Below are positions 1 through 64,000 of a stretch of 64,000 nt of DNA, one piece after another. The translations under genes were made by a program, and so were the position numbers. The stretch covers positions 5,146,001 through 5,210,000 of the forward strand of contig CM074759.1 of NCBI GenBank assembly GCA_037355855.1, in the 5' to 3' direction. The notes under the pieces are model-generated. The model saw only the letters and a program-made list of their open reading frames with translations. It ran no database searches and was not told where the DNA came from. The stretch is from Pseudo-nitzschia pungens (taxonomy: Eukaryota > Bacillariophyta > Bacillariophyceae > Bacillariales > Bacillariaceae). Each line of letters opens with the position of its first letter. Position 1 is the first letter of the stretch.

Positions 1-84
1 CTTGGAACTGCTGCTGTTCTGATTTGGACATGTGGGACTGTTGTTGTGCAACTGTAGATGGATCTGTTTCTTGGTAGGCTCTGT

Positions 85-651
85 CTAGTATGACCTTGGA
101 CTTGTATGGATTGGCAGCTTTTCGATGCAAGTGAGCAGAGCGCTGCTTCCTTCTAGTTTCTGGGTATATTTCATTAGAATGAGAATTCGATCCACATGTT
201 CTTTGCAGGTAACTGATGGCGTCTTGCGGCATTCGGAGCTTCTAAGATAAGTGTGCATGATGTCCCTGGCATCTCTGGCGTTACAGTAGAGCTTGGTAAA
301 GTCAATAATGGCTTGCTCGTATCCTCCAATCTCTTCTTGATCATATTGGATCTCGTCTGGATCCAAGGGGTCCCTGATCATCTCATTCCACTTGGTTTGT
401 GCGTCGGTGGTGAGACACCGGCTGAAGTGGGTTAGGTAAGCCTCGATTGGTATTCTGAGGAGCTTTGCAGCATTCCGGAAGGACTCCTCCACAAAGAGGA
501 GTTCTTCCAGGCCTCCTGTCTCTGTGAACAGGGGAACCTTCATGCTGTCCGTTCGGTCTTCATCGAGATTGTACAGGGTGAAGAGTTTTGGCTTGGTTCG
601 ATCGAAGGAGCTCTTGTAAGCAATCGGAGGGTCTCTGTACAGTCCGGACAT
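85..651 (-). pseudogene. Gypsy Gag, N-terminal part, disrupted
   Basis: Capsid-type Gag. I start it at the ATG at 651 because the product then begins MSGLYRDPP, matching the MAGIYRDPP start of the intact copy at 60073. The two align through the conserved blocks KVPLFT-GGLEELL, C-DAQTKW, FTKLYCNARDARD and MHTYLRS. The frame closes at 85, about 150 residues before the zinc-knuckle region of the intact copy, and no in-frame continuation is seen at 1-84. This copy therefore looks broken by a frameshift or stop. The similarity is direct; the loss of function is inferred. Confidence 0.75.
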
Positions 652-782
652 CGTTGAGTTGCTTAGCTTTGCTGGAGCCAAAGATGCCCCTGTTGTTGAG
701 GCTAACGATAGTTTTGTTGTTTTCGAGAATTCAGTACTGAGTTCTACTACTGTTCCTACGTGAAAGCGGACAGTAATTACTG

Positions 783-1101
783 TGTAACACTCTAAAGTAG
801 AAAATTCGGAGTAGTATGAATAATTGTGAATGTTTTAATACTTTACGAGACATCGTTATGTAAGTTGACAATGGAAACATATAAAATTTGAGATCGCGAG
901 CATAGCCACATTTTGGCATGCTCCACCATAAATGTTGATTCATTGTCGGTTCCCACGATTAGGCATATATCCTATTCTGGGACTCGACAATATTAATTGG
1001 AATACATATACCATGTATTCATGTCTGAAGATATTCGATTCTCATGTGGGATTCGGTTAATTATTCAGTCGTAACCTACTAGCGTACGCTAGCATGTTAC
1101 A
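783..1101 (-). repeat. Gypsy 5' LTR (319 bp)
   Basis: Starts TGTAACACTCTAAAG and ends GCTAGCATGTTACA on the plus strand, so the ends are inverted TGTAAC/GTTACA. It matches the LTRs at 58738-59044 and 59636-59943 with clear divergence in the middle, so this copy is an older or distinct subfamily. The 12-bp palindrome CAGTAATTACTG lies directly inside the LTR, where a primer-binding site is expected. Confidence 0.85.
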
Positions 1102-1845
1102 GCTGAGCTGAGTGCTAGATCTGTGTGCTAATATCTAGCATAAGCACTTAGCAACAGGCTTAGCAACAGGCTTAGCAACAGGCTTAGCAACAGGCTTATT
1201 CTATATGGTATGGGGTGCTAAATCCAAGATACCAGGGTCCTCGCGTAGGATTTGTACCAGTTGTACATACCCTGGGTATAGCACCGGCACTAGCACAGGA
1301 TGTAGCATAACCCTACAGGGTTAGGGTTGCTAATGCTACGAGATACTGGATATGCTAACCTACCATGCTACCATACTATGCTACCGCCGGGGTGAGGTCA
1401 TTGGTGTACAATATGTACTATGACCGGATACCTAACCCAGACAGTTTTCAAGTTAGCACACGAGCAAGCCAGCAAGCGAGTTAGCGCTAGCACACGATTG
1501 GATATTAATTAAGCACTAACGCTACTCCATAGAATACAGTACTAAGCCTACAGGGCTGTACGAGTTAGCGAAGCGCTGCATCGATACGATACAGAGCTGA
1601 GCTGCGCTCAGCTCCCTCCGCTATATTTTCACTCTTTCTTTTCCACTCTAAATTAAACACCTATCATGCCCTCCCCTTTTGATCGATTCCGATGTACCTC
1701 TAGGGAAGTACCTTCTTGTAGTAACTAAGTGTATGCAATAGAGCTTGAACAGTGTCATCTGTAAACTCACTGTTTGCCAGGACTCTACGTGCTATTATTG
1801 TGAAGGCTTTCCCTTATTTATTTGCTGACGAGCAATATCAACGCA
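1102..1845 (+). repeat. Copia-1 5' LTR, 5'-truncated
   Basis: Ends CAATATCAACGCA, followed by GTTTATCAGACCCA, as in the other copia copies. The first ~95 bp of the LTR, compared with copia-A, are missing where the gypsy LTR abuts. It carries four copies of a 12-bp repeat (AGCAACAGGCTT) at about 1150-1200, a feature shared by all LTRs of this family in the window. Confidence 0.85.
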
Positions 1846-2665
1846 GTTTATCAGACCCACCGCTCGAACCAAAACTTCGAAGCCGGGACGCCGGCTAGAG
1901 CGTGTGACGAAACCCAGCAGCTGATCCCTGCTGGGATCCATGCCTACACTTGGATGTAAAAATTGAGCTCCAGGCCTACTGTATACAAGGAGCTGACATC
2001 ACCAAGCCTCTAGTGGATCTTTCGGACGTCGGACGCAGATACGATACGATACAGTACGATATGAACGGCAGGTTTGAAGCGGACAGAAGAAGCTATCCAG
2101 CACCCATAGTGATGTAAACGAGGCTCCCTTTTGCTGGATACCGGGGCCTAGGAATCCTGAGAGGACGGCTCATACTAGGTCTATGAAACAGAGCAGGGTG
2201 GTGGCTCCACCAAGTCTTAGCCCGGAAGCAAAAGCGATTGATGGGCAAAAGGATGTAACAAATCCAGGTATTGGATCAGTACGTTATGGGAATCCAGGAT
2301 GGAACGAAAGGCTTGCAGAGCCTTCAGTACGTTCGGACATCCAGTTGCTGGTAGTGGATTGCAGCCAAATGACTGATCCAGTGGGCCCGGTTGACCATAT
2401 GGTTAAAGGCCCAAGAGAAGGATTGAGGTTTTATCTAAACACGGAAGGTCACCTGGATTTTAGTCTTATCTAAACACGGAAGGTCACCTGGAGTTTAGTC
2501 TTATCTAAACACGGAAGGTCACCTAAACACGGAACAAAGGTCATCGAGAGGTATTCTCGCAATTGTTAACACTATGTCACAGCAACACCCACTGCCAACC
2601 GGAGAAACCATTCCAACTGGCTAAGATTATTCTTTGAAAAGAGGAACGAATTATAAAGCAAAGTC
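1846..2665 (+). other. Copia-1 untranslated leader
   Basis: The segment between LTR and gag, opening with the presumed primer-binding site GTTTATCAGACCCA. It is recognisably the same leader as in copia-A (47357-48225, inverted); for example a block around 2160-2240 is nearly identical. Three imperfect copies of a ~34-bp unit (TTATCTAAACACGGAAGGTCACC core) sit at about 2432-2530. A 96-codon open frame at 2183-2473 has no recognisable product and is not annotated as a gene. Confidence 0.7.
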
Positions 2666-4023
2666 ATGCAAAGCCTAACCAAAGCAATGATCCCCCCCAC
2701 AGGAAAGCAACCTTCCAAGCAACCTCCCAAGGAGCCTCCTACCAACCTCCGGACCCAGGAGGAGGAGCCCCAGGAGGAGGAGCCCCCGGAGGGGAAACAC
2801 CAGAAGGAATCGGACGACGAGGAGATCACTGACCCTGAGGACGAGGAGGAGGAGCAAGAGACCCCTGAGGAGCAGGGACCGAAGCGAAAGCTCAGACCAA
2901 AAGCCCTGCCGGCCAAGAAGAAGAGTGCAGCAGGATCTAGGGTTCGTACAGGAGATGATTTCACCATTCAGCCACGCAACCAGACCGATACTGCCATGAC
3001 TATGGTCGTCAAGCAACTCCAAGTTCTCCAGGATTGCATGGAGGAGAAGTTTGGTTCTGCCAAGGACAAGAAGACCATCGCCATTGCCAACGAGGCTGCT
3101 CATGCACATGGGGGCATCTACGGTTACAACGATGGCAAGGCACTCACAGAATGCGAGAACAATCTTATCGCCATCTACGAGTCTTTCTGCAATAGGGCTA
3201 CGGCCGAAGAGCTATTTCGGTCTGATCTGTCCACAATTGATTCCATCCGTCGGCTCACCCCTGAGCGTGCTTCCAGGTTCTCCAGAAACCTTGCCTCCTA
3301 CAGACACCCTGCTTGTCCTGATCCTATGGCTGTCTATATCAGCGACTCCCTCATCAAGAAGCTGTTGGTGTTTGCTGAGTGGGTCCGCTACCAACCACTT
3401 GTCGGCCTCTGCCCCACTGCTAGGATGTGGTTGGATCAAGCAAATGCTTATGACCAGACGGAGAAAAGTCTTGTGGCAACGAAGGCGCAGAGGGAGGCAA
3501 CCCCTGTGACAACTCCACCACCTTCCTTGACGACACTCCCCAAGTTTGCTGAATGGGATCGAGAATTCTGCCAAGACCTCCGCGATCGTTTCAACAAGCA
3601 CGGATTCCCCCTACTGTATGTGATTTGCCCAAAGGAAGAGGCTGAAGTGACTACGGATGATAGATCTCGTCAAATTGGTGGGAACGACGGCTTCTCCAAT
3701 TGGACGGAGTACAACCTATGGTGTGTGGCTCTTGAAGGCGAGCAGTTTGAAGAGGATAACCAAGCAGTTTGGACGTTGCTTTGTGCTGCTGTACGAGGCG
3801 GTCCAGGCTGGGAGTACATCCAAACCTTCACATACCAGCGGAATGAGACACGAGGAGATGCTCAAGCAACGTACCTTCATATCTACGACCATGCCTTCAC
3901 GGAGACGAACGTTGATGCGATTGTTGTCAGCAAGACCATCAAGGCCATCTCCGACTCCAAGTACACAGGCGACTCCCGTCAGCATGATTTTGAGACCCAC
4001 TGCAAAAATTGGTTGAAGTTCTA
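2666..4023 (+). pseudogene. Copia-1 Gag, N-terminal part, split by copia-B
   Basis: Copia Gag closely similar to the intact Gag at 45371-47356. It has an acidic, Pro/Glu-rich N-terminus and shared blocks such as FTIQPRNQTDTAMTMVVKQL (residue ~100) and a NWTEYN-type motif. An internal ATG at 2687 gives the start equivalent to the intact copy. Reading is broken at 4024, where the LTR of copia-B begins. The frame resumes in the duplicated piece at 10645-11070. An extra Val codon (IVVSK against IVSK) also differs from the intact copy. Confidence 0.85.
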
Positions 4024-4990
4024 TGTTGAATATTCACCCTCCTCCAAGATGCTAAGGTCTCTGCGCTAAGGTCCTGTGTAGAGATCTGTACCAGAGCTAC
4101 AGGTCTTAGCGTTAGCAACAGGCTTAGCAACGGGCTTAGCAACAGGCCTAGCAACAGGCCTAGCAAAGCGCTTAGCAAAGCGCTTAGCAACAGGCTTATT
4201 CCAAGTGATATGGGGTGCTACAGTCAAGCGACCCGGGTTCCCGTGTAGGATTTGTACCAGTTGTACATACCCCGGGTATAGCACCGGCATTAGCACAGTG
4301 TAGCTGGGTGCTACAAGGTTAGGGTTGCTAATGCTACGAGATACTGGATATGCTAACCTACCATGCTACCATACGATGCTACCGCCGGGGTGGGGTCGTT
4401 GGTGTACTATTAGTACTATGACCGGATACCTGACCCAGACAGTTCTTAAGTTAGCACACGAGCAAGCGAGCTAGCGCTAGCATATGATTAGATCCAATCT
4501 AATTAAGCGCTAACGCTACTCCGTGCATTGCGCTACTCCGTAGAATACAGTACTAAGCCTACAGCGCTGTACCCTGTATGCTAATCCACTACGCTACTCC
4601 ACTCTGTACAAGCCTACAGGATTACAGTACTGAGTGGATACGAACGAGTTCTCCTTTTAGATTCGCTCCGGAGCTCAGCGCTTCAGCTCAGCGCTTTGCT
4701 CACTCTTTTCTTTTCTATGTAAAATAAACACCATCATGCCCTCCACTTTCGATCGATCCGGATGTACCTCTAGGGCAGTACCATGTAGTATCTGAGTGTA
4801 TGTAATAGTGTTTGAATCAGTATCTTCTGTAGACTCACGATTTGCCAGCACACAACGTGCCCTTGTTGTTGCTGCTGTTTCAGTATAGTTGACCCTACAA
4901 ATTACAAGCAGTTTATTCTACGAGTCGAACTACGGATCGAAGCTACGAATCGATTAATTCCTACGAATTGCCGACGGGCATATCAACGCA
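4024..4990 (+). repeat. Copia-B 5' LTR (~967 bp)
   Basis: Begins TGTTGAATATTC and ends CATATCAACGCA, followed by GTTTATCAGACCCACC. It shares the 12-bp AGCAACAGGCTT-type repeats and many blocks with the copia-A and copia-1 LTRs, but is clearly divergent (a different subfamily). Confidence 0.85.
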
Positions 4991-5849
4991 GTTTATCAGA
5001 CCCACCGCTCGACCCACTACGAAAGCCAGGACGCTGGTGAATAGAGCGTGTGAAGAAACCCAGCTGGCTGATCACCACTGGCATCCATGCCTTTCACTTG
5101 GATGTAAAAAATCAGTTGCAATGGACCAGCAACTGACATCGAGAGATCCCTGATGTTAATGGGGAGCCCATCCCCAGCAGACAGACAACGCGCGCGAATT
5201 GACCGGAGCCCACACATCCACCTCTGGGGCCTATTGGTGATACAAGGATTACAGTAGCTGAGCGTCATGGTGGCACCATGGAGGCTCGATCCGGGGGGAA
5301 GGAGCAAGACGTGGAAAGGCGACATCCACGATTCCCTGTTAATTCCACTTACAGGATTCAAGGGGACGCACACGCCACGGATGGAACTGCACACTGGAAA
5401 GGACTTCCCGGAAGACAGAACACCACGCAAGGGACCTTCCAGTGGGAACAGGGTCCAGCAGAACAATGGGCCATGACGTCAGGACCATCCAACAGAATAA
5501 TGAGGCCACGGCATACCGCCTCGACCTGCCATGACGGCGATTTTGATTTTTAGCCAAGGGAACTTCAAAGATACCAACCACCGTGACTTGACAACAGCAA
5601 TCCTTGCTATGCCCCCTGTCCAAGTTCCCGGTTGGAATCAGAACTAGAAGCAAGAAGATCCCTGAGATCAGTCATATCTCAAATCAAATCGATCGTATCA
5701 GAGCAGAAAGACCGATTGGAAATTGTTTCTTTCGGTCGACACGAAACCTTTCTTTTTGGTCGGCAACAGTTCCCACCACAAAAGAATTTGGTTCAGAAAC
5801 TGAAGCGAATTAGTTAGTACCTTTCAAGTCAAGTCAAGTCAAGTCAACC
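4991..5849 (+). other. Copia-B untranslated leader
   Basis: Starts with the shared GTTTATCAGACCCA primer-binding candidate. The open frames here overlap one another on both strands and match nothing I recognise. A short CAAGT tandem (about 5825-5845) lies directly upstream of the gag ATG at 5850. Confidence 0.6.
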
Positions 5850-7976
5850 ATGGCCAAGCAAACCAGAAGCCAAGCTGCCGCAGCTGCTGCTGCCATTGCT
5901 GCTGCTGCTGCTGCGCGTCCTGCACCTGGAGCGGGAGCCGGCGCACCTGGAGCGGGAGCCGGGCCCGGAGCTCCTCCACCTGGAGACGGGCCCGGAGCCG
6001 GCGCTCCTCCACCTGGAGCCGTCCCTGGAGCCGGCGCTCCTGTACCTGGAGCAAATCCCGTCCCTGGAGCCGGCGCTCCTGTCCCTGGAGCAAATCCTGT
6101 CCCTGGAGTTGTCGGACATGCCCCTGGTGTTGCCCCTGGAGTCGCTGCCGGTGTTCCCCCTGGAGTTGTTGCTGCCGGTGCCGTCCCCGGTATTCCTGTT
6201 GGAGCGCCCCCTGCTGGAGCGCCCCCTGTCGGAGCGCCTGCTGCTGCTCGCGCTGCTGCTCCTGGAGCCTTTGGAGTCTCCAGAGTTCAACAAGGACCCA
6301 ACATCAACATCCAACCCCGATCTGAAGTCATCTTGCTTGCTGTTGCTGAAGAACTGAGGGCCATGCGCAATGAGAATGCAGCTCGCGCGACTGCTGAAGC
6401 CGCTGCTGCTGCTGCTGCCGCCGCTGCTGCTGCTGCTGCTGCTGCTCCTGTCCCTGCTCCTGCCGCCGCTCCTGCACCTACAAGAGCCAATCCCGACGTC
6501 CTCCAAGCCCATGCCACAGCCCAGGCTAATGGTGGCATCTCTGGATACAAGAACGGAGCAAAGCTCAACTCAAGGGAGGTAGACCTCCACAAGATTCTTA
6601 CGGGATTCAGCAACAGTGATACGGCGGATGAATTATTTCGAAACGGCCTAAGCAGCATCGAGGCGATCCAACAACTCTCTGCAAAGGAACTTCCCAAGTA
6701 CCTCCGCGACTTCAATGGAGACCGTCATCCAATGTGCCCTCACCCTGAACGAGTGTTCATCGGACTCGCATTCAGACAGTCCTTTAAGCTTCTCTTGGAG
6801 TGGATCCGCTACCAACCACTCATTGGTATCAAGCCTACAGCCCATACTTGGCTCAGTGATCCCCTCGCAGCTAAACGGACATTCGATCGACTACATGGAA
6901 TGGATACCGCGGACAAGGAAGCAACCTTAGGAACCACCACTCCGCCAAAGCTCTCGAACCTTGACAACTTCCGCCAGTGGGAAGAAAACTTCCGTCAGTT
7001 CCTCCGCTTCCAGTACAATGAACAGGGCTTTCCCCTCTCGTATGTTATTCGCCCGACGGAGCAAGAGACAGTGACCGCCACCCAGAGATCCGCAACTGTT
7101 GGAAAGGACGGGATGTTCTCCAACTGGATGGATTACAATGTTCGATGTGCTACGCTCGAAGGCCCGCAGTTTGTCACGGACAACCACGATGTTTGGGTGT
7201 TGCTCTGCAATGCAGTCCGCGACGGACCTGGTTGGGCCTACACCCGAAGGTACAAGGACGTGAAGAATCCAACTGGAAACGCCCGAGCTGCTTTCCTAAC
7301 CCTCTACAAGAACGCTTTCTCCCAAACCAACGTCGCGGCGATCATCGACAAGGTCCGTACAAGCATGTTCACCTCTCGCTACACAGGGGACTCCCGCACC
7401 TATGACTTTGAGAAGCACTGCAGGACTTGGTTGAACTTTCAGACTACCCTCGTCAACCACGACAAGTTCCCTGACGAGGAAGCCTTCACCATGGACTTCA
7501 TCACCAGCATTCAAGATGAACGGTTTGAGAACCCCAAGATCCAAGCACTCCAAAACGAGAAGTACACCACAGACTTCAACGAGTGTGTTTCCTTTTTCAA
7601 GCACTGTCTTGGCATAAGGAAGATGGGTGCGGCTTCAACCAAGAGAGCACGAAGTGTCTCCTCCGTACAGCAAGGTGGAGGAGGTGGAGGCGGAAAGCGC
7701 GGATCATACAGTGGGAAGATTGAAGACAAGAAATATCCGTTGGAAGTTTACAAGACGTTCTCCAAGGAACAGCGCCAACAGCTGTTTGACCTCCGCAAGA
7801 AGAGACCTCGAACCATTCAGTCCACAAGTTCAAACCCTACTGCTTCGTCTGCTGCCTCCGCGAGTGAGACCCAAGGCGCGGGGAACAGTTTTGGACCCAA
7901 AGGACGGGGCAAGGGCAAGGGAAAGGGCAAGGGCGGTGGAAATGGCACGAACCAAGGACAGACCTCCAAGAACTGA
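5850..7976 (+). CDS. Copia-B Gag (708 aa)
   Basis: Retrotransposon capsid protein. The first ~150 residues are an Ala/Pro/Gly repeat region (PGAGAPVPGA-type repeats). A second Ala-rich stretch (~185-215) precedes a core homologous to the other two copia Gags here (FSNWMDYN, YTGDSRTYDFEKHCRTW and ITSIQDERFENPK-type blocks). The C-terminus is basic (GKGKGKGKGG). I see no CCHC knuckle. The UGA at 7974-7976 is followed in the same frame by the protease region. Confidence 0.85.
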   Translation: MAKQTRSQAAAAAAAIAAAAAARPAPGAGAGAPGAGAGPGAPPPGDGPGAGAPPPGAVPGAGAPVPGANPVPGAGAPVPGANPVPGVVGHAPGVAPGVAAGVPPGVVAAGAVPGIPVGAPPAGAPPVGAPAAARAAAPGAFGVSRVQQGPNINIQPRSEVILLAVAEELRAMRNENAARATAEAAAAAAAAAAAAAAAAPVPAPAAAPAPTRANPDVLQAHATAQANGGISGYKNGAKLNSREVDLHKILTGFSNSDTADELFRNGLSSIEAIQQLSAKELPKYLRDFNGDRHPMCPHPERVFIGLAFRQSFKLLLEWIRYQPLIGIKPTAHTWLSDPLAAKRTFDRLHGMDTADKEATLGTTTPPKLSNLDNFRQWEENFRQFLRFQYNEQGFPLSYVIRPTEQETVTATQRSATVGKDGMFSNWMDYNVRCATLEGPQFVTDNHDVWVLLCNAVRDGPGWAYTRRYKDVKNPTGNARAAFLTLYKNAFSQTNVAAIIDKVRTSMFTSRYTGDSRTYDFEKHCRTWLNFQTTLVNHDKFPDEEAFTMDFITSIQDERFENPKIQALQNEKYTTDFNECVSFFKHCLGIRKMGAASTKRARSVSSVQQGGGGGGGKRGSYSGKIEDKKYPLEVYKTFSKEQRQQLFDLRKKRPRTIQSTSSNPTASSAASASETQGAGNSFGPKGRGKGKGKGKGGGNGTNQGQTSKN

Positions 7977-10393
7977 ATCGCCGGCCGGTGCCCGAAGTTA
8001 AGTAAGGTTGGCCGGCTGCTATACCAGATGGACCTGCCCGCGCGCTCCTCATCCAGTCCTGAGGGACAATGCGAGTTGGACAGCCACGCTGATACAACTG
8101 CTGCCGGATCCAATATGGTTTTGCTTGAAGACCAAGTCATCAGTCACGTCAATGTTCATCCTTTTTCGCCTGAGCTCGAGCCCATCAAGAATATCCCTAT
8201 TGGAACACCTGTGTTACAGCCTACACAGCACCTGACGGGAAAGTCTGGTTGGTCTATTTCCACGAAGCCCTGTATTTTGGCGACAAGTTGTCCCACAGCT
8301 TGATTTGTCCGAATCAGATACGAGACTGTCATCCCAATCATGTCGATGAGACCCCCAGACAATACGACTCCCAGTCCAGTCACTCCATTCATATCGACAA
8401 CACCGATCCTGAAGACCCCCATGCTGGACGGACCCTTGACATCAAGCTTATGCTTGACGGGGTCGTATCCTATTCCCCTTCCCGCAAGCCGACCAAGCAT
8501 GAGATGGCCACTTGTGACCATGTCGTCGCTACACGAGATGTTCCCTGGGATCCGAAGAGCAAGAAGTTCGAGCAAGCAGAAGAAGCCATCGACGGCTCTC
8601 ATCCACTGAATCCTACGGTATCTGTCCTTCGCGCGGAGACGTCCACAGAGTCCAAGCAGTCCAAGCAGTCCACGAGGTCCAAGAGGTCCAAGACGAACAA
8701 GCGCAAGTTGGAGCCCGTCGAAACACGGTCCAATTTTAGTCCTCATTTGTACGACGAGCCCCTTCGAAGAGACGAGCTGATCCTGCCACCACATGATTCC
8801 TACGAGAAGTACAAGCTTCGGAGCCTCCAGCAGCTCTGTACCCGCCGTGATTTGACCCCATGTGCGATTGCCTCTGACTCTCGTTTGGATGCACGGCTAT
8901 CTTCTCTTTATTCAGACGATTCCTTGAAGACTTGCGGGGACAAAGGAGAAGACGAGGATGCAGTACCAAGTCTTACAATCAACGCCCTGCATACTCCGTT
9001 GTACGAGCGCGCCTACACCGATGGACGCGAGCGATTCGAATTGGATCCCCGTTGCAGCGGAGATTCTCCCGTCTGCCTGTCATCCGTCTACAAGCATGTT
9101 CGTTGGGACGATGCAGTCGATCCAGTCGATCCTGAGCTCGATACGATCTCCAGACGAGCCAAGTGGGGCCCGAAGATTGACACCGAGCGCTACTGCAAGA
9201 TTGATTCTGACCGTCTGTCCAAGATTTGGGATGTATCTCCGAGGAAGGCTGCGGACACTCTTCGAGTCACGACCCAGAAAGGATTCCGGAACCCACTACA
9301 CCCTTTGGTTCGCCGACTGCCAACGCAGAGCTTCAGAAACAAGCGAATTGCTGCTGGCAAATGGTACACCGATACCTGGATTGCGAAGGTCCCAAGCATC
9401 ATGCGACAAGATTCGGCCGCCCAAGTTTTCAGTAATGGAAAGGGCTATGAGGAGTTCATACCTATCCAAGGCAAGAAGCAAGCGTATGAGGGCCTGAAGA
9501 TTTTCATCCACGATGTTGGGATCCCCGAGCACTTGATATCTGATGGAGCTCGAGAACAAGGCGCCCCTGGAACTTACAAGACTCCATGGAATAAGGTCGT
9601 CAGCAAGAATCATATCCACCAGACGTTCATCCAGCCACGATGCCCCTTCCAGAATCGCGCAGAACTCAGCATCGGCCATATCAGCAGGAGCATCCGCAAG
9701 AAGACGGCCCGCAAGCGGTCCCCCAAGCGCCTGTGGGCCTTCTGCGGGGAGCTTGTTGCTGCAATCCGACAACGAACAGCTTCCAGTGATCCTACGACGA
9801 TGGGACGAACTCCGTTCGAGATGGTACATGGGTACATGCCAGACATATCTCTATACCAAGCCCATGAATGGTATGATTTTGTCTATTGGGTCGATCTCTC
9901 TGATGGGACCGAGAAGCTGGGAAGATGGCTTGGTCCGTGCGGCGATCGATTCGGAGGCGGAGACTGCCACTGGATCTTGAACGAGGCGGCGATGCCTGTA
10001 AGCACTAACACAGTCCGTGCTGTAACTGAAGAGGAATGGCGATCCCACGATGTCAAGCGATATATGGACTCATTTGACCAAGCAGTGGAATCCAAGATCG
10101 GGGACAAGGTTGGGGATACCGAAGCGAAGTTTCAAGCCACCTACCCTGATCCCCCTGCGGAATTATTTGAGGGACACGAAGAACGATGGGAACTCGCCGA
10201 GCCAGAAGCCTCTATCCCTGATATTGACGATCTCATACCTGATGGGGATGACTATGATGAGTATATTGGTAACAATGTCATGATCCAGAAGGGGGACGAG
10301 CGATTGCGGTGTGTTGTGAAGAATTGTTCTGCTGATCTCAATGGTAATCCGATTGTCAAGAGGAATGATAACCCTACGAGTTCCCCTTTTTAG
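7977..10393 (+). pseudogene. Copia-B Pol: protease and integrase only, frameshifted
   Basis: Reading on in the Gag frame after the UGA gives the protease (CELDSHADTTAAG near 8070). At about 8205-8210 two extra bases shift the frame, and pol then continues in the frame of 8249-10393. Integrase is present with its core Asp region (AAQVFSNGKGYEEF), the SDGAREQ motif and the NRAELS Glu motif, a DD35E arrangement. The frame ends at 10393 in sequence that is already LTR. RT and RNase H are absent, so this copy cannot be autonomous. Confidence 0.85.
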
Positions 10394-10641
10394 ATTCGCT
10401 CCGGAGCTCAGCGCTTCAGCTCAGCGCTTTGCTCACTCTTTTCTTTTCTATGTAAAATAAACACCATCATGCCCTCCACTTTCGATCGATCCGGATGTAC
10501 CTCTAGGGCAGTACCATGTAGTATCTGAGTGTATGTAATAGTGTTTGAATCAGTATCTTCTGTAGACTCACGATTTGCCAGCACACAACGTGCCCTTGTT
10601 GTTGCTGCTGTTTCAGTATAGTTGACCCTACAAATTACAAG
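10385..10641 (+). repeat. Copia-B 3' LTR fragment
   Basis: Nearly identical to 4652-4915 of the 5' LTR (from AGATTCGCTCCGGAGC to ATTACAAGCAG). The first ~630 bp and the last ~75 bp of the LTR are missing. Confidence 0.85.
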
Positions 10642-10644
10642 CAG

Positions 10645-11075
10645 TTAGCAAGACCATCAAGGCCATCTCCGACTCCAAGTACACAGGCGACTCCCGTCAG
10701 CATGATTTTGAGACCCACTGCCAAAATTGGTTGAAGTTCTGTACGACCCTTATTAACTATGGTGACTACGATCCAAAGAGAGACGAGAAGCGCTTTATCT
10801 TGGATTTCTTCAGATCCATCCAAGACAACCGTCTGAACCATGCCAAGTCCACCGCCCTCCGAGAGAAGGCGAAGTACATGTCAAATTTCAGGGAATTGGT
10901 TGCGATGTTCACAGAAGATCTTGGTATCACAACCCTCCACCATTCGAACAAGCGCGGTTGTTCCGTCTCAGCATTTGTAGCCAGTGTAGGCGGGAATGGA
11001 GGAGGGAATGGAGGCGGGAATGGGAACAAGAAGTCCAAGTTGGCTACAGGCACCTACACCGGTACAATGCGCACC
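10645..11075 (+). pseudogene. Copia-1 Gag, continuation after copia-B, truncated
   Basis: Restarts in copia-1 gag with a 96-bp repeat of 3928-4022, then continues past the insertion point through a CTTLINYGDYDPKRD-type block to a Gly/Asn repeat and the basic KKSK tail. Homology to the intact Gag stops at about 11075, after TYTGT. The missing continuation (TYTGTIEAKNYPPS) is found at 57262, 46 kb away in the same orientation. Confidence 0.8.
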
Positions 11076-11205
11076 ACATAAGGCATGGCGAGGGCACAGA
11101 AGTAGGACATTAATTGAAAATAAACGTATTCTCGACTTTCAAATCCGAGCCAATATGATACAGTTCCACTGATAACTTACGATATGATTGACGGCGCATT
11201 CTTTC

Positions 11206-12317
11206 ATGACGACGGTGACAATGACAAGTGACCAAGACGCGTTTGGTGCGACAGGGACTGTACAGATCAAAACAGATCAAACTAATGAATCTTGTGGAAG
11301 TCTTCGTGTCAAAGTATTGAAAGCAACAAAATTGCCCAATTTGGATTTTGGTAAACCTCAAAACCCCTTTGGTGCGTTCAAGTTCGTAGAATATGAAATA
11401 TTATGATGATGAATAACATGCTGTAGTCATTGTTCGTTTGGAAAATTGTAAAGAAATGAACAGCTATCGTACGGATCCTATCTATGATGGTGGACAAAAT
11501 CCTCAATGGACGGAAGAAAATCTGCGAGATGTGGGTGAATAGATAGATGATCGATGTGCTACGGTATGTGTACGTATTCATGTGTGTGTGCAATGTAGAA
11601 ATACATTGGGATCATGAAGAGCAAACAAATGCTGTGTTGCAAGTGGAAGTATGGCATGAAGGTGAAGATGATGATGATTTGATTGGGGTCGGGACGGTTG
11701 ATGTGACCAAAGTGACTAAAGACAAGACGGTTGGACCCCTGGGCTATACCGTTGGTTTGCGGGAAATCCAAGGTGGATCTGAGCATCGTGGTCAAGTTCA
11801 TATCAGTGTTGCCTTTGGTCCACCATTGCGTCTCGCGTATCGGATTACGCAGAAAGCGACCAAAATCTTTGACGTTCGTGATTCCTTTGTCGGCTCCTTG
11901 TGCGCAACCAAACGTCAATTCACGGGGACTTCGTTTCGAGCAACTGCGGGACCAAGGGATTTTGTGCAAAATCATAAACGATTGTGTCAGACGGTCGCAG
12001 TGACGTTGATGGCCATGGTCCTCGGGGCGGTGTCCGCCTCCGTAATCGTTGCGGTGCCCCTAGGTTTTATGGCGTTGATCACATTGCCCATCTGGTTTCT
12101 TCCGGCCATGATGGCCAGTCTTGCCACTGCCCCCGTTTGGGTACCAATTTTTGCCATTGTCATTATGCTCATGGCCATTGTACTCTTGTCTTTCATCGTC
12201 TTGGCGTTGACCTCGCGTCCCATCCGGCGACGAGGAGCCCTGATCACGAAACAATGGAAAGATACAACGCTGGGACGAAAACTGTTGTTTGCGGATAACC
12301 CTGCCAAGAGCTCTTAA
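11206..12317 (+). CDS. C2-domain membrane protein, three exons (330 aa)
   Basis: Host gene of unknown function with a Ca2+/phospholipid-binding C2 fold. Exons 11206-11371, 11427-11534 and 11599-12317 join with GT-AG introns of 55 and 64 bp to a clean 331-codon frame. The C2 domain covers about residues 25-145: LRVKVLKATKLP, then NPFVIVRLEN across intron 1, NPQWTE, and an acidic loop EGEDDDDLIG. The C-terminal ~80 residues hold three or four hydrophobic segments, followed by a basic tail (RPIRRRG). It could be an ER or plasma-membrane anchored lipid-binding protein; this is inference. The start is the first in-frame ATG; an upstream exon cannot be excluded. It begins only ~130 bp from truncated copia sequence. 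Confidence 0.75.
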
Positions 12318-12875
12318 AAAGCTAGATACGTGATGCATATAATAATTTGAAAGTTTTACGGACGTTGCATAAGGCTTGCCCACAATTGCGGATGGGATTG
12401 TTGCCATAATATTTTAGACTCGTGCATTTCGCAATCCACTTGTGTTGGAATACGCAGGTGCGATGGGAGGCTTCAGTTACACGTTCATCTTCACCGTCAT
12501 TCTGCCATCGATGGATAGCACATATTTCATTCCAACTTATGACGCAACCGCATCTCTTTCCTAATGAGACCCGTCATGGATTCGGAGGCATGCCCATAAT
12601 AAATCATCCAAATGATCTCAAATACCATTTCCAATAGCGTTAACAAGTGTCTTCAAAGCCAATGCCATTAAGTAACGCCAGTGGGGTGTCTTTGGTGTAG
12701 TAGTATTTTCAAAAACATTACATCGACTCCGCCAGTGCTTCAACTTCGGACGAAACATGGGATTTCGATCATCAAATTACTGTACTGTAGCCTTATTGTG
12801 GAGGACAGATCACGAATTCCAGGGCTACGTGTTTCAACTATGGGTATGAATTGTATTTTAAAATCATTGTGAATC
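12318..12875. other. Gap between C2 gene and MULE; possible transporter exon remnant
   Basis: Mostly unassignable. At about 12424-12567 the plus strand reads as a short open stretch with a NPLVLEYAGAMGGFSY-type hydrophobic sequence and a stop. It follows an AG that could be a splice acceptor and looks like the C-terminal exon of a multi-pass membrane protein. No upstream exon was found. The left MULE target-site copy CATTGTGAATC lies at 12865-12875. Confidence 0.3.
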
Positions 12876-12927
12876 GGATCTATAACAGTAAATAGGACTC
12901 TACGAGTTGATTTTTACTCTATTTCGG
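12876..12927 (+). repeat. MULE left terminal inverted repeat (52 bp)
   Basis: Runs from GGATCTATAACAG to CTCTATTTCGG and is the reverse complement of 49310-49361 with one mismatch at position 5. Similarity continues weakly inward (GCGACCGGACATTTAGCATAC against GCGATCGGACATTTACGATAC), so the original inverted repeat may have been about 105 bp. Confidence 0.9.
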
Positions 12928-13319
12928 CCTAAAATTTGGCGACAATTGTAGATTTGCATGCGACCGGACATTTAGCATACCGCTCGTCCCGGGAATTACT
13001 TGCCATCAGTCGATCCTTAAGTCTTTCAACCGTCACCATCATCCGGCACGACTATTTATGTCTTTTCCCATTATGTTTTTCCATATCCTATTTTTTGCGC
13101 TCCTTTGTGTTATCTTTTATGCATAATCTTACCGGTACCGGTAAAACATTATTTTGCATCCTTTTATTTCACCATGATGATGTCTTCGGCCTATCCTTGG
13201 TCACGTGGTAAGTACAACTTCCTTTGCCTTCTCTTCCCCACGTCATGTTTACTTTTTCTCTATTCTCATATATCTTCCATCCACCAGTGTCTTTATTTGT
13301 TCAGTCTAGACGTTTGTGA
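12928..13319 (+). other. MULE left subterminal region
   Basis: Holds the inner, diverged part of the inverted repeat and probably promoter and 5' exon sequence of the SWIM gene. Three consecutive ATG codons at 13174-13182 lead to a strong donor (GTAAGT at 13208). The phase does not match the SWIM frame through any acceptor I tested, so no 5' exon is called. Confidence 0.4.
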
Positions 13320-14051
13320 CTCGCTAAGACACAGATCTTTTATATTTTACCGTATCGCGTCGACGCATCGACCTCATCGTCGTCTGTCGTTCAGATTTTG
13401 GGAACTACTGGGAACGTTTACACCGTTGTCGTCTCTTCCTCTTCCATCATCTGTTCATGTCCCGACGGTCAGTGCGGAGTTTCTCGTGTTTATACCTGTA
13501 AACACGTGTTATTTTTGCTTTCCGAGGTCGGGTTTTCTCTCTCTCCCGGAGAATTCTCTCTTTCTTCATTTACAATCTTGAATCGCCTTTCTAAATACCA
13601 TTCTCCACGAATACTCGACACCGAAACATCTACTATGTGTTTTTCCTTCCTCCGAAAGCCTTGTTCTTATTGTCAAATGACGACAATGAATTGTGCCATG
13701 TTCCTCTGTAATCACTGTTACGCTCCATTTCACCATCATCATACTTCCCTCCTAGCTTCTGTCAATTGTCCTTTTTGTGGTAGACTTTGGTCACCTATTT
13801 TTTCCGGTTGGGTTCAAAAGTATCGCAATTTATCCTCGGTTCTACTCTTTAATGGACACGGACGACGTTCTCAAGGTTCTCCCGAGTCCCTTGCAAAGTT
13901 GCCTTCGATCAAGTCTTCTGGAGACCGAACTCAAATTAAAGATTCGAACCCCCCTGAACACCACGCTCACGATCCTCCGCACGCCTTCAAAACCAAATGC
14001 CATATTGTACCACCATCACCACCCAGGGCTCTAAATGATGTCGGGCTCTAA
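13320..14051 (+). CDS. SWIM plus RING-like zinc-finger protein, 5' end unresolved
   Basis: The frame is open from 13320 to the stop at 14051 and has no ATG before the conserved part, so an upstream exon is likely; acceptors exist at 13328, 13334 and 13394. The product holds a clear SWIM finger: a GNVYTVVV strand followed by CSCPDG and YTCKHVLFLL (CxC...CxH). About 55 residues later comes a Cys/His cluster (CSYC, CNHC, a run of four His, CPFC) that resembles a RING or PHD finger. SWIM fingers are usual in MULE transposases; here the finger is on a separate gene at the opposite end from the transposase. SWIM-RING pairs occur in ubiquitin ligases, so a DNA-binding or E3 role is possible but unproven. 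Confidence 0.6.
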   Translation, partial: LAKTQIFYILPYRVDASTSSSSVVQILGTTGNVYTVVVSSSSIICSCPDGQCGVSRVYTCKHVLFLLSEVGFSLSPGEFSLSSFTILNRLSKYHSPRILDTETSTMCFSFLRKPCSYCQMTTMNCAMFLCNHCYAPFHHHHTSLLASVNCPFCGRLWSPIFSGWVQKYRNLSSVLLFNGHGRRSQGSPESLAKLPSIKSSGDRTQIKDSNPPEHHAHDPPHAFKTKCHIVPPSPPRALNDVGL

Positions 14052-14472
14052 ATGATTCCTTTCTTTTTCGTGTTAATAAATTATTTCTACTATGGTGTTC
14101 AGTTTTATTAGCTTATACCATTATTTGCTTCTCGTTTTTTTTTTGGGGGGGTGTTACGGCGTTTTGTCTTTCATGTATTCGGTCATGTATTCCGTCTTTT
14201 TTCCATGTATTCGGTTCAACAACAACGTCTGTTTCGGCATTCCCGATTTTCGCTTATAACGGTGAATATCGACGTTTATTTTCCTTCGGGTTATGTCTGG
14301 TTTTGGTATTGGTATTCTCCCCGACAATCTTTAAAGATGTTTTTCGGCTCGAATTAACGATCGTGTACTGATTCAGCCTGATCGGATTCGTTCACTGCGT
14401 CGATCGGTTTGGCAATGTCAACCTGTTTTTACCTTATTTTTAAAACAATGGTTCTTTCTACATTTTGCTCCT
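14052..14472. other. Intergenic spacer inside the MULE
   Basis: AT-rich. A possible polyadenylation signal (AATAAA, about 14075) follows the SWIM gene. The motif GGTGAATATCGACGT occurs at about 14260 and again at 14528 inside the extended reading frame of the next gene, so part of that gene's 3' end may be duplicated here. Confidence 0.5.
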
Positions 14473-16145
14473 TCATTCAATATCTCCTTTCAACTTGATC
14501 GTGAATTCCCAACTTTTCGGCGAAGGGTGAATATCGACGTGTAACTTCTTTTCGGTTTCACCATTGCTTTTCTCAGTGACAATGTTTACATAGGTTTTTT
14601 CGTTAGAATTAATGGTGAGTTGGGATTGCGACTGACCGTGGTAGTTCACCGCGTTGTTCGGGTTGGCCGCCCCCCCCCCCTGTCGCTTCCAGGGTTCTGT
14701 CCGTTCTGTTGTTCCGTTCTCTGGTTGCCATCGTTTCCTCCATAGGTACATTGGCCCCCGTTTTCTCCGTCGGTTTGGTCGTTCGATTTGTCGGTTTTCC
14801 CGTTGCCTTCGTTTTGCCCGGAAGAATTGTCGTTCAATGTGTCGGTTGTCCCGTTGTCATCGTTTTGTCCGGCAGAATCGTCGTTCAACGTGTCGGTTGT
14901 CCCGTTGTCATCGTTTTGTCCGGCAGAATCGTGGTTCAACGTGTCGGTTGTCCCGCTGTCATCGTTTTGTTCTAAGGTATATTTGTCTGCCGCTCTCTTC
15001 CGGTCGTCGTCTTGGGGGTATTGTAACGGTGTTGTTTCGTGTGTTGATTCGGATAGTTCGGATAGTTCAGCTTGAATGCCTCCCAAGGCTTGCATTACTT
15101 CTTGTGTAGGTGCCACGTGATCTTCCAAAAATTTTTTAAGCCTTTCTTCCAACCTCTTCTCTTGTCTCAACAACTTCCTATATCTCCTCTTCTGATCCTC
15201 GTCAAGCAGCATGTAGTGGTCGAATTCATCCCGGGTCAAGGTGTAGCTTCTGTATTTTTTCCCATTCTTGATTTCATACTGTTGACCCTCCGGGTCATCC
15301 TTCGGTTCATCCTTCTGTTCATCCTCCTGTTCATCCTTCTGTTCATCCTCCTTTTCAACCTCCTTTTCATCCTCCGGTTCATCCTTCGGTTCATCCCCCG
15401 GTTCATCCTCTTGTTGGGGTGGGGGCGGCTTCTTCGATTTCGGCCCTCTTTTCCTGGTCAGTGAGAAAACACAGTGAACGGGGGTTCCTTTTGTCCAAGC
15501 AGTGCAGCAATTCACACACATTCTTCCTTGACAGCGACAATTTTCTCCATAGCATAGTTCGCATTTAATTTTTTTCTCTTTGCAACGATTACAAGAATCA
15601 GCAACACGGTTCTTGATATCCGAATGACCGCCATCATTCTCAACACCGAGAACAAAAAAACACGATTGGTTTGGTAAATCGCCGGATTCCCACGATAGAC
15701 AACACGATGAGCACATTGTTCCTCTGCATCTGCTGCATTCTTCGTCTTTGGGGCACGATTGACAATCGATGGATCTGTCGTGACAATTGGTACAATGAGT
15801 GCAAACCTTCTTCTTCACATCGGAACATTTCTTGGTGGGGGACCTTGACTTGCCCTCGTCGTCTTCATCGTCTTCCTGTTCTTCTTCCTCATCATTTTCT
15901 TTCCACTCGGGATCGCTATCTCCCGTAATTCCCTCTGACCTTAATTGGCGTTCGAAATTTCGCCAATCACGTCTAAGTTTTGAAGCCATTTGTCCAAGTC
16001 GTAGTTGCTTGTTTCTTCTTTTTTGACAGTCGGTCAATTTACGTTTGGGCCCACCTCCTCCCACCTTTCTTTTGCGTTTCCGATTCGAAATCGGGGTTTT
16101 TTCACGATCGTCATCAGAACTTATTTTTGTGTCGCGATTTGCCAT
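14473..16145 (-). CDS. Cys-cluster charged protein of the MULE (499 aa to 14646, or longer)
   Basis: Unrecognised protein starting at the ATG at 16145. The N-terminus is basic (SNRKRKRK), then comes an acidic stretch (~residues 75-95). Two related Cys clusters follow at about residues 110-165 and 180-235, each with a C-RC-G-MC--CC pattern ending in a hydrophobic CxF, probably zinc-binding. A long Asp/Glu/Pro/Lys repeat (EDEPKDEPEDE-type) and a 17-residue repeat (AGQNDDNGTTDTLND) come after. The frame ends at 14646, just past an 11-C run (14670-14680). In the neighbouring frame coding continues to 14473, so the run may be a sequencing slip or a real frameshift. It is divergent from the gene starting at 16699. 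Confidence 0.6.
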
Positions 16146-16698
16146 GGTTTCTGTTTGAACTCGCAATGATTGCTCTCTTTGTTTTCTCTTCAGGAAATAT
16201 TTTCTGTTGTTCGATTTGTGAGATCGTATCGTTGTTTTGGTTGTATTGTGAATTGTGACGAATATCGTCTTATGCTTTGCTTTTTTTCCGTCGTTGATAA
16301 GAGGTAAGTTTTGTTAAACTATCATGCTAGATTTATCCTCGTGTGCCCTTCTGGTTCGGTTTTAATAAAACCCGGAATTTTGGTCCTGAAAAGATTTAAA
16401 CGGGTATCCTTTTTGAGACTGGTTTTGAAAGTGCGCGATAATCATACGCAAGCATAGGATTGCGCTACCTCTGTTAACGTTTTTTTATGACACATATATA
16501 GGTCGGCCTGCGATCAAATAACTGACACGTGGATCCACAAATTTTCCGACCCATTTTGAAGTGACAAGTGGAGGATCCCCAAAATGTTCGAAAACTTTTT
16601 GCGCGCTGTTAGGCAAGCTGCATCCGCAAATTGGTAAAGTATCCGATCGATTTCTCGTGTTTATAATTCTTCCTTATTGCTGTTCTTTCATGTAAATA
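16146..16698. promoter_or_regulatory. Divergent intergenic region within the MULE
   Basis: 553 bp separate the start of the minus-strand Cys-cluster gene from the plus-strand gene at 16699, so promoters for both probably lie here. It is AT-rich and no specific motif is identifiable. Confidence 0.4.
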
Positions 16699-17763
16699 AT
16701 GAAGTTTCCTGCCGACAGTTTCGATTTTTTCTGTGATAACTCCAATGATGGTTCTCGTCAGTTGAATTGCAATCGCGATGAAGAAAATGGTGTCTCAATT
16801 GTTTGATATTTCACAGACTTCTCTGATTTCGAAACTGACACCATCCGACTCTCAGAGACAGATGGTCTATGCTTGACGGAAAACAAATTGTGGTATATTT
16901 ATGCGGATGATGATATTGCATTTCACAGAGTGCTTGAAAAAGTTACGATATGTCGTCTTCATATCACTGAGTCTCAACTATTGACAGCCCTTCCTATCAT
17001 TTTGTCGGAAAATTTCCAGCCAACATACTCCATTGGAAAAACTGACCTAATGACTGAAAGATGTTTGTCCGTCGGTCATTTGGTTGTGTATCGTGACTAT
17101 GTCTGGAACGTGAGCAATCGAAATTCTTTTACCGACGTGGAAGACTACGACCGGATCCGAAAAAAGATTCATCCGAAAACCATTAGCTCAGGTACGTCCG
17201 GTTTTTCGCTATTCTACGATTTGTCCGCAGTTCAACTTGGTTTCAAGAGGGCAGCAAAGGTTGAGCCAGCTGCGACACAGCGACCCAGTCGTACGTTCAA
17301 AGTTGACGTCGAGTTTCTTCGAAGCTTTTCTACAATTTCTCCCTTTTGGCCTCGCATACGACAACAATTATTGGCGATTGCGACTGAAATCGGGTGGACC
17401 AATTTTTACCCAACAAGCAAGGAAAAAATCGATAAAAGCATTGCTTTAGAAAAGGACAAGGATTTCTTCTCTAAGGTTCTTCCTAAAGCACGTCGTGAAT
17501 GTTGTCATTGTAACCAAGATTATTGTGTGTGGGCGTTGAACGGAAAAAATTTTTTGTCAGCGGTCGCGCGGGAGAGTAAGGGAGAAATACAAAAGAAGAA
17601 ACAGTTCGCACGTAATCTGGCGAATTACGCAATACTGGTATTTGGACAGGAGTGCGGGCAACCAAAACCTCCTTTCTGTGTTGATGCCGGATTAGATATA
17701 GAGTTTGGTGGCAGTTCGCCACCGGAACAACCTAACCGCAAACGCAGAACCCTTGATATATGA
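16699..17763 (+). CDS. Unrecognised MULE protein with CCHC-type Cys motif, possible 27-nt intron
   Basis: Open from 16807 to 17763 but without an ATG near its start. Starting at the ATG at 16699 and removing a GT-AG segment of only 27 nt (16790-16816) gives a continuous 345-residue protein whose junction reads DEEN/DFSDFETD. The first ~60 residues are acidic. Near residue 275 there is a motif CCHCNQDYCVW that may bind metal. The tail is basic (NRKRRTLD). No family is recognised. It faces away from the Cys-cluster gene and is followed by a minisatellite. The intron is inferred; if it is not spliced, the start is unknown. Confidence 0.5.
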
Positions 17764-17767
17764 ATTA

Positions 17768-18172
17768 TTAGATTAAATTACCGATCTTGTGCAATTTTTG
17801 ATTCACGATAGGATTAAATGACCGATCCCGTGCAATTTTTGATTCATGATAGGAATATACGATGGGTTAATGTTTGATTGCAATTTTTGATTCACGATAG
17901 GATTAAATTACCGATCTTGTGCAATTTTTGATTCATGATAGGATTAAATGACCGATCCCGTGCAATTTTTGATTCACGATAGGATTAAATTACCGATCTT
18001 GTGCATTACCGATCTTGTGCAATTTTTGATTCATGATAGGATTAAATGACCGATCCCGTGCAATTTTTGATTCACGATAGGATTAAATTACCGATCTTGT
18101 GCAATTTTTGATTCATGATAGGATTAAATGACCGATCCCGTGCAATTTTTGATTCACGATAGGATTAAAACT
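17768..18172 (+). repeat. 41-bp minisatellite, about 9-10 units
   Basis: Two alternating versions of one 41-bp unit: GATTAAATTACCGATCTTGT... and GATTAAATGACCGATCCCGT..., each ending in GCAATTTTTGATTCA(C/T)GATAG. The alternation suggests that an 82-bp dimer is the amplified unit. One unit near 18003 is duplicated internally. It sits between two MULE genes. Confidence 0.9.
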
Positions 18173-18236
18173 GGGAAGGAATATAGGATGGGTTACTGTT
18201 TGGTCTCATTATTTGTATTCTGGACGCATAAAATTA

Positions 18237-18806
18237 ATGATGGATGATAATAATGATGTCGTTGATGGGATGTCAACTCCAATCTCTTTGCCAAAAAAGG
18301 ATAACATTCCTAAAGAATCCGAAAAAGAAAGAACAATCGTTGAGTCAAAAGATAAAGAAAGAAAAGTTAAAATATATGTTGATTCGGATGAGCGAATCGA
18401 AGAGAGAATTAACATAAACAACACGTGGAATGATGCGTTACGTAGAGAGAGAATCAAGCAAGAGAAAATTGATACCGTGCAAAAATGGAAGGATATATTC
18501 AACCGAAACCCATCTACTAATTTAACCGTGACTAAATCAAATACAACTATTGTTAAGTCACATGTTCGCAGGAGGAATTCTGTGGTTAAGTCTCATATTC
18601 GGAGAACGACAAAAGGAACTAGAAAACTACCACCCAATGTACGTCCGTATATGGACCCTGCATCATTCTCGGAAATATTGAAAGTACGTGACCGTGACAT
18701 AGCAATCGCCACCCAAAAATCAAGGAATGACCCGAGAATAATTGAAAGTTCTACGAAATGGAAATTATTCTGGAAACAACACAGCAGGAAAAAACCACCT
18801 AAATGA
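18237..18806 (+). CDS. Basic MULE-encoded protein, unrecognised (189 aa)
   Basis: Starts at the in-frame ATG at 18237 (MMDDNND). Highly charged and Lys/Arg-rich, with no membrane segment. The central part contains TWNDALRRERIKQEKID, probably helical, and there are two copies of a VKSH-RR motif (VKSHVRRRNS, VKSHIRRTTK). The C-terminal half is predicted to be basic and could bind nucleic acid (inference). It converges on the minus-strand gene ending at 18914, 107 bp away. Confidence 0.45.
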   Translation: MMDDNNDVVDGMSTPISLPKKDNIPKESEKERTIVESKDKERKVKIYVDSDERIEERININNTWNDALRRERIKQEKIDTVQKWKDIFNRNPSTNLTVTKSNTTIVKSHVRRRNSVVKSHIRRTTKGTRKLPPNVRPYMDPASFSEILKVRDRDIAIATQKSRNDPRIIESSTKWKLFWKQHSRKKPPK

Positions 18807-18913
18807 TTTTAGAATGATGCTACTGTGAGAGTAAATCGTGGGAAATGAAGTAGAAATAAAGTAGTTGAAATTTTTTCTTATTTAAGGGTAATTTCTCTCT
18901 ATTAAATGGACGT

Positions 18914-19618
18914 TTACTTGTAATCGTAGATTAGATCGCATTTTACCTTCTTCGTTCTCCGTGACCTACGTATCGACATGGATGATTGGTCGGATATATT
19001 TTGTGCGGGTTTGACACTTGGTTGCCCTTGTTTTTTCCTTTTCCTTCCGCCCCTATTTGATTTATCCCCTGCTTTGCTTCTTGTTTGAATCGGAGATTTT
19101 CGCCTTGATTTGATTTCTGTTTCAATCGGTGATTTTGTCACTAAATCGGGCAACAACGTACTATCAGAGCAGGAGGATGCTGATTGCTTTCGTCTTCTAA
19201 TCAGTGGTGATTTAAGTAGATCCGTCAAACATCGATTGTCTCCTGATTCGGAGGAGTCTGATTGTTCCAATTTTTCGGGTGTATCTATTATCGGAACCTC
19301 GATTAACAAGTCGTCTTTACCTTTGGATTTATCTGGTTGTACTTCCAGTGTCTGTTTTGTTTCTTTCTGATTGATGGGTGTCTGGTGGCAATCTTCTCCG
19401 TCATTTACCGGTTGGAACGACCCTTCGTATTGCTCTCCCTGGTCCTGTTTGTCGTTACTGTTTTTCTGTTTCTTTTTTTCTGTTTTGTGTCCAATGTCGT
19501 GACCGACCTTATATTGATATAAGTCATGTTTTAACTGTGTCGCGAGTTCCATAAAGTTAGTCCGAAAACTTTCTATCGATTCCCGATCTAATTCTGGAAG
19601 GCTAAATGACAGGAACAT
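18914..19618 (-). CDS. Charged MULE-encoded protein with basic tail, unrecognised (234 aa)
   Basis: Starts at the ATG at 19618 (MFLSFSLPELDRESI). The first ~45 residues look like an ordered helical segment. The rest is low-complexity, rich in Lys, Gln, Ser and Asp, with KSPI repeats (KSPIETEIKS, KSPIQTRSK) and a basic end (SIRRSRRTKKVK). No family is recognised. It has the same orientation as the protease and transposase genes to its right, separated by the repeat cluster at 19740-20500. Confidence 0.45.
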   Translation of the reverse strand: MFLSFSLPELDRESIESFRTNFMELATQLKHDLYQYKVGHDIGHKTEKKKQKNSNDKQDQGEQYEGSFQPVNDGEDCHQTPINQKETKQTLEVQPDKSKGKDDLLIEVPIIDTPEKLEQSDSSESGDNRCLTDLLKSPLIRRRKQSASSCSDSTLLPDLVTKSPIETEIKSRRKSPIQTRSKAGDKSNRGGRKRKKQGQPSVKPAQNISDQSSMSIRRSRRTKKVKCDLIYDYK

Positions 19619-19739
19619 GGTTGATTTTTTGGAAAAAAAATTACTTCGTAGATACAAGTATTTTAAATTCTTCGATCATCCCAAAAATCGCGCACGATTT
19701 CCGCGCGCGACGAAAATTTGAAAATAAAAATTAAATTCT

Positions 19740-20500
19740 CGAAACCCCCTGCGACACCAGTCGACACCAGTCGACACCAGTCGACACCAGTTGACACCAG
19801 TCGACACCAGTTGACACCAGTAGACACCAGTAGACACCAGTAGACACCAGTAAACACCAGTAGACACCAGTACCGGTAGACACCAGCCGACACCGGTGTT
19901 TGCATGTTCGTATGTTCATACGTTGGTATGTTCGTCTGTTCGTATGATTGTATGTTCATCTGTTCATCTGTTAACACCAGTCTTCATACTTCATACGTTC
20001 ATCTGTTCATACGTTGGTATGTTCGTCTGTTCGTACGATTTATGTTCGTCTGCTCGTCTGCTCGTATGCTCGTCTGTTCATACGTTGGTACGTTCGTCTG
20101 TTCGTAGACCTTATGCTTGTCTGTTCGTATGCTTGTCTGTTCGTATGCTCGTATGTTCTTCTGTTCGTTTGTTCGTTTGTTCGTTTGTTCGTCTGTTCAT
20201 CTGTTCATACGATTGTACAGAAGAACAGACGAACATAAGACGAACAGACGAACATACAATCATATGAATAAACAATTATACCAACGTATGAATAGACGAA
20301 CGTATGAACATCATACGAATAAACGATTGTACCAACATATGAATAGACGAACATACTGCTTGTACATTCGTATGTTCGTCATGACACCAGACGACACCAG
20401 TCGACACCAGTTGACACCAGTTGACACCAGTCGACACCAGTCAACACCAGTCGACACCAGTCGACACCAGTCGACACCAGTCGACACCAGTTTGGGTACT
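19740..20500. repeat. 10-bp satellite blocks around a large imperfect palindrome
   Basis: Two arrays of a ~10-bp unit GACACCAGT(C/T), about 14 copies at 19752-19885 and about 12 at 20382-20490, lie in the same orientation. Between them is a region of TTCGTATG/TTCGTCTG tetranucleotide-like repeats (about 19905-20215), followed by its complement (ACGAACATA/ACAGACGAAC, 20217-20365). It can therefore fold back into a long hairpin. The satellite produces open frames in several phases, which I treat as artefacts. Confidence 0.85.
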
Positions 20501-20615
20501 CCGGGAAATTATTTTTAAAAAAATAATTTCTCAAATCGCGCATGGGGCGCGATTCTCATATTTTTAGCGAGGGGGGGAGGACCGGGAATTTCAAAATTCC
20601 TTCAAAAACTAAAAA

Positions 20616-23426
20616 TCAACCATGTTCCAGTTCTTCCGCCGCTGATATTTCTGAATCTTCGGTGATCGGTTTTGGGTGCATATCTACCGCTTTTATCATA
20701 TCGCTGCAATTGAGAACAATCCAGAAGGCGTTGCGACACAAATATATTCCACAGCTATAACAATCCTCCTGTTTATACAGTGTTTCAAACAACGTTTTTA
20801 GACCGGGGTGCACCTTCAGTCCTCTATCGTCATCGTCACGGTATTTTATGCCCGGATAATGTTCAGTGAAGTATGACCGCAACATTTTCAGTTCGCAATC
20901 GTTGGGGGTCGCATAGCTTTCTTTTTGAGAATCAATAACTATCAAAGATAGTGTCTTGTCTTCCTCCACGTAACCAACGAATAGATTCCAGTGGGAATTA
21001 TCGCATCGCGGAATTAGAAATATCCTTTTTGTGCTTATGTCGTCGAATGCAAAATCAACCTTGAGTGCTTTCTTCGCATCAAAATTTTGGTTGAGTTGCA
21101 TAGAACTATGTATTTCCAACTGGGTGAAAAATTGTGGCAGGAACACATGGACTTCTTTTGGCGCCCCAATGGATATCAGTAGACACCAAAAACCGACCAC
21201 CACATCATTCAACCAGTTTTTCCCCTCCAATGTTCTATAATCGTCGATGGTGAAGTCCAGCGTCGCCCAATATCGATTCTCATTAAATCTGGTGCGATTG
21301 TATATAACCGAATAATCATTTTCTTCCTCTTCTTCCTCTTCGGCCGAATACAGTGCTCGAAAAAGATTCCATTTCTCCGAAAGCTTTTCCATGATAAGCC
21401 TTTGGCAAACAGGTAGTCCCAATATTGATGCAGAGAACAAACGAGTGCCGCTACCCTTAGCTTCATCTGCACATGCATCCCCAGCAACCAATCTACGTCT
21501 ACCGTGATTTATACCGAGACAAATGGCAGCGTCGTTGGAAATAGTCAAACTTTCAATAAACCCGATTTCAAGCACCGCTTTATTGAAAGCAGATATATCT
21601 TCTTTACTCGATTCAATATACAAACGACAGAGACTTTTGTCTTTATTCGTTTGTTCTGATTGTGGTTTATTGGAGCAAGTAGCTAATTCGTACCGATCCA
21701 TATCACAAATGAAAGATATCCTTGTAGGTTCCACCGAAGAATAAGCAATGAAGAGATCATTACGACTTGATTTTTTCCTGCTTAAATCCAGAGAAATTAA
21801 TACCAGGTTGTTGTCTACATCAACAACTTGTATTTTTGGAAGATCACCGTGGCAAATCAGAACCTTGGTTGGATTTCCGTAGAAAGTCCCAACGAGGTGT
21901 TCATCAAGATCCATGTCACAAAAGAAATCTGCGTGGTTAATTGCAATCCCGACATTTCCATCAGATTTTCTTTGTATCATTTTCCTTGGTAAAAGTGTAA
22001 CAAAAAATGAAGGTATCTGAAATTCAAAAACGGGTTTTTCAATCAAAACGGGATTCGTGATTTCGGTCTTTTCTGGGTAGGCAGGTGCTCCGATTTGTTT
22101 AAAGAAAGCGTTCGACGCATCGATATAAGCCTGTTTCAGATTGATATTCCTGCCCCTTTTTATATACGGGTCAAAATCGATCGGAGTATAATTTGAACTT
22201 CCAGCAACCCCCAAAGATCCTTTTTTTTTGGGCGGCGTATTCCAATCGACTTTGCATTGCCCAAGAAAAATACGTTCTTCTGGATTAAGCGGATTAAGAA
22301 TTTCGAAGTTGTTTTGATCATCACCTGGGTACAAATGTCTGAAAGATCCGTCTGCCAGATTTTTTATAGTTACACAACCAGTCACGTCATTCTTGTGATA
22401 TATCTCCGCCTTCACTGCTATCTCGTCCTGATCATTATCCCTTTGGTAGTACACAAATTCATTAAAACTTCTTGTAAATTGTAGAATGTTGTTGTTCGAT
22501 GGTTCTTCTTTGCCATCATCCGTTGCCTTTTGTGTATTATTTTTCTCCGCATTCTGCGCAAACAAACTGCGCCTAATCGGATTTTTGAAACAGGGCTCAC
22601 AATATTCCGAGAACTCTCCTTTCTGATCACCTTTGCAAATTGGGAATGGATCAAACTCCACATTGCAATGTAAACATTTCTTGATCGGTGCCTCTCCGAA
22701 CTTATCGAAACAATATGCACAAAGTCCATTTTCATTCGAGCACGAAAAAATACCCCTTCCCCCGTGATAGTAATGGCTACAAAACGTACACTTGGTCTTG
22801 GTATCATCCGGCCAGATTGTCATATTACCAAAGAAACAGAATGATTTTGCACAACACACTGTATTGTCATCTCCAGGAGCACTTCTGTGGGCGAGACTGT
22901 CAATATTTGAACTCGGGGAATTATCAGTCACAAAAACCGACTTGAACCTCAAGGTTGTGTGCATAATGCCAATGATAATGTCTTTCGCAGTATTATTTGT
23001 ATTGCTTGAAATTTTTTTTCGCGCACGTTGGCTGTGCAAGATAGCTCTGGTTTTGATTAGATGGTAGTGAGAATGATTTACCAGATTTCGGGCCATTTCC
23101 AGATAAACATTTTTCCGCTGATTGCTTTTGTATCTTACATCGTGAACGAACAAAACAGCCAATAATTCCTTTGTTGTAAATTCACACATTTCGTGGACTG
23201 GGCGCTCTAATCTTACACGCAGACTTCTGTTGTCTGTTTTTTTCACCGGTTGTTTGTTTTCCACTCTTTTTGTGTTTTTCCCTTTTTTTTTGTTTTCCGT
23301 TCGTTTTTTGTTTTTTTCAGTGAAATATTCCTTTTCACACTTGAACCGAAATTCCGTTCGTTTTTTGTTTTTATCACTGAAATATTCCTTTTCACACTTG
23401 AACCGAAATCCTCATCATCACTAAAT
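20616..23426 (-). CDS. Ulp1/C48-type Cys protease of the MULE, -1 frame to the transposase
   Basis: The frame is open from about 23426 to the stop at 20616 but has no ATG until 23189, so it is either started there or reached by frameshift from the transposase, which it overlaps by ~180 nt. A Cys/His-rich region (about 22610-22860: CCAKSFCFF, CTFCSHYYH, CAYCFDKFG, CLHCNVEF) resembles zinc fingers. The C-terminal ~210 residues match Ulp1/SENP proteases: NWLNDVVVGFW, His in SHWNLFV (plus-strand 20991), Asp in IVIDSQ (20931), and QEDCYSCGIYL with the nucleophile Cys at 20751. The triad therefore appears intact. Ulp1 proteases cut SUMO or similar modifiers; such domains are known in some MULEs, where their role is unclear. 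Confidence 0.75.
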
Positions 23427-23540
23427 AATGGAACCTCGTCGAAAATCTCTGTTTTTAATGCCAGCGGGCTAATGTACTTTCGAAGTAAGATCGAAACAGG
23501 AAGACTCATACAATAAATTTTCTTCGAAATCTTCTCAAAT

Positions 23541-23555
23541 CCATCGTTTACGCTT
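23541..23555 (+). repeat. LINE target-site duplication, left copy
   Basis: CCATCGTTTACGCTT, identical to 35177-35191. It lies inside the transposase reading frame (SVNDG). Confidence 0.95.
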
Positions 23556-26084
23556 ACAATTTTGCGACGCGCGATTTTGTCCGACGTTCCGATGTTCCAG
23601 TACTTAAAACACGTAGATTTCTACACACAATTCCCCTTTGATATCTCCCTCACTTCTAAAGCTCCTCCAACAACACCAAGCACTACACCTATTAACAGAG
23701 ACCTCGCCTTTCTGCTTCTGCTATTTGTTTGGTTGCTTTTTGCTTCCTTTGGCTGCTTTGGTTGCTTGTTTCCCTGCCGGTCGTTCGATCGCTTCGGCAG
23801 CAAGCCTCAGCAGCAAGCAAAACACGAACACATAATTTTCTACAGAGCTCCCAGTACTAATTTCTACAGCTGATTCGCTTTGTCTCCGAGCTCGGTTTGT
23901 TTTTCGATCTGTTTTCAAGCTACCTTATTATTTAACGCTATACAGTCTTTCAAGCCCCTTAAGTGATATCCACTTAACGTTCTACATTCTTCAAGGTTGA
24001 ACCTACTTAACGTTCTACATTCTTCAAGATTGAACACATATACACCCCCCTTCTAGAAGGTTCCTACTTGCTGATCCCTAAGTATCTGCAAGTTCGCGCA
24101 AGCATATCTTCCAGTTCCCCTTTATTTTCAAGCCAATTGCCCCCTGCTCTTACTAGTGTCAATCACTTAAGAGCTACCCTGTTTCCTCGCCAAGCCCCCC
24201 AGTCCCTAAGTGTTTTCGCTTAAGGCTCCCCTACTACACCTGTTTTCAAGCCAAGACCAACCGATCCCTAAGTACCTCCTACTTATTGCACTCTTGTTTC
24301 CAAGACTACAGCTACTACAGCCCCTTGTTTTCAAGACTACAATTTCCCTGGTCCCTAAGTGTTCGCGAGTTCCCTGATCCCTAAGTGTTTTCGCTATTAA
24401 GCAACCCCAACTTGAACTTCAAGTTCGACACTGTTTTCAAGACACAAGCCTCCCCCTGGTCCCTAGGTCTTTCTACTAAAGCCCCTGTTTTCAAGCAAGC
24501 AGCTTCCCTGGTCACTAAGTGTCTCGCTCAAGGTCCCTGTTTTCAAGCCAATTGCCCCTGGATACTGTTTCCATTTCCCCCCTTCTACGTAAATTCTACA
24601 GGGCCAAAAGTGGTACTTCTATTCCATTTGCCCGCAACTCTGGACAGAACTACCAGAATTTTCCCTGTAGAATTCTACAGCAGCTCTGTTCCGTGATATC
24701 CCCCTAACGTTCTACGTTCTTCAAGGTTAAGTCTTTTCAAGTTGAAGTTGTCGAACACATACAATACTACAGTTTCCCTGGTCCCTGTTCCAAGCAGCTT
24801 CCCTGGTCCCTAAGTGTATCGCTCAAGGTCCCTGTTTTCAAGCCAATTGCCCCCGGATACTGTTTCCACTGTTTCCCTGGTCCCTAAGTGTCTCGCTCAA
24901 GGTCCCTGTTTCCAAGCCAATTGCCCCTGGATACTGTTTCCACTTAAAAGTACTTGCGAGTTTGAACTTCAAGTTCCCTCCTGAGCCTTTTAAGTGTGCC
25001 CTGCCATTGATATCCCCCGGTCCCTAAGTGTTCCTACTAAAGCCCCCCTCCACGCAAGCACCTTCCCTGGTCCTAGGTCTTTGTTACAAGCCAGTTGTCG
25101 GTTTGTTTCTACACGATTTGCAGTGGTCTGCTGGAGTTTCTAAATTCTGTAACTCCAGAGCACCTCTGTGGGTTTCGAACGTGATTCTTCTGGAAGTGCT
25201 CCAGTCTTTTCTTTTGGTTCCCCTGGAGTTTTTCCTTGTCCAGACCAACGTTGGACCTGTTGTTGCTGCTGCACCCTGTTTCCCGGTGCTCCTGCACTCC
25301 ACTGGAGGTTTTCTACTGTTGATTGCCTTCCACCGGTGCTTCTCTTGCCCCGGCCTTTGCCCTCAACCGGTGCTTCACCTGCTCCGGCCTTTGTCAACAC
25401 CTGGCACTTGCACATCCAAGAGGCGTGTCTGCTGTTGGTCCAACACCCAATTGCCTGCGTTTCAGTTGTTGCTTTGCTCTCAACCGGTGCTTCTTCTGCC
25501 CTGGCCGTTGCCCTCAACCGGTGCTTCTCCTTTCAAGCGCGGCGTTTCCGTTGTTGCTCCTGCACTCCACTGGAGGTTTTCTGCTGTTGATTTGCCCTCC
25601 ACCGGTGCTTCTTCTGCCCCGGCCTTCGCCCTCAACCGGTGCTTCCCCAGCAGTCAGCCCACCAGCAGTCAGCCCACAAGCAGTCAGCCCACCAGCAGTC
25701 AGCCCACACGCAGTCAGCCCACCAGCAGTCAGCCCACCAGCAGTCAGCTCACCAGCAGTCAGCCCACCAGCAGTCAGCCCACCAGCAGTCGGCCCACCAG
25801 CAGTCAGCCCACCAGCAGTCAGCTCACCAGCAGTCAGCCCCCCAGCAGTCAGCCCCCCAGCAGTCAGCCCACCAGCAGTCAGCCCACCAGCAGTCAGCCC
25901 ACCAGCAGTCAGCCCACCAGCAGTCAGCCCACAAGCAGTCAGCTCACCAGCAGTCAGCTCACCAGCAGTTGCACATCCCAGAGCAGTGTAGAATACACCC
26001 ATCTGTATATATCCATACAGGTTAACACTGACAGCCTACCAGCGCCCGAGCCAACACGCCTATTCAGACGATCCTCGCCCCACC
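23556..26084 (+). promoter_or_regulatory. LINE 5' untranslated region with tandem repeats
   Basis: No credible gene. It is pyrimidine-rich, with the phrase CCCTGGTCCCTAAGTGT recurring at 24350-24930 in ~90-bp subrepeats. A ~45-bp subrepeat containing CAACCGGTGCTTC follows at about 25330-25645, then a 15-bp array (CAGTCAGCCCACCAG, ~22 copies, 25650-25970). The array is open in several frames (Ser-Gln-Pro-Thr or Ala-Val-Ser-Pro repeats), which I regard as a by-product. Internal promoters of LINEs lie in this position. Confidence 0.75.
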
Positions 26085-29040
26085 ATGCCTCCCCCCCCGC
26101 CAGCTTCCAGGCGAAAAAGGTCTCCCTTGGATAACACTCCTTCAAACAAACGCGCCTTTACGGGGACCCCTTCCCGCCGACTACCTGCTGGTTCCGTTCT
26201 TCAGGCTACTCCCTCTCCCCCTCCCTCTCCCCGTACAGCTAGGGATTCACTCCCTTCTGATGATGATATGTCCTTCACTTCTGCTGTGTCTACTGGTGCA
26301 CTCGATGATGTTGATATGAGCACTGAGCAGTCAGGCACTGCATTCAGACACAGGGCATTCAGGCAGTGGGCAGTCCGACAGTGGGACGTCTGACAGTGGG
26401 AAGTCCAACAGTGGGAAGCCCAACAGTGGAAATTCCAACAGTGGGACGTCCAACAGTGGGAAGCCCAACAGTGGAAAGTCCAACAGTGCGACGTCTAGGG
26501 ATGGCCAGCCAGGCTCTGAGCACTCAGACTCTAAGCACCCTCCTTCCAAGGTCTCTCCTTCCAAGTCTAGTCTGAAACAAGCTACTCTTGCATTTCTTTC
26601 TGACACACCGTCTGCAGAGCGACATGCCCTGCGCACGAAAGCCCTGGCTGCTGCCAACAAAGCTCACTCAGATTCCTTCCTCTGGTGCTTCTACGGTAAG
26701 GGGCCTTTTACTGGTCGTGCTTCCATTCCCACCCCTATCCACACTCTTCGTAAAACTCCAGCAGGATCCCGGCTATGGCTTGGGTGTCCTAGTCCCACTC
26801 ACTTCTTCAGCAAGAAAGATGGGAATGACAAGAAATCCATCCATGATGTCTGTCAGTCTGCCATCCCTCCAGCATATGCTCAAGCTTTTCCTGACAACCC
26901 TGAGTGGAGAACTGCTTCTGTGGAGTCCCTGGTTTCCCTTGCTTCTCTCTGCTTTCAAGCCTCTGCAGACTGGACCAAGCAACCTTCAGGCCATGCTCTG
27001 AAGAGATGTCTTATTGGTTTGGCCAAGATGTCTCCTGAGTGTTTTGATGACCTGTATTGTGAAGGTAACCTTTTGCCCAGCACTGAAGGAAGAGTTTGGT
27101 TGGCAGCCAATCAGGTGCTTGGCTCCCACTGGCATTTCAAGAAGCGACCTCCTACACCTGCGCCAGCTGCAGTTGATGATGCTTCCACTTCCAAATCAGT
27201 GTCCTTTCTTCCTGGTGGTGGTGATGCTACTGTCTTGTCCTCCTCTGCTGGGCATTTCCTCCAACGCCGAGGGGTTTGCTCCAGTGATTCTAGAGCTCCA
27301 GTGGATGTCACTGCTGGCACCAAGTGTTCTCATAGTTCTTATGTCACTCTGTCCCTTCCAAGGTTGATGTCACAACGCCCTGGGGAACTATATGATGAGC
27401 TGCTCAAGTCTCTCAAGGAAGCTTTGGATCTTCTATGGACTGTTGACAAGCGCCTGGTGTTGTATGTTTTTCCCTCCAGAGCCAGGCTCAACCCCAAGGC
27501 CAAGCCTGTTACCAAGTTTTGGACGACACTTCCTGACAGGAAGACCTTGGAATTGTATGTTGCTCAGCTCTGGCTTCGCAGCAGAACTGCTCCTCATCTA
27601 CGCTTCTTTGTGGGCCACAGTGCTTCCCTGGAGAAACTCTTTTCAGCACAATTGCTCCAGAGGCTCAGAGACCGTGATATGGACCTGAAATATGACCACA
27701 TACAGGCCCCAGTTATTGTCACATGTGGCTTTCTCCTTGGATCTTACATGCAGAGTTTTGATCTTGACCACTACAACGAATTGCTTCACACTCATCCCAG
27801 GTTTCAGGCGTGTCCTATTGCTGTTATCAGGAAGAATATCAGCCTTGACAACTCCAGAACTCCTGATCCCAATCCGGTTCTGGCTGCTCATGTTTTATGT
27901 GATGCAACAAAGCGCGCCCAAACTGTTAAGCTCCTCAAAGCCCAGTTCAATCGTTGCAAACCTTCAGACATTGCCTCTCTCCCTGATGGTAAATTCTACA
28001 AGTTTATTGAGACAGCTACCAATCCTTCTGACAGACCTCTTCCCCCCTCCAAGCTCAAGACTGTTCGCCAGGCTAAGCACCGCCAAGCTAAATTTATTGA
28101 GAGCCATGAAACTGCTCCTGTTCTGGGGGTAGTTGATCTTGATCTTCCAGTTGACCTGGGCCAAGGGCTGGGTTTGAAGACACTGCGCAGTGTGCTTCTG
28201 GGTATCAGAACCCGTGACAATTGGTCATGGCCTCTTTTTCTTTCTGTCGATACCAGTTCATACCGAGGCGAGATCCTTGCTTTGTACAATATCACTACCA
28301 AGGCTGAAGCAATGGCCATGTTGTCTTTCCTGCCTATTATACTGGAAGCTCATTATGGTTCTTGTGTTCGACAATGGTTCTCTTCTGAGTGCTTGACTGA
28401 AATGGAAGCCTACCATTGGGATGCTGCTGCCAATTGTGTTGTGGAAACTGAACCTGCTGCAGATCCAATGCAGGATGACTCTCTTCCCTTTTTTGGTGAT
28501 GGGGATGCAAGAGATTGGGAACTTGTTGATGATGACTTGTCAGTTGACCTTGCCCCAGACCTCACCTTTGATCTGGATCTGCACTTTAACCTCCAAGCCC
28601 GTGCTGACAGTGGTGGTGGCGGATTTGATGATTCTCAATCCATGGATACTTTAGCAACCGGTACTTCCAATCTCACTGATGTCCAGGCTTCAGCGCCTGC
28701 AGGTGGTGTTCCTACTGGAGGTGATCCTTCCAATGTTGCCAAGGCTGATGCCTCTCCTGGTATTCCTCCTGAAGTTCCCCCTGCAGTTCTTGACCCTCCC
28801 CAGAATGCCATGGCCGGTGACCTCCCTGTGGCCTCTCCTGATTCCTCAACTGCAGTTCCTGCTGCCGGTGGTGGGGAAGACGCAGCCTCTGCATTGAGGC
28901 TTGGAGTTGCTGCAATTGCATTCTCTTCCAGTCATGATGCTAGTGTCAGTGACTTGAGCCATGCCAATGTCTCCACCAAATCAGCTCCGGCAACTCTCTC
29001 TTCCGTGCGAAAGACTCGGTTTCCTTCTGATCATGGTTAG
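26085..29040 (+). CDS. LINE ORF1 protein, with a frame break near 26.3 kb
   Basis: The N-terminus starts at the ATG at 26085 (MPPPPPASRRKRSP) and is Pro/Ser/Arg-rich. Around 26318-26393 the frame changes: the first frame stops at 26393, while the long frame, open from 26318 to 29040, has no ATG until about 27030. The junction lies at the start of a 15-bp repeat (NSGKPNSG-type peptide repeat), so a one-base slip is likely. The long frame continues with an ordered region (~residues 170-560 after joining) of no recognised family, then an acidic, Ala/Pro/Gly-rich tail. I see no CCHC knuckle. It should act as the RNA-binding partner of ORF2, as in other LINEs (inference). Confidence 0.65.
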
Positions 29041-32000
29041 ATCTTCTGGTACGAGGTTTGATGGGATGCCTTCCAATCCAAATCCCATCAATGCTTCTCC
29101 TGTTTCTCCCTTTCCCCCCTCCGCCTCTTCCCCTGTCTCTCATTTTGTCCAATTAACTCTTCATGGAGACTCTCTTGCTGCTAAGGATTCTGACAGTTTT
29201 GGTCATTCCTTTCCTCAAGCTCCATCATCTAATTCCACCATCATCACCTTCCAAAACATTGGACCCCAGCGTAGAGCTGCCTTTATGTCCAGGTCCAAGC
29301 ACAACTCCCGTCAATTTGTCAAGAGTAACGCCAGTGTGGCGCTTTTTGCTGAACATTGTTTGAATGAATCCAAACTCCTGCCCTGTGATCTTTTTAATAG
29401 GCGCATGAAGAATGTCTGTCCCTCAAGTTTTTCCTACCTTGCCAACAACAAGCATGAAGCTTCTGACTGTTCATGGCTTCAGCCTGGTGGTACAGGGTTT
29501 TCCATTGATCAACTGTTCAGTTCCCACAAGATTGCCCATGGGGCTGATCCTTCTGGTCTTGGGAGATGGTCCTTTGTCAAGTTTCAGGGCAGGGATGGTT
29601 ACACTGTCACTATGTTTTCTGCTTACTGCCCTGTTGAAAATGACAGGGACCTTGGTTCCGTCTGGAATCAACAGTACCGATACTTTCAAGCAGCTGAAAA
29701 TCTTTTCAGTCCCAACCCATGCATTCTCTTTCACAGGGATTTGACTGCTGCCCTTCAGGTCTGTCTGGGTGCAGGTGACCAGGTCATTCTTGGGATTGAT
29801 CAAAATGCTGATGTTCGGACTGATGGCTTGTCTTTTGAGCTCAAGGCTCTTGGTTTCAGAGATGCCATTCTTACCCTTCATAGTCAGTCTTCTCCTCCTG
29901 CCACTCACAACCGCAACACTACCAGAACACCAATTGATGCCATTTGGGTCTCTGAGAATGTTGATGTTCTCAGGGCTGGGTATTGTCCCTTTGGTGGCGC
30001 CTATGGTATGGAATCGGACCACAGAATGCTTTGGATTGAAGTCTGTAATTGCAGCCTCATGGGCAAACACCTGCCACCTCCCGTGAGCTTCTCTCGTTCC
30101 AAACTCCAGTCCTCCCACCCTCATCTGCGCCAACGGTATTTCAAGCGTGTCAGGCACAGCTTTCTGAAGGCTGGAGTGTTTTCTCTCCAAGCTAAGCTGG
30201 AACACCTCCTGGCTCAGTTTCAGTCTGGGGATATTTCTGTGCGCGCTGATCTCATCACCACATATGAAGTCCTCCATGAAACCTCCACCTCTCTCAGGCT
30301 CTCTGTTGAACAAAACCTTTGCCACACAAGAGCTGGTCTGGTTCCATGGTCACCTAAGCTGCAAGTCTATCGTGATACCATTGACTTTTGGCGGCGTGTT
30401 GTTAAGTTGAGACAGGGTGTGTCCACCAGTCATACTGTTTTGAAAAGGTTGGCCTGCAAGCTTTCTCTCTACAAAGGAGAACACAGTGATCTTTCAAGTG
30501 CTCTCCTCCATCTGAAACAAGCTTACAGACAATACCGGGCAGTGAAAAAATTGGCCCCCTCTTGGAGAGACTCCTTCAATCAAGGCCTGGTGGATGCACT
30601 TCTTGCTGAAGGCAAACCTCACAACCAGAATGCTTCCCAGATTCGTGCCCGGATGCGCAGGGAACGTCTTCAAAGAGAGCTTGGCCTTGCTGCTAGGTCT
30701 ATTCGGGGACATGTCAACAAGTCAGCTGTCTTGCGAGCTATTGCAGTTGGCCCTGATGGTGTTGAACAGGTCTTGGAATCTCAGTCTACTATGGTTCCCG
30801 CTATGGCTGAATCCAATGTCCGGCGTCAACAGCAGTGTCTTGGCACTCCTTCCATGACTCCCTCCTTCATTCAAGATTTTGGCTACCTCGGCACAGCCCA
30901 TGCTTCTGCTCAAGTTCTTGATGGCACATATAATCCTCCTCCTGCCACTGACAAATACCTGTCTGAATTTCTTTCTTGTCTCAAAGTCCCTGCCTCTATT
31001 CTGAGTTTGCCTCCCTTTGACTATTCAGTGTGTCCAGCTGACAATGCTGCTGCCTGGAAACACCAGAGGGAACGCACAGCAAGTGAACCTTCTTGTTTGA
31101 GTTTTGCCCACCACAAGGCTTTTGCCCTGGATCCCCAGTTGAACAAGTTTGACACTCTACTGAGATCCGTCCCATTGATTGTTGGCTTCTCTCCTTCTGC
31201 CTGGCAGGTCATCACGGATGTTGAGATATTCAAGAAACCTGGTGAATATAGAGTGGATAAGATGAGACTCATCCAGTTGATGTCTCCTGAGTTCCAAATC
31301 AACAACAAGATGATTGGCAGACGCATTCTTGCCCATGCTGAACGTGCCAATGCAGTGGCGGTTGATCAACATGGCAGCAGGAAACACCACAAGGCCATCA
31401 ACACCTGCTTGAACAAGAAGCTCATCTGTGATGTGTTGAGGCAGAAGCGCAGATCCGGTGCTGTTGCTATGAATGATGCCAAGGGCTGTTATGATAGAAT
31501 CTCTCATCCCATTGCAGGTCTCACTCTCCAGAGCTTTGGTGTTCCTGCACATGTGTGTGAAGTTCTTCTTTCTACTCTGCAACATGCTCAGCACCACATC
31601 AAAACTGGTTTTGGTCGTTCTGGCCCTGTGTATGGTGATGAACCTGTTCCTCTCAGTGGTTGTGGCCAAGGCAATGGTATTGGTCCAACTCTTTGGGCCT
31701 TGGTGTCAACCATTGTCTTCCGAATGATGCAACAGGCTGGGCATGGTGTCCATCTTATCACTTCTTTGTCACTGCAACTGGTTTCTCTTGTGGGTTTTGC
31801 CTTTGTGGATGACACAGATTTGTTTTGTGCTGGCTCTGATTCCTCAACATCTGGTGAGGAATTAGCTGTTGACTTTCAGGGAGCTCTTGACCGATGGGCT
31901 GGTGGGATTATTGCCACTGGTGGTGCGATTGAACCTGCCAAATCCTTCTGTTATTTGATTGATTTCAAATGGAATGGATCCGGTTGGGACTATCGCTCCA

Positions 32001-34873
32001 TTGCTGACATGCCTGGTGACTTCTCTGTTGCTGATAAGAATGGCAATCGCGCTACCCTGGATCGTTTTGAAGTTGACCATGCTGACAAGACCCTTGGGGT
32101 TTTTATCTCCATGGATGGCAATGAGGAAGCCCAGATTGCTCACATGAAGTCACAGTCCCAGTCTTTTGGCTCTCAGCTCAAGGCTTCCAAGTGTGAGAAG
32201 AGGGCATCCCTCTACACATTCAAGTATTCTTTCATGAAGTCTGTTGAATACCCCATGCCTGTCACGCAACTTGATGAGGCCACTTGGACTAAGATAATTC
32301 ACCCAGCTCTTGTTCCTGTGCTGAATAAAGCAGGGATGTCACGGACATTTCCCAGACATGTATTCTATGGTCCTTCCCTCTATCAAGGCTTTGGTTTCAT
32401 TCACCCCTACCTCCTCCAAGAGTTCAGTCATATTGCCACCCTCTTCCAGGAATCTGTCAGGTCCTCCCAAACTGGTAGGATTCTCAGGCTAACTGCTGAG
32501 TCTCTACGGCTCGAACTTGGCATTCCTCTCCATCTTGGTGTCACACCATATCATCCTTTTGCTTCCTATGTCACTCCCTGCTGGTACAAACATGTGTGGA
32601 AGTTTTTCTCTGTTCACCCTGTGCGCTTGTTTGAAGACTTCCCAGATCTTCCCCTGCTACGTTCCAATGACTGCTATCTCATGCAAGCCTTTGTCAACGC
32701 TGGCTTCAGAGGTGCTGACTTGTCCCTCTTGAATCACATGCGCATGTCACTCAAGGCTATCTCCCTTGCTGACATTTGTACTCCAGATGGGAAGAGACTC
32801 TCTCCCATGGCTTTCCAGCTGATATCCTCCAATCACTTGAGGGATCATCTTGACTGGCCGAGATGTCCTCCATCTTGGCCTCCAGCAGCAAAGCGCTTAT
32901 GGACTAAGGCACTTCAGACCTGTTTTCTTCCCCCTTGTCCACCCCCTGCAGCCAGGGCACTGGCTCCTTCTTTTCATCTAGGGCCTTGGCTCTCTCCCCA
33001 GACAGCTTCTCTTTGGCCTTGGTTTTTGTCTCCATCCACCAACAGAATATTCTTCAAAACTTCTACTGGCTGGACTGTGAGCACCTCCCAGGGCAGGGGC
33101 AGATACAGGGTCACTGCTGAAATCCTTTCTGACAAACCAGCCTGCGCTGATGTGCTTGTCTGCCCTGTTATTTGTGGCCAAGTTGTCCGCGTTGTCGGGT
33201 CTTCAGCCTTTGTTTCTGAACCTCCTGACAAGGATCCTCTGGAGTACAATCCATTTGATTCTCTTCCAGACTCCCCTGCAGATGCCTTTGACGCACTCTG
33301 TGCGTCTCCAAGGGTACTTCTCCACAAATATTCCCTACCACAGGCTGGCTGTCAGCACATTGTTGATGCTATCCAGAGTGGTACTGCCAGTGCTGTCTGC
33401 GATGGTTCATTTGATCCTGACTTTCTCAGAGGAACTTCCGCTTTCATTTTGTCCCCCAATACCTCCGCCAAGACTGCTTCCTTGTTCCTCACTGGCTGTA
33501 ATTTTGTCAGTGGACCCCCTGAGGATCAATCATCCTATAGGAGTGAACTGGCAGGTATCATTGGAGTTCTCACCTGTTGCACTGCTCTGGTGAGTATCTT
33601 TGATATCGCTTCTGGCTCTATCACCATTGCTCTGGATGGTGACACAGCTCTCAAACAGGCTCAAGGATCTTGGCCATTGGTTATTTCCCAGAAGTCTTTT
33701 GATTATGTTTATGTCATCCGAAACATGATTTCTGCCCTGCCCATCTCTGTGCACTTTCAGTGGGTTCAGGGCCATCAAGCTGGAATCTTTCTTGATTGGT
33801 GGGCACTTCGCAATCATCAGGCTGACAGCATGGCCAAGGCTTTTCTCTCTGTCCATAGAGCTTCTGCCCATCACTATCCCAGACTTGTGTTTGAGCACTG
33901 GGCATTTTCTCTCAATGGATGCAAGTGTTCAAGGTTTGATCAGAATGCTCTGCATGTTGCCATTTCTGGTCCTCCTCTTCTTAAATATTGGCAGACCCAC
34001 CATGATATCCCCATTCCACAACCTGTTTTGGGTTCCATCCATTGGTGTGCCCATCTGTTTGCCTTCAAGCGACTCCCTCCTGGCATGCAAAGGTGGTTTG
34101 TCAAGTTTGCTTCTGGATGCATTGGTGTTGGCAACCAACTACTTCACTACCAGTATCAGGATCACTCCAGGTGCCCATTGTGTGATGCAGACAACGAGAA
34201 GGTTTCTCATGTGCTCTCCTGCAAGGATCCTGGGGCTGTCAGGCACAGTGTGTCGGCCTTCACGGGACCACTGCAGAAGAGGCTTGAAGTTGAACAAACT
34301 GATCCATCATTGGTTGCTGCCATTGTGGATCTTCTCACACGAGTTCGGAAGGGCCAGAACATTTATCCATCATCCTACTCCCTTGCAATTGCTTCTGCTG
34401 TCAGGGCACAGAGGACTATTGGTTGGCACAACTGGCTTCTTGGTAGGTGGTCTCCTCGCTGGTATCAAATCCAGGCTGACTACTACTCCCACATTGGAAG
34501 CAAGCGCTCTCCCAAACGTTGGGCTACAGCTATCATCCATCAGTTCTTTCTTACCTCCTGGGATCTTTGGACTTATAGGAATGAACGACTCCATGGTCCT
34601 GGGGGTACCCTTGATGCTGAACAACACCAATCTCTTGATGCTTCCATCACTTCAGAATTGGCAATTGGTGCAGCTGGTGCACTTCCCCAGTCACACTCCC
34701 TGTTACAAACCCCTTTCCACGTCCTACAAGGTTACACCCTGACTGCCAAGCGGCAGTGGCTTGCAACCATCCACCTTGCAAGGAAGCAATATGCAGCGCC
34801 TGTCCAACCAGTGCAGCCATACCAACAAGAGGCTGCTCTTCTCAGAGCCTGGCTTACTGGACCTCAGGGTTGA
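28961..34873 (+). CDS. LINE ORF2: APE endonuclease, RT, RNase H (1970 aa)
   Basis: Starts at the ATG at 28961, overlapping the end of ORF1 by 80 nt in another frame. The endonuclease (~residues 95-355) shows TFQNIG, FAEHCLNES, GIDQNAD, TPIDAIW and SDHRMLW. The reverse transcriptase (~770-1000) has AMNDAKGCYDRI, GCGQGNGIGPTLW and the catalytic FVDDTD. RNase H (~1475-1640) has CDGSF, YRSELAG, LDGDTAL and NHQADSMAK. A C-x2-C-x8-H-x4-C finger (CPLCD...HVLSC) is near residue 1740. All expected catalytic residues are present and the frame is unbroken, so the copy may be active. It would nick DNA and prime reverse transcription at the target. Confidence 0.93.
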   Translation: MPMSPPNQLRQLSLPCERLGFLLIMVRSSGTRFDGMPSNPNPINASPVSPFPPSASSPVSHFVQLTLHGDSLAAKDSDSFGHSFPQAPSSNSTIITFQNIGPQRRAAFMSRSKHNSRQFVKSNASVALFAEHCLNESKLLPCDLFNRRMKNVCPSSFSYLANNKHEASDCSWLQPGGTGFSIDQLFSSHKIAHGADPSGLGRWSFVKFQGRDGYTVTMFSAYCPVENDRDLGSVWNQQYRYFQAAENLFSPNPCILFHRDLTAALQVCLGAGDQVILGIDQNADVRTDGLSFELKALGFRDAILTLHSQSSPPATHNRNTTRTPIDAIWVSENVDVLRAGYCPFGGAYGMESDHRMLWIEVCNCSLMGKHLPPPVSFSRSKLQSSHPHLRQRYFKRVRHSFLKAGVFSLQAKLEHLLAQFQSGDISVRADLITTYEVLHETSTSLRLSVEQNLCHTRAGLVPWSPKLQVYRDTIDFWRRVVKLRQGVSTSHTVLKRLACKLSLYKGEHSDLSSALLHLKQAYRQYRAVKKLAPSWRDSFNQGLVDALLAEGKPHNQNASQIRARMRRERLQRELGLAARSIRGHVNKSAVLRAIAVGPDGVEQVLESQSTMVPAMAESNVRRQQQCLGTPSMTPSFIQDFGYLGTAHASAQVLDGTYNPPPATDKYLSEFLSCLKVPASILSLPPFDYSVCPADNAAAWKHQRERTASEPSCLSFAHHKAFALDPQLNKFDTLLRSVPLIVGFSPSAWQVITDVEIFKKPGEYRVDKMRLIQLMSPEFQINNKMIGRRILAHAERANAVAVDQHGSRKHHKAINTCLNKKLICDVLRQKRRSGAVAMNDAKGCYDRISHPIAGLTLQSFGVPAHVCEVLLSTLQHAQHHIKTGFGRSGPVYGDEPVPLSGCGQGNGIGPTLWALVSTIVFRMMQQAGHGVHLITSLSLQLVSLVGFAFVDDTDLFCAGSDSSTSGEELAVDFQGALDRWAGGIIATGGAIEPAKSFCYLIDFKWNGSGWDYRSIADMPGDFSVADKNGNRATLDRFEVDHADKTLGVFISMDGNEEAQIAHMKSQSQSFGSQLKASKCEKRASLYTFKYSFMKSVEYPMPVTQLDEATWTKIIHPALVPVLNKAGMSRTFPRHVFYGPSLYQGFGFIHPYLLQEFSHIATLFQESVRSSQTGRILRLTAESLRLELGIPLHLGVTPYHPFASYVTPCWYKHVWKFFSVHPVRLFEDFPDLPLLRSNDCYLMQAFVNAGFRGADLSLLNHMRMSLKAISLADICTPDGKRLSPMAFQLISSNHLRDHLDWPRCPPSWPPAAKRLWTKALQTCFLPPCPPPAARALAPSFHLGPWLSPQTASLWPWFLSPSTNRIFFKTSTGWTVSTSQGRGRYRVTAEILSDKPACADVLVCPVICGQVVRVVGSSAFVSEPPDKDPLEYNPFDSLPDSPADAFDALCASPRVLLHKYSLPQAGCQHIVDAIQSGTASAVCDGSFDPDFLRGTSAFILSPNTSAKTASLFLTGCNFVSGPPEDQSSYRSELAGIIGVLTCCTALVSIFDIASGSITIALDGDTALKQAQGSWPLVISQKSFDYVYVIRNMISALPISVHFQWVQGHQAGIFLDWWALRNHQADSMAKAFLSVHRASAHHYPRLVFEHWAFSLNGCKCSRFDQNALHVAISGPPLLKYWQTHHDIPIPQPVLGSIHWCAHLFAFKRLPPGMQRWFVKFASGCIGVGNQLLHYQYQDHSRCPLCDADNEKVSHVLSCKDPGAVRHSVSAFTGPLQKRLEVEQTDPSLVAAIVDLLTRVRKGQNIYPSSYSLAIASAVRAQRTIGWHNWLLGRWSPRWYQIQADYYSHIGSKRSPKRWATAIIHQFFLTSWDLWTYRNERLHGPGGTLDAEQHQSLDASITSELAIGAAGALPQSHSLLQTPFHVLQGYTLTAKRQWLATIHLARKQYAAPVQPVQPYQQEAALLRAWLTGPQG

Positions 34874-35176
34874 TTACACTTTGTCCCTTGGTTTTGTCTT
34901 CTGTTCCTGCTTCTCATCCTGTCCCATCCCTTTTGATACTGGATCTTATCCCAATATCTTCACTCCCATTTCCCTTTCTCTCAAGTCCCTCTTTTGTGGG
35001 CCTTGTTTGTCCTTTTCCCTGCTTGATGTTCAAGGTTTGTTTGAAAATTTGTCGTTCTGCCACTTGGGGTCCTGACTCTATGATGGAGGCGACGTTAAAG
35101 TCTGGTTACAGACTGAGTAATTTAGTTTCACCTTTGGTGATTAAAGTTATTTAAATACGTATATTATTATTATTAT
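34874..35176 (+). other. LINE 3' UTR and ATT-repeat tail
   Basis: 300 bp without coding signal, ending in ATTAAAGTTATTTAAATACG and then (ATT)n up to the TSD copy at 35177. Simple-repeat tails in place of poly(A) are known in I-type LINEs. Confidence 0.8.
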
Positions 35177-35191
35177 CCATCGTTTACGCTT
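35177..35191 (+). repeat. LINE target-site duplication, right copy
   Basis: CCATCGTTTACGCTT, identical to 23541-23555. Confidence 0.95.
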
Positions 35192-38100
35192 GGAATTGAT
35201 CTTTCCCTCATTTTTTCCATAACACATACTCCAGAATCAATGTCGACAAATTTTTCCGAAAGCAAAATGGACTCGTCATCATGTAACTGCCACTCCGTTT
35301 TTTTTTCTTTCTTGCTCAAGAATTTAAGCAGGGGCAAATCGCGGAAACGACTGATTGATTTCCTGCATGATTCAGGGCAATTCACGTGATGGTATGTAGT
35401 GATACGCCCGACTCGTGGCAATACTAAGATCACCGACCACCATCTATGGTCATCTGATTCCGGTGAATTACAGAAGACTGGAAAGTAAATCTGATTCGGA
35501 CAAAATGTTTTACCGTCGTGATGGAACGTGTATGGTATTGAATAATCAACTTCGTGATTATTACTATCCGCCGATTGGTGAACAAAAAACTTTGGCCTTG
35601 ATTTTTCGTCGGAAAATGCTTGCCGGTTGAACATAACGGCAAAAGCATTCATCAAACAAGGTATAATTTTACCTGGTTTGCACTCGATTATATCACGAAA
35701 ACACTGCACAGTAAAGTTGAAATGCAAATCCCCACCAACCTTCTTCTCCAATAGCTTTTTCTGTAACTCAGATGATGTGAGGTGTTCCACACATGAAGAC
35801 AACTTTGATACTATCTCTCGAATCAATACCTCAACCTCAGCGTTTGGAATACCCTGGAGAATTATATTCGATTTAGCCCCATCGGTAGATTCGTCCTCGT
35901 CATCTTCCACGATCTTTGGATGTTGTTTTGGAACAATTTCGCCTTCCGTTGCAGCTATATTCAGGGCATCGGTGAAACCTGGACTACCCTGGATTTCCGT
36001 TTCAGGATCCAAAGCAGAAACTTGTGTTAACGGAACATCATTTCCCTGGGTATTCTCCGAGTTAGAAGTAACGCCGAGATAAAAACCCAACGATCTGTGG
36101 AAATTGGGTGTGTCCAACATTGGGCATCCAATCCCGTAATTCTGACTTGATTTTCCAAGACTGTATACATAAGCCGACAAATCCTCATCGATCAGTTTTT
36201 GTGCGAATCGGTCTACTATTTCCCCCAAAGCAAAAGACAGGCTTCTGTCTTCCTGCAAATTGAAGATTTCCTCGTTGTCCCCGAAGTCAATTGTTCCATT
36301 CAGAGCATCAATTTCATCTTGATTCACACCATGCCCGAAGAATTTCTTGCGTTGCGGTGAATACAAACTATTATCATCGCCGTCGCACAACTCTATCAGT
36401 GGCTTTTCCACAGGAAGATTATCTTCGTCTGGGGTGTATGGTTGCTGTCTCGCCAAATCACTGATTTCGTATATTATATATTCACCCGGCACGATATCAG
36501 ACAATCGACAAAAATTGTCAGGGTCGACACCATCATCTTCACCGGATGCGATTCTCTGTTTACCGTCGCTGACTAGATTCATTTGATCAATTCCGTCCAC
36601 CCCTAGATCTCCATTCTCCTCACGTTGATATTCTTTATGAGTTTTGTCGAGTTTCCGTTGCCTAGAAATAGCAAAAGGTCTGTTGATTTTTGCCAAAGGA
36701 GATAAAACGCCACCTTCTCTCTTACTAATTCGACGGTACCCGGGTCTAAAAGGTGAGGCAGTTAATTCTCCGTTGGATGTAATACGCTTTCCCTTCGAAT
36801 CCGTAGACTTGGAATACTTCGGAGGGGGACTCAGCTTGTGTGGTGCATGTAAATTTCTTGTGTCAACTGTTGTAGGTTCATAAATTTCCAGGCAATTCTT
36901 TGCCGAGGTGAAGGGATCGCCCAATCCATATTGGTTATTTGATCTCTGGAACAGGCTGCGTGAGCATGATGAGAGACTGGAAGAATGATATACCAATGAC
37001 TCCATTATGCCGCTTACAGGAATGGTAACCGGGAGGGGCCAACAGGGATGCCCCTTCGCCACAGACAATCCAATCCAAAAACACGGACATATAGACTGTC
37101 TCATTTGTGTAAATTCAACGTGAAGTTGACAGGTGGTTGTAAAACATAATATCTCACGAGCACTCAATATATTGTCTTCGCATAGAGACAAAAAGGCATT
37201 CCTCATATGGTAATTCGGACGATGATTCCATTTCATCACATAAAGATGGGTGCATTCATCATTGTCTCGGCGAATTGTTATTCTGATACCATCCTTTCCA
37301 TTGTGATTCGTCACAAAACTAGGACATCCGTGTACGGTAAAATCGTTGTTCCTCGCTTCTTGGCTATTGAACACGTTGATTTGTTGACCGATAGACGATA
37401 AAACGGAAGAACCATTGTCATTCTTCAATTTCACCAAAAACTTCGAAACAGCATCGTTATACATATTAACAAAGGCGACATTCGTGGAATGGGGGAGTTT
37501 GTATCGTACGTCGTTGGCAAGAAGTTTTCCCGCAACAGTCTCGGCCAAATTGGTTCGCTTGAATCCCATTCTCAGCGTACGCTCGTGACGCCTCATTGGT
37601 GCTCTCTTGACAAACCTAAAATTAGATGAGTAGGCCGCTGCCTGACAACCACCAGTTTCTACCAACATTTGCGTGACATCGTCCGTGCCATCAAACAGAT
37701 TGTGCATATATTCCAAAAAATAAAATTGTTCCGAGAAAGTCTGCATATTCAATAGAAAAACATCCTCTTTGTAATTCTCCGAGTTACCAAATACAGTCCA
37801 CAATTTTGGGTCGTACCTGATTATGTACAGAATTAAACCAGCACATTCCTTCCTAGTTCGACCCTGGTTTAGATCTACTAAATCGGAGAAAAGTGAGATC
37901 AAGTGACCAAAAAATGAGTCGCTAGAAGTAGAATCGGAAGCACCGATTATGTGCCGGGTCAATGTCTGGTGACTCTGTAGCACCCAAGCGTTATGTTTGT
38001 TTGTAATTTCCGTTTTTCCGTGACGATAGTTCGCGAAAAGTGACTTGTGTTTAACGCGAATTGATCGAATTAGATGTTGCAAGCATAAAGTTACCCGGAA

Positions 38101-39114
38101 CGACACTTGGAACTGTTTGAAGAATGCATCGAATGTCGATATAAGTGGTCCCTGGTCGGTGACGAAAGCATGCTTGTCAAGCTCAAGTCCGTGCTTTATA
38201 CAACACTGAACCACCCAAGCAAGCTGTGATTTGTTTTCCCGCGGGATTATTGCCCATGCAAGCGGCAAAGTGTCACCGAATATCGTCTTCGTCACCAAAA
38301 CGAAACAAACCCCGTCGTAACTTTTCTCCTTGTAGTGGAAACAGTCGCCAACGAAAACTGGTGTCGTATTTGTTCCGAAATACTGTCGGTTAGCCATTGG
38401 AGTGGATATGAAGGAACGATAGAAACGACCCTTATCGTCGGGCTGTAACATAACAGTGAGGTCTTTGTTGGAATCTGCCAGTGCTTGCATCCAATTGAAC
38501 ATAGTTGTAAATTGTTGAACGGGTAAATATTTCTGAATGTGTTTGTAAACGGACAATTTTGCACGCCTCATCAAAACTCCGGGTGTTGGATTAAGAGTCG
38601 GAAACTCCGACTCTGCAAGCCATTTGAACAGCATTGAATTTTTCAATTGCTTGACGTCGGGATATAGAGAAATATTGTCCCGAATATATTTCTGAAAAGG
38701 AGGAAAATGAACAAGAATGTTCTGGCGATCATTCACAGGTAGCGGTTTGCGGGCATGTTCATTAACCTTCGCGAAGTCGTCAATATTTTCGAACGGTAAG
38801 AGGTACCATTTTGTTGTACTGGCATTTTCACCGCTCATCAAAGGGTCAGCTTGTTCATCCGCCTGTTTACAAGAGACTAGGATGTAGATACCCGTACATT
38901 TGCACATAAATCGTCTTGTATATCTCTCTTTCCGATACGTTGTTTTTGACGAAGTGACAACATGGAGACCCCATCTGTTATAACAGTAAGAAGCAAGATC
39001 CTCCGCTAAATGGGAGGTTGTAGAACAGAAAGGAGGAGGGGCTCGGCGATACGCCTCGAGTGACATTGGATGCCAACTTCTAATAGACACCGTACCGTCC
39101 TTGATAATCGTCAT

Positions 39115-39307
39115 ACCGGATTAGTATTGTGGAAACGGAACAATAATTTCGGGAGAACAGAAACAATGTAAAAAAATAATTGAAAACGTATTAAAATGGA
39201 AAATGCCGACATAACTGAACCAAAAAAATGATGTCATAACGGAAGAAACAAAAAATTAACGTGTACAAAAAATTACTATGATTCGGCGATACATGAAATG
39301 TTTCAGT
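39115..39307 (-). promoter_or_regulatory. MULE transposase upstream region, left of copia-A
   Basis: AT-rich leader between the transposase ATG and the copia-A LTR. Together with 49110-49309 it forms the ~445-bp promoter-side end of the MULE that copia-A interrupts. No motif is assigned. Confidence 0.5.
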
Positions 39308-40163
39308 TGCGTTGATATTGCTCGTCAGCAAATAAAATAGGGAAAGCCCTAACAATAATACCACATAAGGTCCTGACAAATAGTGAGACTACAGTGGATA
39401 CTGTTCAAGCTCTATTGCATACACTGATTTACTACAAGGTACTTCCCTAGAGGTGCATCGGAATCATCGTAAGGGGAGGGCATGATAGGTGTTTATTTTA
39501 GAGTGGAAAAGAAAGAGTGAAAGTATAGTGGATGGAGCTGAGCGCTCAGCTCAGCTCTGTATCGTAGCGTGACAGCGCTTCGCTAACTCGTACAGCGTAC
39601 AGCGTACAGCCCTGTAGGCTTAGTACTGTATTCTATGGAGTAGCGTTAGCGCTTAATTAATATCCAATCGTGTGCTAGCGCTAACTCGCTTGCTGGCTTG
39701 CTCGTGTGCTAACTTGAAAACTGTCTGGGTTAGGTATCCGGTCATAGTACATATTGTACACCAATGACCTCACCCCGGCGGTAGCATAGAGGGTAGCATG
39801 CTAGGGTAGCATGGTAGGTTAGCATATCCAGTATCTCGTAGCATTAGCAACCCTAACCTTGTAGGTTCATGCTACACCCTGTGCTAGTGTCGGTGCTATA
39901 CCCGGGGTATGTACAACTGGTACAAATCCTACTCGAGGACCCAGGTATCTTGGATTTAGCACCCCATACCATATAGGGTAAGCCTGTTGCTAAGCCTGTT
40001 GCTAAGCCTGTTGCTAAGCCTGTTGCTAGGTGCTTATGCTAGATATTAGCACACAGCTCAGCTCCTTGTAGTTAGTTACTGGGTGCTGGCACATGTAGCT
40101 CCAGTACACTTCTCTACACAGGAGCCCTAGCACCACAGCCTGTAGCATCATCTTGAATCAACA
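39308..40163 (-). repeat. Copia-A 3' LTR (856 bp)
   Basis: Element-sense ends are TGTTGATTCAAG and CAATATCAACGCA. It has four copies of the 12-bp AGCAACAGGCTT repeat; the 5' LTR has five. Confidence 0.93.
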
Positions 40164-40639
40164 TAGTCCCCGTGATTCATGCTAGTGGTCCTGTATTGAG
40201 CAAACACATTGGTCCCCGGAAACTGATACTCCCAGGGGGACACCAACATGAGAGCTTGCTGTAACAGAGCACTTGCATGGATCATAACAGAATTCAGGGA
40301 TGCTTCCGTGTAACTTGTCAGAGATCAAACTGCATCAAATATTGCAGTTCTTCTATCAGAGGCCCGGCTGATTTGGTTAAAAGAAAAAAAAAAAGGGGGG
40401 GTGAACCGTCGGACGTTTTGCCCTTAGTTCCGAGCCGAAGGACGCGTTGCCCCTTGGTTCAACTCCTTGACACGTACAAGGAAATCAATCAGCCTATTGT
40501 AATTCAAATCTATAGTCCCCGGAACCGATGTACCCGGAGACTCCCGAACATGTACCATCGTACATACGAAAATATATCATCTGCTTCCAAACTGCTTGTC
40601 AGGGACCAAAGGTACCCCAAATATTGCAGCTAACAGCTT
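40164..40639 (-). other. Copia-A 3' untranslated region
   Basis: Sequence between the pol stop and the 3' LTR. It holds two diverged copies of a ~45-bp block starting (G/A)GTCCCCGGAA (about 40211 and 40516 on the plus strand) and an A12/G8 homopolymer pair (40381-40400). A short purine run (CACGGGGAC in element sense) next to the LTR may be the polypurine tract. Confidence 0.6.
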
Positions 40640-43600
40640 CTACCACATGCAGCGCTCGCAGTGGCTCTTCAACATGGGACCATTGAGCAACTTGGTGAAT
40701 AGATCTGCAATATTGCTCTCACCTGGTTCCTTTGCGACACGGATTGTTCCAGCAGCAATAGCCTCCCGGGCTTTGTGGTAGGCAACGCTGTTATGCTTCT
40801 TGTTGCATGGGCTCTCCAGTCTGGTAACATTCTTAACAACTGATTCATTGTCACAGAATACATTCGTGGATCCTGCAATGGGCACGCCTAACATCCGGAG
40901 CTTGTACCTAAGCCCCTCAATCATCTCAACAGCAATGCGCATTGCCACGATCTCAGAGCCAAAGGTAGAAGTCTCCACTGTAGTTTGCCTCTTGCTGAGC
41001 CAAAGAATGGGGGCATTGTTCAAGAAAATAATGATTCCAGTATGCGAGCGTCTCGTTGCCTTACAACCAGCATGGTCAGCATCAACGAAACAGCTCATGA
41101 TAACAGCCTTGCCTAATGCCTCTGGAGCATCCGGTGGGATAACTTCCTTGGCATCTGGATAGAACTCACTCCAGTCACACTGAGTGAAGCTGGGTTCATC
41201 CACATCGGGGATCATATCATCAAACACCAGCCTGGACCTGCTGTGGTTCTTGATGTAAGCAAACATATGGAATAACTGATTCAAGTGGCCGGCCCTTGCC
41301 TGAGCCAAATACCTTGACATGAGGGACACAGGCGTTACCAAATCCAGCCTTCCAAGCTCACAAAGCCATCTGAGAACTCCGATAAGGCCCTGGTAGTAGT
41401 TCTGCATCTGAGGATCCAGCTCCTGGGTCAAATCAACCTCAGGCCTGTATTCAGACGTCAGGGGAGTGGTCACCTTCTTTGGAAGATACTTGTATCCGTA
41501 TTTCTCAGTTCCTAGCTCCTGCTCCACTGCATCCACAGCCTTCTTTGCATACTTCTCGGAGGACATAGCCCACTTAGGGATAGGGTCACCCTCAATCTTG
41601 TACTCGCTGATGTCAGCGCCAAGATACAGCTTTGGGACTTCTATAGTACCATCCTTGAGTGTAAACCGTTGTTCTATACTCTCCAGTTGGCGCCTTGGAT
41701 CTTCACTGCAGCAGACAATATCATCCACATAAGCAATTAGATATGCCCAGTATCTGGTCCCATCCTTCTTGGTCTCAACTCGCATATGGACGTCAGGGTC
41801 TGCCTTACATGGTTGGTACCCCAGCTCTCTTAGATGCTTAGTTAGATAGGATCTAAATGAAGCGCCTGCAACTGGCAAACCATACAGAGCCCTTACAATC
41901 TTGCAGACTTGTCCAACCAAATGGGGAGGGAATCCATCTTCTGCGCGCGCCACCAAATAGTACTTCTTCTTGATAGGTGCTGTGAGGTAGGCATTCTGAA
42001 TATCAGCAGATAGTACATCCAATCCATTCAGGGCTGCCAGCAGGAAGAATATGCGGACAGAATCTCTGCTCGGTACACTGCTAAAGGTATGTTCCTTAGC
42101 TGTGGCTTGTACCTTGTGTCCATCTGCGACGAGCCTTGCTTTCCTTGTAAGGGATCCCAACTTTACGTCAAATATCATGTGGGTTGTAATCTTGCTGAAT
42201 CCTTCAGCCTTGAGCCCATCCACTGTGTAACTGGGATCAAACTCAAACGCCATCTCGTTGTTCTTCATCTCCTTTGCAATTGCCTTTTGCCAATAGTCTG
42301 TACCAGTCTTCTTGTCAATAGCAAGGGCTTCGGGAATAGAATGTGGCAGTTCCACACCATATTTATGTGTGCGGTCCCAATACTTGTTGGATTTCTTGGT
42401 GGCCTTGAGGAGTCTTCTTTTCCTTCGGAGTACATGGTGCACCCACCATTTGAAAGCTGGTTCGTCTGCAATCTGGTTATCAACAGCATACTGCGCAGCC
42501 TCAACAGGAAAGGACTCCTTGATATCACCTAACTTGCACCAGGATTCAGTCCCATCCTTCCAACTGACCAGGAGCCTCCACCCCTTGGTTGTAACAGGAC
42601 GGACCTTCTTGGACTTGGTGCTGGATTTGGCAGCTTGTTCTTTGGTAACTGCCGTCTCATCCTTTTCGTGGTCAATGATCTCATCTAGTAGAGTGAACAT
42701 TCGGCCCTCGTCATCAACTGAACTGTACATGTTCTCAGCAACGATGTTTGCAGTATACTGCTCCACCGTACCATCAGGGAGCTGCAAATCGTACATCCTG
42801 GTATCAAGGATAGGGTTATTATTCCTTATGCCCAACGGATTGCCATCCAGATCAGTAGTTCTTGCTTTGACGGTGCACTTGAGCCGTTCGTCTCCCTTCT
42901 GGATCATAACCTTGTTTCCAATGTACTCATCATAGGTATTTCCATCGGGTACAAGCTCATCCACGTCTGGAATAGAGGCCTCCGGTTCTGCCATGGTCTT
43001 GGTGTCATCGTCTGGCCACCTATCCTGGTGGTTCTCAAATAGTTCCTCTGGAGGTTGGGGATACACGTCTTGAAACTGAACATCCGTGTTCTCAAGCTTG
43101 TCCCCGATCTTGGATTCAACTGCTTGGTCAAATGAGTCCATTGCCCTTTTGACGTCATGAGCTCTCCACTCTGCTTCGGTGACAGCTCTAACAGTGTTAG
43201 TGCTTACTGGAAGCGCAGATTCGGCAAGGATCCAGTGGCAGTCACCACCTCCAAACATCCTCCCACACGGACCAAGCCAACGCCCGAGCTTCTCTGTACC
43301 ATCAGACAGGTCAGTCCAATAGACAAAATCATACCACTCGTGTGCTTGGTACAGGGAGATGTCCGGCATGTACCCATGTACTAACTCAAAGGGAGTTCTT
43401 TCCATGCATGCCGCATCGCTGGATACAGTCCTCTGCCTGATTGCTGCAACAAGCTCACCACAGAATGCCCACAGACGCTTGGGGGATTTCTTCCTTGCAG
43501 TCTTCTTCCGGATGCTTCTGCTGAGGTGCCCTATGCTCAGTTCTGCTCTGTTCTGGAATGGACAGTGTGGTTGGATGAACGTTTGATGGATATTGTTCTT

Positions 43601-45370
43601 TCTGATTACAGCATTCCAAGGGGTCTTGTAGGTGCCTACAGCTCCTTGCTCCTTGGCGCCATCAGATATCAAGTGCTCTGGGATACCAACCTCATGGATA
43701 AAGATCTTCAGGCCATCAGCAGCTTGCTTCTTGCTGTGGATTGGGATGAATTCCTCATAGCCCTTACCATTGCTGAACACTTGCGCTGCCTTGTCTTGCC
43801 TCATAATGCTTGGTACCTTTGCGTGCCAGGTATCAGTCCCCCACTTGCCTGCTGCCACTCTCTTGTTCCGGAAGCTCTGGGTTGGAAGCCTTCTAACAAG
43901 GGGATGCTGGGGGTTCCTAAATCCTTTCTGTGTAGTCACCCTCAGAGTTGCTCTTGCCTTCCTTTCAGATATGTCCCATATCTTGGAGAGCCTGTCCGAA
44001 TCAATCTTGCTGTACCTGTCGGTGTCAATCGATGGTCCCCATTGCTTTCGTCTCTCAATCATATCAGTTTCAGGATCAGGAATTGGCTCTTCCAAATCTG
44101 CCCAAGCAATTTGCTTGTCCCTGTACACTGCAGATAGTGCAACCGGTGCGTCCCTAACATTGGGATCCAGTTCAAATCTATCCAGGCCATCAGTGTAGGC
44201 AGGCTCATACAGTGGTGTATGAAGGGCATTTATTGTCAGGCTTGGCTTCCGTTCCTTGTCCTTGTCCCCGCAAGTCTGCAATGAATCATCTTCATCATCG
44301 GAAACAACTTGGGGATCTGAATAAATCGATGAAAGTCTTGTATGGAGCCGGTCATCTGAAGCAATGGAACATGGGGTCAGGTCTCGTGTACACAGCTGCT
44401 GAAGGTGTCGGAGCTTGTATTTAGAATACTGGTCTCTGGAAGGGAGCATTTCATCCGGCTTGAGCTTCTTCTTGGAGTACAGGTTTGGTTTAAAGTTGTT
44501 CCTGTGCTTGGGGGGCTCTAGGCTTGTGCAATCGGACATGGGAAGATTCGATCGTGTCCGGGCAGGGGTCTCAATCGGTGGTTCGATTCCTGCTTCGATC
44601 GTAGGCACGTTCTCGTGTGGTGCAGGGGTCTCAATCGGATGTCCGATTCCTGCTGTAGGCACAGTGCCTGTCGGGGTATTAACCCTTGCCTGTTGTTGCT
44701 GCTGTTGGTGTACGGCAGAAACAAATTTGGAAGGATCAGGGGAATAGGGATGTGATTGGTCAATTGCTGCTTCTGCTTGTTGGAATTTGGAACTATTTGG
44801 CTCCCAGGGTTCATTCCTCGTAGCAATTACATGGTCACATGTCTCCATCTCGTGTTTCGTGGGACGCCTGGAGGGGAAGTAGGATACAACACCATTAAGC
44901 AGAAGCTTAATATCCAGCGTCGGAGCCTCCTCTTCTCCATCAGCAGCATGCTCAATATGGATTGAGTGGGATGACTTGGAATTGTATTGTCTGGGCGTCT
45001 CGTCCACACGATTGTGACCACAATCCCTAATTTGATTGGGGCAAATCAAGCTGTGCTGTAGCCTGTCCCCAAAGTACAATGTTTCATGGAAATAAATCAA
45101 CCAAACCTTTCCCACTGGATCTGTGTAAGCAGTGACGCATGTCCCTATAGGAATGTTCTTCACTGGTTCATATTCTGGAGAGAAGGGATGAACATCCACA
45201 TGGGAGGTAACTTGGTCTTCCAAAAGGATCATGTTGCAACCAGCAGCCGTAGTATCTGCATGACTGTCCAACTCACAGTTGCTCTCTGCAGGCCTTGCAG
45301 ATCTTGCTGGTACATCCATCCGGTACACCAGCCGGCCCACCTTACTCAATTTCAGGCCCCGGCTGGGGAG
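40640..45370 (-). CDS. Copia-A Pol: protease, integrase, RT, RNase H
   Basis: In the same frame as gag, directly after the gag UGA (45371-45373). There is no ATG until the eleventh codon after the TTG at 45349, so expression by UGA readthrough is likely. The protease motif is LDSHADTTAAG (~residue 27, counting from 45349). Integrase has AAQVFSNGKGYEEF, SDGAKEQ (~563) and NRAELS (~603). RT has LVADGHKV, SADIQNAYL and AYVDDIVCC (~1208). RNase H has FVDADHAG (~1420), SEIVAMR and FCDNESV. The frame is intact to SHCERCMW and all catalytic motifs are present, so it is potentially active. The domain order defines Ty1/copia, and the DSHAD protease is seen in diatom CoDi elements. Confidence 0.93.
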   Translation of the reverse strand, partial: LPSRGLKLSKVGRLVYRMDVPARSARPAESNCELDSHADTTAAGCNMILLEDQVTSHVDVHPFSPEYEPVKNIPIGTCVTAYTDPVGKVWLIYFHETLYFGDRLQHSLICPNQIRDCGHNRVDETPRQYNSKSSHSIHIEHAADGEEEAPTLDIKLLLNGVVSYFPSRRPTKHEMETCDHVIATRNEPWEPNSSKFQQAEAAIDQSHPYSPDPSKFVSAVHQQQQQQARVNTPTGTVPTAGIGHPIETPAPHENVPTIEAGIEPPIETPARTRSNLPMSDCTSLEPPKHRNNFKPNLYSKKKLKPDEMLPSRDQYSKYKLRHLQQLCTRDLTPCSIASDDRLHTRLSSIYSDPQVVSDDEDDSLQTCGDKDKERKPSLTINALHTPLYEPAYTDGLDRFELDPNVRDAPVALSAVYRDKQIAWADLEEPIPDPETDMIERRKQWGPSIDTDRYSKIDSDRLSKIWDISERKARATLRVTTQKGFRNPQHPLVRRLPTQSFRNKRVAAGKWGTDTWHAKVPSIMRQDKAAQVFSNGKGYEEFIPIHSKKQAADGLKIFIHEVGIPEHLISDGAKEQGAVGTYKTPWNAVIRKNNIHQTFIQPHCPFQNRAELSIGHLSRSIRKKTARKKSPKRLWAFCGELVAAIRQRTVSSDAACMERTPFELVHGYMPDISLYQAHEWYDFVYWTDLSDGTEKLGRWLGPCGRMFGGGDCHWILAESALPVSTNTVRAVTEAEWRAHDVKRAMDSFDQAVESKIGDKLENTDVQFQDVYPQPPEELFENHQDRWPDDDTKTMAEPEASIPDVDELVPDGNTYDEYIGNKVMIQKGDERLKCTVKARTTDLDGNPLGIRNNNPILDTRMYDLQLPDGTVEQYTANIVAENMYSSVDDEGRMFTLLDEIIDHEKDETAVTKEQAAKSSTKSKKVRPVTTKGWRLLVSWKDGTESWCKLGDIKESFPVEAAQYAVDNQIADEPAFKWWVHHVLRRKRRLLKATKKSNKYWDRTHKYGVELPHSIPEALAIDKKTGTDYWQKAIAKEMKNNEMAFEFDPSYTVDGLKAEGFSKITTHMIFDVKLGSLTRKARLVADGHKVQATAKEHTFSSVPSRDSVRIFFLLAALNGLDVLSADIQNAYLTAPIKKKYYLVARAEDGFPPHLVGQVCKIVRALYGLPVAGASFRSYLTKHLRELGYQPCKADPDVHMRVETKKDGTRYWAYLIAYVDDIVCCSEDPRRQLESIEQRFTLKDGTIEVPKLYLGADISEYKIEGDPIPKWAMSSEKYAKKAVDAVEQELGTEKYGYKYLPKKVTTPLTSEYRPEVDLTQELDPQMQNYYQGLIGVLRWLCELGRLDLVTPVSLMSRYLAQARAGHLNQLFHMFAYIKNHSRSRLVFDDMIPDVDEPSFTQCDWSEFYPDAKEVIPPDAPEALGKAVIMSCFVDADHAGCKATRRSHTGIIIFLNNAPILWLSKRQTTVETSTFGSEIVAMRIAVEMIEGLRYKLRMLGVPIAGSTNVFCDNESVVKNVTRLESPCNKKHNSVAYHKAREAIAAGTIRVAKEPGESNIADLFTKLLNGPMLKSHCERCMW

Positions 45371-47356
45371 TCAATCCTTGTTCTGGGCGTTGCCATTGCC
45401 CTTGTTCTTGCCCTTTTTGCCCTTCTTCCGTCCCTTCGCGCCGAAATTGTTGCCCGCGCCACTTGCCTGTTGGGGGGACGGTGCTGATTTAGTCTCTGCG
45501 GCTTGGACGCTACGGGCCTGGGCCTTCTTTCGACGGAGCTCCTTTAGCTTTTCCCGCTGTTCAGCGGAGAAAGTCCTGTAGACGGAGGGGGGGTAGTTCT
45601 TGGCTTCAATCGTACCAGAGTAGGTGCCTTCAACCGACTTGGATTTCTTGTTCCCGTTCCCGCCTCCATTCCCGCCTCCACTGGCTACAAAAGCTGAGAC
45701 GGATCGACCGCGCTTGTTCGTATGATGGAGGTTCATGATACCAAGATTTTCAGTGAACATCGCAACCAAATCCCTGAAATTTGTCATGTACTTCATCTTC
45801 TCTCCCATGGCGATGGATTTGGCATGATTCAGATGGTCGTCTTGGACAGATCTGAAGAAATCCAATATGAAGCGTTTGTCGTCTCTCTCTGGGTCGTGAC
45901 CGCCGTAGTTGATAAGGGTCGTACGGAACTTCATCCAACTTCGACAGTGGGTCTCAAAATCATACTGACGGGAGTCGCCTGTGTACTTGGAGTCCGCAAT
46001 GGCTTTGATGGTCTTGCTGACAATCGCATCGACGTTCGTCTCCGTGAAGGCATGGTCGTAGATATGAAGGTATGCTGCTCGAGCATCGCCTCGTGTCTCA
46101 TCCCGCTGGTATGTGAAGGTTCGGATGTACTCCCAGCCTGGACCGCCTCGTACAGCAGCACAAAGCAACGTCCATACGGCTTGGTTATCCTCTTCGAACT
46201 GTTCGCCTTCAAGCACCGCACATCGTAGATTGTATTCCGTCCAGTTGGAGAAGCCGTCTTTGCCACCAATTCGACGAGATCGATCATCCGTAGTCACCTC
46301 GGCCTCGTCCTTCGAGCGAATCACATACAGTAGGGGAAATCCATGCTTGTTAAAACGATTGCGGAGGTCTTGGCGAAATGCTCGATCCCATTCAGCAAAC
46401 TTGGGAAGGGTCGTCAAAGAAGGTGGTGGAGTTGTCACAGGGGTTGCTTCTCTCTGCGCCTTCGTCGCCACAAGTCGCTTCTCCGTCTGGTCATAAGCAT
46501 TCCGTTGTTCAAGCCACTTCCTAGCAGAAGGTCGGACACCACCAATGAGGGGTTGGTAGCGGATCCACTCAGCAAATACCAACAGCTTCTGGATAAGGGA
46601 GTCGCTGATGTAGACCGCCGTAGGGTCAGGACAAGCAGGGTGCCTGTAGGAGGCAAGGTTCCTGGAGAATCTGGAGATACGCTCTGGGGTAAGCCGTCGC
46701 ACAGAATCAATCGTGGATAGATCAGATCGGAATAGCTCGTCCGCCGTGGCTTCATTGCAGAAAGATTCGTAGATCTCGATGAGGTCTTTCTCCCGATCGG
46801 TGAGTTTCTTGCCATCGTTGTAACCATAGATGCCTCCTCTCGCATGAGCAGCCTTGTTGGCAGCATCAAGGTCCTCCTTGTCCTTCAAGGTACCAAAGTT
46901 CTTGTCCATCCGGTCCTGTAGGACTTGAAGTTGCTTGACAACCATAGTCATTGCAGTGTCTGTCTGGTTGCGCGGCCGAATGGTAAAGTCATCCTCTGCA
47001 CGGACCCTAGATCCTGATGCCCCGGTGTTGCCGCCGGCTCCGGTGTTGCCGCCGGCTCCGGTGTTGCCGCCGGCCCCGGTGTTGGTTCTGGCTGCAACGT
47101 TGGCACTCCTCTTGTTGCGTGGCAACCCCCTTTGTCTAAGCTTCCTCTTCTGTCCTTGCCCTACAGGGTCCTCCTCCTCCTCTTCCTTCTCGTCCTCTTC
47201 CTCCTCGTCTTCCTCGTCCTCAGGATCAGTGATCTCCTCATCGTCCGGTCGATCCATAGGGGGGTCTCCATCCGGGGGCCCCTCCTCCTGGGTTTCAAGG
47301 TTCGTAGGATCCTTGGAAGACTCCTTGGGTGGTTGGTTTTCGGTAGGGGTGATCAT
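45371..47356 (-). CDS. Copia-A Gag (661 aa)
   Basis: Starts at the ATG at 47356. The N-terminal ~100 residues are acidic (long Glu/Asp run). Then comes a four-fold GAGGNT repeat from an 18-bp DNA repeat (about 47025-47090). The capsid region resembles the other two copia Gags. A Gly/Asn linker precedes a Lys/Gly-rich tail (GRKKGKKGKNKG) that could bind RNA in place of a CCHC knuckle, which is not seen. It ends QNKD-UGA, with CTC as the next codon. Confidence 0.9.
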   Translation of the reverse strand: MITPTENQPPKESSKDPTNLETQEEGPPDGDPPMDRPDDEEITDPEDEEDEEEEDEKEEEEEDPVGQGQKRKLRQRGLPRNKRSANVAARTNTGAGGNTGAGGNTGAGGNTGASGSRVRAEDDFTIRPRNQTDTAMTMVVKQLQVLQDRMDKNFGTLKDKEDLDAANKAAHARGGIYGYNDGKKLTDREKDLIEIYESFCNEATADELFRSDLSTIDSVRRLTPERISRFSRNLASYRHPACPDPTAVYISDSLIQKLLVFAEWIRYQPLIGGVRPSARKWLEQRNAYDQTEKRLVATKAQREATPVTTPPPSLTTLPKFAEWDRAFRQDLRNRFNKHGFPLLYVIRSKDEAEVTTDDRSRRIGGKDGFSNWTEYNLRCAVLEGEQFEEDNQAVWTLLCAAVRGGPGWEYIRTFTYQRDETRGDARAAYLHIYDHAFTETNVDAIVSKTIKAIADSKYTGDSRQYDFETHCRSWMKFRTTLINYGGHDPERDDKRFILDFFRSVQDDHLNHAKSIAMGEKMKYMTNFRDLVAMFTENLGIMNLHHTNKRGRSVSAFVASGGGNGGGNGNKKSKSVEGTYSGTIEAKNYPPSVYRTFSAEQREKLKELRRKKAQARSVQAAETKSAPSPQQASGAGNNFGAKGRKKGKKGKNKGNGNAQNKD

Positions 47357-48225
47357 TGTTGTTTTGGTTAGGTTTTAGATGACTTCTCGTTGGATGTTTG
47401 CTTCGCAATTCGGTCCCTTTTTTTCAAAGGATGGCAAATTCATTGCTCGTTCCAAGTTAGTTTCTTGCTTGGAATAATTTCTGTGGTCAGTTGGAATGGC
47501 TCCTGTACTGACTGGGTGTTACTGTAACATAGTGTTGACGATTGCGAGGATACCCCTCGATGACGTTGCTTGATTTGGTTCTCCGGTTCAAGGTACAATC
47601 CTTTTCTGTGGATCTTCAACCCAATCTAATCTTCAATTAATTGGATGTTCAACCCACGGGATCAGTCATTTGGCTGCAATCCACTACCAGTAACTGGATG
47701 TTCAACGTGTTGAAGGCTCGGTCCACGAGTCTTTCGTCTCATCCTGGACACTTGTAACGTACTGAAGGTTCCAGTTGGAGGTCCCGTATGGATCCTTTCG
47801 TTAAGTCCTTTTCTTGCTCAATCGGTCCCTTTTGCTTCCGGGCTAAGACTTGGTGGAGCCACCACCCTGCTCTGTTTCGTAGGCCTAGTGTGAGCCGTCC
47901 TAAAGGCATAGGACTCTAGGCCCCGGTATCCAGCAAAAGGGAGCCCCGTTTACATCACTGTAGATCTTCTTTCGTCCGCTTCGAACCTGCCGTTCGTATC
48001 GTACTATCGTATCGTATCCGCGTCCGACGTCCGAAGGATCCACTGGGGCATGGTGATGCCAGCTCCTCGTACTGTAGGCCTGGAGCTGAGTTTTACATCC
48101 AGCAGATGGTTCTTTTACATCCAAGTGTAGGCATGGATGCCAGCAGGGATCAGTTGCTGGGTTTCTTCAGGGCTCTAGCCGGCGTCCCGGCGTCGTAGCG
48201 TGGCGAGTCCCTGGGTCTGATAAAC
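47357..48225 (-). other. Copia-A untranslated leader
   Basis: In element sense begins with the primer-binding candidate GTTTATCAGACCCA at the LTR edge. It is similar in sequence to the copia-1 leader (1846-2665). No gene is seen. Confidence 0.7.
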
Positions 48226-49109
48226 TGCGTTGATATTGCTCGTCAGCAAATAAAATAGGGAAAGCCCTAACAATAATACCACATAAGGTCCTGACAAATA
48301 GTGAGACTACAGTGGATACTGTTCAAGCTCTATTGCATACACTGATTTACTACAAGGTACTTCCCTAGAGGTGCATCGGAATCATCGTAAGGGGGGGGCA
48401 TGATAGGTGTTTATTTTAGAGTGGAAAAGAAAGAGTGAAAGTATAGTGGATGGAGCTGAGCGCTCAGCTCAGCTCTGTATCGTAGCGTGACAGCGCTTCG
48501 CTAACTCGTACAGCGTACAGCGTACAGCCCTGTAGGCTTAGTACTGTATTCTACGGAGTAGCGTAGCGCACGGAGTAGCGTTGCGCTTAATTAATATCCA
48601 ACTGTGTGCTAGCGCTAACACGCTTGCTGGCTTGCTCGTGTGCTAACTTGAAAACTGTCTGGGCCAGGTATCCGGTCATAGTACATATTGTACACCAATG
48701 ACCTCACCCCGGCGGTAGCATAGAGGGTAGCATGCTAGGGTAGCATGGTAGGTTAGCATATCCAGTATCTCGTAGCATTAGCAACCCTAACCTTGTAGGT
48801 TCATGCTACACCCTGTGCTAGTGTCGGTGCTATACCCGGGGTATGTACAACTGGTACAAATCCTACTCGAGGACCCAGGTATCTTGGATTTAGCACCCCA
48901 TACCATATAGGGTAAGCCTGTTGCTAAGCCTGTTGCTAAGCCTGTTGCTAAGCCTGTTGCTAAGCCTGTTGCTAGGTGCTTATGCTAGATATTAGCACAC
49001 AGCTCAGCTCCTTGTAGTTAGTTACTGGGTGCTGGCACATGTAGCTCCAGTACACTTCTCTACACAGGAGCCCTAGCACCACAGCCTGTAGCATCATCTT
49101 GAATCAACA
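48226..49109 (-). repeat. Copia-A 5' LTR (884 bp)
   Basis: Matches 39308-40163 apart from one extra 12-bp repeat unit and a 16-bp local duplication (GTAGCGCACGGA region near 48553), plus scattered substitutions. Confidence 0.93.
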
Positions 49110-49309
49110 TACAGTTAGGATTCACACATAACATGGCGGAATATATGCCAAAGGACCGATGCAAAGTATAACATGAAAACAAGAAAGCGATGTTGTCGGA
49201 TACAAAGTGAAAGTGATCACGGTTGAGCGGGAAAATGTTCGATACCAAGAAACGTAGTATCGTAAATGTCCGATCGCTAGTACGATTTATTTAACCGTTG
49301 CAAGATTGA
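49110..49309. other. MULE right subterminal region
   Basis: Unique MULE sequence between copia-A and the right inverted repeat; probably transposase promoter. Its inner-repeat part (about 49262-49309) is weakly inverted to 12928-12980. Confidence 0.6.
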
Positions 49310-49361
49310 CCGAAATAGAGTAAAAATCAACTCGTAGAGTCCTATTTACTGTTATAAATCC
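49310..49361 (-). repeat. MULE right terminal inverted repeat (52 bp)
   Basis: Reverse complement of 12876-12927 with one mismatch; followed directly by the TSD copy CATTGTGAATC (49362-49372). Confidence 0.9.
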
Positions 49362-49606
49362 CATTGTGAATCTGGCCTCCTGTTGACTCAACTTGAAGGA
49401 CGCGACGAGCGCCGGTGGTTTTCGGGTAGAATGGAGACGTTAAAAGTACGATGGGCATATTTGGTGCAGTATTCGCGAAGATGGTCTCGGTGCATGGCAT
49501 TGTTGATTATTGTTCGTGTGGCAAAACACAGAGCCCGAATGCCAGCGTTGGTATAATATTAGTCTAAATTTTACTTTTGATGAATTATATACCCGCATTT
49601 CTTGAT

Positions 49607-50508
49607 TTATTTTCCATCGAGAGCGCGCTCCTCTGCTTCAGATGCTTCCTTCAATTTCGTTTGTACGCGCTCCATCGCTTGTTTGATTTTATCCAGTTCA
49701 TCTTTGGCCCCACGATGTCCCTTTTCACTCGCACGGGTCAATACCAATACTGCATCATCCACATTTTTTTCTGCTAAATATTCCAGGCCCATATTGGCCA
49801 AAATGTCAGCGTTTTCGGGGTCCAACCGCATTGCTTTTTCCATCAACGGTTTGGACTCTTCGAACGCTTCATGATGTCGCAGGACACTTGCCAAACCCAT
49901 CATCGACAAGGCATGATCCGAACGTAGGGTCAAAGCTTTTCGGAAGTATGCTTCTGCCAACACCCAACGTTGTAAATTTAGCAATGTATTTGCATAATTG
50001 TACACCGTTTCAAAATGAGTTTCATCATGTTCATGACCACGTTTGTACCACTCCAAAGCCTCATTCATTTTCGACTGACGTTTCTTCATATTCGCAATAT
50101 TGTTCGACGTCAAAGCAGCGTATTTGTTCAATTGAGTGTTATTTGCTTGCATCAACAAGTCATAGGCTGATTCATAGGCAGCACATGCTTCATCGTAGCG
50201 GTGATTCATGTAGTATTTGTCGCCGTGAACTTTGTATTCGTAAGCATCTGGTGCAGAATCATCAAATATAGGCTCATTTGTTTACGTGTCTACTACGTAC
50301 CTTTGGGCCAGGCAATGTCGCTGTTGACAACGTCTCCTTCAGACACTTGAGCCAAGAACACCGCACCCACAACAATCAGAGTTGAAATAATGATTGCCAA
50401 CCAGTTTTGAAGCTTCTTTTTGTGCTGTTTTTTCCTCGGGCGTAGTTTTGGTGGGGACGTAGCAGCAGCTGCTGCAGGAATGTTGTGCTGTAGTTTCAAT
50501 GTCTTCAT
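49607..50508 (-). CDS. Membrane-anchored TPR protein, two exons (282 aa)
   Basis: Exons 50508-50301 and 50247-49607 join across a 53-bp GT-AG intron, giving 283 codons in frame (junction AWPK/DAYEYK). The N-terminus is Ala/Lys-rich and basic (RPRKKQHKKKLQNW), then a single membrane segment (LAIIISTLIVVGAVFLA, ~residues 36-52). Behind it are at least three TPR units (YDEACAAYESAY, MNEALEWYKRG, WVLAEAYFRKAL, FEESKPLMEKAM) and a Glu/Ala-rich coiled end. It is probably a protein-interaction scaffold anchored in a membrane with TPRs on one side; which membrane is unknown. Its first exon overlaps the 3' end of the CNOT10-like frame by 170 nt. Confidence 0.75.
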
Positions 50509-52102
50509 GCTTTAGCTCGATCGTTTGTGTGGTGGCGTTTTTCGAAAAAGTGAGCTCCGACGACGTCGTGGTTGGAGACAAATATTCCAGGGCTTCATGC
50601 ATCTTGGACTGCATCAACATAGCTTCAGCGCAATACGTTTGCGCTAAATATCGATTCGCTTCAGTACAGTTAGGCATTGCAATCAATTCTTTGGCCACGG
50701 ACATGGCCAGCAAGGGTTCATTCAAGCACAAATATGAATAAGCTAAATGGGCTAAGGCACTCTGACTCATCGCACTATATCGCGATGGATGGGGAGTCAC
50801 TGAAGCGGGAATGGTGCTGCCATCCGTCGTTGAAGCTGCCTTGTAAATGGGTGGTGTTGCCAGAGCATTGCGAAAGCATTGGGCTGCAAATGCATAGCTC
50901 AATTCACCCATTTCCACTTTCACTTGTGATCTACGCGCTGATTTCAACACAACTCGACGCTGCATGGCTGATCCGACAGTGCCACGAACAATCGAGCCTT
51001 GGGTATCCTGTGCTAGTTCTCGAATACAACATTCACCCATTCGATACCACACCCTCGGTTGCGCAAGGTATAATTTTGATGACCCTAAAAAACACTGAAA
51101 GGCCAGCTTGTATTTTTTCTGTCCCAGCAAGAGCATCCCATTGTTGTACAGCACTTCATGTTGTATCGCTGGACCGAGCAACGGTAAACGTGGTGGGGTC
51201 GATTTAGACGCGACTTGCAATGCACGCATAAAATACGACTGAGCTAATCCTGGTTTATGCATTTGGTAATGGATGCATCCTAGATTGTTTAACAATAATG
51301 CTTCATTGATCCCATTTTGGTCCACCGGAATTGATGACAGGACTCGAATGGCTTTCGCATAATTTTGCTTGGCGTATTCGATGTGTGCCGACAGCATAGT
51401 CCCCACGGAATTCGTGGAATCGAAGGTGGGAAAGAGGGCCGTATCTATAATCCGAACAATCTCCTTTTGAAAAATGTCCGTCGACGTTTTCACATGCGTC
51501 TCGGCTTCTCCCACTTGATCTTCCACTAACGCCAATTTGGTCTTGTACAACTGCAATCGAAATCGAAAGTCACATCCATTCTCCGTCGATATCGTTGGCT
51601 TCTGGGCCTCATTGTCGCCTGAATTTGGTCGTGTTGAGAGCACTTCCGGCTTTTCCAAATAATGTAGAATTGCATGCACTTTGCTCAAACTTTCGGCTCG
51701 ATCACAAAACCCTCCTCCACGGCACGAATGGAACAAGACTTCTATATAAAGAAAGCATATATGCATTGCTATTTTATCCTCCAAAGGCTCGATGTTTCGC
51801 CACAAATACTCCAACAACTGCGCGGCTTGGAGGTACTGGCGGTGACGAAAATGAATCGTTGCAAGATTATACCGCAGGAAAGCCAATTCACGATCGAGCA
51901 TTACCACAATTTTAGTCTTTTCCGTCTCTTCATGATGAGAGCACAATTCGCTCCACGTTTTCAACAACGCCAACAAACTACTTTGCCCATCCACCCACGT
52001 GAGCAGCGCTCGATTTTCTTCCACCCGAACATCCTTATCCCCAATGCTTGACAGCAGCTTCGATGCCCCTGCATAATCCCCGGCACTACAAAAGTTCAAC
52101 AT
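50339..52102 (-). CDS. CNOT10: CNOT10-like subunit of the CCR4-NOT complex
   Basis: TPR protein resembling CNOT10, the subunit that with CNOT11 binds the N-terminal part of CNOT1 in the mRNA deadenylase complex. Matching segments include HRQYLQAAQLLEYLW--IEPLEDK, NNLGCIHYQMHKPGLAQSYF and YNNGMLLLGQKKYKLAFQCF--AQPRVWYRMGECCI. I use the first in-frame ATG at 52102 (587 aa); the frame is open to 52138 without an ATG, so a short upstream exon is possible. Animal CNOT10 is ~740 aa, so this is shorter. The last ~57 codons overlap the TPR gene in another frame and are low-complexity, so the true 3' end may lie earlier through splicing. Confidence 0.7.
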   Translation of the reverse strand: MLNFCSAGDYAGASKLLSSIGDKDVRVEENRALLTWVDGQSSLLALLKTWSELCSHHEETEKTKIVVMLDRELAFLRYNLATIHFRHRQYLQAAQLLEYLWRNIEPLEDKIAMHICFLYIEVLFHSCRGGGFCDRAESLSKVHAILHYLEKPEVLSTRPNSGDNEAQKPTISTENGCDFRFRLQLYKTKLALVEDQVGEAETHVKTSTDIFQKEIVRIIDTALFPTFDSTNSVGTMLSAHIEYAKQNYAKAIRVLSSIPVDQNGINEALLLNNLGCIHYQMHKPGLAQSYFMRALQVASKSTPPRLPLLGPAIQHEVLYNNGMLLLGQKKYKLAFQCFLGSSKLYLAQPRVWYRMGECCIRELAQDTQGSIVRGTVGSAMQRRVVLKSARRSQVKVEMGELSYAFAAQCFRNALATPPIYKAASTTDGSTIPASVTPHPSRYSAMSQSALAHLAYSYLCLNEPLLAMSVAKELIAMPNCTEANRYLAQTYCAEAMLMQSKMHEALEYLSPTTTSSELTFSKNATTQTIELKHEDIETTAQHSCSSCCYVPTKTTPEEKTAQKEASKLVGNHYFNSDCCGCGVLGSSV

Positions 52103-52190
52103 CTCATTTATATTCGTATACCGATCATTGACACCCACAGTTTCCTATAAACGGCGCTCTCGCAAGGAAGAAGAAGGGGCGACGGTAGGC

Positions 52191-54093
52191 TTGATTAATC
52201 GTGCGAATGCTCCTATTTTTGGAGTTGATGCAGATGGACTAGTTAATATTTGGTACGTTGTTACGGAGCAGCTTCATTCTTTAGCATAATTATGGCACAA
52301 GGAACGAGAAAGCGGCCAAGATCATGGAATATTCCCCTGATGAAGTCATGGGAAAGCAGCTTGTGAAGGAATTTATCACCAAGGAGTATCAAGACTCAGT
52401 CAGCTCGGTTTTGAATAAAGCTTTGGTCGGCTATGAGACGTCCAATTTTCACTTTCCTTTGCTGTCAAGGAGTGGATTGCGTGTCGAAGTACTCCTAAAT
52501 GCCACTCCTCGGTACGATCTACGCGGAAATATCATCGGAGGTAAAGTTAGACGTTAAATTCAATTCACTCCCTAAGTACATCATAGTTGTTGGGATTGGG
52601 CAGGTTAGTTTGTCGAGCACGGCATATTATGTCGTACTCAATAGATTAGGATATTACCGAGCGAATCCAATCTGAACAAGAATTTACTCGTTCGTATTCA
52701 GCTTAGTTGACAAAAACAAAACCTGATCCCTCGTTCTAGGTTTGATTGATAGTGCCAATGCTCCAATCTTTGGAGTTGATGTTGATGGTCGAGTTAATAT
52801 CTGGTAATTTTTAAGTTACCGATCGCATGTTCAAATCATAATCAGTGCAGGAATAAAAAGGCAGCAGAGATTATGCAATACACATCGGAAGATGTGACGG
52901 GGAAAGATTTAGTGAAAGACTTCATTACACCAGAATATCAAGATTCGGTACAGCGGGTTCTTCAACTAGCTTTGGAGGGAACTGAAACCTCTAATTTCGG
53001 TAATGCTGAATCTGTATGGGGGAGTTGAAGATTGATCATCGCATAGAATTTCCTTTAATTACAAAATCTGGTCGACGTGTAGATATTCTGTTGAATGCAA
53101 CAAGGCGTTGCGATGCTCGAGGAGTCGCAATTGGAGGTAACTAAAAGGGTCATATTATTACATGTCAGATCAACGTCTATAGTTGTTGGTATTGGACAGG
53201 ATATTACTGCTCGTATTCAAACAGAGCAAGAATATACGCGTTAGTGGACAGATTAATCTATGAAAATGAGTACCGAAGAATCAGATAGGTCTTATAGATA
53301 GTGCAAACGCTCCAATCTTTGGTGTTGACAAAGACGGTCGAGTTAACATCTGGTAGGTCCTAAGTTTCACTGGAATGTAGTTTCACGCATCGCACAGGAA
53401 CAAAAAAGCAGCCAAAATTACCGGGTACTCAGCGGAGGATGTCATGGGGAGGGATCTTGTGCAAGATTATATCACGGAAGATTATCAGAAATCGGTTGGC
53501 GCTGTATTATCCCAAGCATTGAGTGGCGTTGAGAGATCCAATTTCGAATTTCCTTTGATAACGAAAGACGATCTACGTATTGAGGTGTTGCTCAACGCAA
53601 CGCCGAGATACGATTTTCTTGGAAATGTGATCGGAGGTTGGAATAACAACCGTCATACCCGAGATACCCACGTTTAATGTGTGATTAGTTGTGGGAATTG
53701 GACAACACATTACAGAAATTCTCCAAACTGAGCAAGAGTACTCTCGTATTATTGAGAAAGCTAACGCTCCCATTTTTGGTGTAGATAAACACGGTGCGAT
53801 CAATATCTGGTTGGTTTGATTGTAAAATTAGCAGGCAGGTTTCTGAGACAAAGGATAGGAATGCCAAAGTGGCTGATGTCATGCAATACCCTGCTGACGT
53901 CGTTATGGGGAAAAATCTTGTTGAGGATTACATCACCCCAGAATATCGATCCTCGGTCAAGGATGTACTCCTACGTGCGTTATCCGGAGACGAGACGTCA
54001 AACTACGAAGTACCGCTTATTACGAAAGATGGTCGTCGATTAGAAGTGTTACTCAACGCTACGCCTCGATATGACTATCGTGATGATTTTTGA
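52191..54093 (+). pseudogene. Array of four PAS modules, broken at both ends
   Basis: Four successive copies of one ~115-residue sensor (PAS) module: ANAPIFGVD-DG-VNIW, then N-KAA-I--Y---VMGK-LV--FIT--Y--SV, then SNF-FPL--KSG-R-EVLLNATPR. Each module is split by introns at the same two places (after IW and after IGG; 45-70 bp, GT-AG). Module 2 has an extra intron; modules 3 and 4 have lost the one between them. The linker VVGIGQDITARIQTEQEYTR is typical of diatom multi-PAS kinases and cyclases. There is no start: the first exon begins at an acceptor at 52190, 90 bp from the divergent CNOT10-like start. Module 4 has a frame slip at 53850 and stops at 54093 with no output domain. Confidence 0.7.
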
Positions 54094-54367
54094 AAGACAT
54101 GTTCAAACTGAAGGTGCAGCCCATGCGCATCTTCACCCCAACAACCCCAACAACCCCAACAACCCCAAAAATGTGATTCAAGATTTGGAAGAGCAGAAGA
54201 TGCTGCAAGATAGCATGATTTTGGAAGAAGTCAAAGAAAGAAGTTCGTACACAAAATCGGAAGTCCGCACCAGATGCGGTACGTTTGAAGCACAGGATCC
54301 CTCATTCACGCCGAGAAGCATCGGATCTAATGCCTCTATGAAATCGCGGAGTCGGATAGCGCCCTAG
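54094..54367 (+). other. Possible 3' coding remnant after the PAS array
   Basis: In an overlapping frame (54071-54367) the sequence reads ERHVQTEGAAHAHL, an Asn-Pro repeat, then a charged region with LEEQKMLQDSMILEEV, which looks like a coiled coil. It may be the former continuation of the PAS protein. No domain is recognised. Confidence 0.3.
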
Positions 54368-54370
54368 AAT

Positions 54371-54585
54371 CGCATTGCACCCCCCTGCAAATGGGGGAAA
54401 ACCGTTATTTTTTGTACCAGGGCTACGGAGGCCTACACAAAATTGCACCCCCCTGCAAAAAGAGCAAAAACGCTGGTTTTGGGGTTATTTTTTGTACCAG
54501 AGCTACGGAGGCCTACACAAATTGCACCCCCCTGCAAAAAGAGCAAAAACCGTTATTTTTTGTACCAGAGCTAACGGATCGGCTT
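54371..54585 (+). repeat. Tandem ~70-bp repeat, three copies
   Basis: Unit: ATTGCACCCCCCTGCAAA ... GTTATTTTTTGTACCAG(G/A)GCTACGGAGGCCTACACAA; the copies differ by small indels. No coding meaning is assigned. Confidence 0.85.
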
Positions 54586-54863
54586 CCACTATCGGAGTTC
54601 GTTAAGTAAGACCACTTCAACTTGGATTTGGTATTTTCGATTTAATGTTCGATTGGAAGATTGATTTAGGATTGGTGGATTTTGCTGGGCACTTTTATTT
54701 TGGTTGAAGAAGGTAGTTTGCCATGACTCTTCCGTCCGTCCGTTGTCACCCTCCTCGTCCATCTTGTGGACGCAGGCAAGAGGTATTCGAGGTGGACAGG
54801 AAAAGGACTGAGAAAAGTTCTGGGAGGAATATGGTAAATATGGAAGAAAGAGGAGTCCGTTGG

Positions 54864-54911
54864 GGTGAGGGTTAGGGTTGGGGTTGGGGTTAGGGTTGGG
54901 GTTAGGGTTGC
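54864..54911 (+). repeat. Interstitial telomere-like repeat
   Basis: About seven tandem units of GGGTTA/GGGTTG (TTAGGG and TTGGGG variants). It is followed by ~30-bp imperfect repeats around ATCT(C/T)GATATTT to about 55075. Coding sequence continues on both sides, so it is not a chromosome end. Confidence 0.8.
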
Positions 54912-55116
54912 ATCTCGATATTTCTGTCGCGTCTCGATATTTCAAGAGCGCCTCAATACTTGTAGACAATCTTGATATTTGAAGACCATATTTACACTTC
55001 TAGACGTTAGACCATATTACATATTATCACAATAGATGTTTATAGAGCATGTCAATATTTCTAGACTATCTTGAGTGTCACTGTCTCTTATTTCACAAGC
55101 AGCACTCGATGTTCGT
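54912..55116. repeat. Short diverged repeats downstream of the kinase-like gene
   Basis: Five or six imperfect copies of a ~30-bp unit built on (CTCGA/CTTGA/TCAA)TATTT. No gene is seen. Confidence 0.5.
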
Positions 55117-56478
55117 TCATTGCATTTCATTCAATGGACACGTTTTGCAAATCTCAATAATGTCACACATTACATCGAGGTTGATATTCTCGTGCAAGTC
55201 TTGGCGCCAGGCCTCCGTCGATCCCATCTCGCGGACTTGATGAACCACGACTTCCAGATCGTTGCGATCCAGCTTGGCCACGCGTTGGACCCCCTCTTTC
55301 ACACCGGCCAGGAGCGCTTCGTTTGTCCCGGGCAGTAGCTCCGTGTGACGTCCCAAAAACGCCATTGTCACTTCCAAGGCACTCTCCAGATGTTCCGTGG
55401 AGGAAAGCGTATCGGCAATGGCTGAAAGGTACTCCTCGCGGAGCTTCTCATTGCGAGGGTGGGTACAGACCTGGTCAATGGCCAGCACTGGGGAATCATC
55501 ATCGTCCTTCTTTGCAGCATCGATCGGAAACAAGAAATTGTGGGCATTTCCTGGACGATCCCAAACGGTTTTCAGTGGAAGCCTGTCTCCATTGGCAAGA
55601 ATCATATCAAAGGGAATCAGCACCCCCAGTTCGAATGCCATGTCGATACGAATCGTTTGGTTGCGTTCGGCAAGCTGATCGAGTGTCACACGGTGTGTTC
55701 CAGCCTCCATCAAGAGCAGTTGCTTGGATTGTTGCAGGTACCCCAACGTGTTGGTTTGCCAATACACATCGTTCACCAGCAAGTCAACGATGGACTGTTC
55801 GATGGTTTCTCTCTCGGGAGACTGCTCCACAACACGAATTCGCGGGCAACGAATCCCCAGTGTTTCGCCAATCAAACCCGAAAATACTTCTTGGGCACCG
55901 TGGTTCCCGGCTTTGAGAATCACGACTTGGCGACTACCAGTGTCATCACTGGTAAGCTCCGCAACGACGACTCCTCTCTTGGCGCCAATGATCGAATTCA
56001 CACAAGAGACCCGTGTCAGTTCCTCTCGCCACGGCAATGGGGACCCGAGATCCGCGGGGGTTGCGAGGTCTCCGTGGAGTAGCACCGAAAGATCTGCGTG
56101 CTCGGGCCCGAGTCCGATTTGCACTTTTGCCCACTTTTTCTTCGTCTTTTTCGTCGTCGTGTTCCCGTTCGTCTCCGTGCCATCCGCTTTCGTAGCGAGG
56201 TTGGATCGCGTCTTCCACAGGAGACTGAGACTCACTTTGACGTTGGCTTCTTCCTCTTGCTCCTCCTCTAGGTTGCTGGGTGCTGTTCGGGGAGGGTTGA
56301 CCCGATCTTGCAAAGCGAGTGCTTCAAATACATGGGAGGGAACCTTTTGTCGGAATACAAGTTTTTGGGAGAGAGACTTTCGAAGCTCGGTTTGTTCATC
56401 GTTTCGTTTTTCTTTTTCCAACTCTTTGTTCTTCAATCGATCCAGCGGACCACGCGAAGACTCTTCACGAGATGTCAT
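55117..56478 (-). CDS. Actin-fragmin kinase-like protein (453 aa)
   Basis: Starts at the ATG at 56478. The first ~65 residues are charged and coiled, followed by a Lys/Thr-rich linker. From about residue 155 to 340 it resembles the catalytic domain of actin-fragmin kinase: VVVAELTSDD, QVVILKAG with the Lys that would hold ATP, AQEVFSGLIGETLGI-CPRIRV, LGVLIPFDMILANGDRLPL--VWD-PGNAHNFLF (catalytic-loop-like N-DR and a downstream Asp) and VLAIDQV. The C-terminal ~110 residues are helical. Actin-fragmin kinase of Physarum phosphorylates actin; diatom homologues are uncharacterised, so the substrate is unknown. The frame is intact and intronless. Confidence 0.7.
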   Translation of the reverse strand: MTSREESSRGPLDRLKNKELEKEKRNDEQTELRKSLSQKLVFRQKVPSHVFEALALQDRVNPPRTAPSNLEEEQEEEANVKVSLSLLWKTRSNLATKADGTETNGNTTTKKTKKKWAKVQIGLGPEHADLSVLLHGDLATPADLGSPLPWREELTRVSCVNSIIGAKRGVVVAELTSDDTGSRQVVILKAGNHGAQEVFSGLIGETLGIRCPRIRVVEQSPERETIEQSIVDLLVNDVYWQTNTLGYLQQSKQLLLMEAGTHRVTLDQLAERNQTIRIDMAFELGVLIPFDMILANGDRLPLKTVWDRPGNAHNFLFPIDAAKKDDDDSPVLAIDQVCTHPRNEKLREEYLSAIADTLSSTEHLESALEVTMAFLGRHTELLPGTNEALLAGVKEGVQRVAKLDRNDLEVVVHQVREMGSTEAWRQDLHENINLDVMCDIIEICKTCPLNEMQ

Positions 56479-56538
56479 AGTGTAGAAACGTTTGGATGAG
56501 AGAAAGGTCTTTCGGGATGATAGTGATCACAGTGAGTA

Positions 56539-57043
56539 CTACGTAATTCTTATCAGCTGTCCCCTCCACGACTTTAATGTCCTTTACTCGCAAGTTTAGG
56601 GCATTTTGACCTTCACCTGGTGGTACATTTTTCTACTGGAGTCTACGACACGACTCGGTCATTTCCCAGAAAGAAATTCTGGTACTAATTTTCTACACAA
56701 ATTCATGTAAAAATTAGGCTACAACTCCTCCTGACCATGGTGATTGAATTGGAAGCAGTTGGAATAGACTTGAAGCCATACCACCTATGTCCATCCAACC
56801 CTTGTGCCCAGAGTTGGTTTATCTGGTGTTATCAAGTCAAGATTGGTTGAGTAGGAGCCAAAATGTAATTTCGAACAAAATCATGTAGAATTAGTACTGG
56901 AGAGATTTCTCAACGAGTTGCCTAGGAGCTGCTCTGTAGAGCCCTGTAGAAAAATCTACCACCAGACGAAGGTCAAAATGCCCTAAACTTGCGAGTAAAG
57001 GACATTAAAGTCGTGGAGGGGACAGCTGATAAGAATTACGTAG
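56539..57043. mobile_element. MITE with ~100-bp inverted repeats and TA target site
   Basis: Non-coding 505-bp hairpin element. Left end CTACGTAATTCTTATCAGCT, right end its reverse complement, with the pairing continuing ~100 bp inward at a few mismatches. TA flanks both sides (56537-56538 and 57044-57045), as for Tc1/mariner-type MITEs. It lies 60 bp upstream of the kinase-like gene, where it may overlap the promoter. Confidence 0.85.
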
Positions 57044-57045
57044 TA

Positions 57046-57261
57046 TGGATTTCTCGGGAGCAGAGATATAGGAGTCGAGGAACGTTGCCAAAGCAGGATG
57101 TGAAAGAGTTCCAGTATTCTCGACTGTGGAAGAGTTCAAATCAAATCGTGAACGACGACTGCTCGAATAACGGTTCTAGTTGTAGTTCTGGCCAGCGCGG
57201 CGATGGAAAAAACGGCCAACGAACTCCTGGAGGGACTACTCCGAGAAGAAGTATACTGACA
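57046..57261 (+). other. Unassigned segment between MITE and copia-1 remainder
   Basis: Open on the plus strand but with no recognisable product (Ser/Asn/Gly-rich). The copia homology starts at 57262 with the 14 bases TACACCGGTACAAT, which also end the copia-1 part near 11070. Confidence 0.5.
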
Positions 57262-58737
57262 TACACCGGTACAATTGAAGCCAAGAACTATCCCCCCTCC
57301 GTCTACAGGACCTTCTCCACTGAACAACGGGAGCAACTAAAACAGCTCCATTGAAAGAAGGCCCAGGCCCGCAGCGTCCAAGCCGCAGAGACTAAACCAG
57401 CTCCGTCGCAGGCAAGTGGCGCGGGCAACAATTTTGGCGCAAAAGGGAGAAAAAAGGGCAAAAATGGCAAAGGCAAGGGCAATGGCAATCCCCAGAAGGA
57501 TTGACTCCCCAACCGGGGCCTGAAATTGAGTAAGGTAGGCCGGTTGGTGTATCAGATGGATGTACCTGCAGCAAGATCAGCAAGGCCGAAAGAGAGCAAC
57601 TGTGAGTTGGATAGCCATGCGGATGCAACTGCTGCTGGTTGCAACATGATTCTATTGGAAGACCAAGTTACCTCCCACGTGGATGTTCATCCATTCTCCC
57701 CAGAATATGAACCAGTGAAGAACATTCCGATCGGGACATGCGTCACTGCTTACACAGATCCATTGGGCAAGGTTTGGTTGATCTACTTCCATGAGGCACT
57801 GTATTTCGGGGACAGGCTGCAGCACAGCTTGATTTGCCCCCAACCAAATTAGGGATTGTGGCCACAACCGTGTAGACCAGACGCCCAGGCAGTATGATTC
57901 CACATCATCGCACTCAATCCACATTGAGCATACCACTGAGGATGGAGATGAAGAAACCCCCCGAACACTGGATATTAAGCTCCTGCTTAATGGTGTTGTT
58001 TCCTACTTCCCCTCCAGGCGCCCCACGAAACACGAGATGGAGACATGTAACCATGTAATTGCTACAAGGAATGAACCCTGGAAGCCAAATAGTTCCAAAT
58101 TCCAACAAGCAGAAGCAGCAATTGACCAATCACATCCCTATTCCCCTGATCCATCCAAGTTTGTTTCGGCTGTACAACAGCAACAACAACAGAGCAAAGA
58201 TGGTACCCCGACAAGCAACATGCCTACAGCAGGAATCGAACCTACGATTGAGACCCCTGCCCGTACGATGGAGACAGGAATGGAACCTACGATTGAGACC
58301 CCTGCTCCGACAAGCCTACAACCCCCCGAGCACAGGAACAATTTCAAACCTAACCTGTACTCCAAGAAGAAACTCAAACTGGATGAAATGCTCCCTTCCA
58401 GAGACCAGTACTATTCCAAATACAAGCTCCGACATCTTCAGAAGCTGTGTACCTCCAGAGATTTGACCCCCTGTTCCATTGCATCCGATGACCGGCTCCA
58501 TACAAGACTTTCATTGATTTATGTTTCCGACAATGAAGATGATTCATTGCAGACTTGCGGGGACAAGGAAAGGGAACCAAGCCTGACAATAAGTGCCCTT
58601 CATACACCACTGTATGAGCCTGCCTACACTGATGGACTGGATAGATTTGAACTGGATCCCAATGTTAGGGACGCACCAGTTGCACTATCTGCAGTGTACA
58701 GGGACAAGCAAATTGCTTGGGCAGATTTGGAAGAGCC
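57262..58737 (+). mobile_element. Copia-1 remainder: end of gag, protease, start of integrase
   Basis: Continues exactly where the copia-1 gag at 11070 stops. It holds the Gag C-terminus with an in-frame UGA at 57352 (QLH-stop-KKAQ), a basic tail, the gag UGA at 57502 and then pol in the same frame (LDSHADATAAG). Pol has a frameshift at ~57848, where copia-A reads SLICPNQIRDCG, then reads on to ADLEEP, where a gypsy LTR interrupts it. It is decayed and not functional. Confidence 0.8.
57526..58737 (+). pseudogene. Copia-1 pol fragment, frameshifted and truncated
   Basis: Two frames (57526-57852 and 58037-58737) are homologous to the first ~430 residues of copia-A Pol. One small indel near 57848 separates them. 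The end at 58737 is the gypsy LTR boundary. Confidence 0.85.
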
Positions 58738-59044
58738 TGTAACACTCTAAGGTAGAAATTCGGAGTAGTATGAATAATTGTGTGTTATTTCACTTTACGA
58801 GATGGGATTGAAATTAAAGAGAGGAAATAATGAGCGATGATGTCATCGCGATCTCCTTATATCATATCCGTCTCTGAATATAACATATATTTCGTATGTA
58901 ACCTTAATCATACGATCTCTCTTTTCTGCATGCCGGTTCCTACATACTAGACATCCATGTATGGATATCTTTATATTCGATTCCCATGTGGGATTCGGTT
59001 AATTATTGATTCGTAACATTACTAGCCTACGCTAGCATGTTACA
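58738..59044 (-). repeat. Gypsy remnant 3' LTR (307 bp)
   Basis: Plus-strand ends TGTAACACTC and CATGTTACA; inverted to and nearly identical with 59636-59943. Confidence 0.9.
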
Positions 59045-59074
59045 TAGTGCCTCATGATTGAACGAATCCCACGA

Positions 59075-59634
59075 TTAGGCCGTCCAGTGACCCATAGAGC
59101 AGTCTGAGTGATCTGATTGGCTAGTTCGTAGGATTGGTGGGGATCCATCCGATGATGGGTCCGATTGATTCGATTGAGTCGTCTTCTGATATGGAGTGAT
59201 CTTTCGGATATTCACAGTTTCAACCACTGAAGGGGACCTTTGCAATTTTACAGTTCCATTTGGGTTAACTTGAGTGATTGGAAAAGGGCCGATCTTCCGG
59301 GGTTGTAACTTGTCCGGATCGGGCTCTTGCATCCATACCTTATCATTGACTTGAAAGGTGTGGTTAATTCTTTTGGCATTATCTCTGAGCAGGTTCTTGT
59401 TGATCCCTTGTTGCCGGAGCTTTTGCAGCGCTAACAGATTAGAGGTCAATGGCAGATCAGTCAGCATGTCGCGATTGAATACCAGGGATCCTGGAGAGGT
59501 CTGCAGAGCAGCATTGACAGCACATCTGGAGGCATGCATGCAAGTGGCAAGAGCATTGTCCATTAGCTGGCTTGCTCTGGTGTTGGCTTGTGGGGGATTA
59601 ACATGGACCAGGACTCTGAGAATATCAGCAACTG
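59075..59634 (-). pseudogene. Gypsy integrase C-terminal fragment
   Basis: Reads from the truncation at 59634 through the end of the integrase core (ADILRVLVHV, SQLMDNALATCMHASRCAVNAAL, LVFNRDMLTDLP). It then enters a GPF/Y-type C-terminal domain (VNDKVWMQEPDPDKLQPRKIGPF, GTVKLQRS) and a Ser/Gln-rich tail. The catalytic part is missing. This region is what the window lacks for the plus-strand copy. Confidence 0.85.
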
Positions 59635-59635
59635 T

Positions 59636-59943
59636 TGTAACATGCTAGCGTAGGCTAGTAGTGTTACGAATTAATAATTAACCGAATCCCACATGGGAAT
59701 CGAATATAAAGATATCCATATACGGATATCCGGTATATATGAACAGGCATGCAGAAGAGAGCGATCGTACGATTAAGGTTACATACAATATATATGTTAT
59801 ATTCAAAGATGGATATCATATAAAGGGATCGCGATGACATCATCGCTCATTATTTTCCCTTTTTAATTTGAATCCCATCTCGTAAAGTATAATAGCACAC
59901 AATTATTCATACTACTCCGAATTTTCTACCTTAGAGTGTTACA
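59636..59943 (+). repeat. Gypsy 5' LTR (308 bp)
   Basis: TGTAACATGCTAGCG to TTAGAGTGTTACA. It is followed directly by the palindrome CAGTAATTACTG, as in the gypsy copy at 1-1101. No TGG-type tRNA complement is seen at the LTR edge. Confidence 0.92.
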
Positions 59944-60072
59944 CAGTAATTACTGTCCGCTTTCACGTAGGAACAGTAGTAGAATTCAGTACTGAACTCT
60001 CATCAACCTTAAAACACTGATAGCCTCAACAACAGGGGCATCTTTGTCTCTAGCAAGACAAATAAATCAACA

Positions 60073-61101
60073 ATGGCCGGCATCTATCGAGACCCTCCTG
60101 TCTCGTACAAAACCTCCTTCGACAGCTCGAAACCCAAGCTAGTAACCCTATCAACCTACGATGCCGACGACCACTCCGACAGCGTTAAAGTTCCGCTATT
60201 CACCGACAAAGGAGGATTAGAAGAATTACTTCACACCGAAGAGGCATATTTGAATGCAGCAGAAGATATAGGGGTACCAGATAACTCCCTTATTCGATAC
60301 TTTGGACGTTGCTTATGTGTCGACGCCCAGACCAAGTGGAGAACGCTCGCTCGGACCACAAGACCCAATGGGCAACGCCTCTATCCACTCACTCGGGATG
60401 GATACACCTCTGCCTTTCGGGCCTTCATTAAACTCTACTGCAACGCCGAAGACGCCAGAGACCTAATGCACATCTATCTACGAAGCGCAGCCTGTAAAAA
60501 GAAGGTCGAAACTTCCTGCAAAGAGCATACCGATCGGCTGATGACCATAATGAAATACACAGCCAAATTGCATGGCTTTGCCACCCAACTGGATCACCTC
60601 CAAAAGCTAACAATCCTGCTACATAGCTACCCTAACAGCTGGATCGAAGACTACATTCGAATCCATCTGGGAATCACACAAGCGACCACACCACAATTCA
60701 TTGTAGACCACATGAGCAGCCTCGATCGTCTCAGCAAGCAAAAGAATAAGAACAATGGGAGACGTCCTAACAGTTCTAATTCCAGCAACAAAAAGCGCTC
60801 TAACAACCAAAAGAGCAACCAAAATAACAAGAAGAAATCCAACCCATGTAGGATTCCAGGACACAACCACGATTGGTCCGAATGCCCGAAGAACAAGTTC
60901 TCCAAAAATTACAAGGGATCCCACAACAACAAAGGATCCAATTCTTCACACACAACTGAAACCTTTCATGCTCAATGCCACGAGGTCGGAAGCAATGAAT
61001 CCTTCCAGGCCTACATGCAAGCCGCAAGGGAATCTTACCATTCCCAACATGGCGGGCGAAATGAAAGGAGCATCGATGGTGAACTTGTATGGCTACCATG
61101 A
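60073..61101 (+). CDS. Gypsy Gag (342 aa)
   Basis: Starts MAGIYRDPP at the ATG at 60073. The capsid domain (~residues 30-215) is followed by an Asn/Lys/Ser-rich basic linker (~220-258) and a variant zinc knuckle, CRIPGHNHDWSEC (C-x4-H-x6-C with an extra His), near residue 260. It ends WLP-UGA. The next codon is ATG, and pol continues in the same frame. Confidence 0.9.
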   Translation: MAGIYRDPPVSYKTSFDSSKPKLVTLSTYDADDHSDSVKVPLFTDKGGLEELLHTEEAYLNAAEDIGVPDNSLIRYFGRCLCVDAQTKWRTLARTTRPNGQRLYPLTRDGYTSAFRAFIKLYCNAEDARDLMHIYLRSAACKKKVETSCKEHTDRLMTIMKYTAKLHGFATQLDHLQKLTILLHSYPNSWIEDYIRIHLGITQATTPQFIVDHMSSLDRLSKQKNKNNGRRPNSSNSSNKKRSNNQKSNQNNKKKSNPCRIPGHNHDWSECPKNKFSKNYKGSHNNKGSNSSHTTETFHAQCHEVGSNESFQAYMQAARESYHSQHGGRNERSIDGELVWLP

Positions 61102-64000
61102 ATGCAAAACCATTCAAACCAAAAGAGATCTAAAAATCCACCAAAAACAGCAATCACCTTGCCTCCGGCGCCACAGGCCCTGGATGCCAGTACAGCACAG
61201 CTGTCTGGGACAACGCATGGAGGAGACCTCCCGGAGAAAGAGGGGAAGGAACCTACAGGATGGAGTATTCCTGTTGAGCGCTCAGCAAAGCCTGCAACCG
61301 CAGCAACCATAAAAACAGTTCGATTCTCCGAAAAGAGCAATCCGAACATGGATCAGAATCGAACACCGAATCGATCCAAGGGTACAGAAGCAATCGAATC
61401 GAGAATGGTTCGAAATAAAACAGCAGCAACAAATAGACCACTTATGTCCCTGACAAAAAACTGGTCTACAGGTACAGCAAAAAATCTCTATTGCAACACC
61501 TTAAACTCCAAAGACTACACCAAAGGAGGTGCGCTGGAGCAAAATTATTTAAGGCTGCTGTCGGCTGCTGGAAATACTTCAAAAAACACTTTGAAATATC
61601 CAGCAGAACAGGCATCGAACACGAATAAGAGCAACGTGGCTCCTATTCTACTAACCAACGTACAGTACATACAAGGCATACCTCTCAAAGCAAGACCACT
61701 ACTCGCACTACTCGATAGTGGATCTTCCGGAACCCTAATAAATAAAAGAGCACTACCATTTGGCACACTACCAATAAGAAGCAAGCATCAAGTTCTAACG
61801 ACGACAGCAAATGGAACCTTTGATACTACAGAATACATCATCATGAAGAACATCAAGCTACAAGAGTTTGGCAACTATACTATAGACCCACAACAGGCAA
61901 GGCTCTTCCACTCCCCGAACTGCAGATATGATCTAATACTAGGCAGAGACTTACTCCATCTAGCAAACATCAATATCCTATTCAACACCGGGGCAGTTCA
62001 ATGGATGGAAAGAACCATTCCCATGAAGGACACCTCTCTATACCATGAATCTAACTACACCATGCTCATGGAAGAACTCGAAGACGCTGAACTCTTTGCT
62101 GATGATCTAACCTTCACCAATCCATACAAGTCCAAAGTCATCTTAGACAGAGCCTACCAAGAAACAGATCCATCCACAGTCGCACAACAACAGTCCCACA
62201 TGTCCGAAACAGAGCAGCAGCAGTTCCAAGCAATACTAAACAAGTACCCCAATGTATTCAATGGAGAACTTGGAAAATATCCACACAAGAAGATCTCTCT
62301 AAGACTGAAGCCTGGATCCAAGCCCATACACAAGAAGCCTTACCCAGTTGCATACAAACGAGAAGACCTATTCAAAAGGGAGCTCCAAAATCTTTGTAAT
62401 GATGGAGTCCTCAAGCGTTGCACTGGACCGGCTGAATGGGCCTTCCCAACCTTCATAGTACCAAAGAAAGACAACCGAGTTAGATGGGTATCAGACTTCA
62501 GAGAACTCAATGAACTCCTTGAACGCAGACCATATCCTATACCAAGAATACAAGATATCATGAACAAGAGGGGCAAATATACCCACTTCACCAAAATTGA
62601 CTTGTCCATGCAATACTACTGCTTTGAACTCGATGACGCAAGCAAGAAACTTTGCACCATAGTAACTCCATATGGATGCTATGAATATCAAAGACTACCA
62701 ATGGGAGTTAAAGTCTCCCCGGACGTTGCTCAACAGCTTATGGAAGACATCTTACAAGATACAGACTGCACTGTGTACATAGATGATATTGGCATCTGGA
62801 CCAATGGATCCTTTGACCTACACATGAAAACCATCGACAAGATCCTAAACCGGCTCAACCAGAATGGACTTAAATGCAACCCACTCAAGTGTGACTGGGC
62901 TGTACAAGAAACCGACTTCCTCGGTTACTGGATGACACCTACAGCAGTCAAGCCTTGGCGCAAAAAGATTGAAGCCATCCTACATATGGACCGGCCCAGA
63001 ACTGTGACCCAAGTCAAATCCTTCCTAGGAGCAGTAGGATACTACAGGGACATGTGGCCTCGCAGGTCCCATGTCCTAGCTCCTCTCTTTGATCTTACTG
63101 GTGGCCCCAAGAAAACTCCTCAAACTGCGGCCATCAAAGGCAACCAACGCAAAGCCCCTTCAGCTTTCACTTGGGGACCAGCTCAAGATAAAGCCTTTCA
63201 AGAAATGAAAGCAATGGTAGCAGCGGATGCGTTGAACACCTATCCAGACCTTAAAAAGCCCTTTGAACTGTACACTGATGCCTCAGACCTACAGCTTGGC
63301 GCTGCTATTCTACAAGATGGTAAGCCTATAGCCTATTGGTCCAAGAAACTATCTGATGCCCAAAAGAACTACACTACTATGGAGAAAGAACTCCTCGCAA
63401 TAGTCCTGTGCTGCAAAGAATACAGGAAAATGCTACTTGGTGGTGTTATCAATGTATACACTGACCATAAGAACCTTACATTCAAAACACTCTCAGTCCA
63501 ACGAGTCCTCCGGTGGAGACTATTCCTTGAAGAATTTGGCGTCAACCTCACTTATGTAGAAGGCAAGAAAAATGTTCTTGCTGATGCCTTCTCCAGACTA
63601 CCCCGGATGGATCCACCTACTGAGGGGAAGAAAGCCCTTACAAAGGGCACTCTCGTGAATTTTTTGAAACTTGAAGTCCCTAAACAAGATCAAGAACTGT
63701 TTTTAGCAGAGTTCCCCAATCTATTCCAGCACTTATGCAATGACGCAGACCAGGAACTACAAGCCTGCCTGCTGAACAATGAGTGCCTTGTCAACCTACC
63801 AAACAACCAGGATCTGGAATGCCCGGTTAACTACTCCAATATTTATCTCCATCAGCAAAAGGACCCCACTGTCAAGTTCAAGATTCAATCCAAAGCCTTC
63901 TTCTACCAAGAATTAGAAGGCAACAACATCCTATGCTATGCCAACCACTCCAATCCAGATAACTGGAGAATCTACATACCAAGCTCTCTCACGAATGATA
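61102..64000 (+). CDS. Gypsy Pol: protease, RT, RNase H (3' end outside)
   Basis: Open in the gag frame from the codon after the gag UGA to the window end (966 codons). The first ~175 residues are low-complexity. The protease has LLDSGSSGTLINK (~61718) and DLILGRDLL. RT has VRWVSDFRELN, TKIDLSMQYY, LPMGVKVSP and the catalytic YIDDIG (62779), followed by NPLKCDWAVQETDFLGYWM. RNase H has YTDASDLQLGAA (63269), MEKELLAIV and YTDHKNL. Then comes the linker toward integrase. All motifs are intact; PR-RT-RH order is that of Ty3/gypsy. Confidence 0.93.
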   Translation, partial: MQNHSNQKRSKNPPKTAITLPPAPQALDASTAQLSGTTHGGDLPEKEGKEPTGWSIPVERSAKPATAATIKTVRFSEKSNPNMDQNRTPNRSKGTEAIESRMVRNKTAATNRPLMSLTKNWSTGTAKNLYCNTLNSKDYTKGGALEQNYLRLLSAAGNTSKNTLKYPAEQASNTNKSNVAPILLTNVQYIQGIPLKARPLLALLDSGSSGTLINKRALPFGTLPIRSKHQVLTTTANGTFDTTEYIIMKNIKLQEFGNYTIDPQQARLFHSPNCRYDLILGRDLLHLANINILFNTGAVQWMERTIPMKDTSLYHESNYTMLMEELEDAELFADDLTFTNPYKSKVILDRAYQETDPSTVAQQQSHMSETEQQQFQAILNKYPNVFNGELGKYPHKKISLRLKPGSKPIHKKPYPVAYKREDLFKRELQNLCNDGVLKRCTGPAEWAFPTFIVPKKDNRVRWVSDFRELNELLERRPYPIPRIQDIMNKRGKYTHFTKIDLSMQYYCFELDDASKKLCTIVTPYGCYEYQRLPMGVKVSPDVAQQLMEDILQDTDCTVYIDDIGIWTNGSFDLHMKTIDKILNRLNQNGLKCNPLKCDWAVQETDFLGYWMTPTAVKPWRKKIEAILHMDRPRTVTQVKSFLGAVGYYRDMWPRRSHVLAPLFDLTGGPKKTPQTAAIKGNQRKAPSAFTWGPAQDKAFQEMKAMVAADALNTYPDLKKPFELYTDASDLQLGAAILQDGKPIAYWSKKLSDAQKNYTTMEKELLAIVLCCKEYRKMLLGGVINVYTDHKNLTFKTLSVQRVLRWRLFLEEFGVNLTYVEGKKNVLADAFSRLPRMDPPTEGKKALTKGTLVNFLKLEVPKQDQELFLAEFPNLFQHLCNDADQELQACLLNNECLVNLPNNQDLECPVNYSNIYLHQQKDPTVKFKIQSKAFFYQELEGNNILCYANHSNPDNWRIYIPSSLTND

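Follow-up and report, generated by a model that had tools for sequence, protein, structure and literature searches.

The element found, with its flanking duplications, at positions 12865–49372 of the window, by which we mean the whole stretch of 64,000 nucleotides analysed, is very probably a defunct copy of a large autonomous Mutator-like DNA transposon (MULE) that is riddled with retroelements. Subtraction of its LINE and LTR inserts leaves a net length of about 15 kb (36486-11636-9808 = 15042 bp), and the giant gene, gene A and the SWIM-RING gene are all broken in this copy. That a multi-gene MULE of ~15 kb was interrupted by two nested retroelements, as proposed in the sequence-only reading, receives strong support from sister copies that have target-site duplications of their own.

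Ends, nested inserts and sister copies

The element is delimited by 52-bp terminal inverted repeats (TIRs) at 12876–12927 (plus strand) and 49310–49361 (minus strand), which were established by repeat scan and sister copies. They are identical at 51 of 52 positions, in agreement with the single mismatch reported earlier, and 47 consecutive bp match exactly in inverted orientation; when the window was shuffled ten times in two-base blocks, exact inverted matches reached 20 bp at most. Sequence scan and site comparison also corroborate the identical 11-bp flank, a target-site duplication (TSD) CATTGTGAATC at 12865–12875 and 49362–49372 (plus strand) that occurs at these two places only within the window, both strands considered. 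The window harbors 70 inverted pairs of at least 40 nt (maximum 815 nt), the long ones mostly between retroelement-like stretches, and inverted-repeat length alone is therefore a poor proof for an element. It is the TSD together with the sister copies that distinguishes this TIR pair from the other inverted repeats of the window.

Two retroelements are nested between the ends. The LINE (23556–35174, plus strand) contains an RVT_1 domain and, below the cut-off, matches resembling an endonuclease, RNase H and zf-RVT, and it is flanked by a 17-bp TSD, the direct repeats ATCCATCGTTTACGCTT at 23539–23555 and 35175–35191. The Copia-like LTR retrotransposon (39309–49111, start approximate, minus strand) is characterized by RVT_2 and a pair of LTRs with 96% identity in an 886-column alignment that contains 7 mismatches and 28 gap columns. 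Its 5-bp TSD CAGTT at 39304–39308 and 49112–49116 was identified by eye in comparison with the uninterrupted sibling sequence L056; the 8-bp match given by the automatic longest-match search around the LTR element does not lie at its borders.

The search for siblings proposed in the sequence-only reading revealed six full repeat-to-repeat sister copies of 15.1–15.7 kb in the same 66.9-Mb genome, namely, C12 (15,625 bp), C10 (15,731 bp), C3 (15,250 bp), C3b (15,668 bp), C11b (15,579 bp) and C6 (15,112 bp). The C12 copy lacks both retroelements. Complete sequences were examined for C12 and C11a, and the remaining copies are known from their fetched ends and from search matches. Perfect TSDs are present at all 16 insertion sites checked, with a length of 11 bp at six sites, 10 bp at nine and 8 bp at one (C6). 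In their two longest blocks, the C11 and C12 copies share 99.4% and 99.9% of their positions, and the 12 flanks from six insertion sites exhibit no mutual similarity. Near-identical sister copies are hence located at other genome sites, which documents joint movement of the whole gene set. Six short copies (981–1,093 bp, with one of 1,768 bp) share these ends and have TSDs of 10–11 bp. They had no place in the earlier account, nor had the second family and, as a part of the element, the repeat array between genes A and B described below. An empty site for the window copy was not encountered; in the assembly, the 600-bp left flank of this copy has no match other than itself.

A giant transposase gene and its four neighbors

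The transposase and at least six further genes had been proposed from the letters alone. The actual number of genes is five, because the transposase, the C48 and the "charged" ORF at 18914–19618 represent one gene. All of its parts lie on the minus strand, and the three ORFs are colinear on the C12 protein. The N-terminal part with the MULE-type transposase (35175–39114) matches C12 residues 30–1395, a short piece between the LINE and the C48 part (23288–23545) matches residues 1394–1489 and is followed by a frame change, and the C48/Ulp1-like part (20616–23189) corresponds to residues 1499–2340. The charged C-terminal tail (18914–19618) is 26–28% identical to residues 2381–2751, and in the C3-type copies it falls within the frame of ~2,770 codons at an identity of 45–51%; minisatellite tracts separate the tail from the C48 part in the window copy (19713–20538). 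A single open frame of 2,770–2,806 codons spans transposase and C48 match in seven sister copies. The predicted product of the unbroken sister copies is a single giant protein of about 2,750 aa, in which a DDE-type MULE transposase is followed by a SUMO-protease-like C48 domain and the charged tail.

The previously claimed MULE-like transposase does have its Pfam match (PF10551), which stays below the cut-off in the window copy. Four of the five proteins that contain the region (window, C12, P0001, P0003) show this match at the same place with E-values of 0.0015–0.019, all below the 27.6-bit cut-off, and the Pfam scan gave no PF10551 match in P0002. D257, D320, the CxxH at 344–347 and E525 are invariant across the four aligned transposase rows, and D257, D320 and E525 presumably represent the DDE catalytic triad, as judged from the motif context. 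The AlphaFold model of the N-terminal 804 aa (four rows) is too poor to confirm the fold (mean pLDDT 45.6).

The C48 protease of the sequence-only reading was retained as a domain (PF02902) and dismissed as a separate gene, given its location within the giant gene. The match exceeds the cut-off in C12 (E 5.6e-6) and P0002, lies just below it in P0001 and is below it in the window, and the Ulp1 structure 1euv matches the C48 part with an E-value of 1.8e-7. The active site of C48 (Ulp1-type) peptidases consists of H, D, Q and C, and all four residues are kept in the window copy. H, Q and C are conserved in all six aligned rows and D in five of them (N in P0002). A second, dead C48 copy ahead of the C48 part, with DSG for the expected DCG, was considered and rejected (profile comparison: probability 0.2, E 0.34).

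Four accessory genes adjoin the giant gene. The SWIM-RING gene (13257–14039, plus strand; tblastn) contains a CxC...CxH motif followed by a RING-like Cys cluster, and it is interrupted by one in-frame stop. Its identity to a C12 open frame of 292 aa is 66%, and the protein of this C12 frame shows a weak Pfam SWIM match below the cut-off (E 0.0066). The double-Cys-cluster protein (14646–16145, minus strand; 499 aa) has a repetitive acidic C-terminal part, and its core in the window copy matches no Pfam family even at E<=10. Gene A (16699–17763, plus strand) encodes about 350 aa and contains a single disrupting stop; its downstream part is the ORF at 17050. The AlphaFold model of its homologue P0004 (three rows) is too poor for a fold search (mean pLDDT 33.7). 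Gene B (18237–18806, plus strand) encodes a basic, unrecognised protein of 189 aa. A viral origin was rejected for the transposase, gene A and gene B, since none of the 39, 35 and 125 pattern matches, respectively, from the IMG/VR scans was confirmed as a relative.

All five genes were matched in the same order and orientation in nine copies of three diverged subfamilies. The dN/dS values between subfamilies are 0.16–0.28 for gene A, 0.19–0.41 for gene B, 0.22–0.46 for the N-terminal part of the Cys-cluster protein and 0.24–0.28 for the C48 part, with the provisos that four genes are covered, that dS is often near or above 1 and that the window rows stem from a decaying copy. Judged by these ratios, the tested genes are under purifying selection. 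A distant second family with a transposase of ~38% identity displays the same layout of RING, Cys-cluster and transposase genes. Its protein at the Cys-cluster position is of the Zn2-Cys6 type (PF00172 above the cut-off in two stretches), to which the Cys-cluster core of the window is weakly similar (BLASTP E 0.085). Genome searches detected neither gene A nor gene B near this family, and its 316-aa ORF contains no counterpart of gene B.

These data bear on a passenger reading, in which a single Pack-MULE-like capture brought host genes or random fragments into the element as its accessory genes. Plant MULEs are described as commonly capturing fragments of host genes (PMC6446971, PMC13317346), and the double-Cys-cluster protein has no homologue at E<=0.001 in a collection of 5.8 billion proteins (6903 candidates). 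However, the genome-wide matches of gene A (10/10) and gene B (9/9) all lie within element copies, so that the host origin of the cargo, named beforehand as a possible refutation, was not borne out. Two of the 12 Cys-cluster matches are located outside a listed copy, both beside a partial TIR match. The conserved gene set with dN/dS well below 1 (four genes), the recurrent pairing of RING and transposase in the second family and the existence of gene A homologues of similar length beyond the matches of this genome (P0004/P0005; 337 aa, 37–38% identity) also argue against passengers. The cargo, as far as its distribution can tell, does not look like host genes, and a passenger origin is very improbable.

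Assignment to MULEs and comparison with known elements

TIRs of 52 bp terminate the window element and its sister copies, although some MULEs are known to lack TIRs (PMC6446971). The TSDs of 8–11 bp at all 16 sites agree with the length given for MULEs (8–11 bp; PMC6446971), and the putative DDE residues are invariant. It is very improbable that the transposase belongs to a different superfamily whose elements can be large and multi-gene (KDZ/Zisupton, CACTA/Plavaka or Polinton-like). The PF10551 match below the cut-off would leave room for this, C48/Ulp1 domains are also reported from CACTA (PMC2528002) and Crypton elements (PMC3212892), and KDZ elements can carry extra genes (PMC12730594). 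However, PF10551 is matched over profile positions 8–97 of 99 in the window, C12 and P0001, and the TSDs measure 10–11 bp at 15 of 16 sites and 8 bp at one, compared with 8 bp for Zisupton/Dileera, 7 bp for Kyakuja and 3 bp for EnSpm (PMC12730594). The Pfam scans at E<=1 detected no KDZ, PolB or integrase family, and the TSDs at 15 of the 16 sites are longer than the 7–8 bp given for KDZ elements. Polintons/Mavericks possess a protein-primed DNA polymerase and a retroviral-type integrase, and no Pfam match to either is present in the scanned element proteins.

A chance pairing of unrelated ends or an assembly chimera, for which the many other inverted repeats of the window and a 99.6% identical C8 copy of the right half could be cited, a copy that extends from 43211 to 53360 or beyond with right TIR and flank and for which no left half was found on C8, is extremely improbable in view of the same 11-bp duplication at both ends, the unique left flank and the colinearity with C12 of all stretches outside the LINE and the LTR element. 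The C8 copy is indicative of a rearrangement or duplication of the region.

The MULE identified here recalls the VANDAL/Kaonashi (KIU) elements of plants with VANA, VANB and VANC, which are likewise described as having several genes, a Ulp1/C48 domain (in some VANC proteins), a protein with a variable tandem-repeat region and short tandem motifs in non-coding element parts (PMC13317346, PMC5735166). The present element differs in its TIRs, TSDs of 8–11 bp and five genes, and in the location of the C48 domain within the open frame of the transposase (seven copies) rather than in a separate protein. The VANC domains DUF1985 and DUF287 were absent from the Pfam scans (E<=1) and from the Cys-cluster core of the window (E<=10).

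Diatom Mutator-like elements have been listed as MULE-Diatoms group 37 (PMC6446971 Table 1) and TpMuDR1 (PMC2806351). Group 37 is tabulated with one ORF, TIRs of 123–124 bp and "No TSD and not indicated", a description that sets it apart from an element with five genes, 52-bp TIRs and TSDs of 8–11 bp; in the part of that table considered here, every group with a stated ORF number has one or two. Abermu of barley is also a MULE with more than one ORF, one of them in opposite orientation, but it has three ORFs and its abstract does not mention a C48 fusion (PMC9168764). The Ghost MULE of aphids shares a separate RING ORF next to the transposase, but is reported with two ORFs only and without identified TIRs or TSDs (PMC6446971). 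TET/JBP-carrying KDZ and other fungal DNA transposons resemble our element in a chromatin-modifying gene proposed for silencing escape, but have other transposases and TSDs and a dioxygenase instead of C48/RING (PMC12730594). CryptonF and CryptonS of oomycetes are stramenopile transposons with a Ulp1-type C48 peptidase as well, but their elements use a tyrosine recombinase and not a DDE enzyme (PMC3212892). Among the open-access titles and abstract beginnings listed, none describes such an element, and by this measure the family is a new multi-gene MULE variant.

Possible mechanism and candidate DNA target

The giant protein would bind the TIRs, cut and paste the element and make the staggered target cuts of 10–11 bp. 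With less certainty, the Cys-cluster protein may bind DNA repeats such as iterons, and the C48 and RING proteins may alter SUMO/ubiquitin marks at the element, leading to less silencing or to tuned transposition. This would work like VANC of the plant VANDAL MULEs without being VANC. It is conceivable, albeit rather unlikely, that these proteins constitute an element-borne anti-silencing system, in which the zinc-cluster protein sits on the iterons while the fused SUMO protease and the SWIM-RING protein strip or rewrite SUMO/ubiquitin marks, thereby permitting expression and movement; it would represent an independent analogue of VANC/KIU in a MULE lineage with a conserved core of RING, Zn-cluster and transposase.

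With five genes kept together in 15 kb, a SUMO-protease-like domain in the open frame of the transposase, almost identical copies at unrelated sites and an unbroken giant frame in seven copies, this family is a tractable system for the accessory genes of large transposons. It bears on the question of whether SUMO control is a general transposon target, C48 domains having been reported in MULE (PMC13317346), CACTA (PMC2528002) and Crypton elements (PMC3212892), and also on how its host, probably a diatom, silences DNA transposons. The diatom assignment is based on the structure-search matches of one light-harvesting protein; those of a second one do not clearly point to diatoms. A concrete candidate for the DNA target is the iteron array between genes A and B (17779–18159, plus strand), which comprises nine copies of a 30-bp motif (about GTCCGATCCTGTGCAATTTTTGATTCACGA) with a spacing of 41–57 bp, mostly 41 bp. 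All 57 genome matches of the iteron are located in the A–B spacer and stem from six element copies, and the iterons of C12 are diverged and irregularly spaced.

Ends, inserts and sister copies of the element

The terminal inverted repeats (TIRs) of the element spanning 12865-49372 are located at 12876-12927 and 49310-49361. They differ at a single position (51/52 identical) and share an exact run of 47 bp, compared with a longest exact inverted match of 20 bp in ten block shuffles of the window. Because the window is rich in retroelements and holds many long inverted repeats (70 pairs), we placed weight on the 11-bp duplication CATTGTGAATC, which borders both ends of the element and has no other occurrence within the window, and on the sibling copies. 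The element is interrupted by a nested LINE with a 17-bp duplication at 23539/35175 and by a Copia-like LTR element, whose 5-bp duplication was read by eye; the uninterrupted state of a copy on contig C3 at this insertion point (locus L056) backs the reading. Subtracting both inserts leaves 15,042 bp. The sequence-only reading of 52-bp inverted repeats with one mismatch, an identical 11-bp flank and a ~15-kb element split by two retroelements is thus confirmed. Three genes of the window copy are broken (giant gene, gene A, SWIM-RING), and this copy is therefore dead.

Relatives were retrieved by TIR and protein searches of the surrounding genome (66.9 Mb, 28 contigs), and the repeat counts are lower bounds. 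The search by the 52-bp repeat, which had been proposed from the sequence, recovered together with the protein queries six full-length copies of 15,112 to 15,731 bp, i.e., C12:562126-577750 (15,625 bp), C10:823110-838840 (15,731 bp), C3:5525652-5540901 (C3a; 15,250 bp), C3:1845344-1861011 (C3b; 15,668 bp), C11:1184581-1200159 (C11b; 15,579 bp) and C6:3224294-3239405 (15,112 bp). A long copy at C2:5044320-5065502 (C2b; 21,183 bp) has its Cys-cluster gene separated from gene A by about 6 kb of additional sequence, and parts of the giant gene are missing in two shorter ones, C11:476128-488914 (C11a; 12,787 bp) and C7:3734722-3743626 (8,905 bp). The complete sequence was read for the C12 copy and C11a, while the evidence for the remaining copies comes from end sequences, partial loci and search rows. 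The same ends are also present on six short copies (C4, 1,045 bp; C5, 981 bp; C8, 1,090 bp; C1, 1,083 bp; C2, 1,093 bp; C10, 1,768 bp), five of them being documented by their ends alone. At least 40 TIR matches are present in the genome (40 of 47 candidates scored), many of them as inverted pairs about 1 kb apart.

Perfect target-site duplications (TSDs) were found at all 16 sites examined, a chosen subset of the TIR matches with both ends locatable. Their length is 11 bp in the window copy, C11a, C2b and the short copies on C4, C8 and C1, 10 bp in C12, C10, C3a, C3b, C11b, C7 and the short copies on C5, C2 and C10, and 8 bp in C6 only. The two longest blocks shared by C11a and C12 show 99.4% and 99.9% identity (98.3% in the third), and a mutual comparison of the 12 flanks of six insertion sites revealed no similarity, which together points to recent movement of the element. 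On the basis of TSDs, TIRs and DDE motifs, with a sub-threshold match to the Pfam transposase domain, the element would belong to the MULEs.

Two further inverted TIR pairs, C3:5862029-5874109 (12.1 kb) and C2:6205005-6211898 (6.9 kb), have no accessory-gene row between them and may represent short copies that contain different inserts or different cargo. Moreover, window positions 43211-53360 have a 99.6% identical copy at C8:2607886-2618000 (L010/L011), which takes in the right TIR together with a portion of the Copia element and the ORFs 49607-50209 and 50339-52102. No left half of the element was detected at this C8 copy, and the shared segment is a recent segmental duplication or rearrangement.

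The giant transposase-C48 gene and its companions

In the C12 copy a single frame of 2,751 aa, counted from the first ATG, harbors both the transposase and the C48 protease. The window ORFs 35173-39114, 20616-23189 and 18914-19618 map colinearly to residues 30-1395, 1499-2340 and 2381-2751 of this protein, and the stretch past the LINE matches residues 1394-1489 prior to a frame change. The transposase, the C48 protease and one charged protein, previously listed as separate genes, are accordingly pieces of one gene. Both matches share one frame of 2,770-2,806 codons in seven copies. Because the database proteins P0001 (2,152 aa) and P0002 (2,284 aa) also match both parts, the fusion seems to extend beyond the P. 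pungens genome. The C48 part matches the yeast Ulp1 structure 1euv (E 1.8e-7), and the alignment retains H, Q and C in 6/6 rows and D in 5/6. Eight further C48-like places (L034-L041 on C5, C6, C8 and C2), which form same-scoring sets of three and five and share 27-28% identity with the C48 part of the element, are probably cargo of other repeated elements.

The order of genes is TIR, SWIM-RING, Cys-cluster (opposite strand), A, spacer array, B, giant gene (opposite strand), TIR. It is identical in the nine copies that match all five genes (window, C2b, C3a, C3b, C6, C11b, C12, C10 and C11a); the C7 copy lacks gene B, part of A and the remainder of the giant gene. The proposed multi-gene content stands as several colinear genes between the ends, but their number, giant gene included, is reduced to five. 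In the genome search none of the 10 rows of gene A and none of the nine of gene B lie outside the ten element copies, compared with two of 12 for the Cys-cluster gene, both at a single C12 locus that adjoins a partial TIR match, and nine of 19 for the RING gene. The latter comprise four degenerate rows (C12, C1), two at C3:6.575 Mb, one each at C3:3.956 Mb and in the second-family element on C8, and an unassigned one at C2:2.246 Mb; the rows without assignment may be remnants of the element or belong to other genes. Two 337-aa homologues of gene A (37-38% identical) are absent from the genome's own gene-A rows, and a protein-collection search found no homologue of the Cys-cluster protein.

Selection is evident between subfamilies from dN/dS values of 0.16-0.28 for gene A, 0.19-0.41 for gene B, 0.22-0.46 for the N-terminal part of the Cys-cluster gene and 0.24-0.28 for the C48 part, the four regions covered, with dS often about 1 or above and pairs that are not independent. 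Near-identical pairs within subfamilies range from 0.05 to 0.89, based on very few changes.

The iteron array and the comparison with VANDAL

A repeated motif lies in the spacer between genes A and B of all three subfamilies; it occurs nine times in the window and 11 times in C3a, at a spacing of mostly 41 bp. No match occurs in the window outside the element. With the consensus built from the window and C3 copies, C12 exhibits four diverged, irregularly spaced iterons at ≥21/30, where TRF finds 42-bp units; all four matches in a scan of the whole C12 element are located in this spacer (mean 0.1-0.3 in ten simple shuffles). A whole-genome search with up to two mismatches returned 57 matches, all of which fall into the spacer between A and B in six copies, at 8-11 matches each (reversed control, 0), the pattern being built on window and C3 forms so that the C12 group is outside the 57.

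According to passages of PMC5735166, VANC proteins of VANDAL MULEs have variable tandem-repeat regions and bind short motifs in the tandem repeats of their own element; VANC genes carrying Ulp1 (KIU) are described in PMC13317346. The DDE domain of the diatom element would move it by cut-and-paste. The layout of the element may work like the VANC arrangement, with a Cys-cluster protein that might bind DNA, and C48 and RING parts that could act on SUMO/ubiquitin. However, no VANC domains were found in the diatom element and its C48 part is fused to the transposase, which places it outside VANDAL. Among the groups consulted in the MULE table of PMC6446971, each ORF number given is one or two, and one for the diatom group; among the titles and abstract openings returned by open-access searches, none describes such an element.

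A second family and neighboring sequences

Transposases about 38% identical to that of the element were found on C8, C1 and C7. The one on C8 belongs to an element at about 2789627-2800382 with TIRs of ~202 bp, the outermost bases of which match poorly, and its end was fixed because of the 11-bp TSD GAGAGCTCGGG. This element harbors a SWIM-RING gene with 30% identity (E 4e-25, single comparison) and, on the opposite strand, a protein that contains repeats as well as two Zn2-Cys6 stretches (PF00172 above cut-off) and shares its strand with the transposase. Neither gene A nor gene B was detected there. The spacer adjoining the Cys-cluster gene contains an array of its own (30 bp x4). With E 0.085 between the two families, homology of the Cys-cluster proteins is positional rather than proven.

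LTR-retroelement-like ORFs and repeats flank the window copy on both sides (1-11000 and 57000-64000, by eye). Positions 52186-53823 contain an 81-nt repeat in four diverged copies with a motif that looks PAS-type-like by eye, and the ORF 55117-56478 (minus strand) resembles, by eye, an actin-fragmin-kinase-type protein. The genome also yielded 72 light-harvesting-family rows. Of two light-harvesting queries, one gave no clear pointer, and the other, which makes a diatom host likely, had as best PDB matches the diatom proteins FCPI-7 (6ly5) and Lhcr11 (6l4u) at E about 1e-82.
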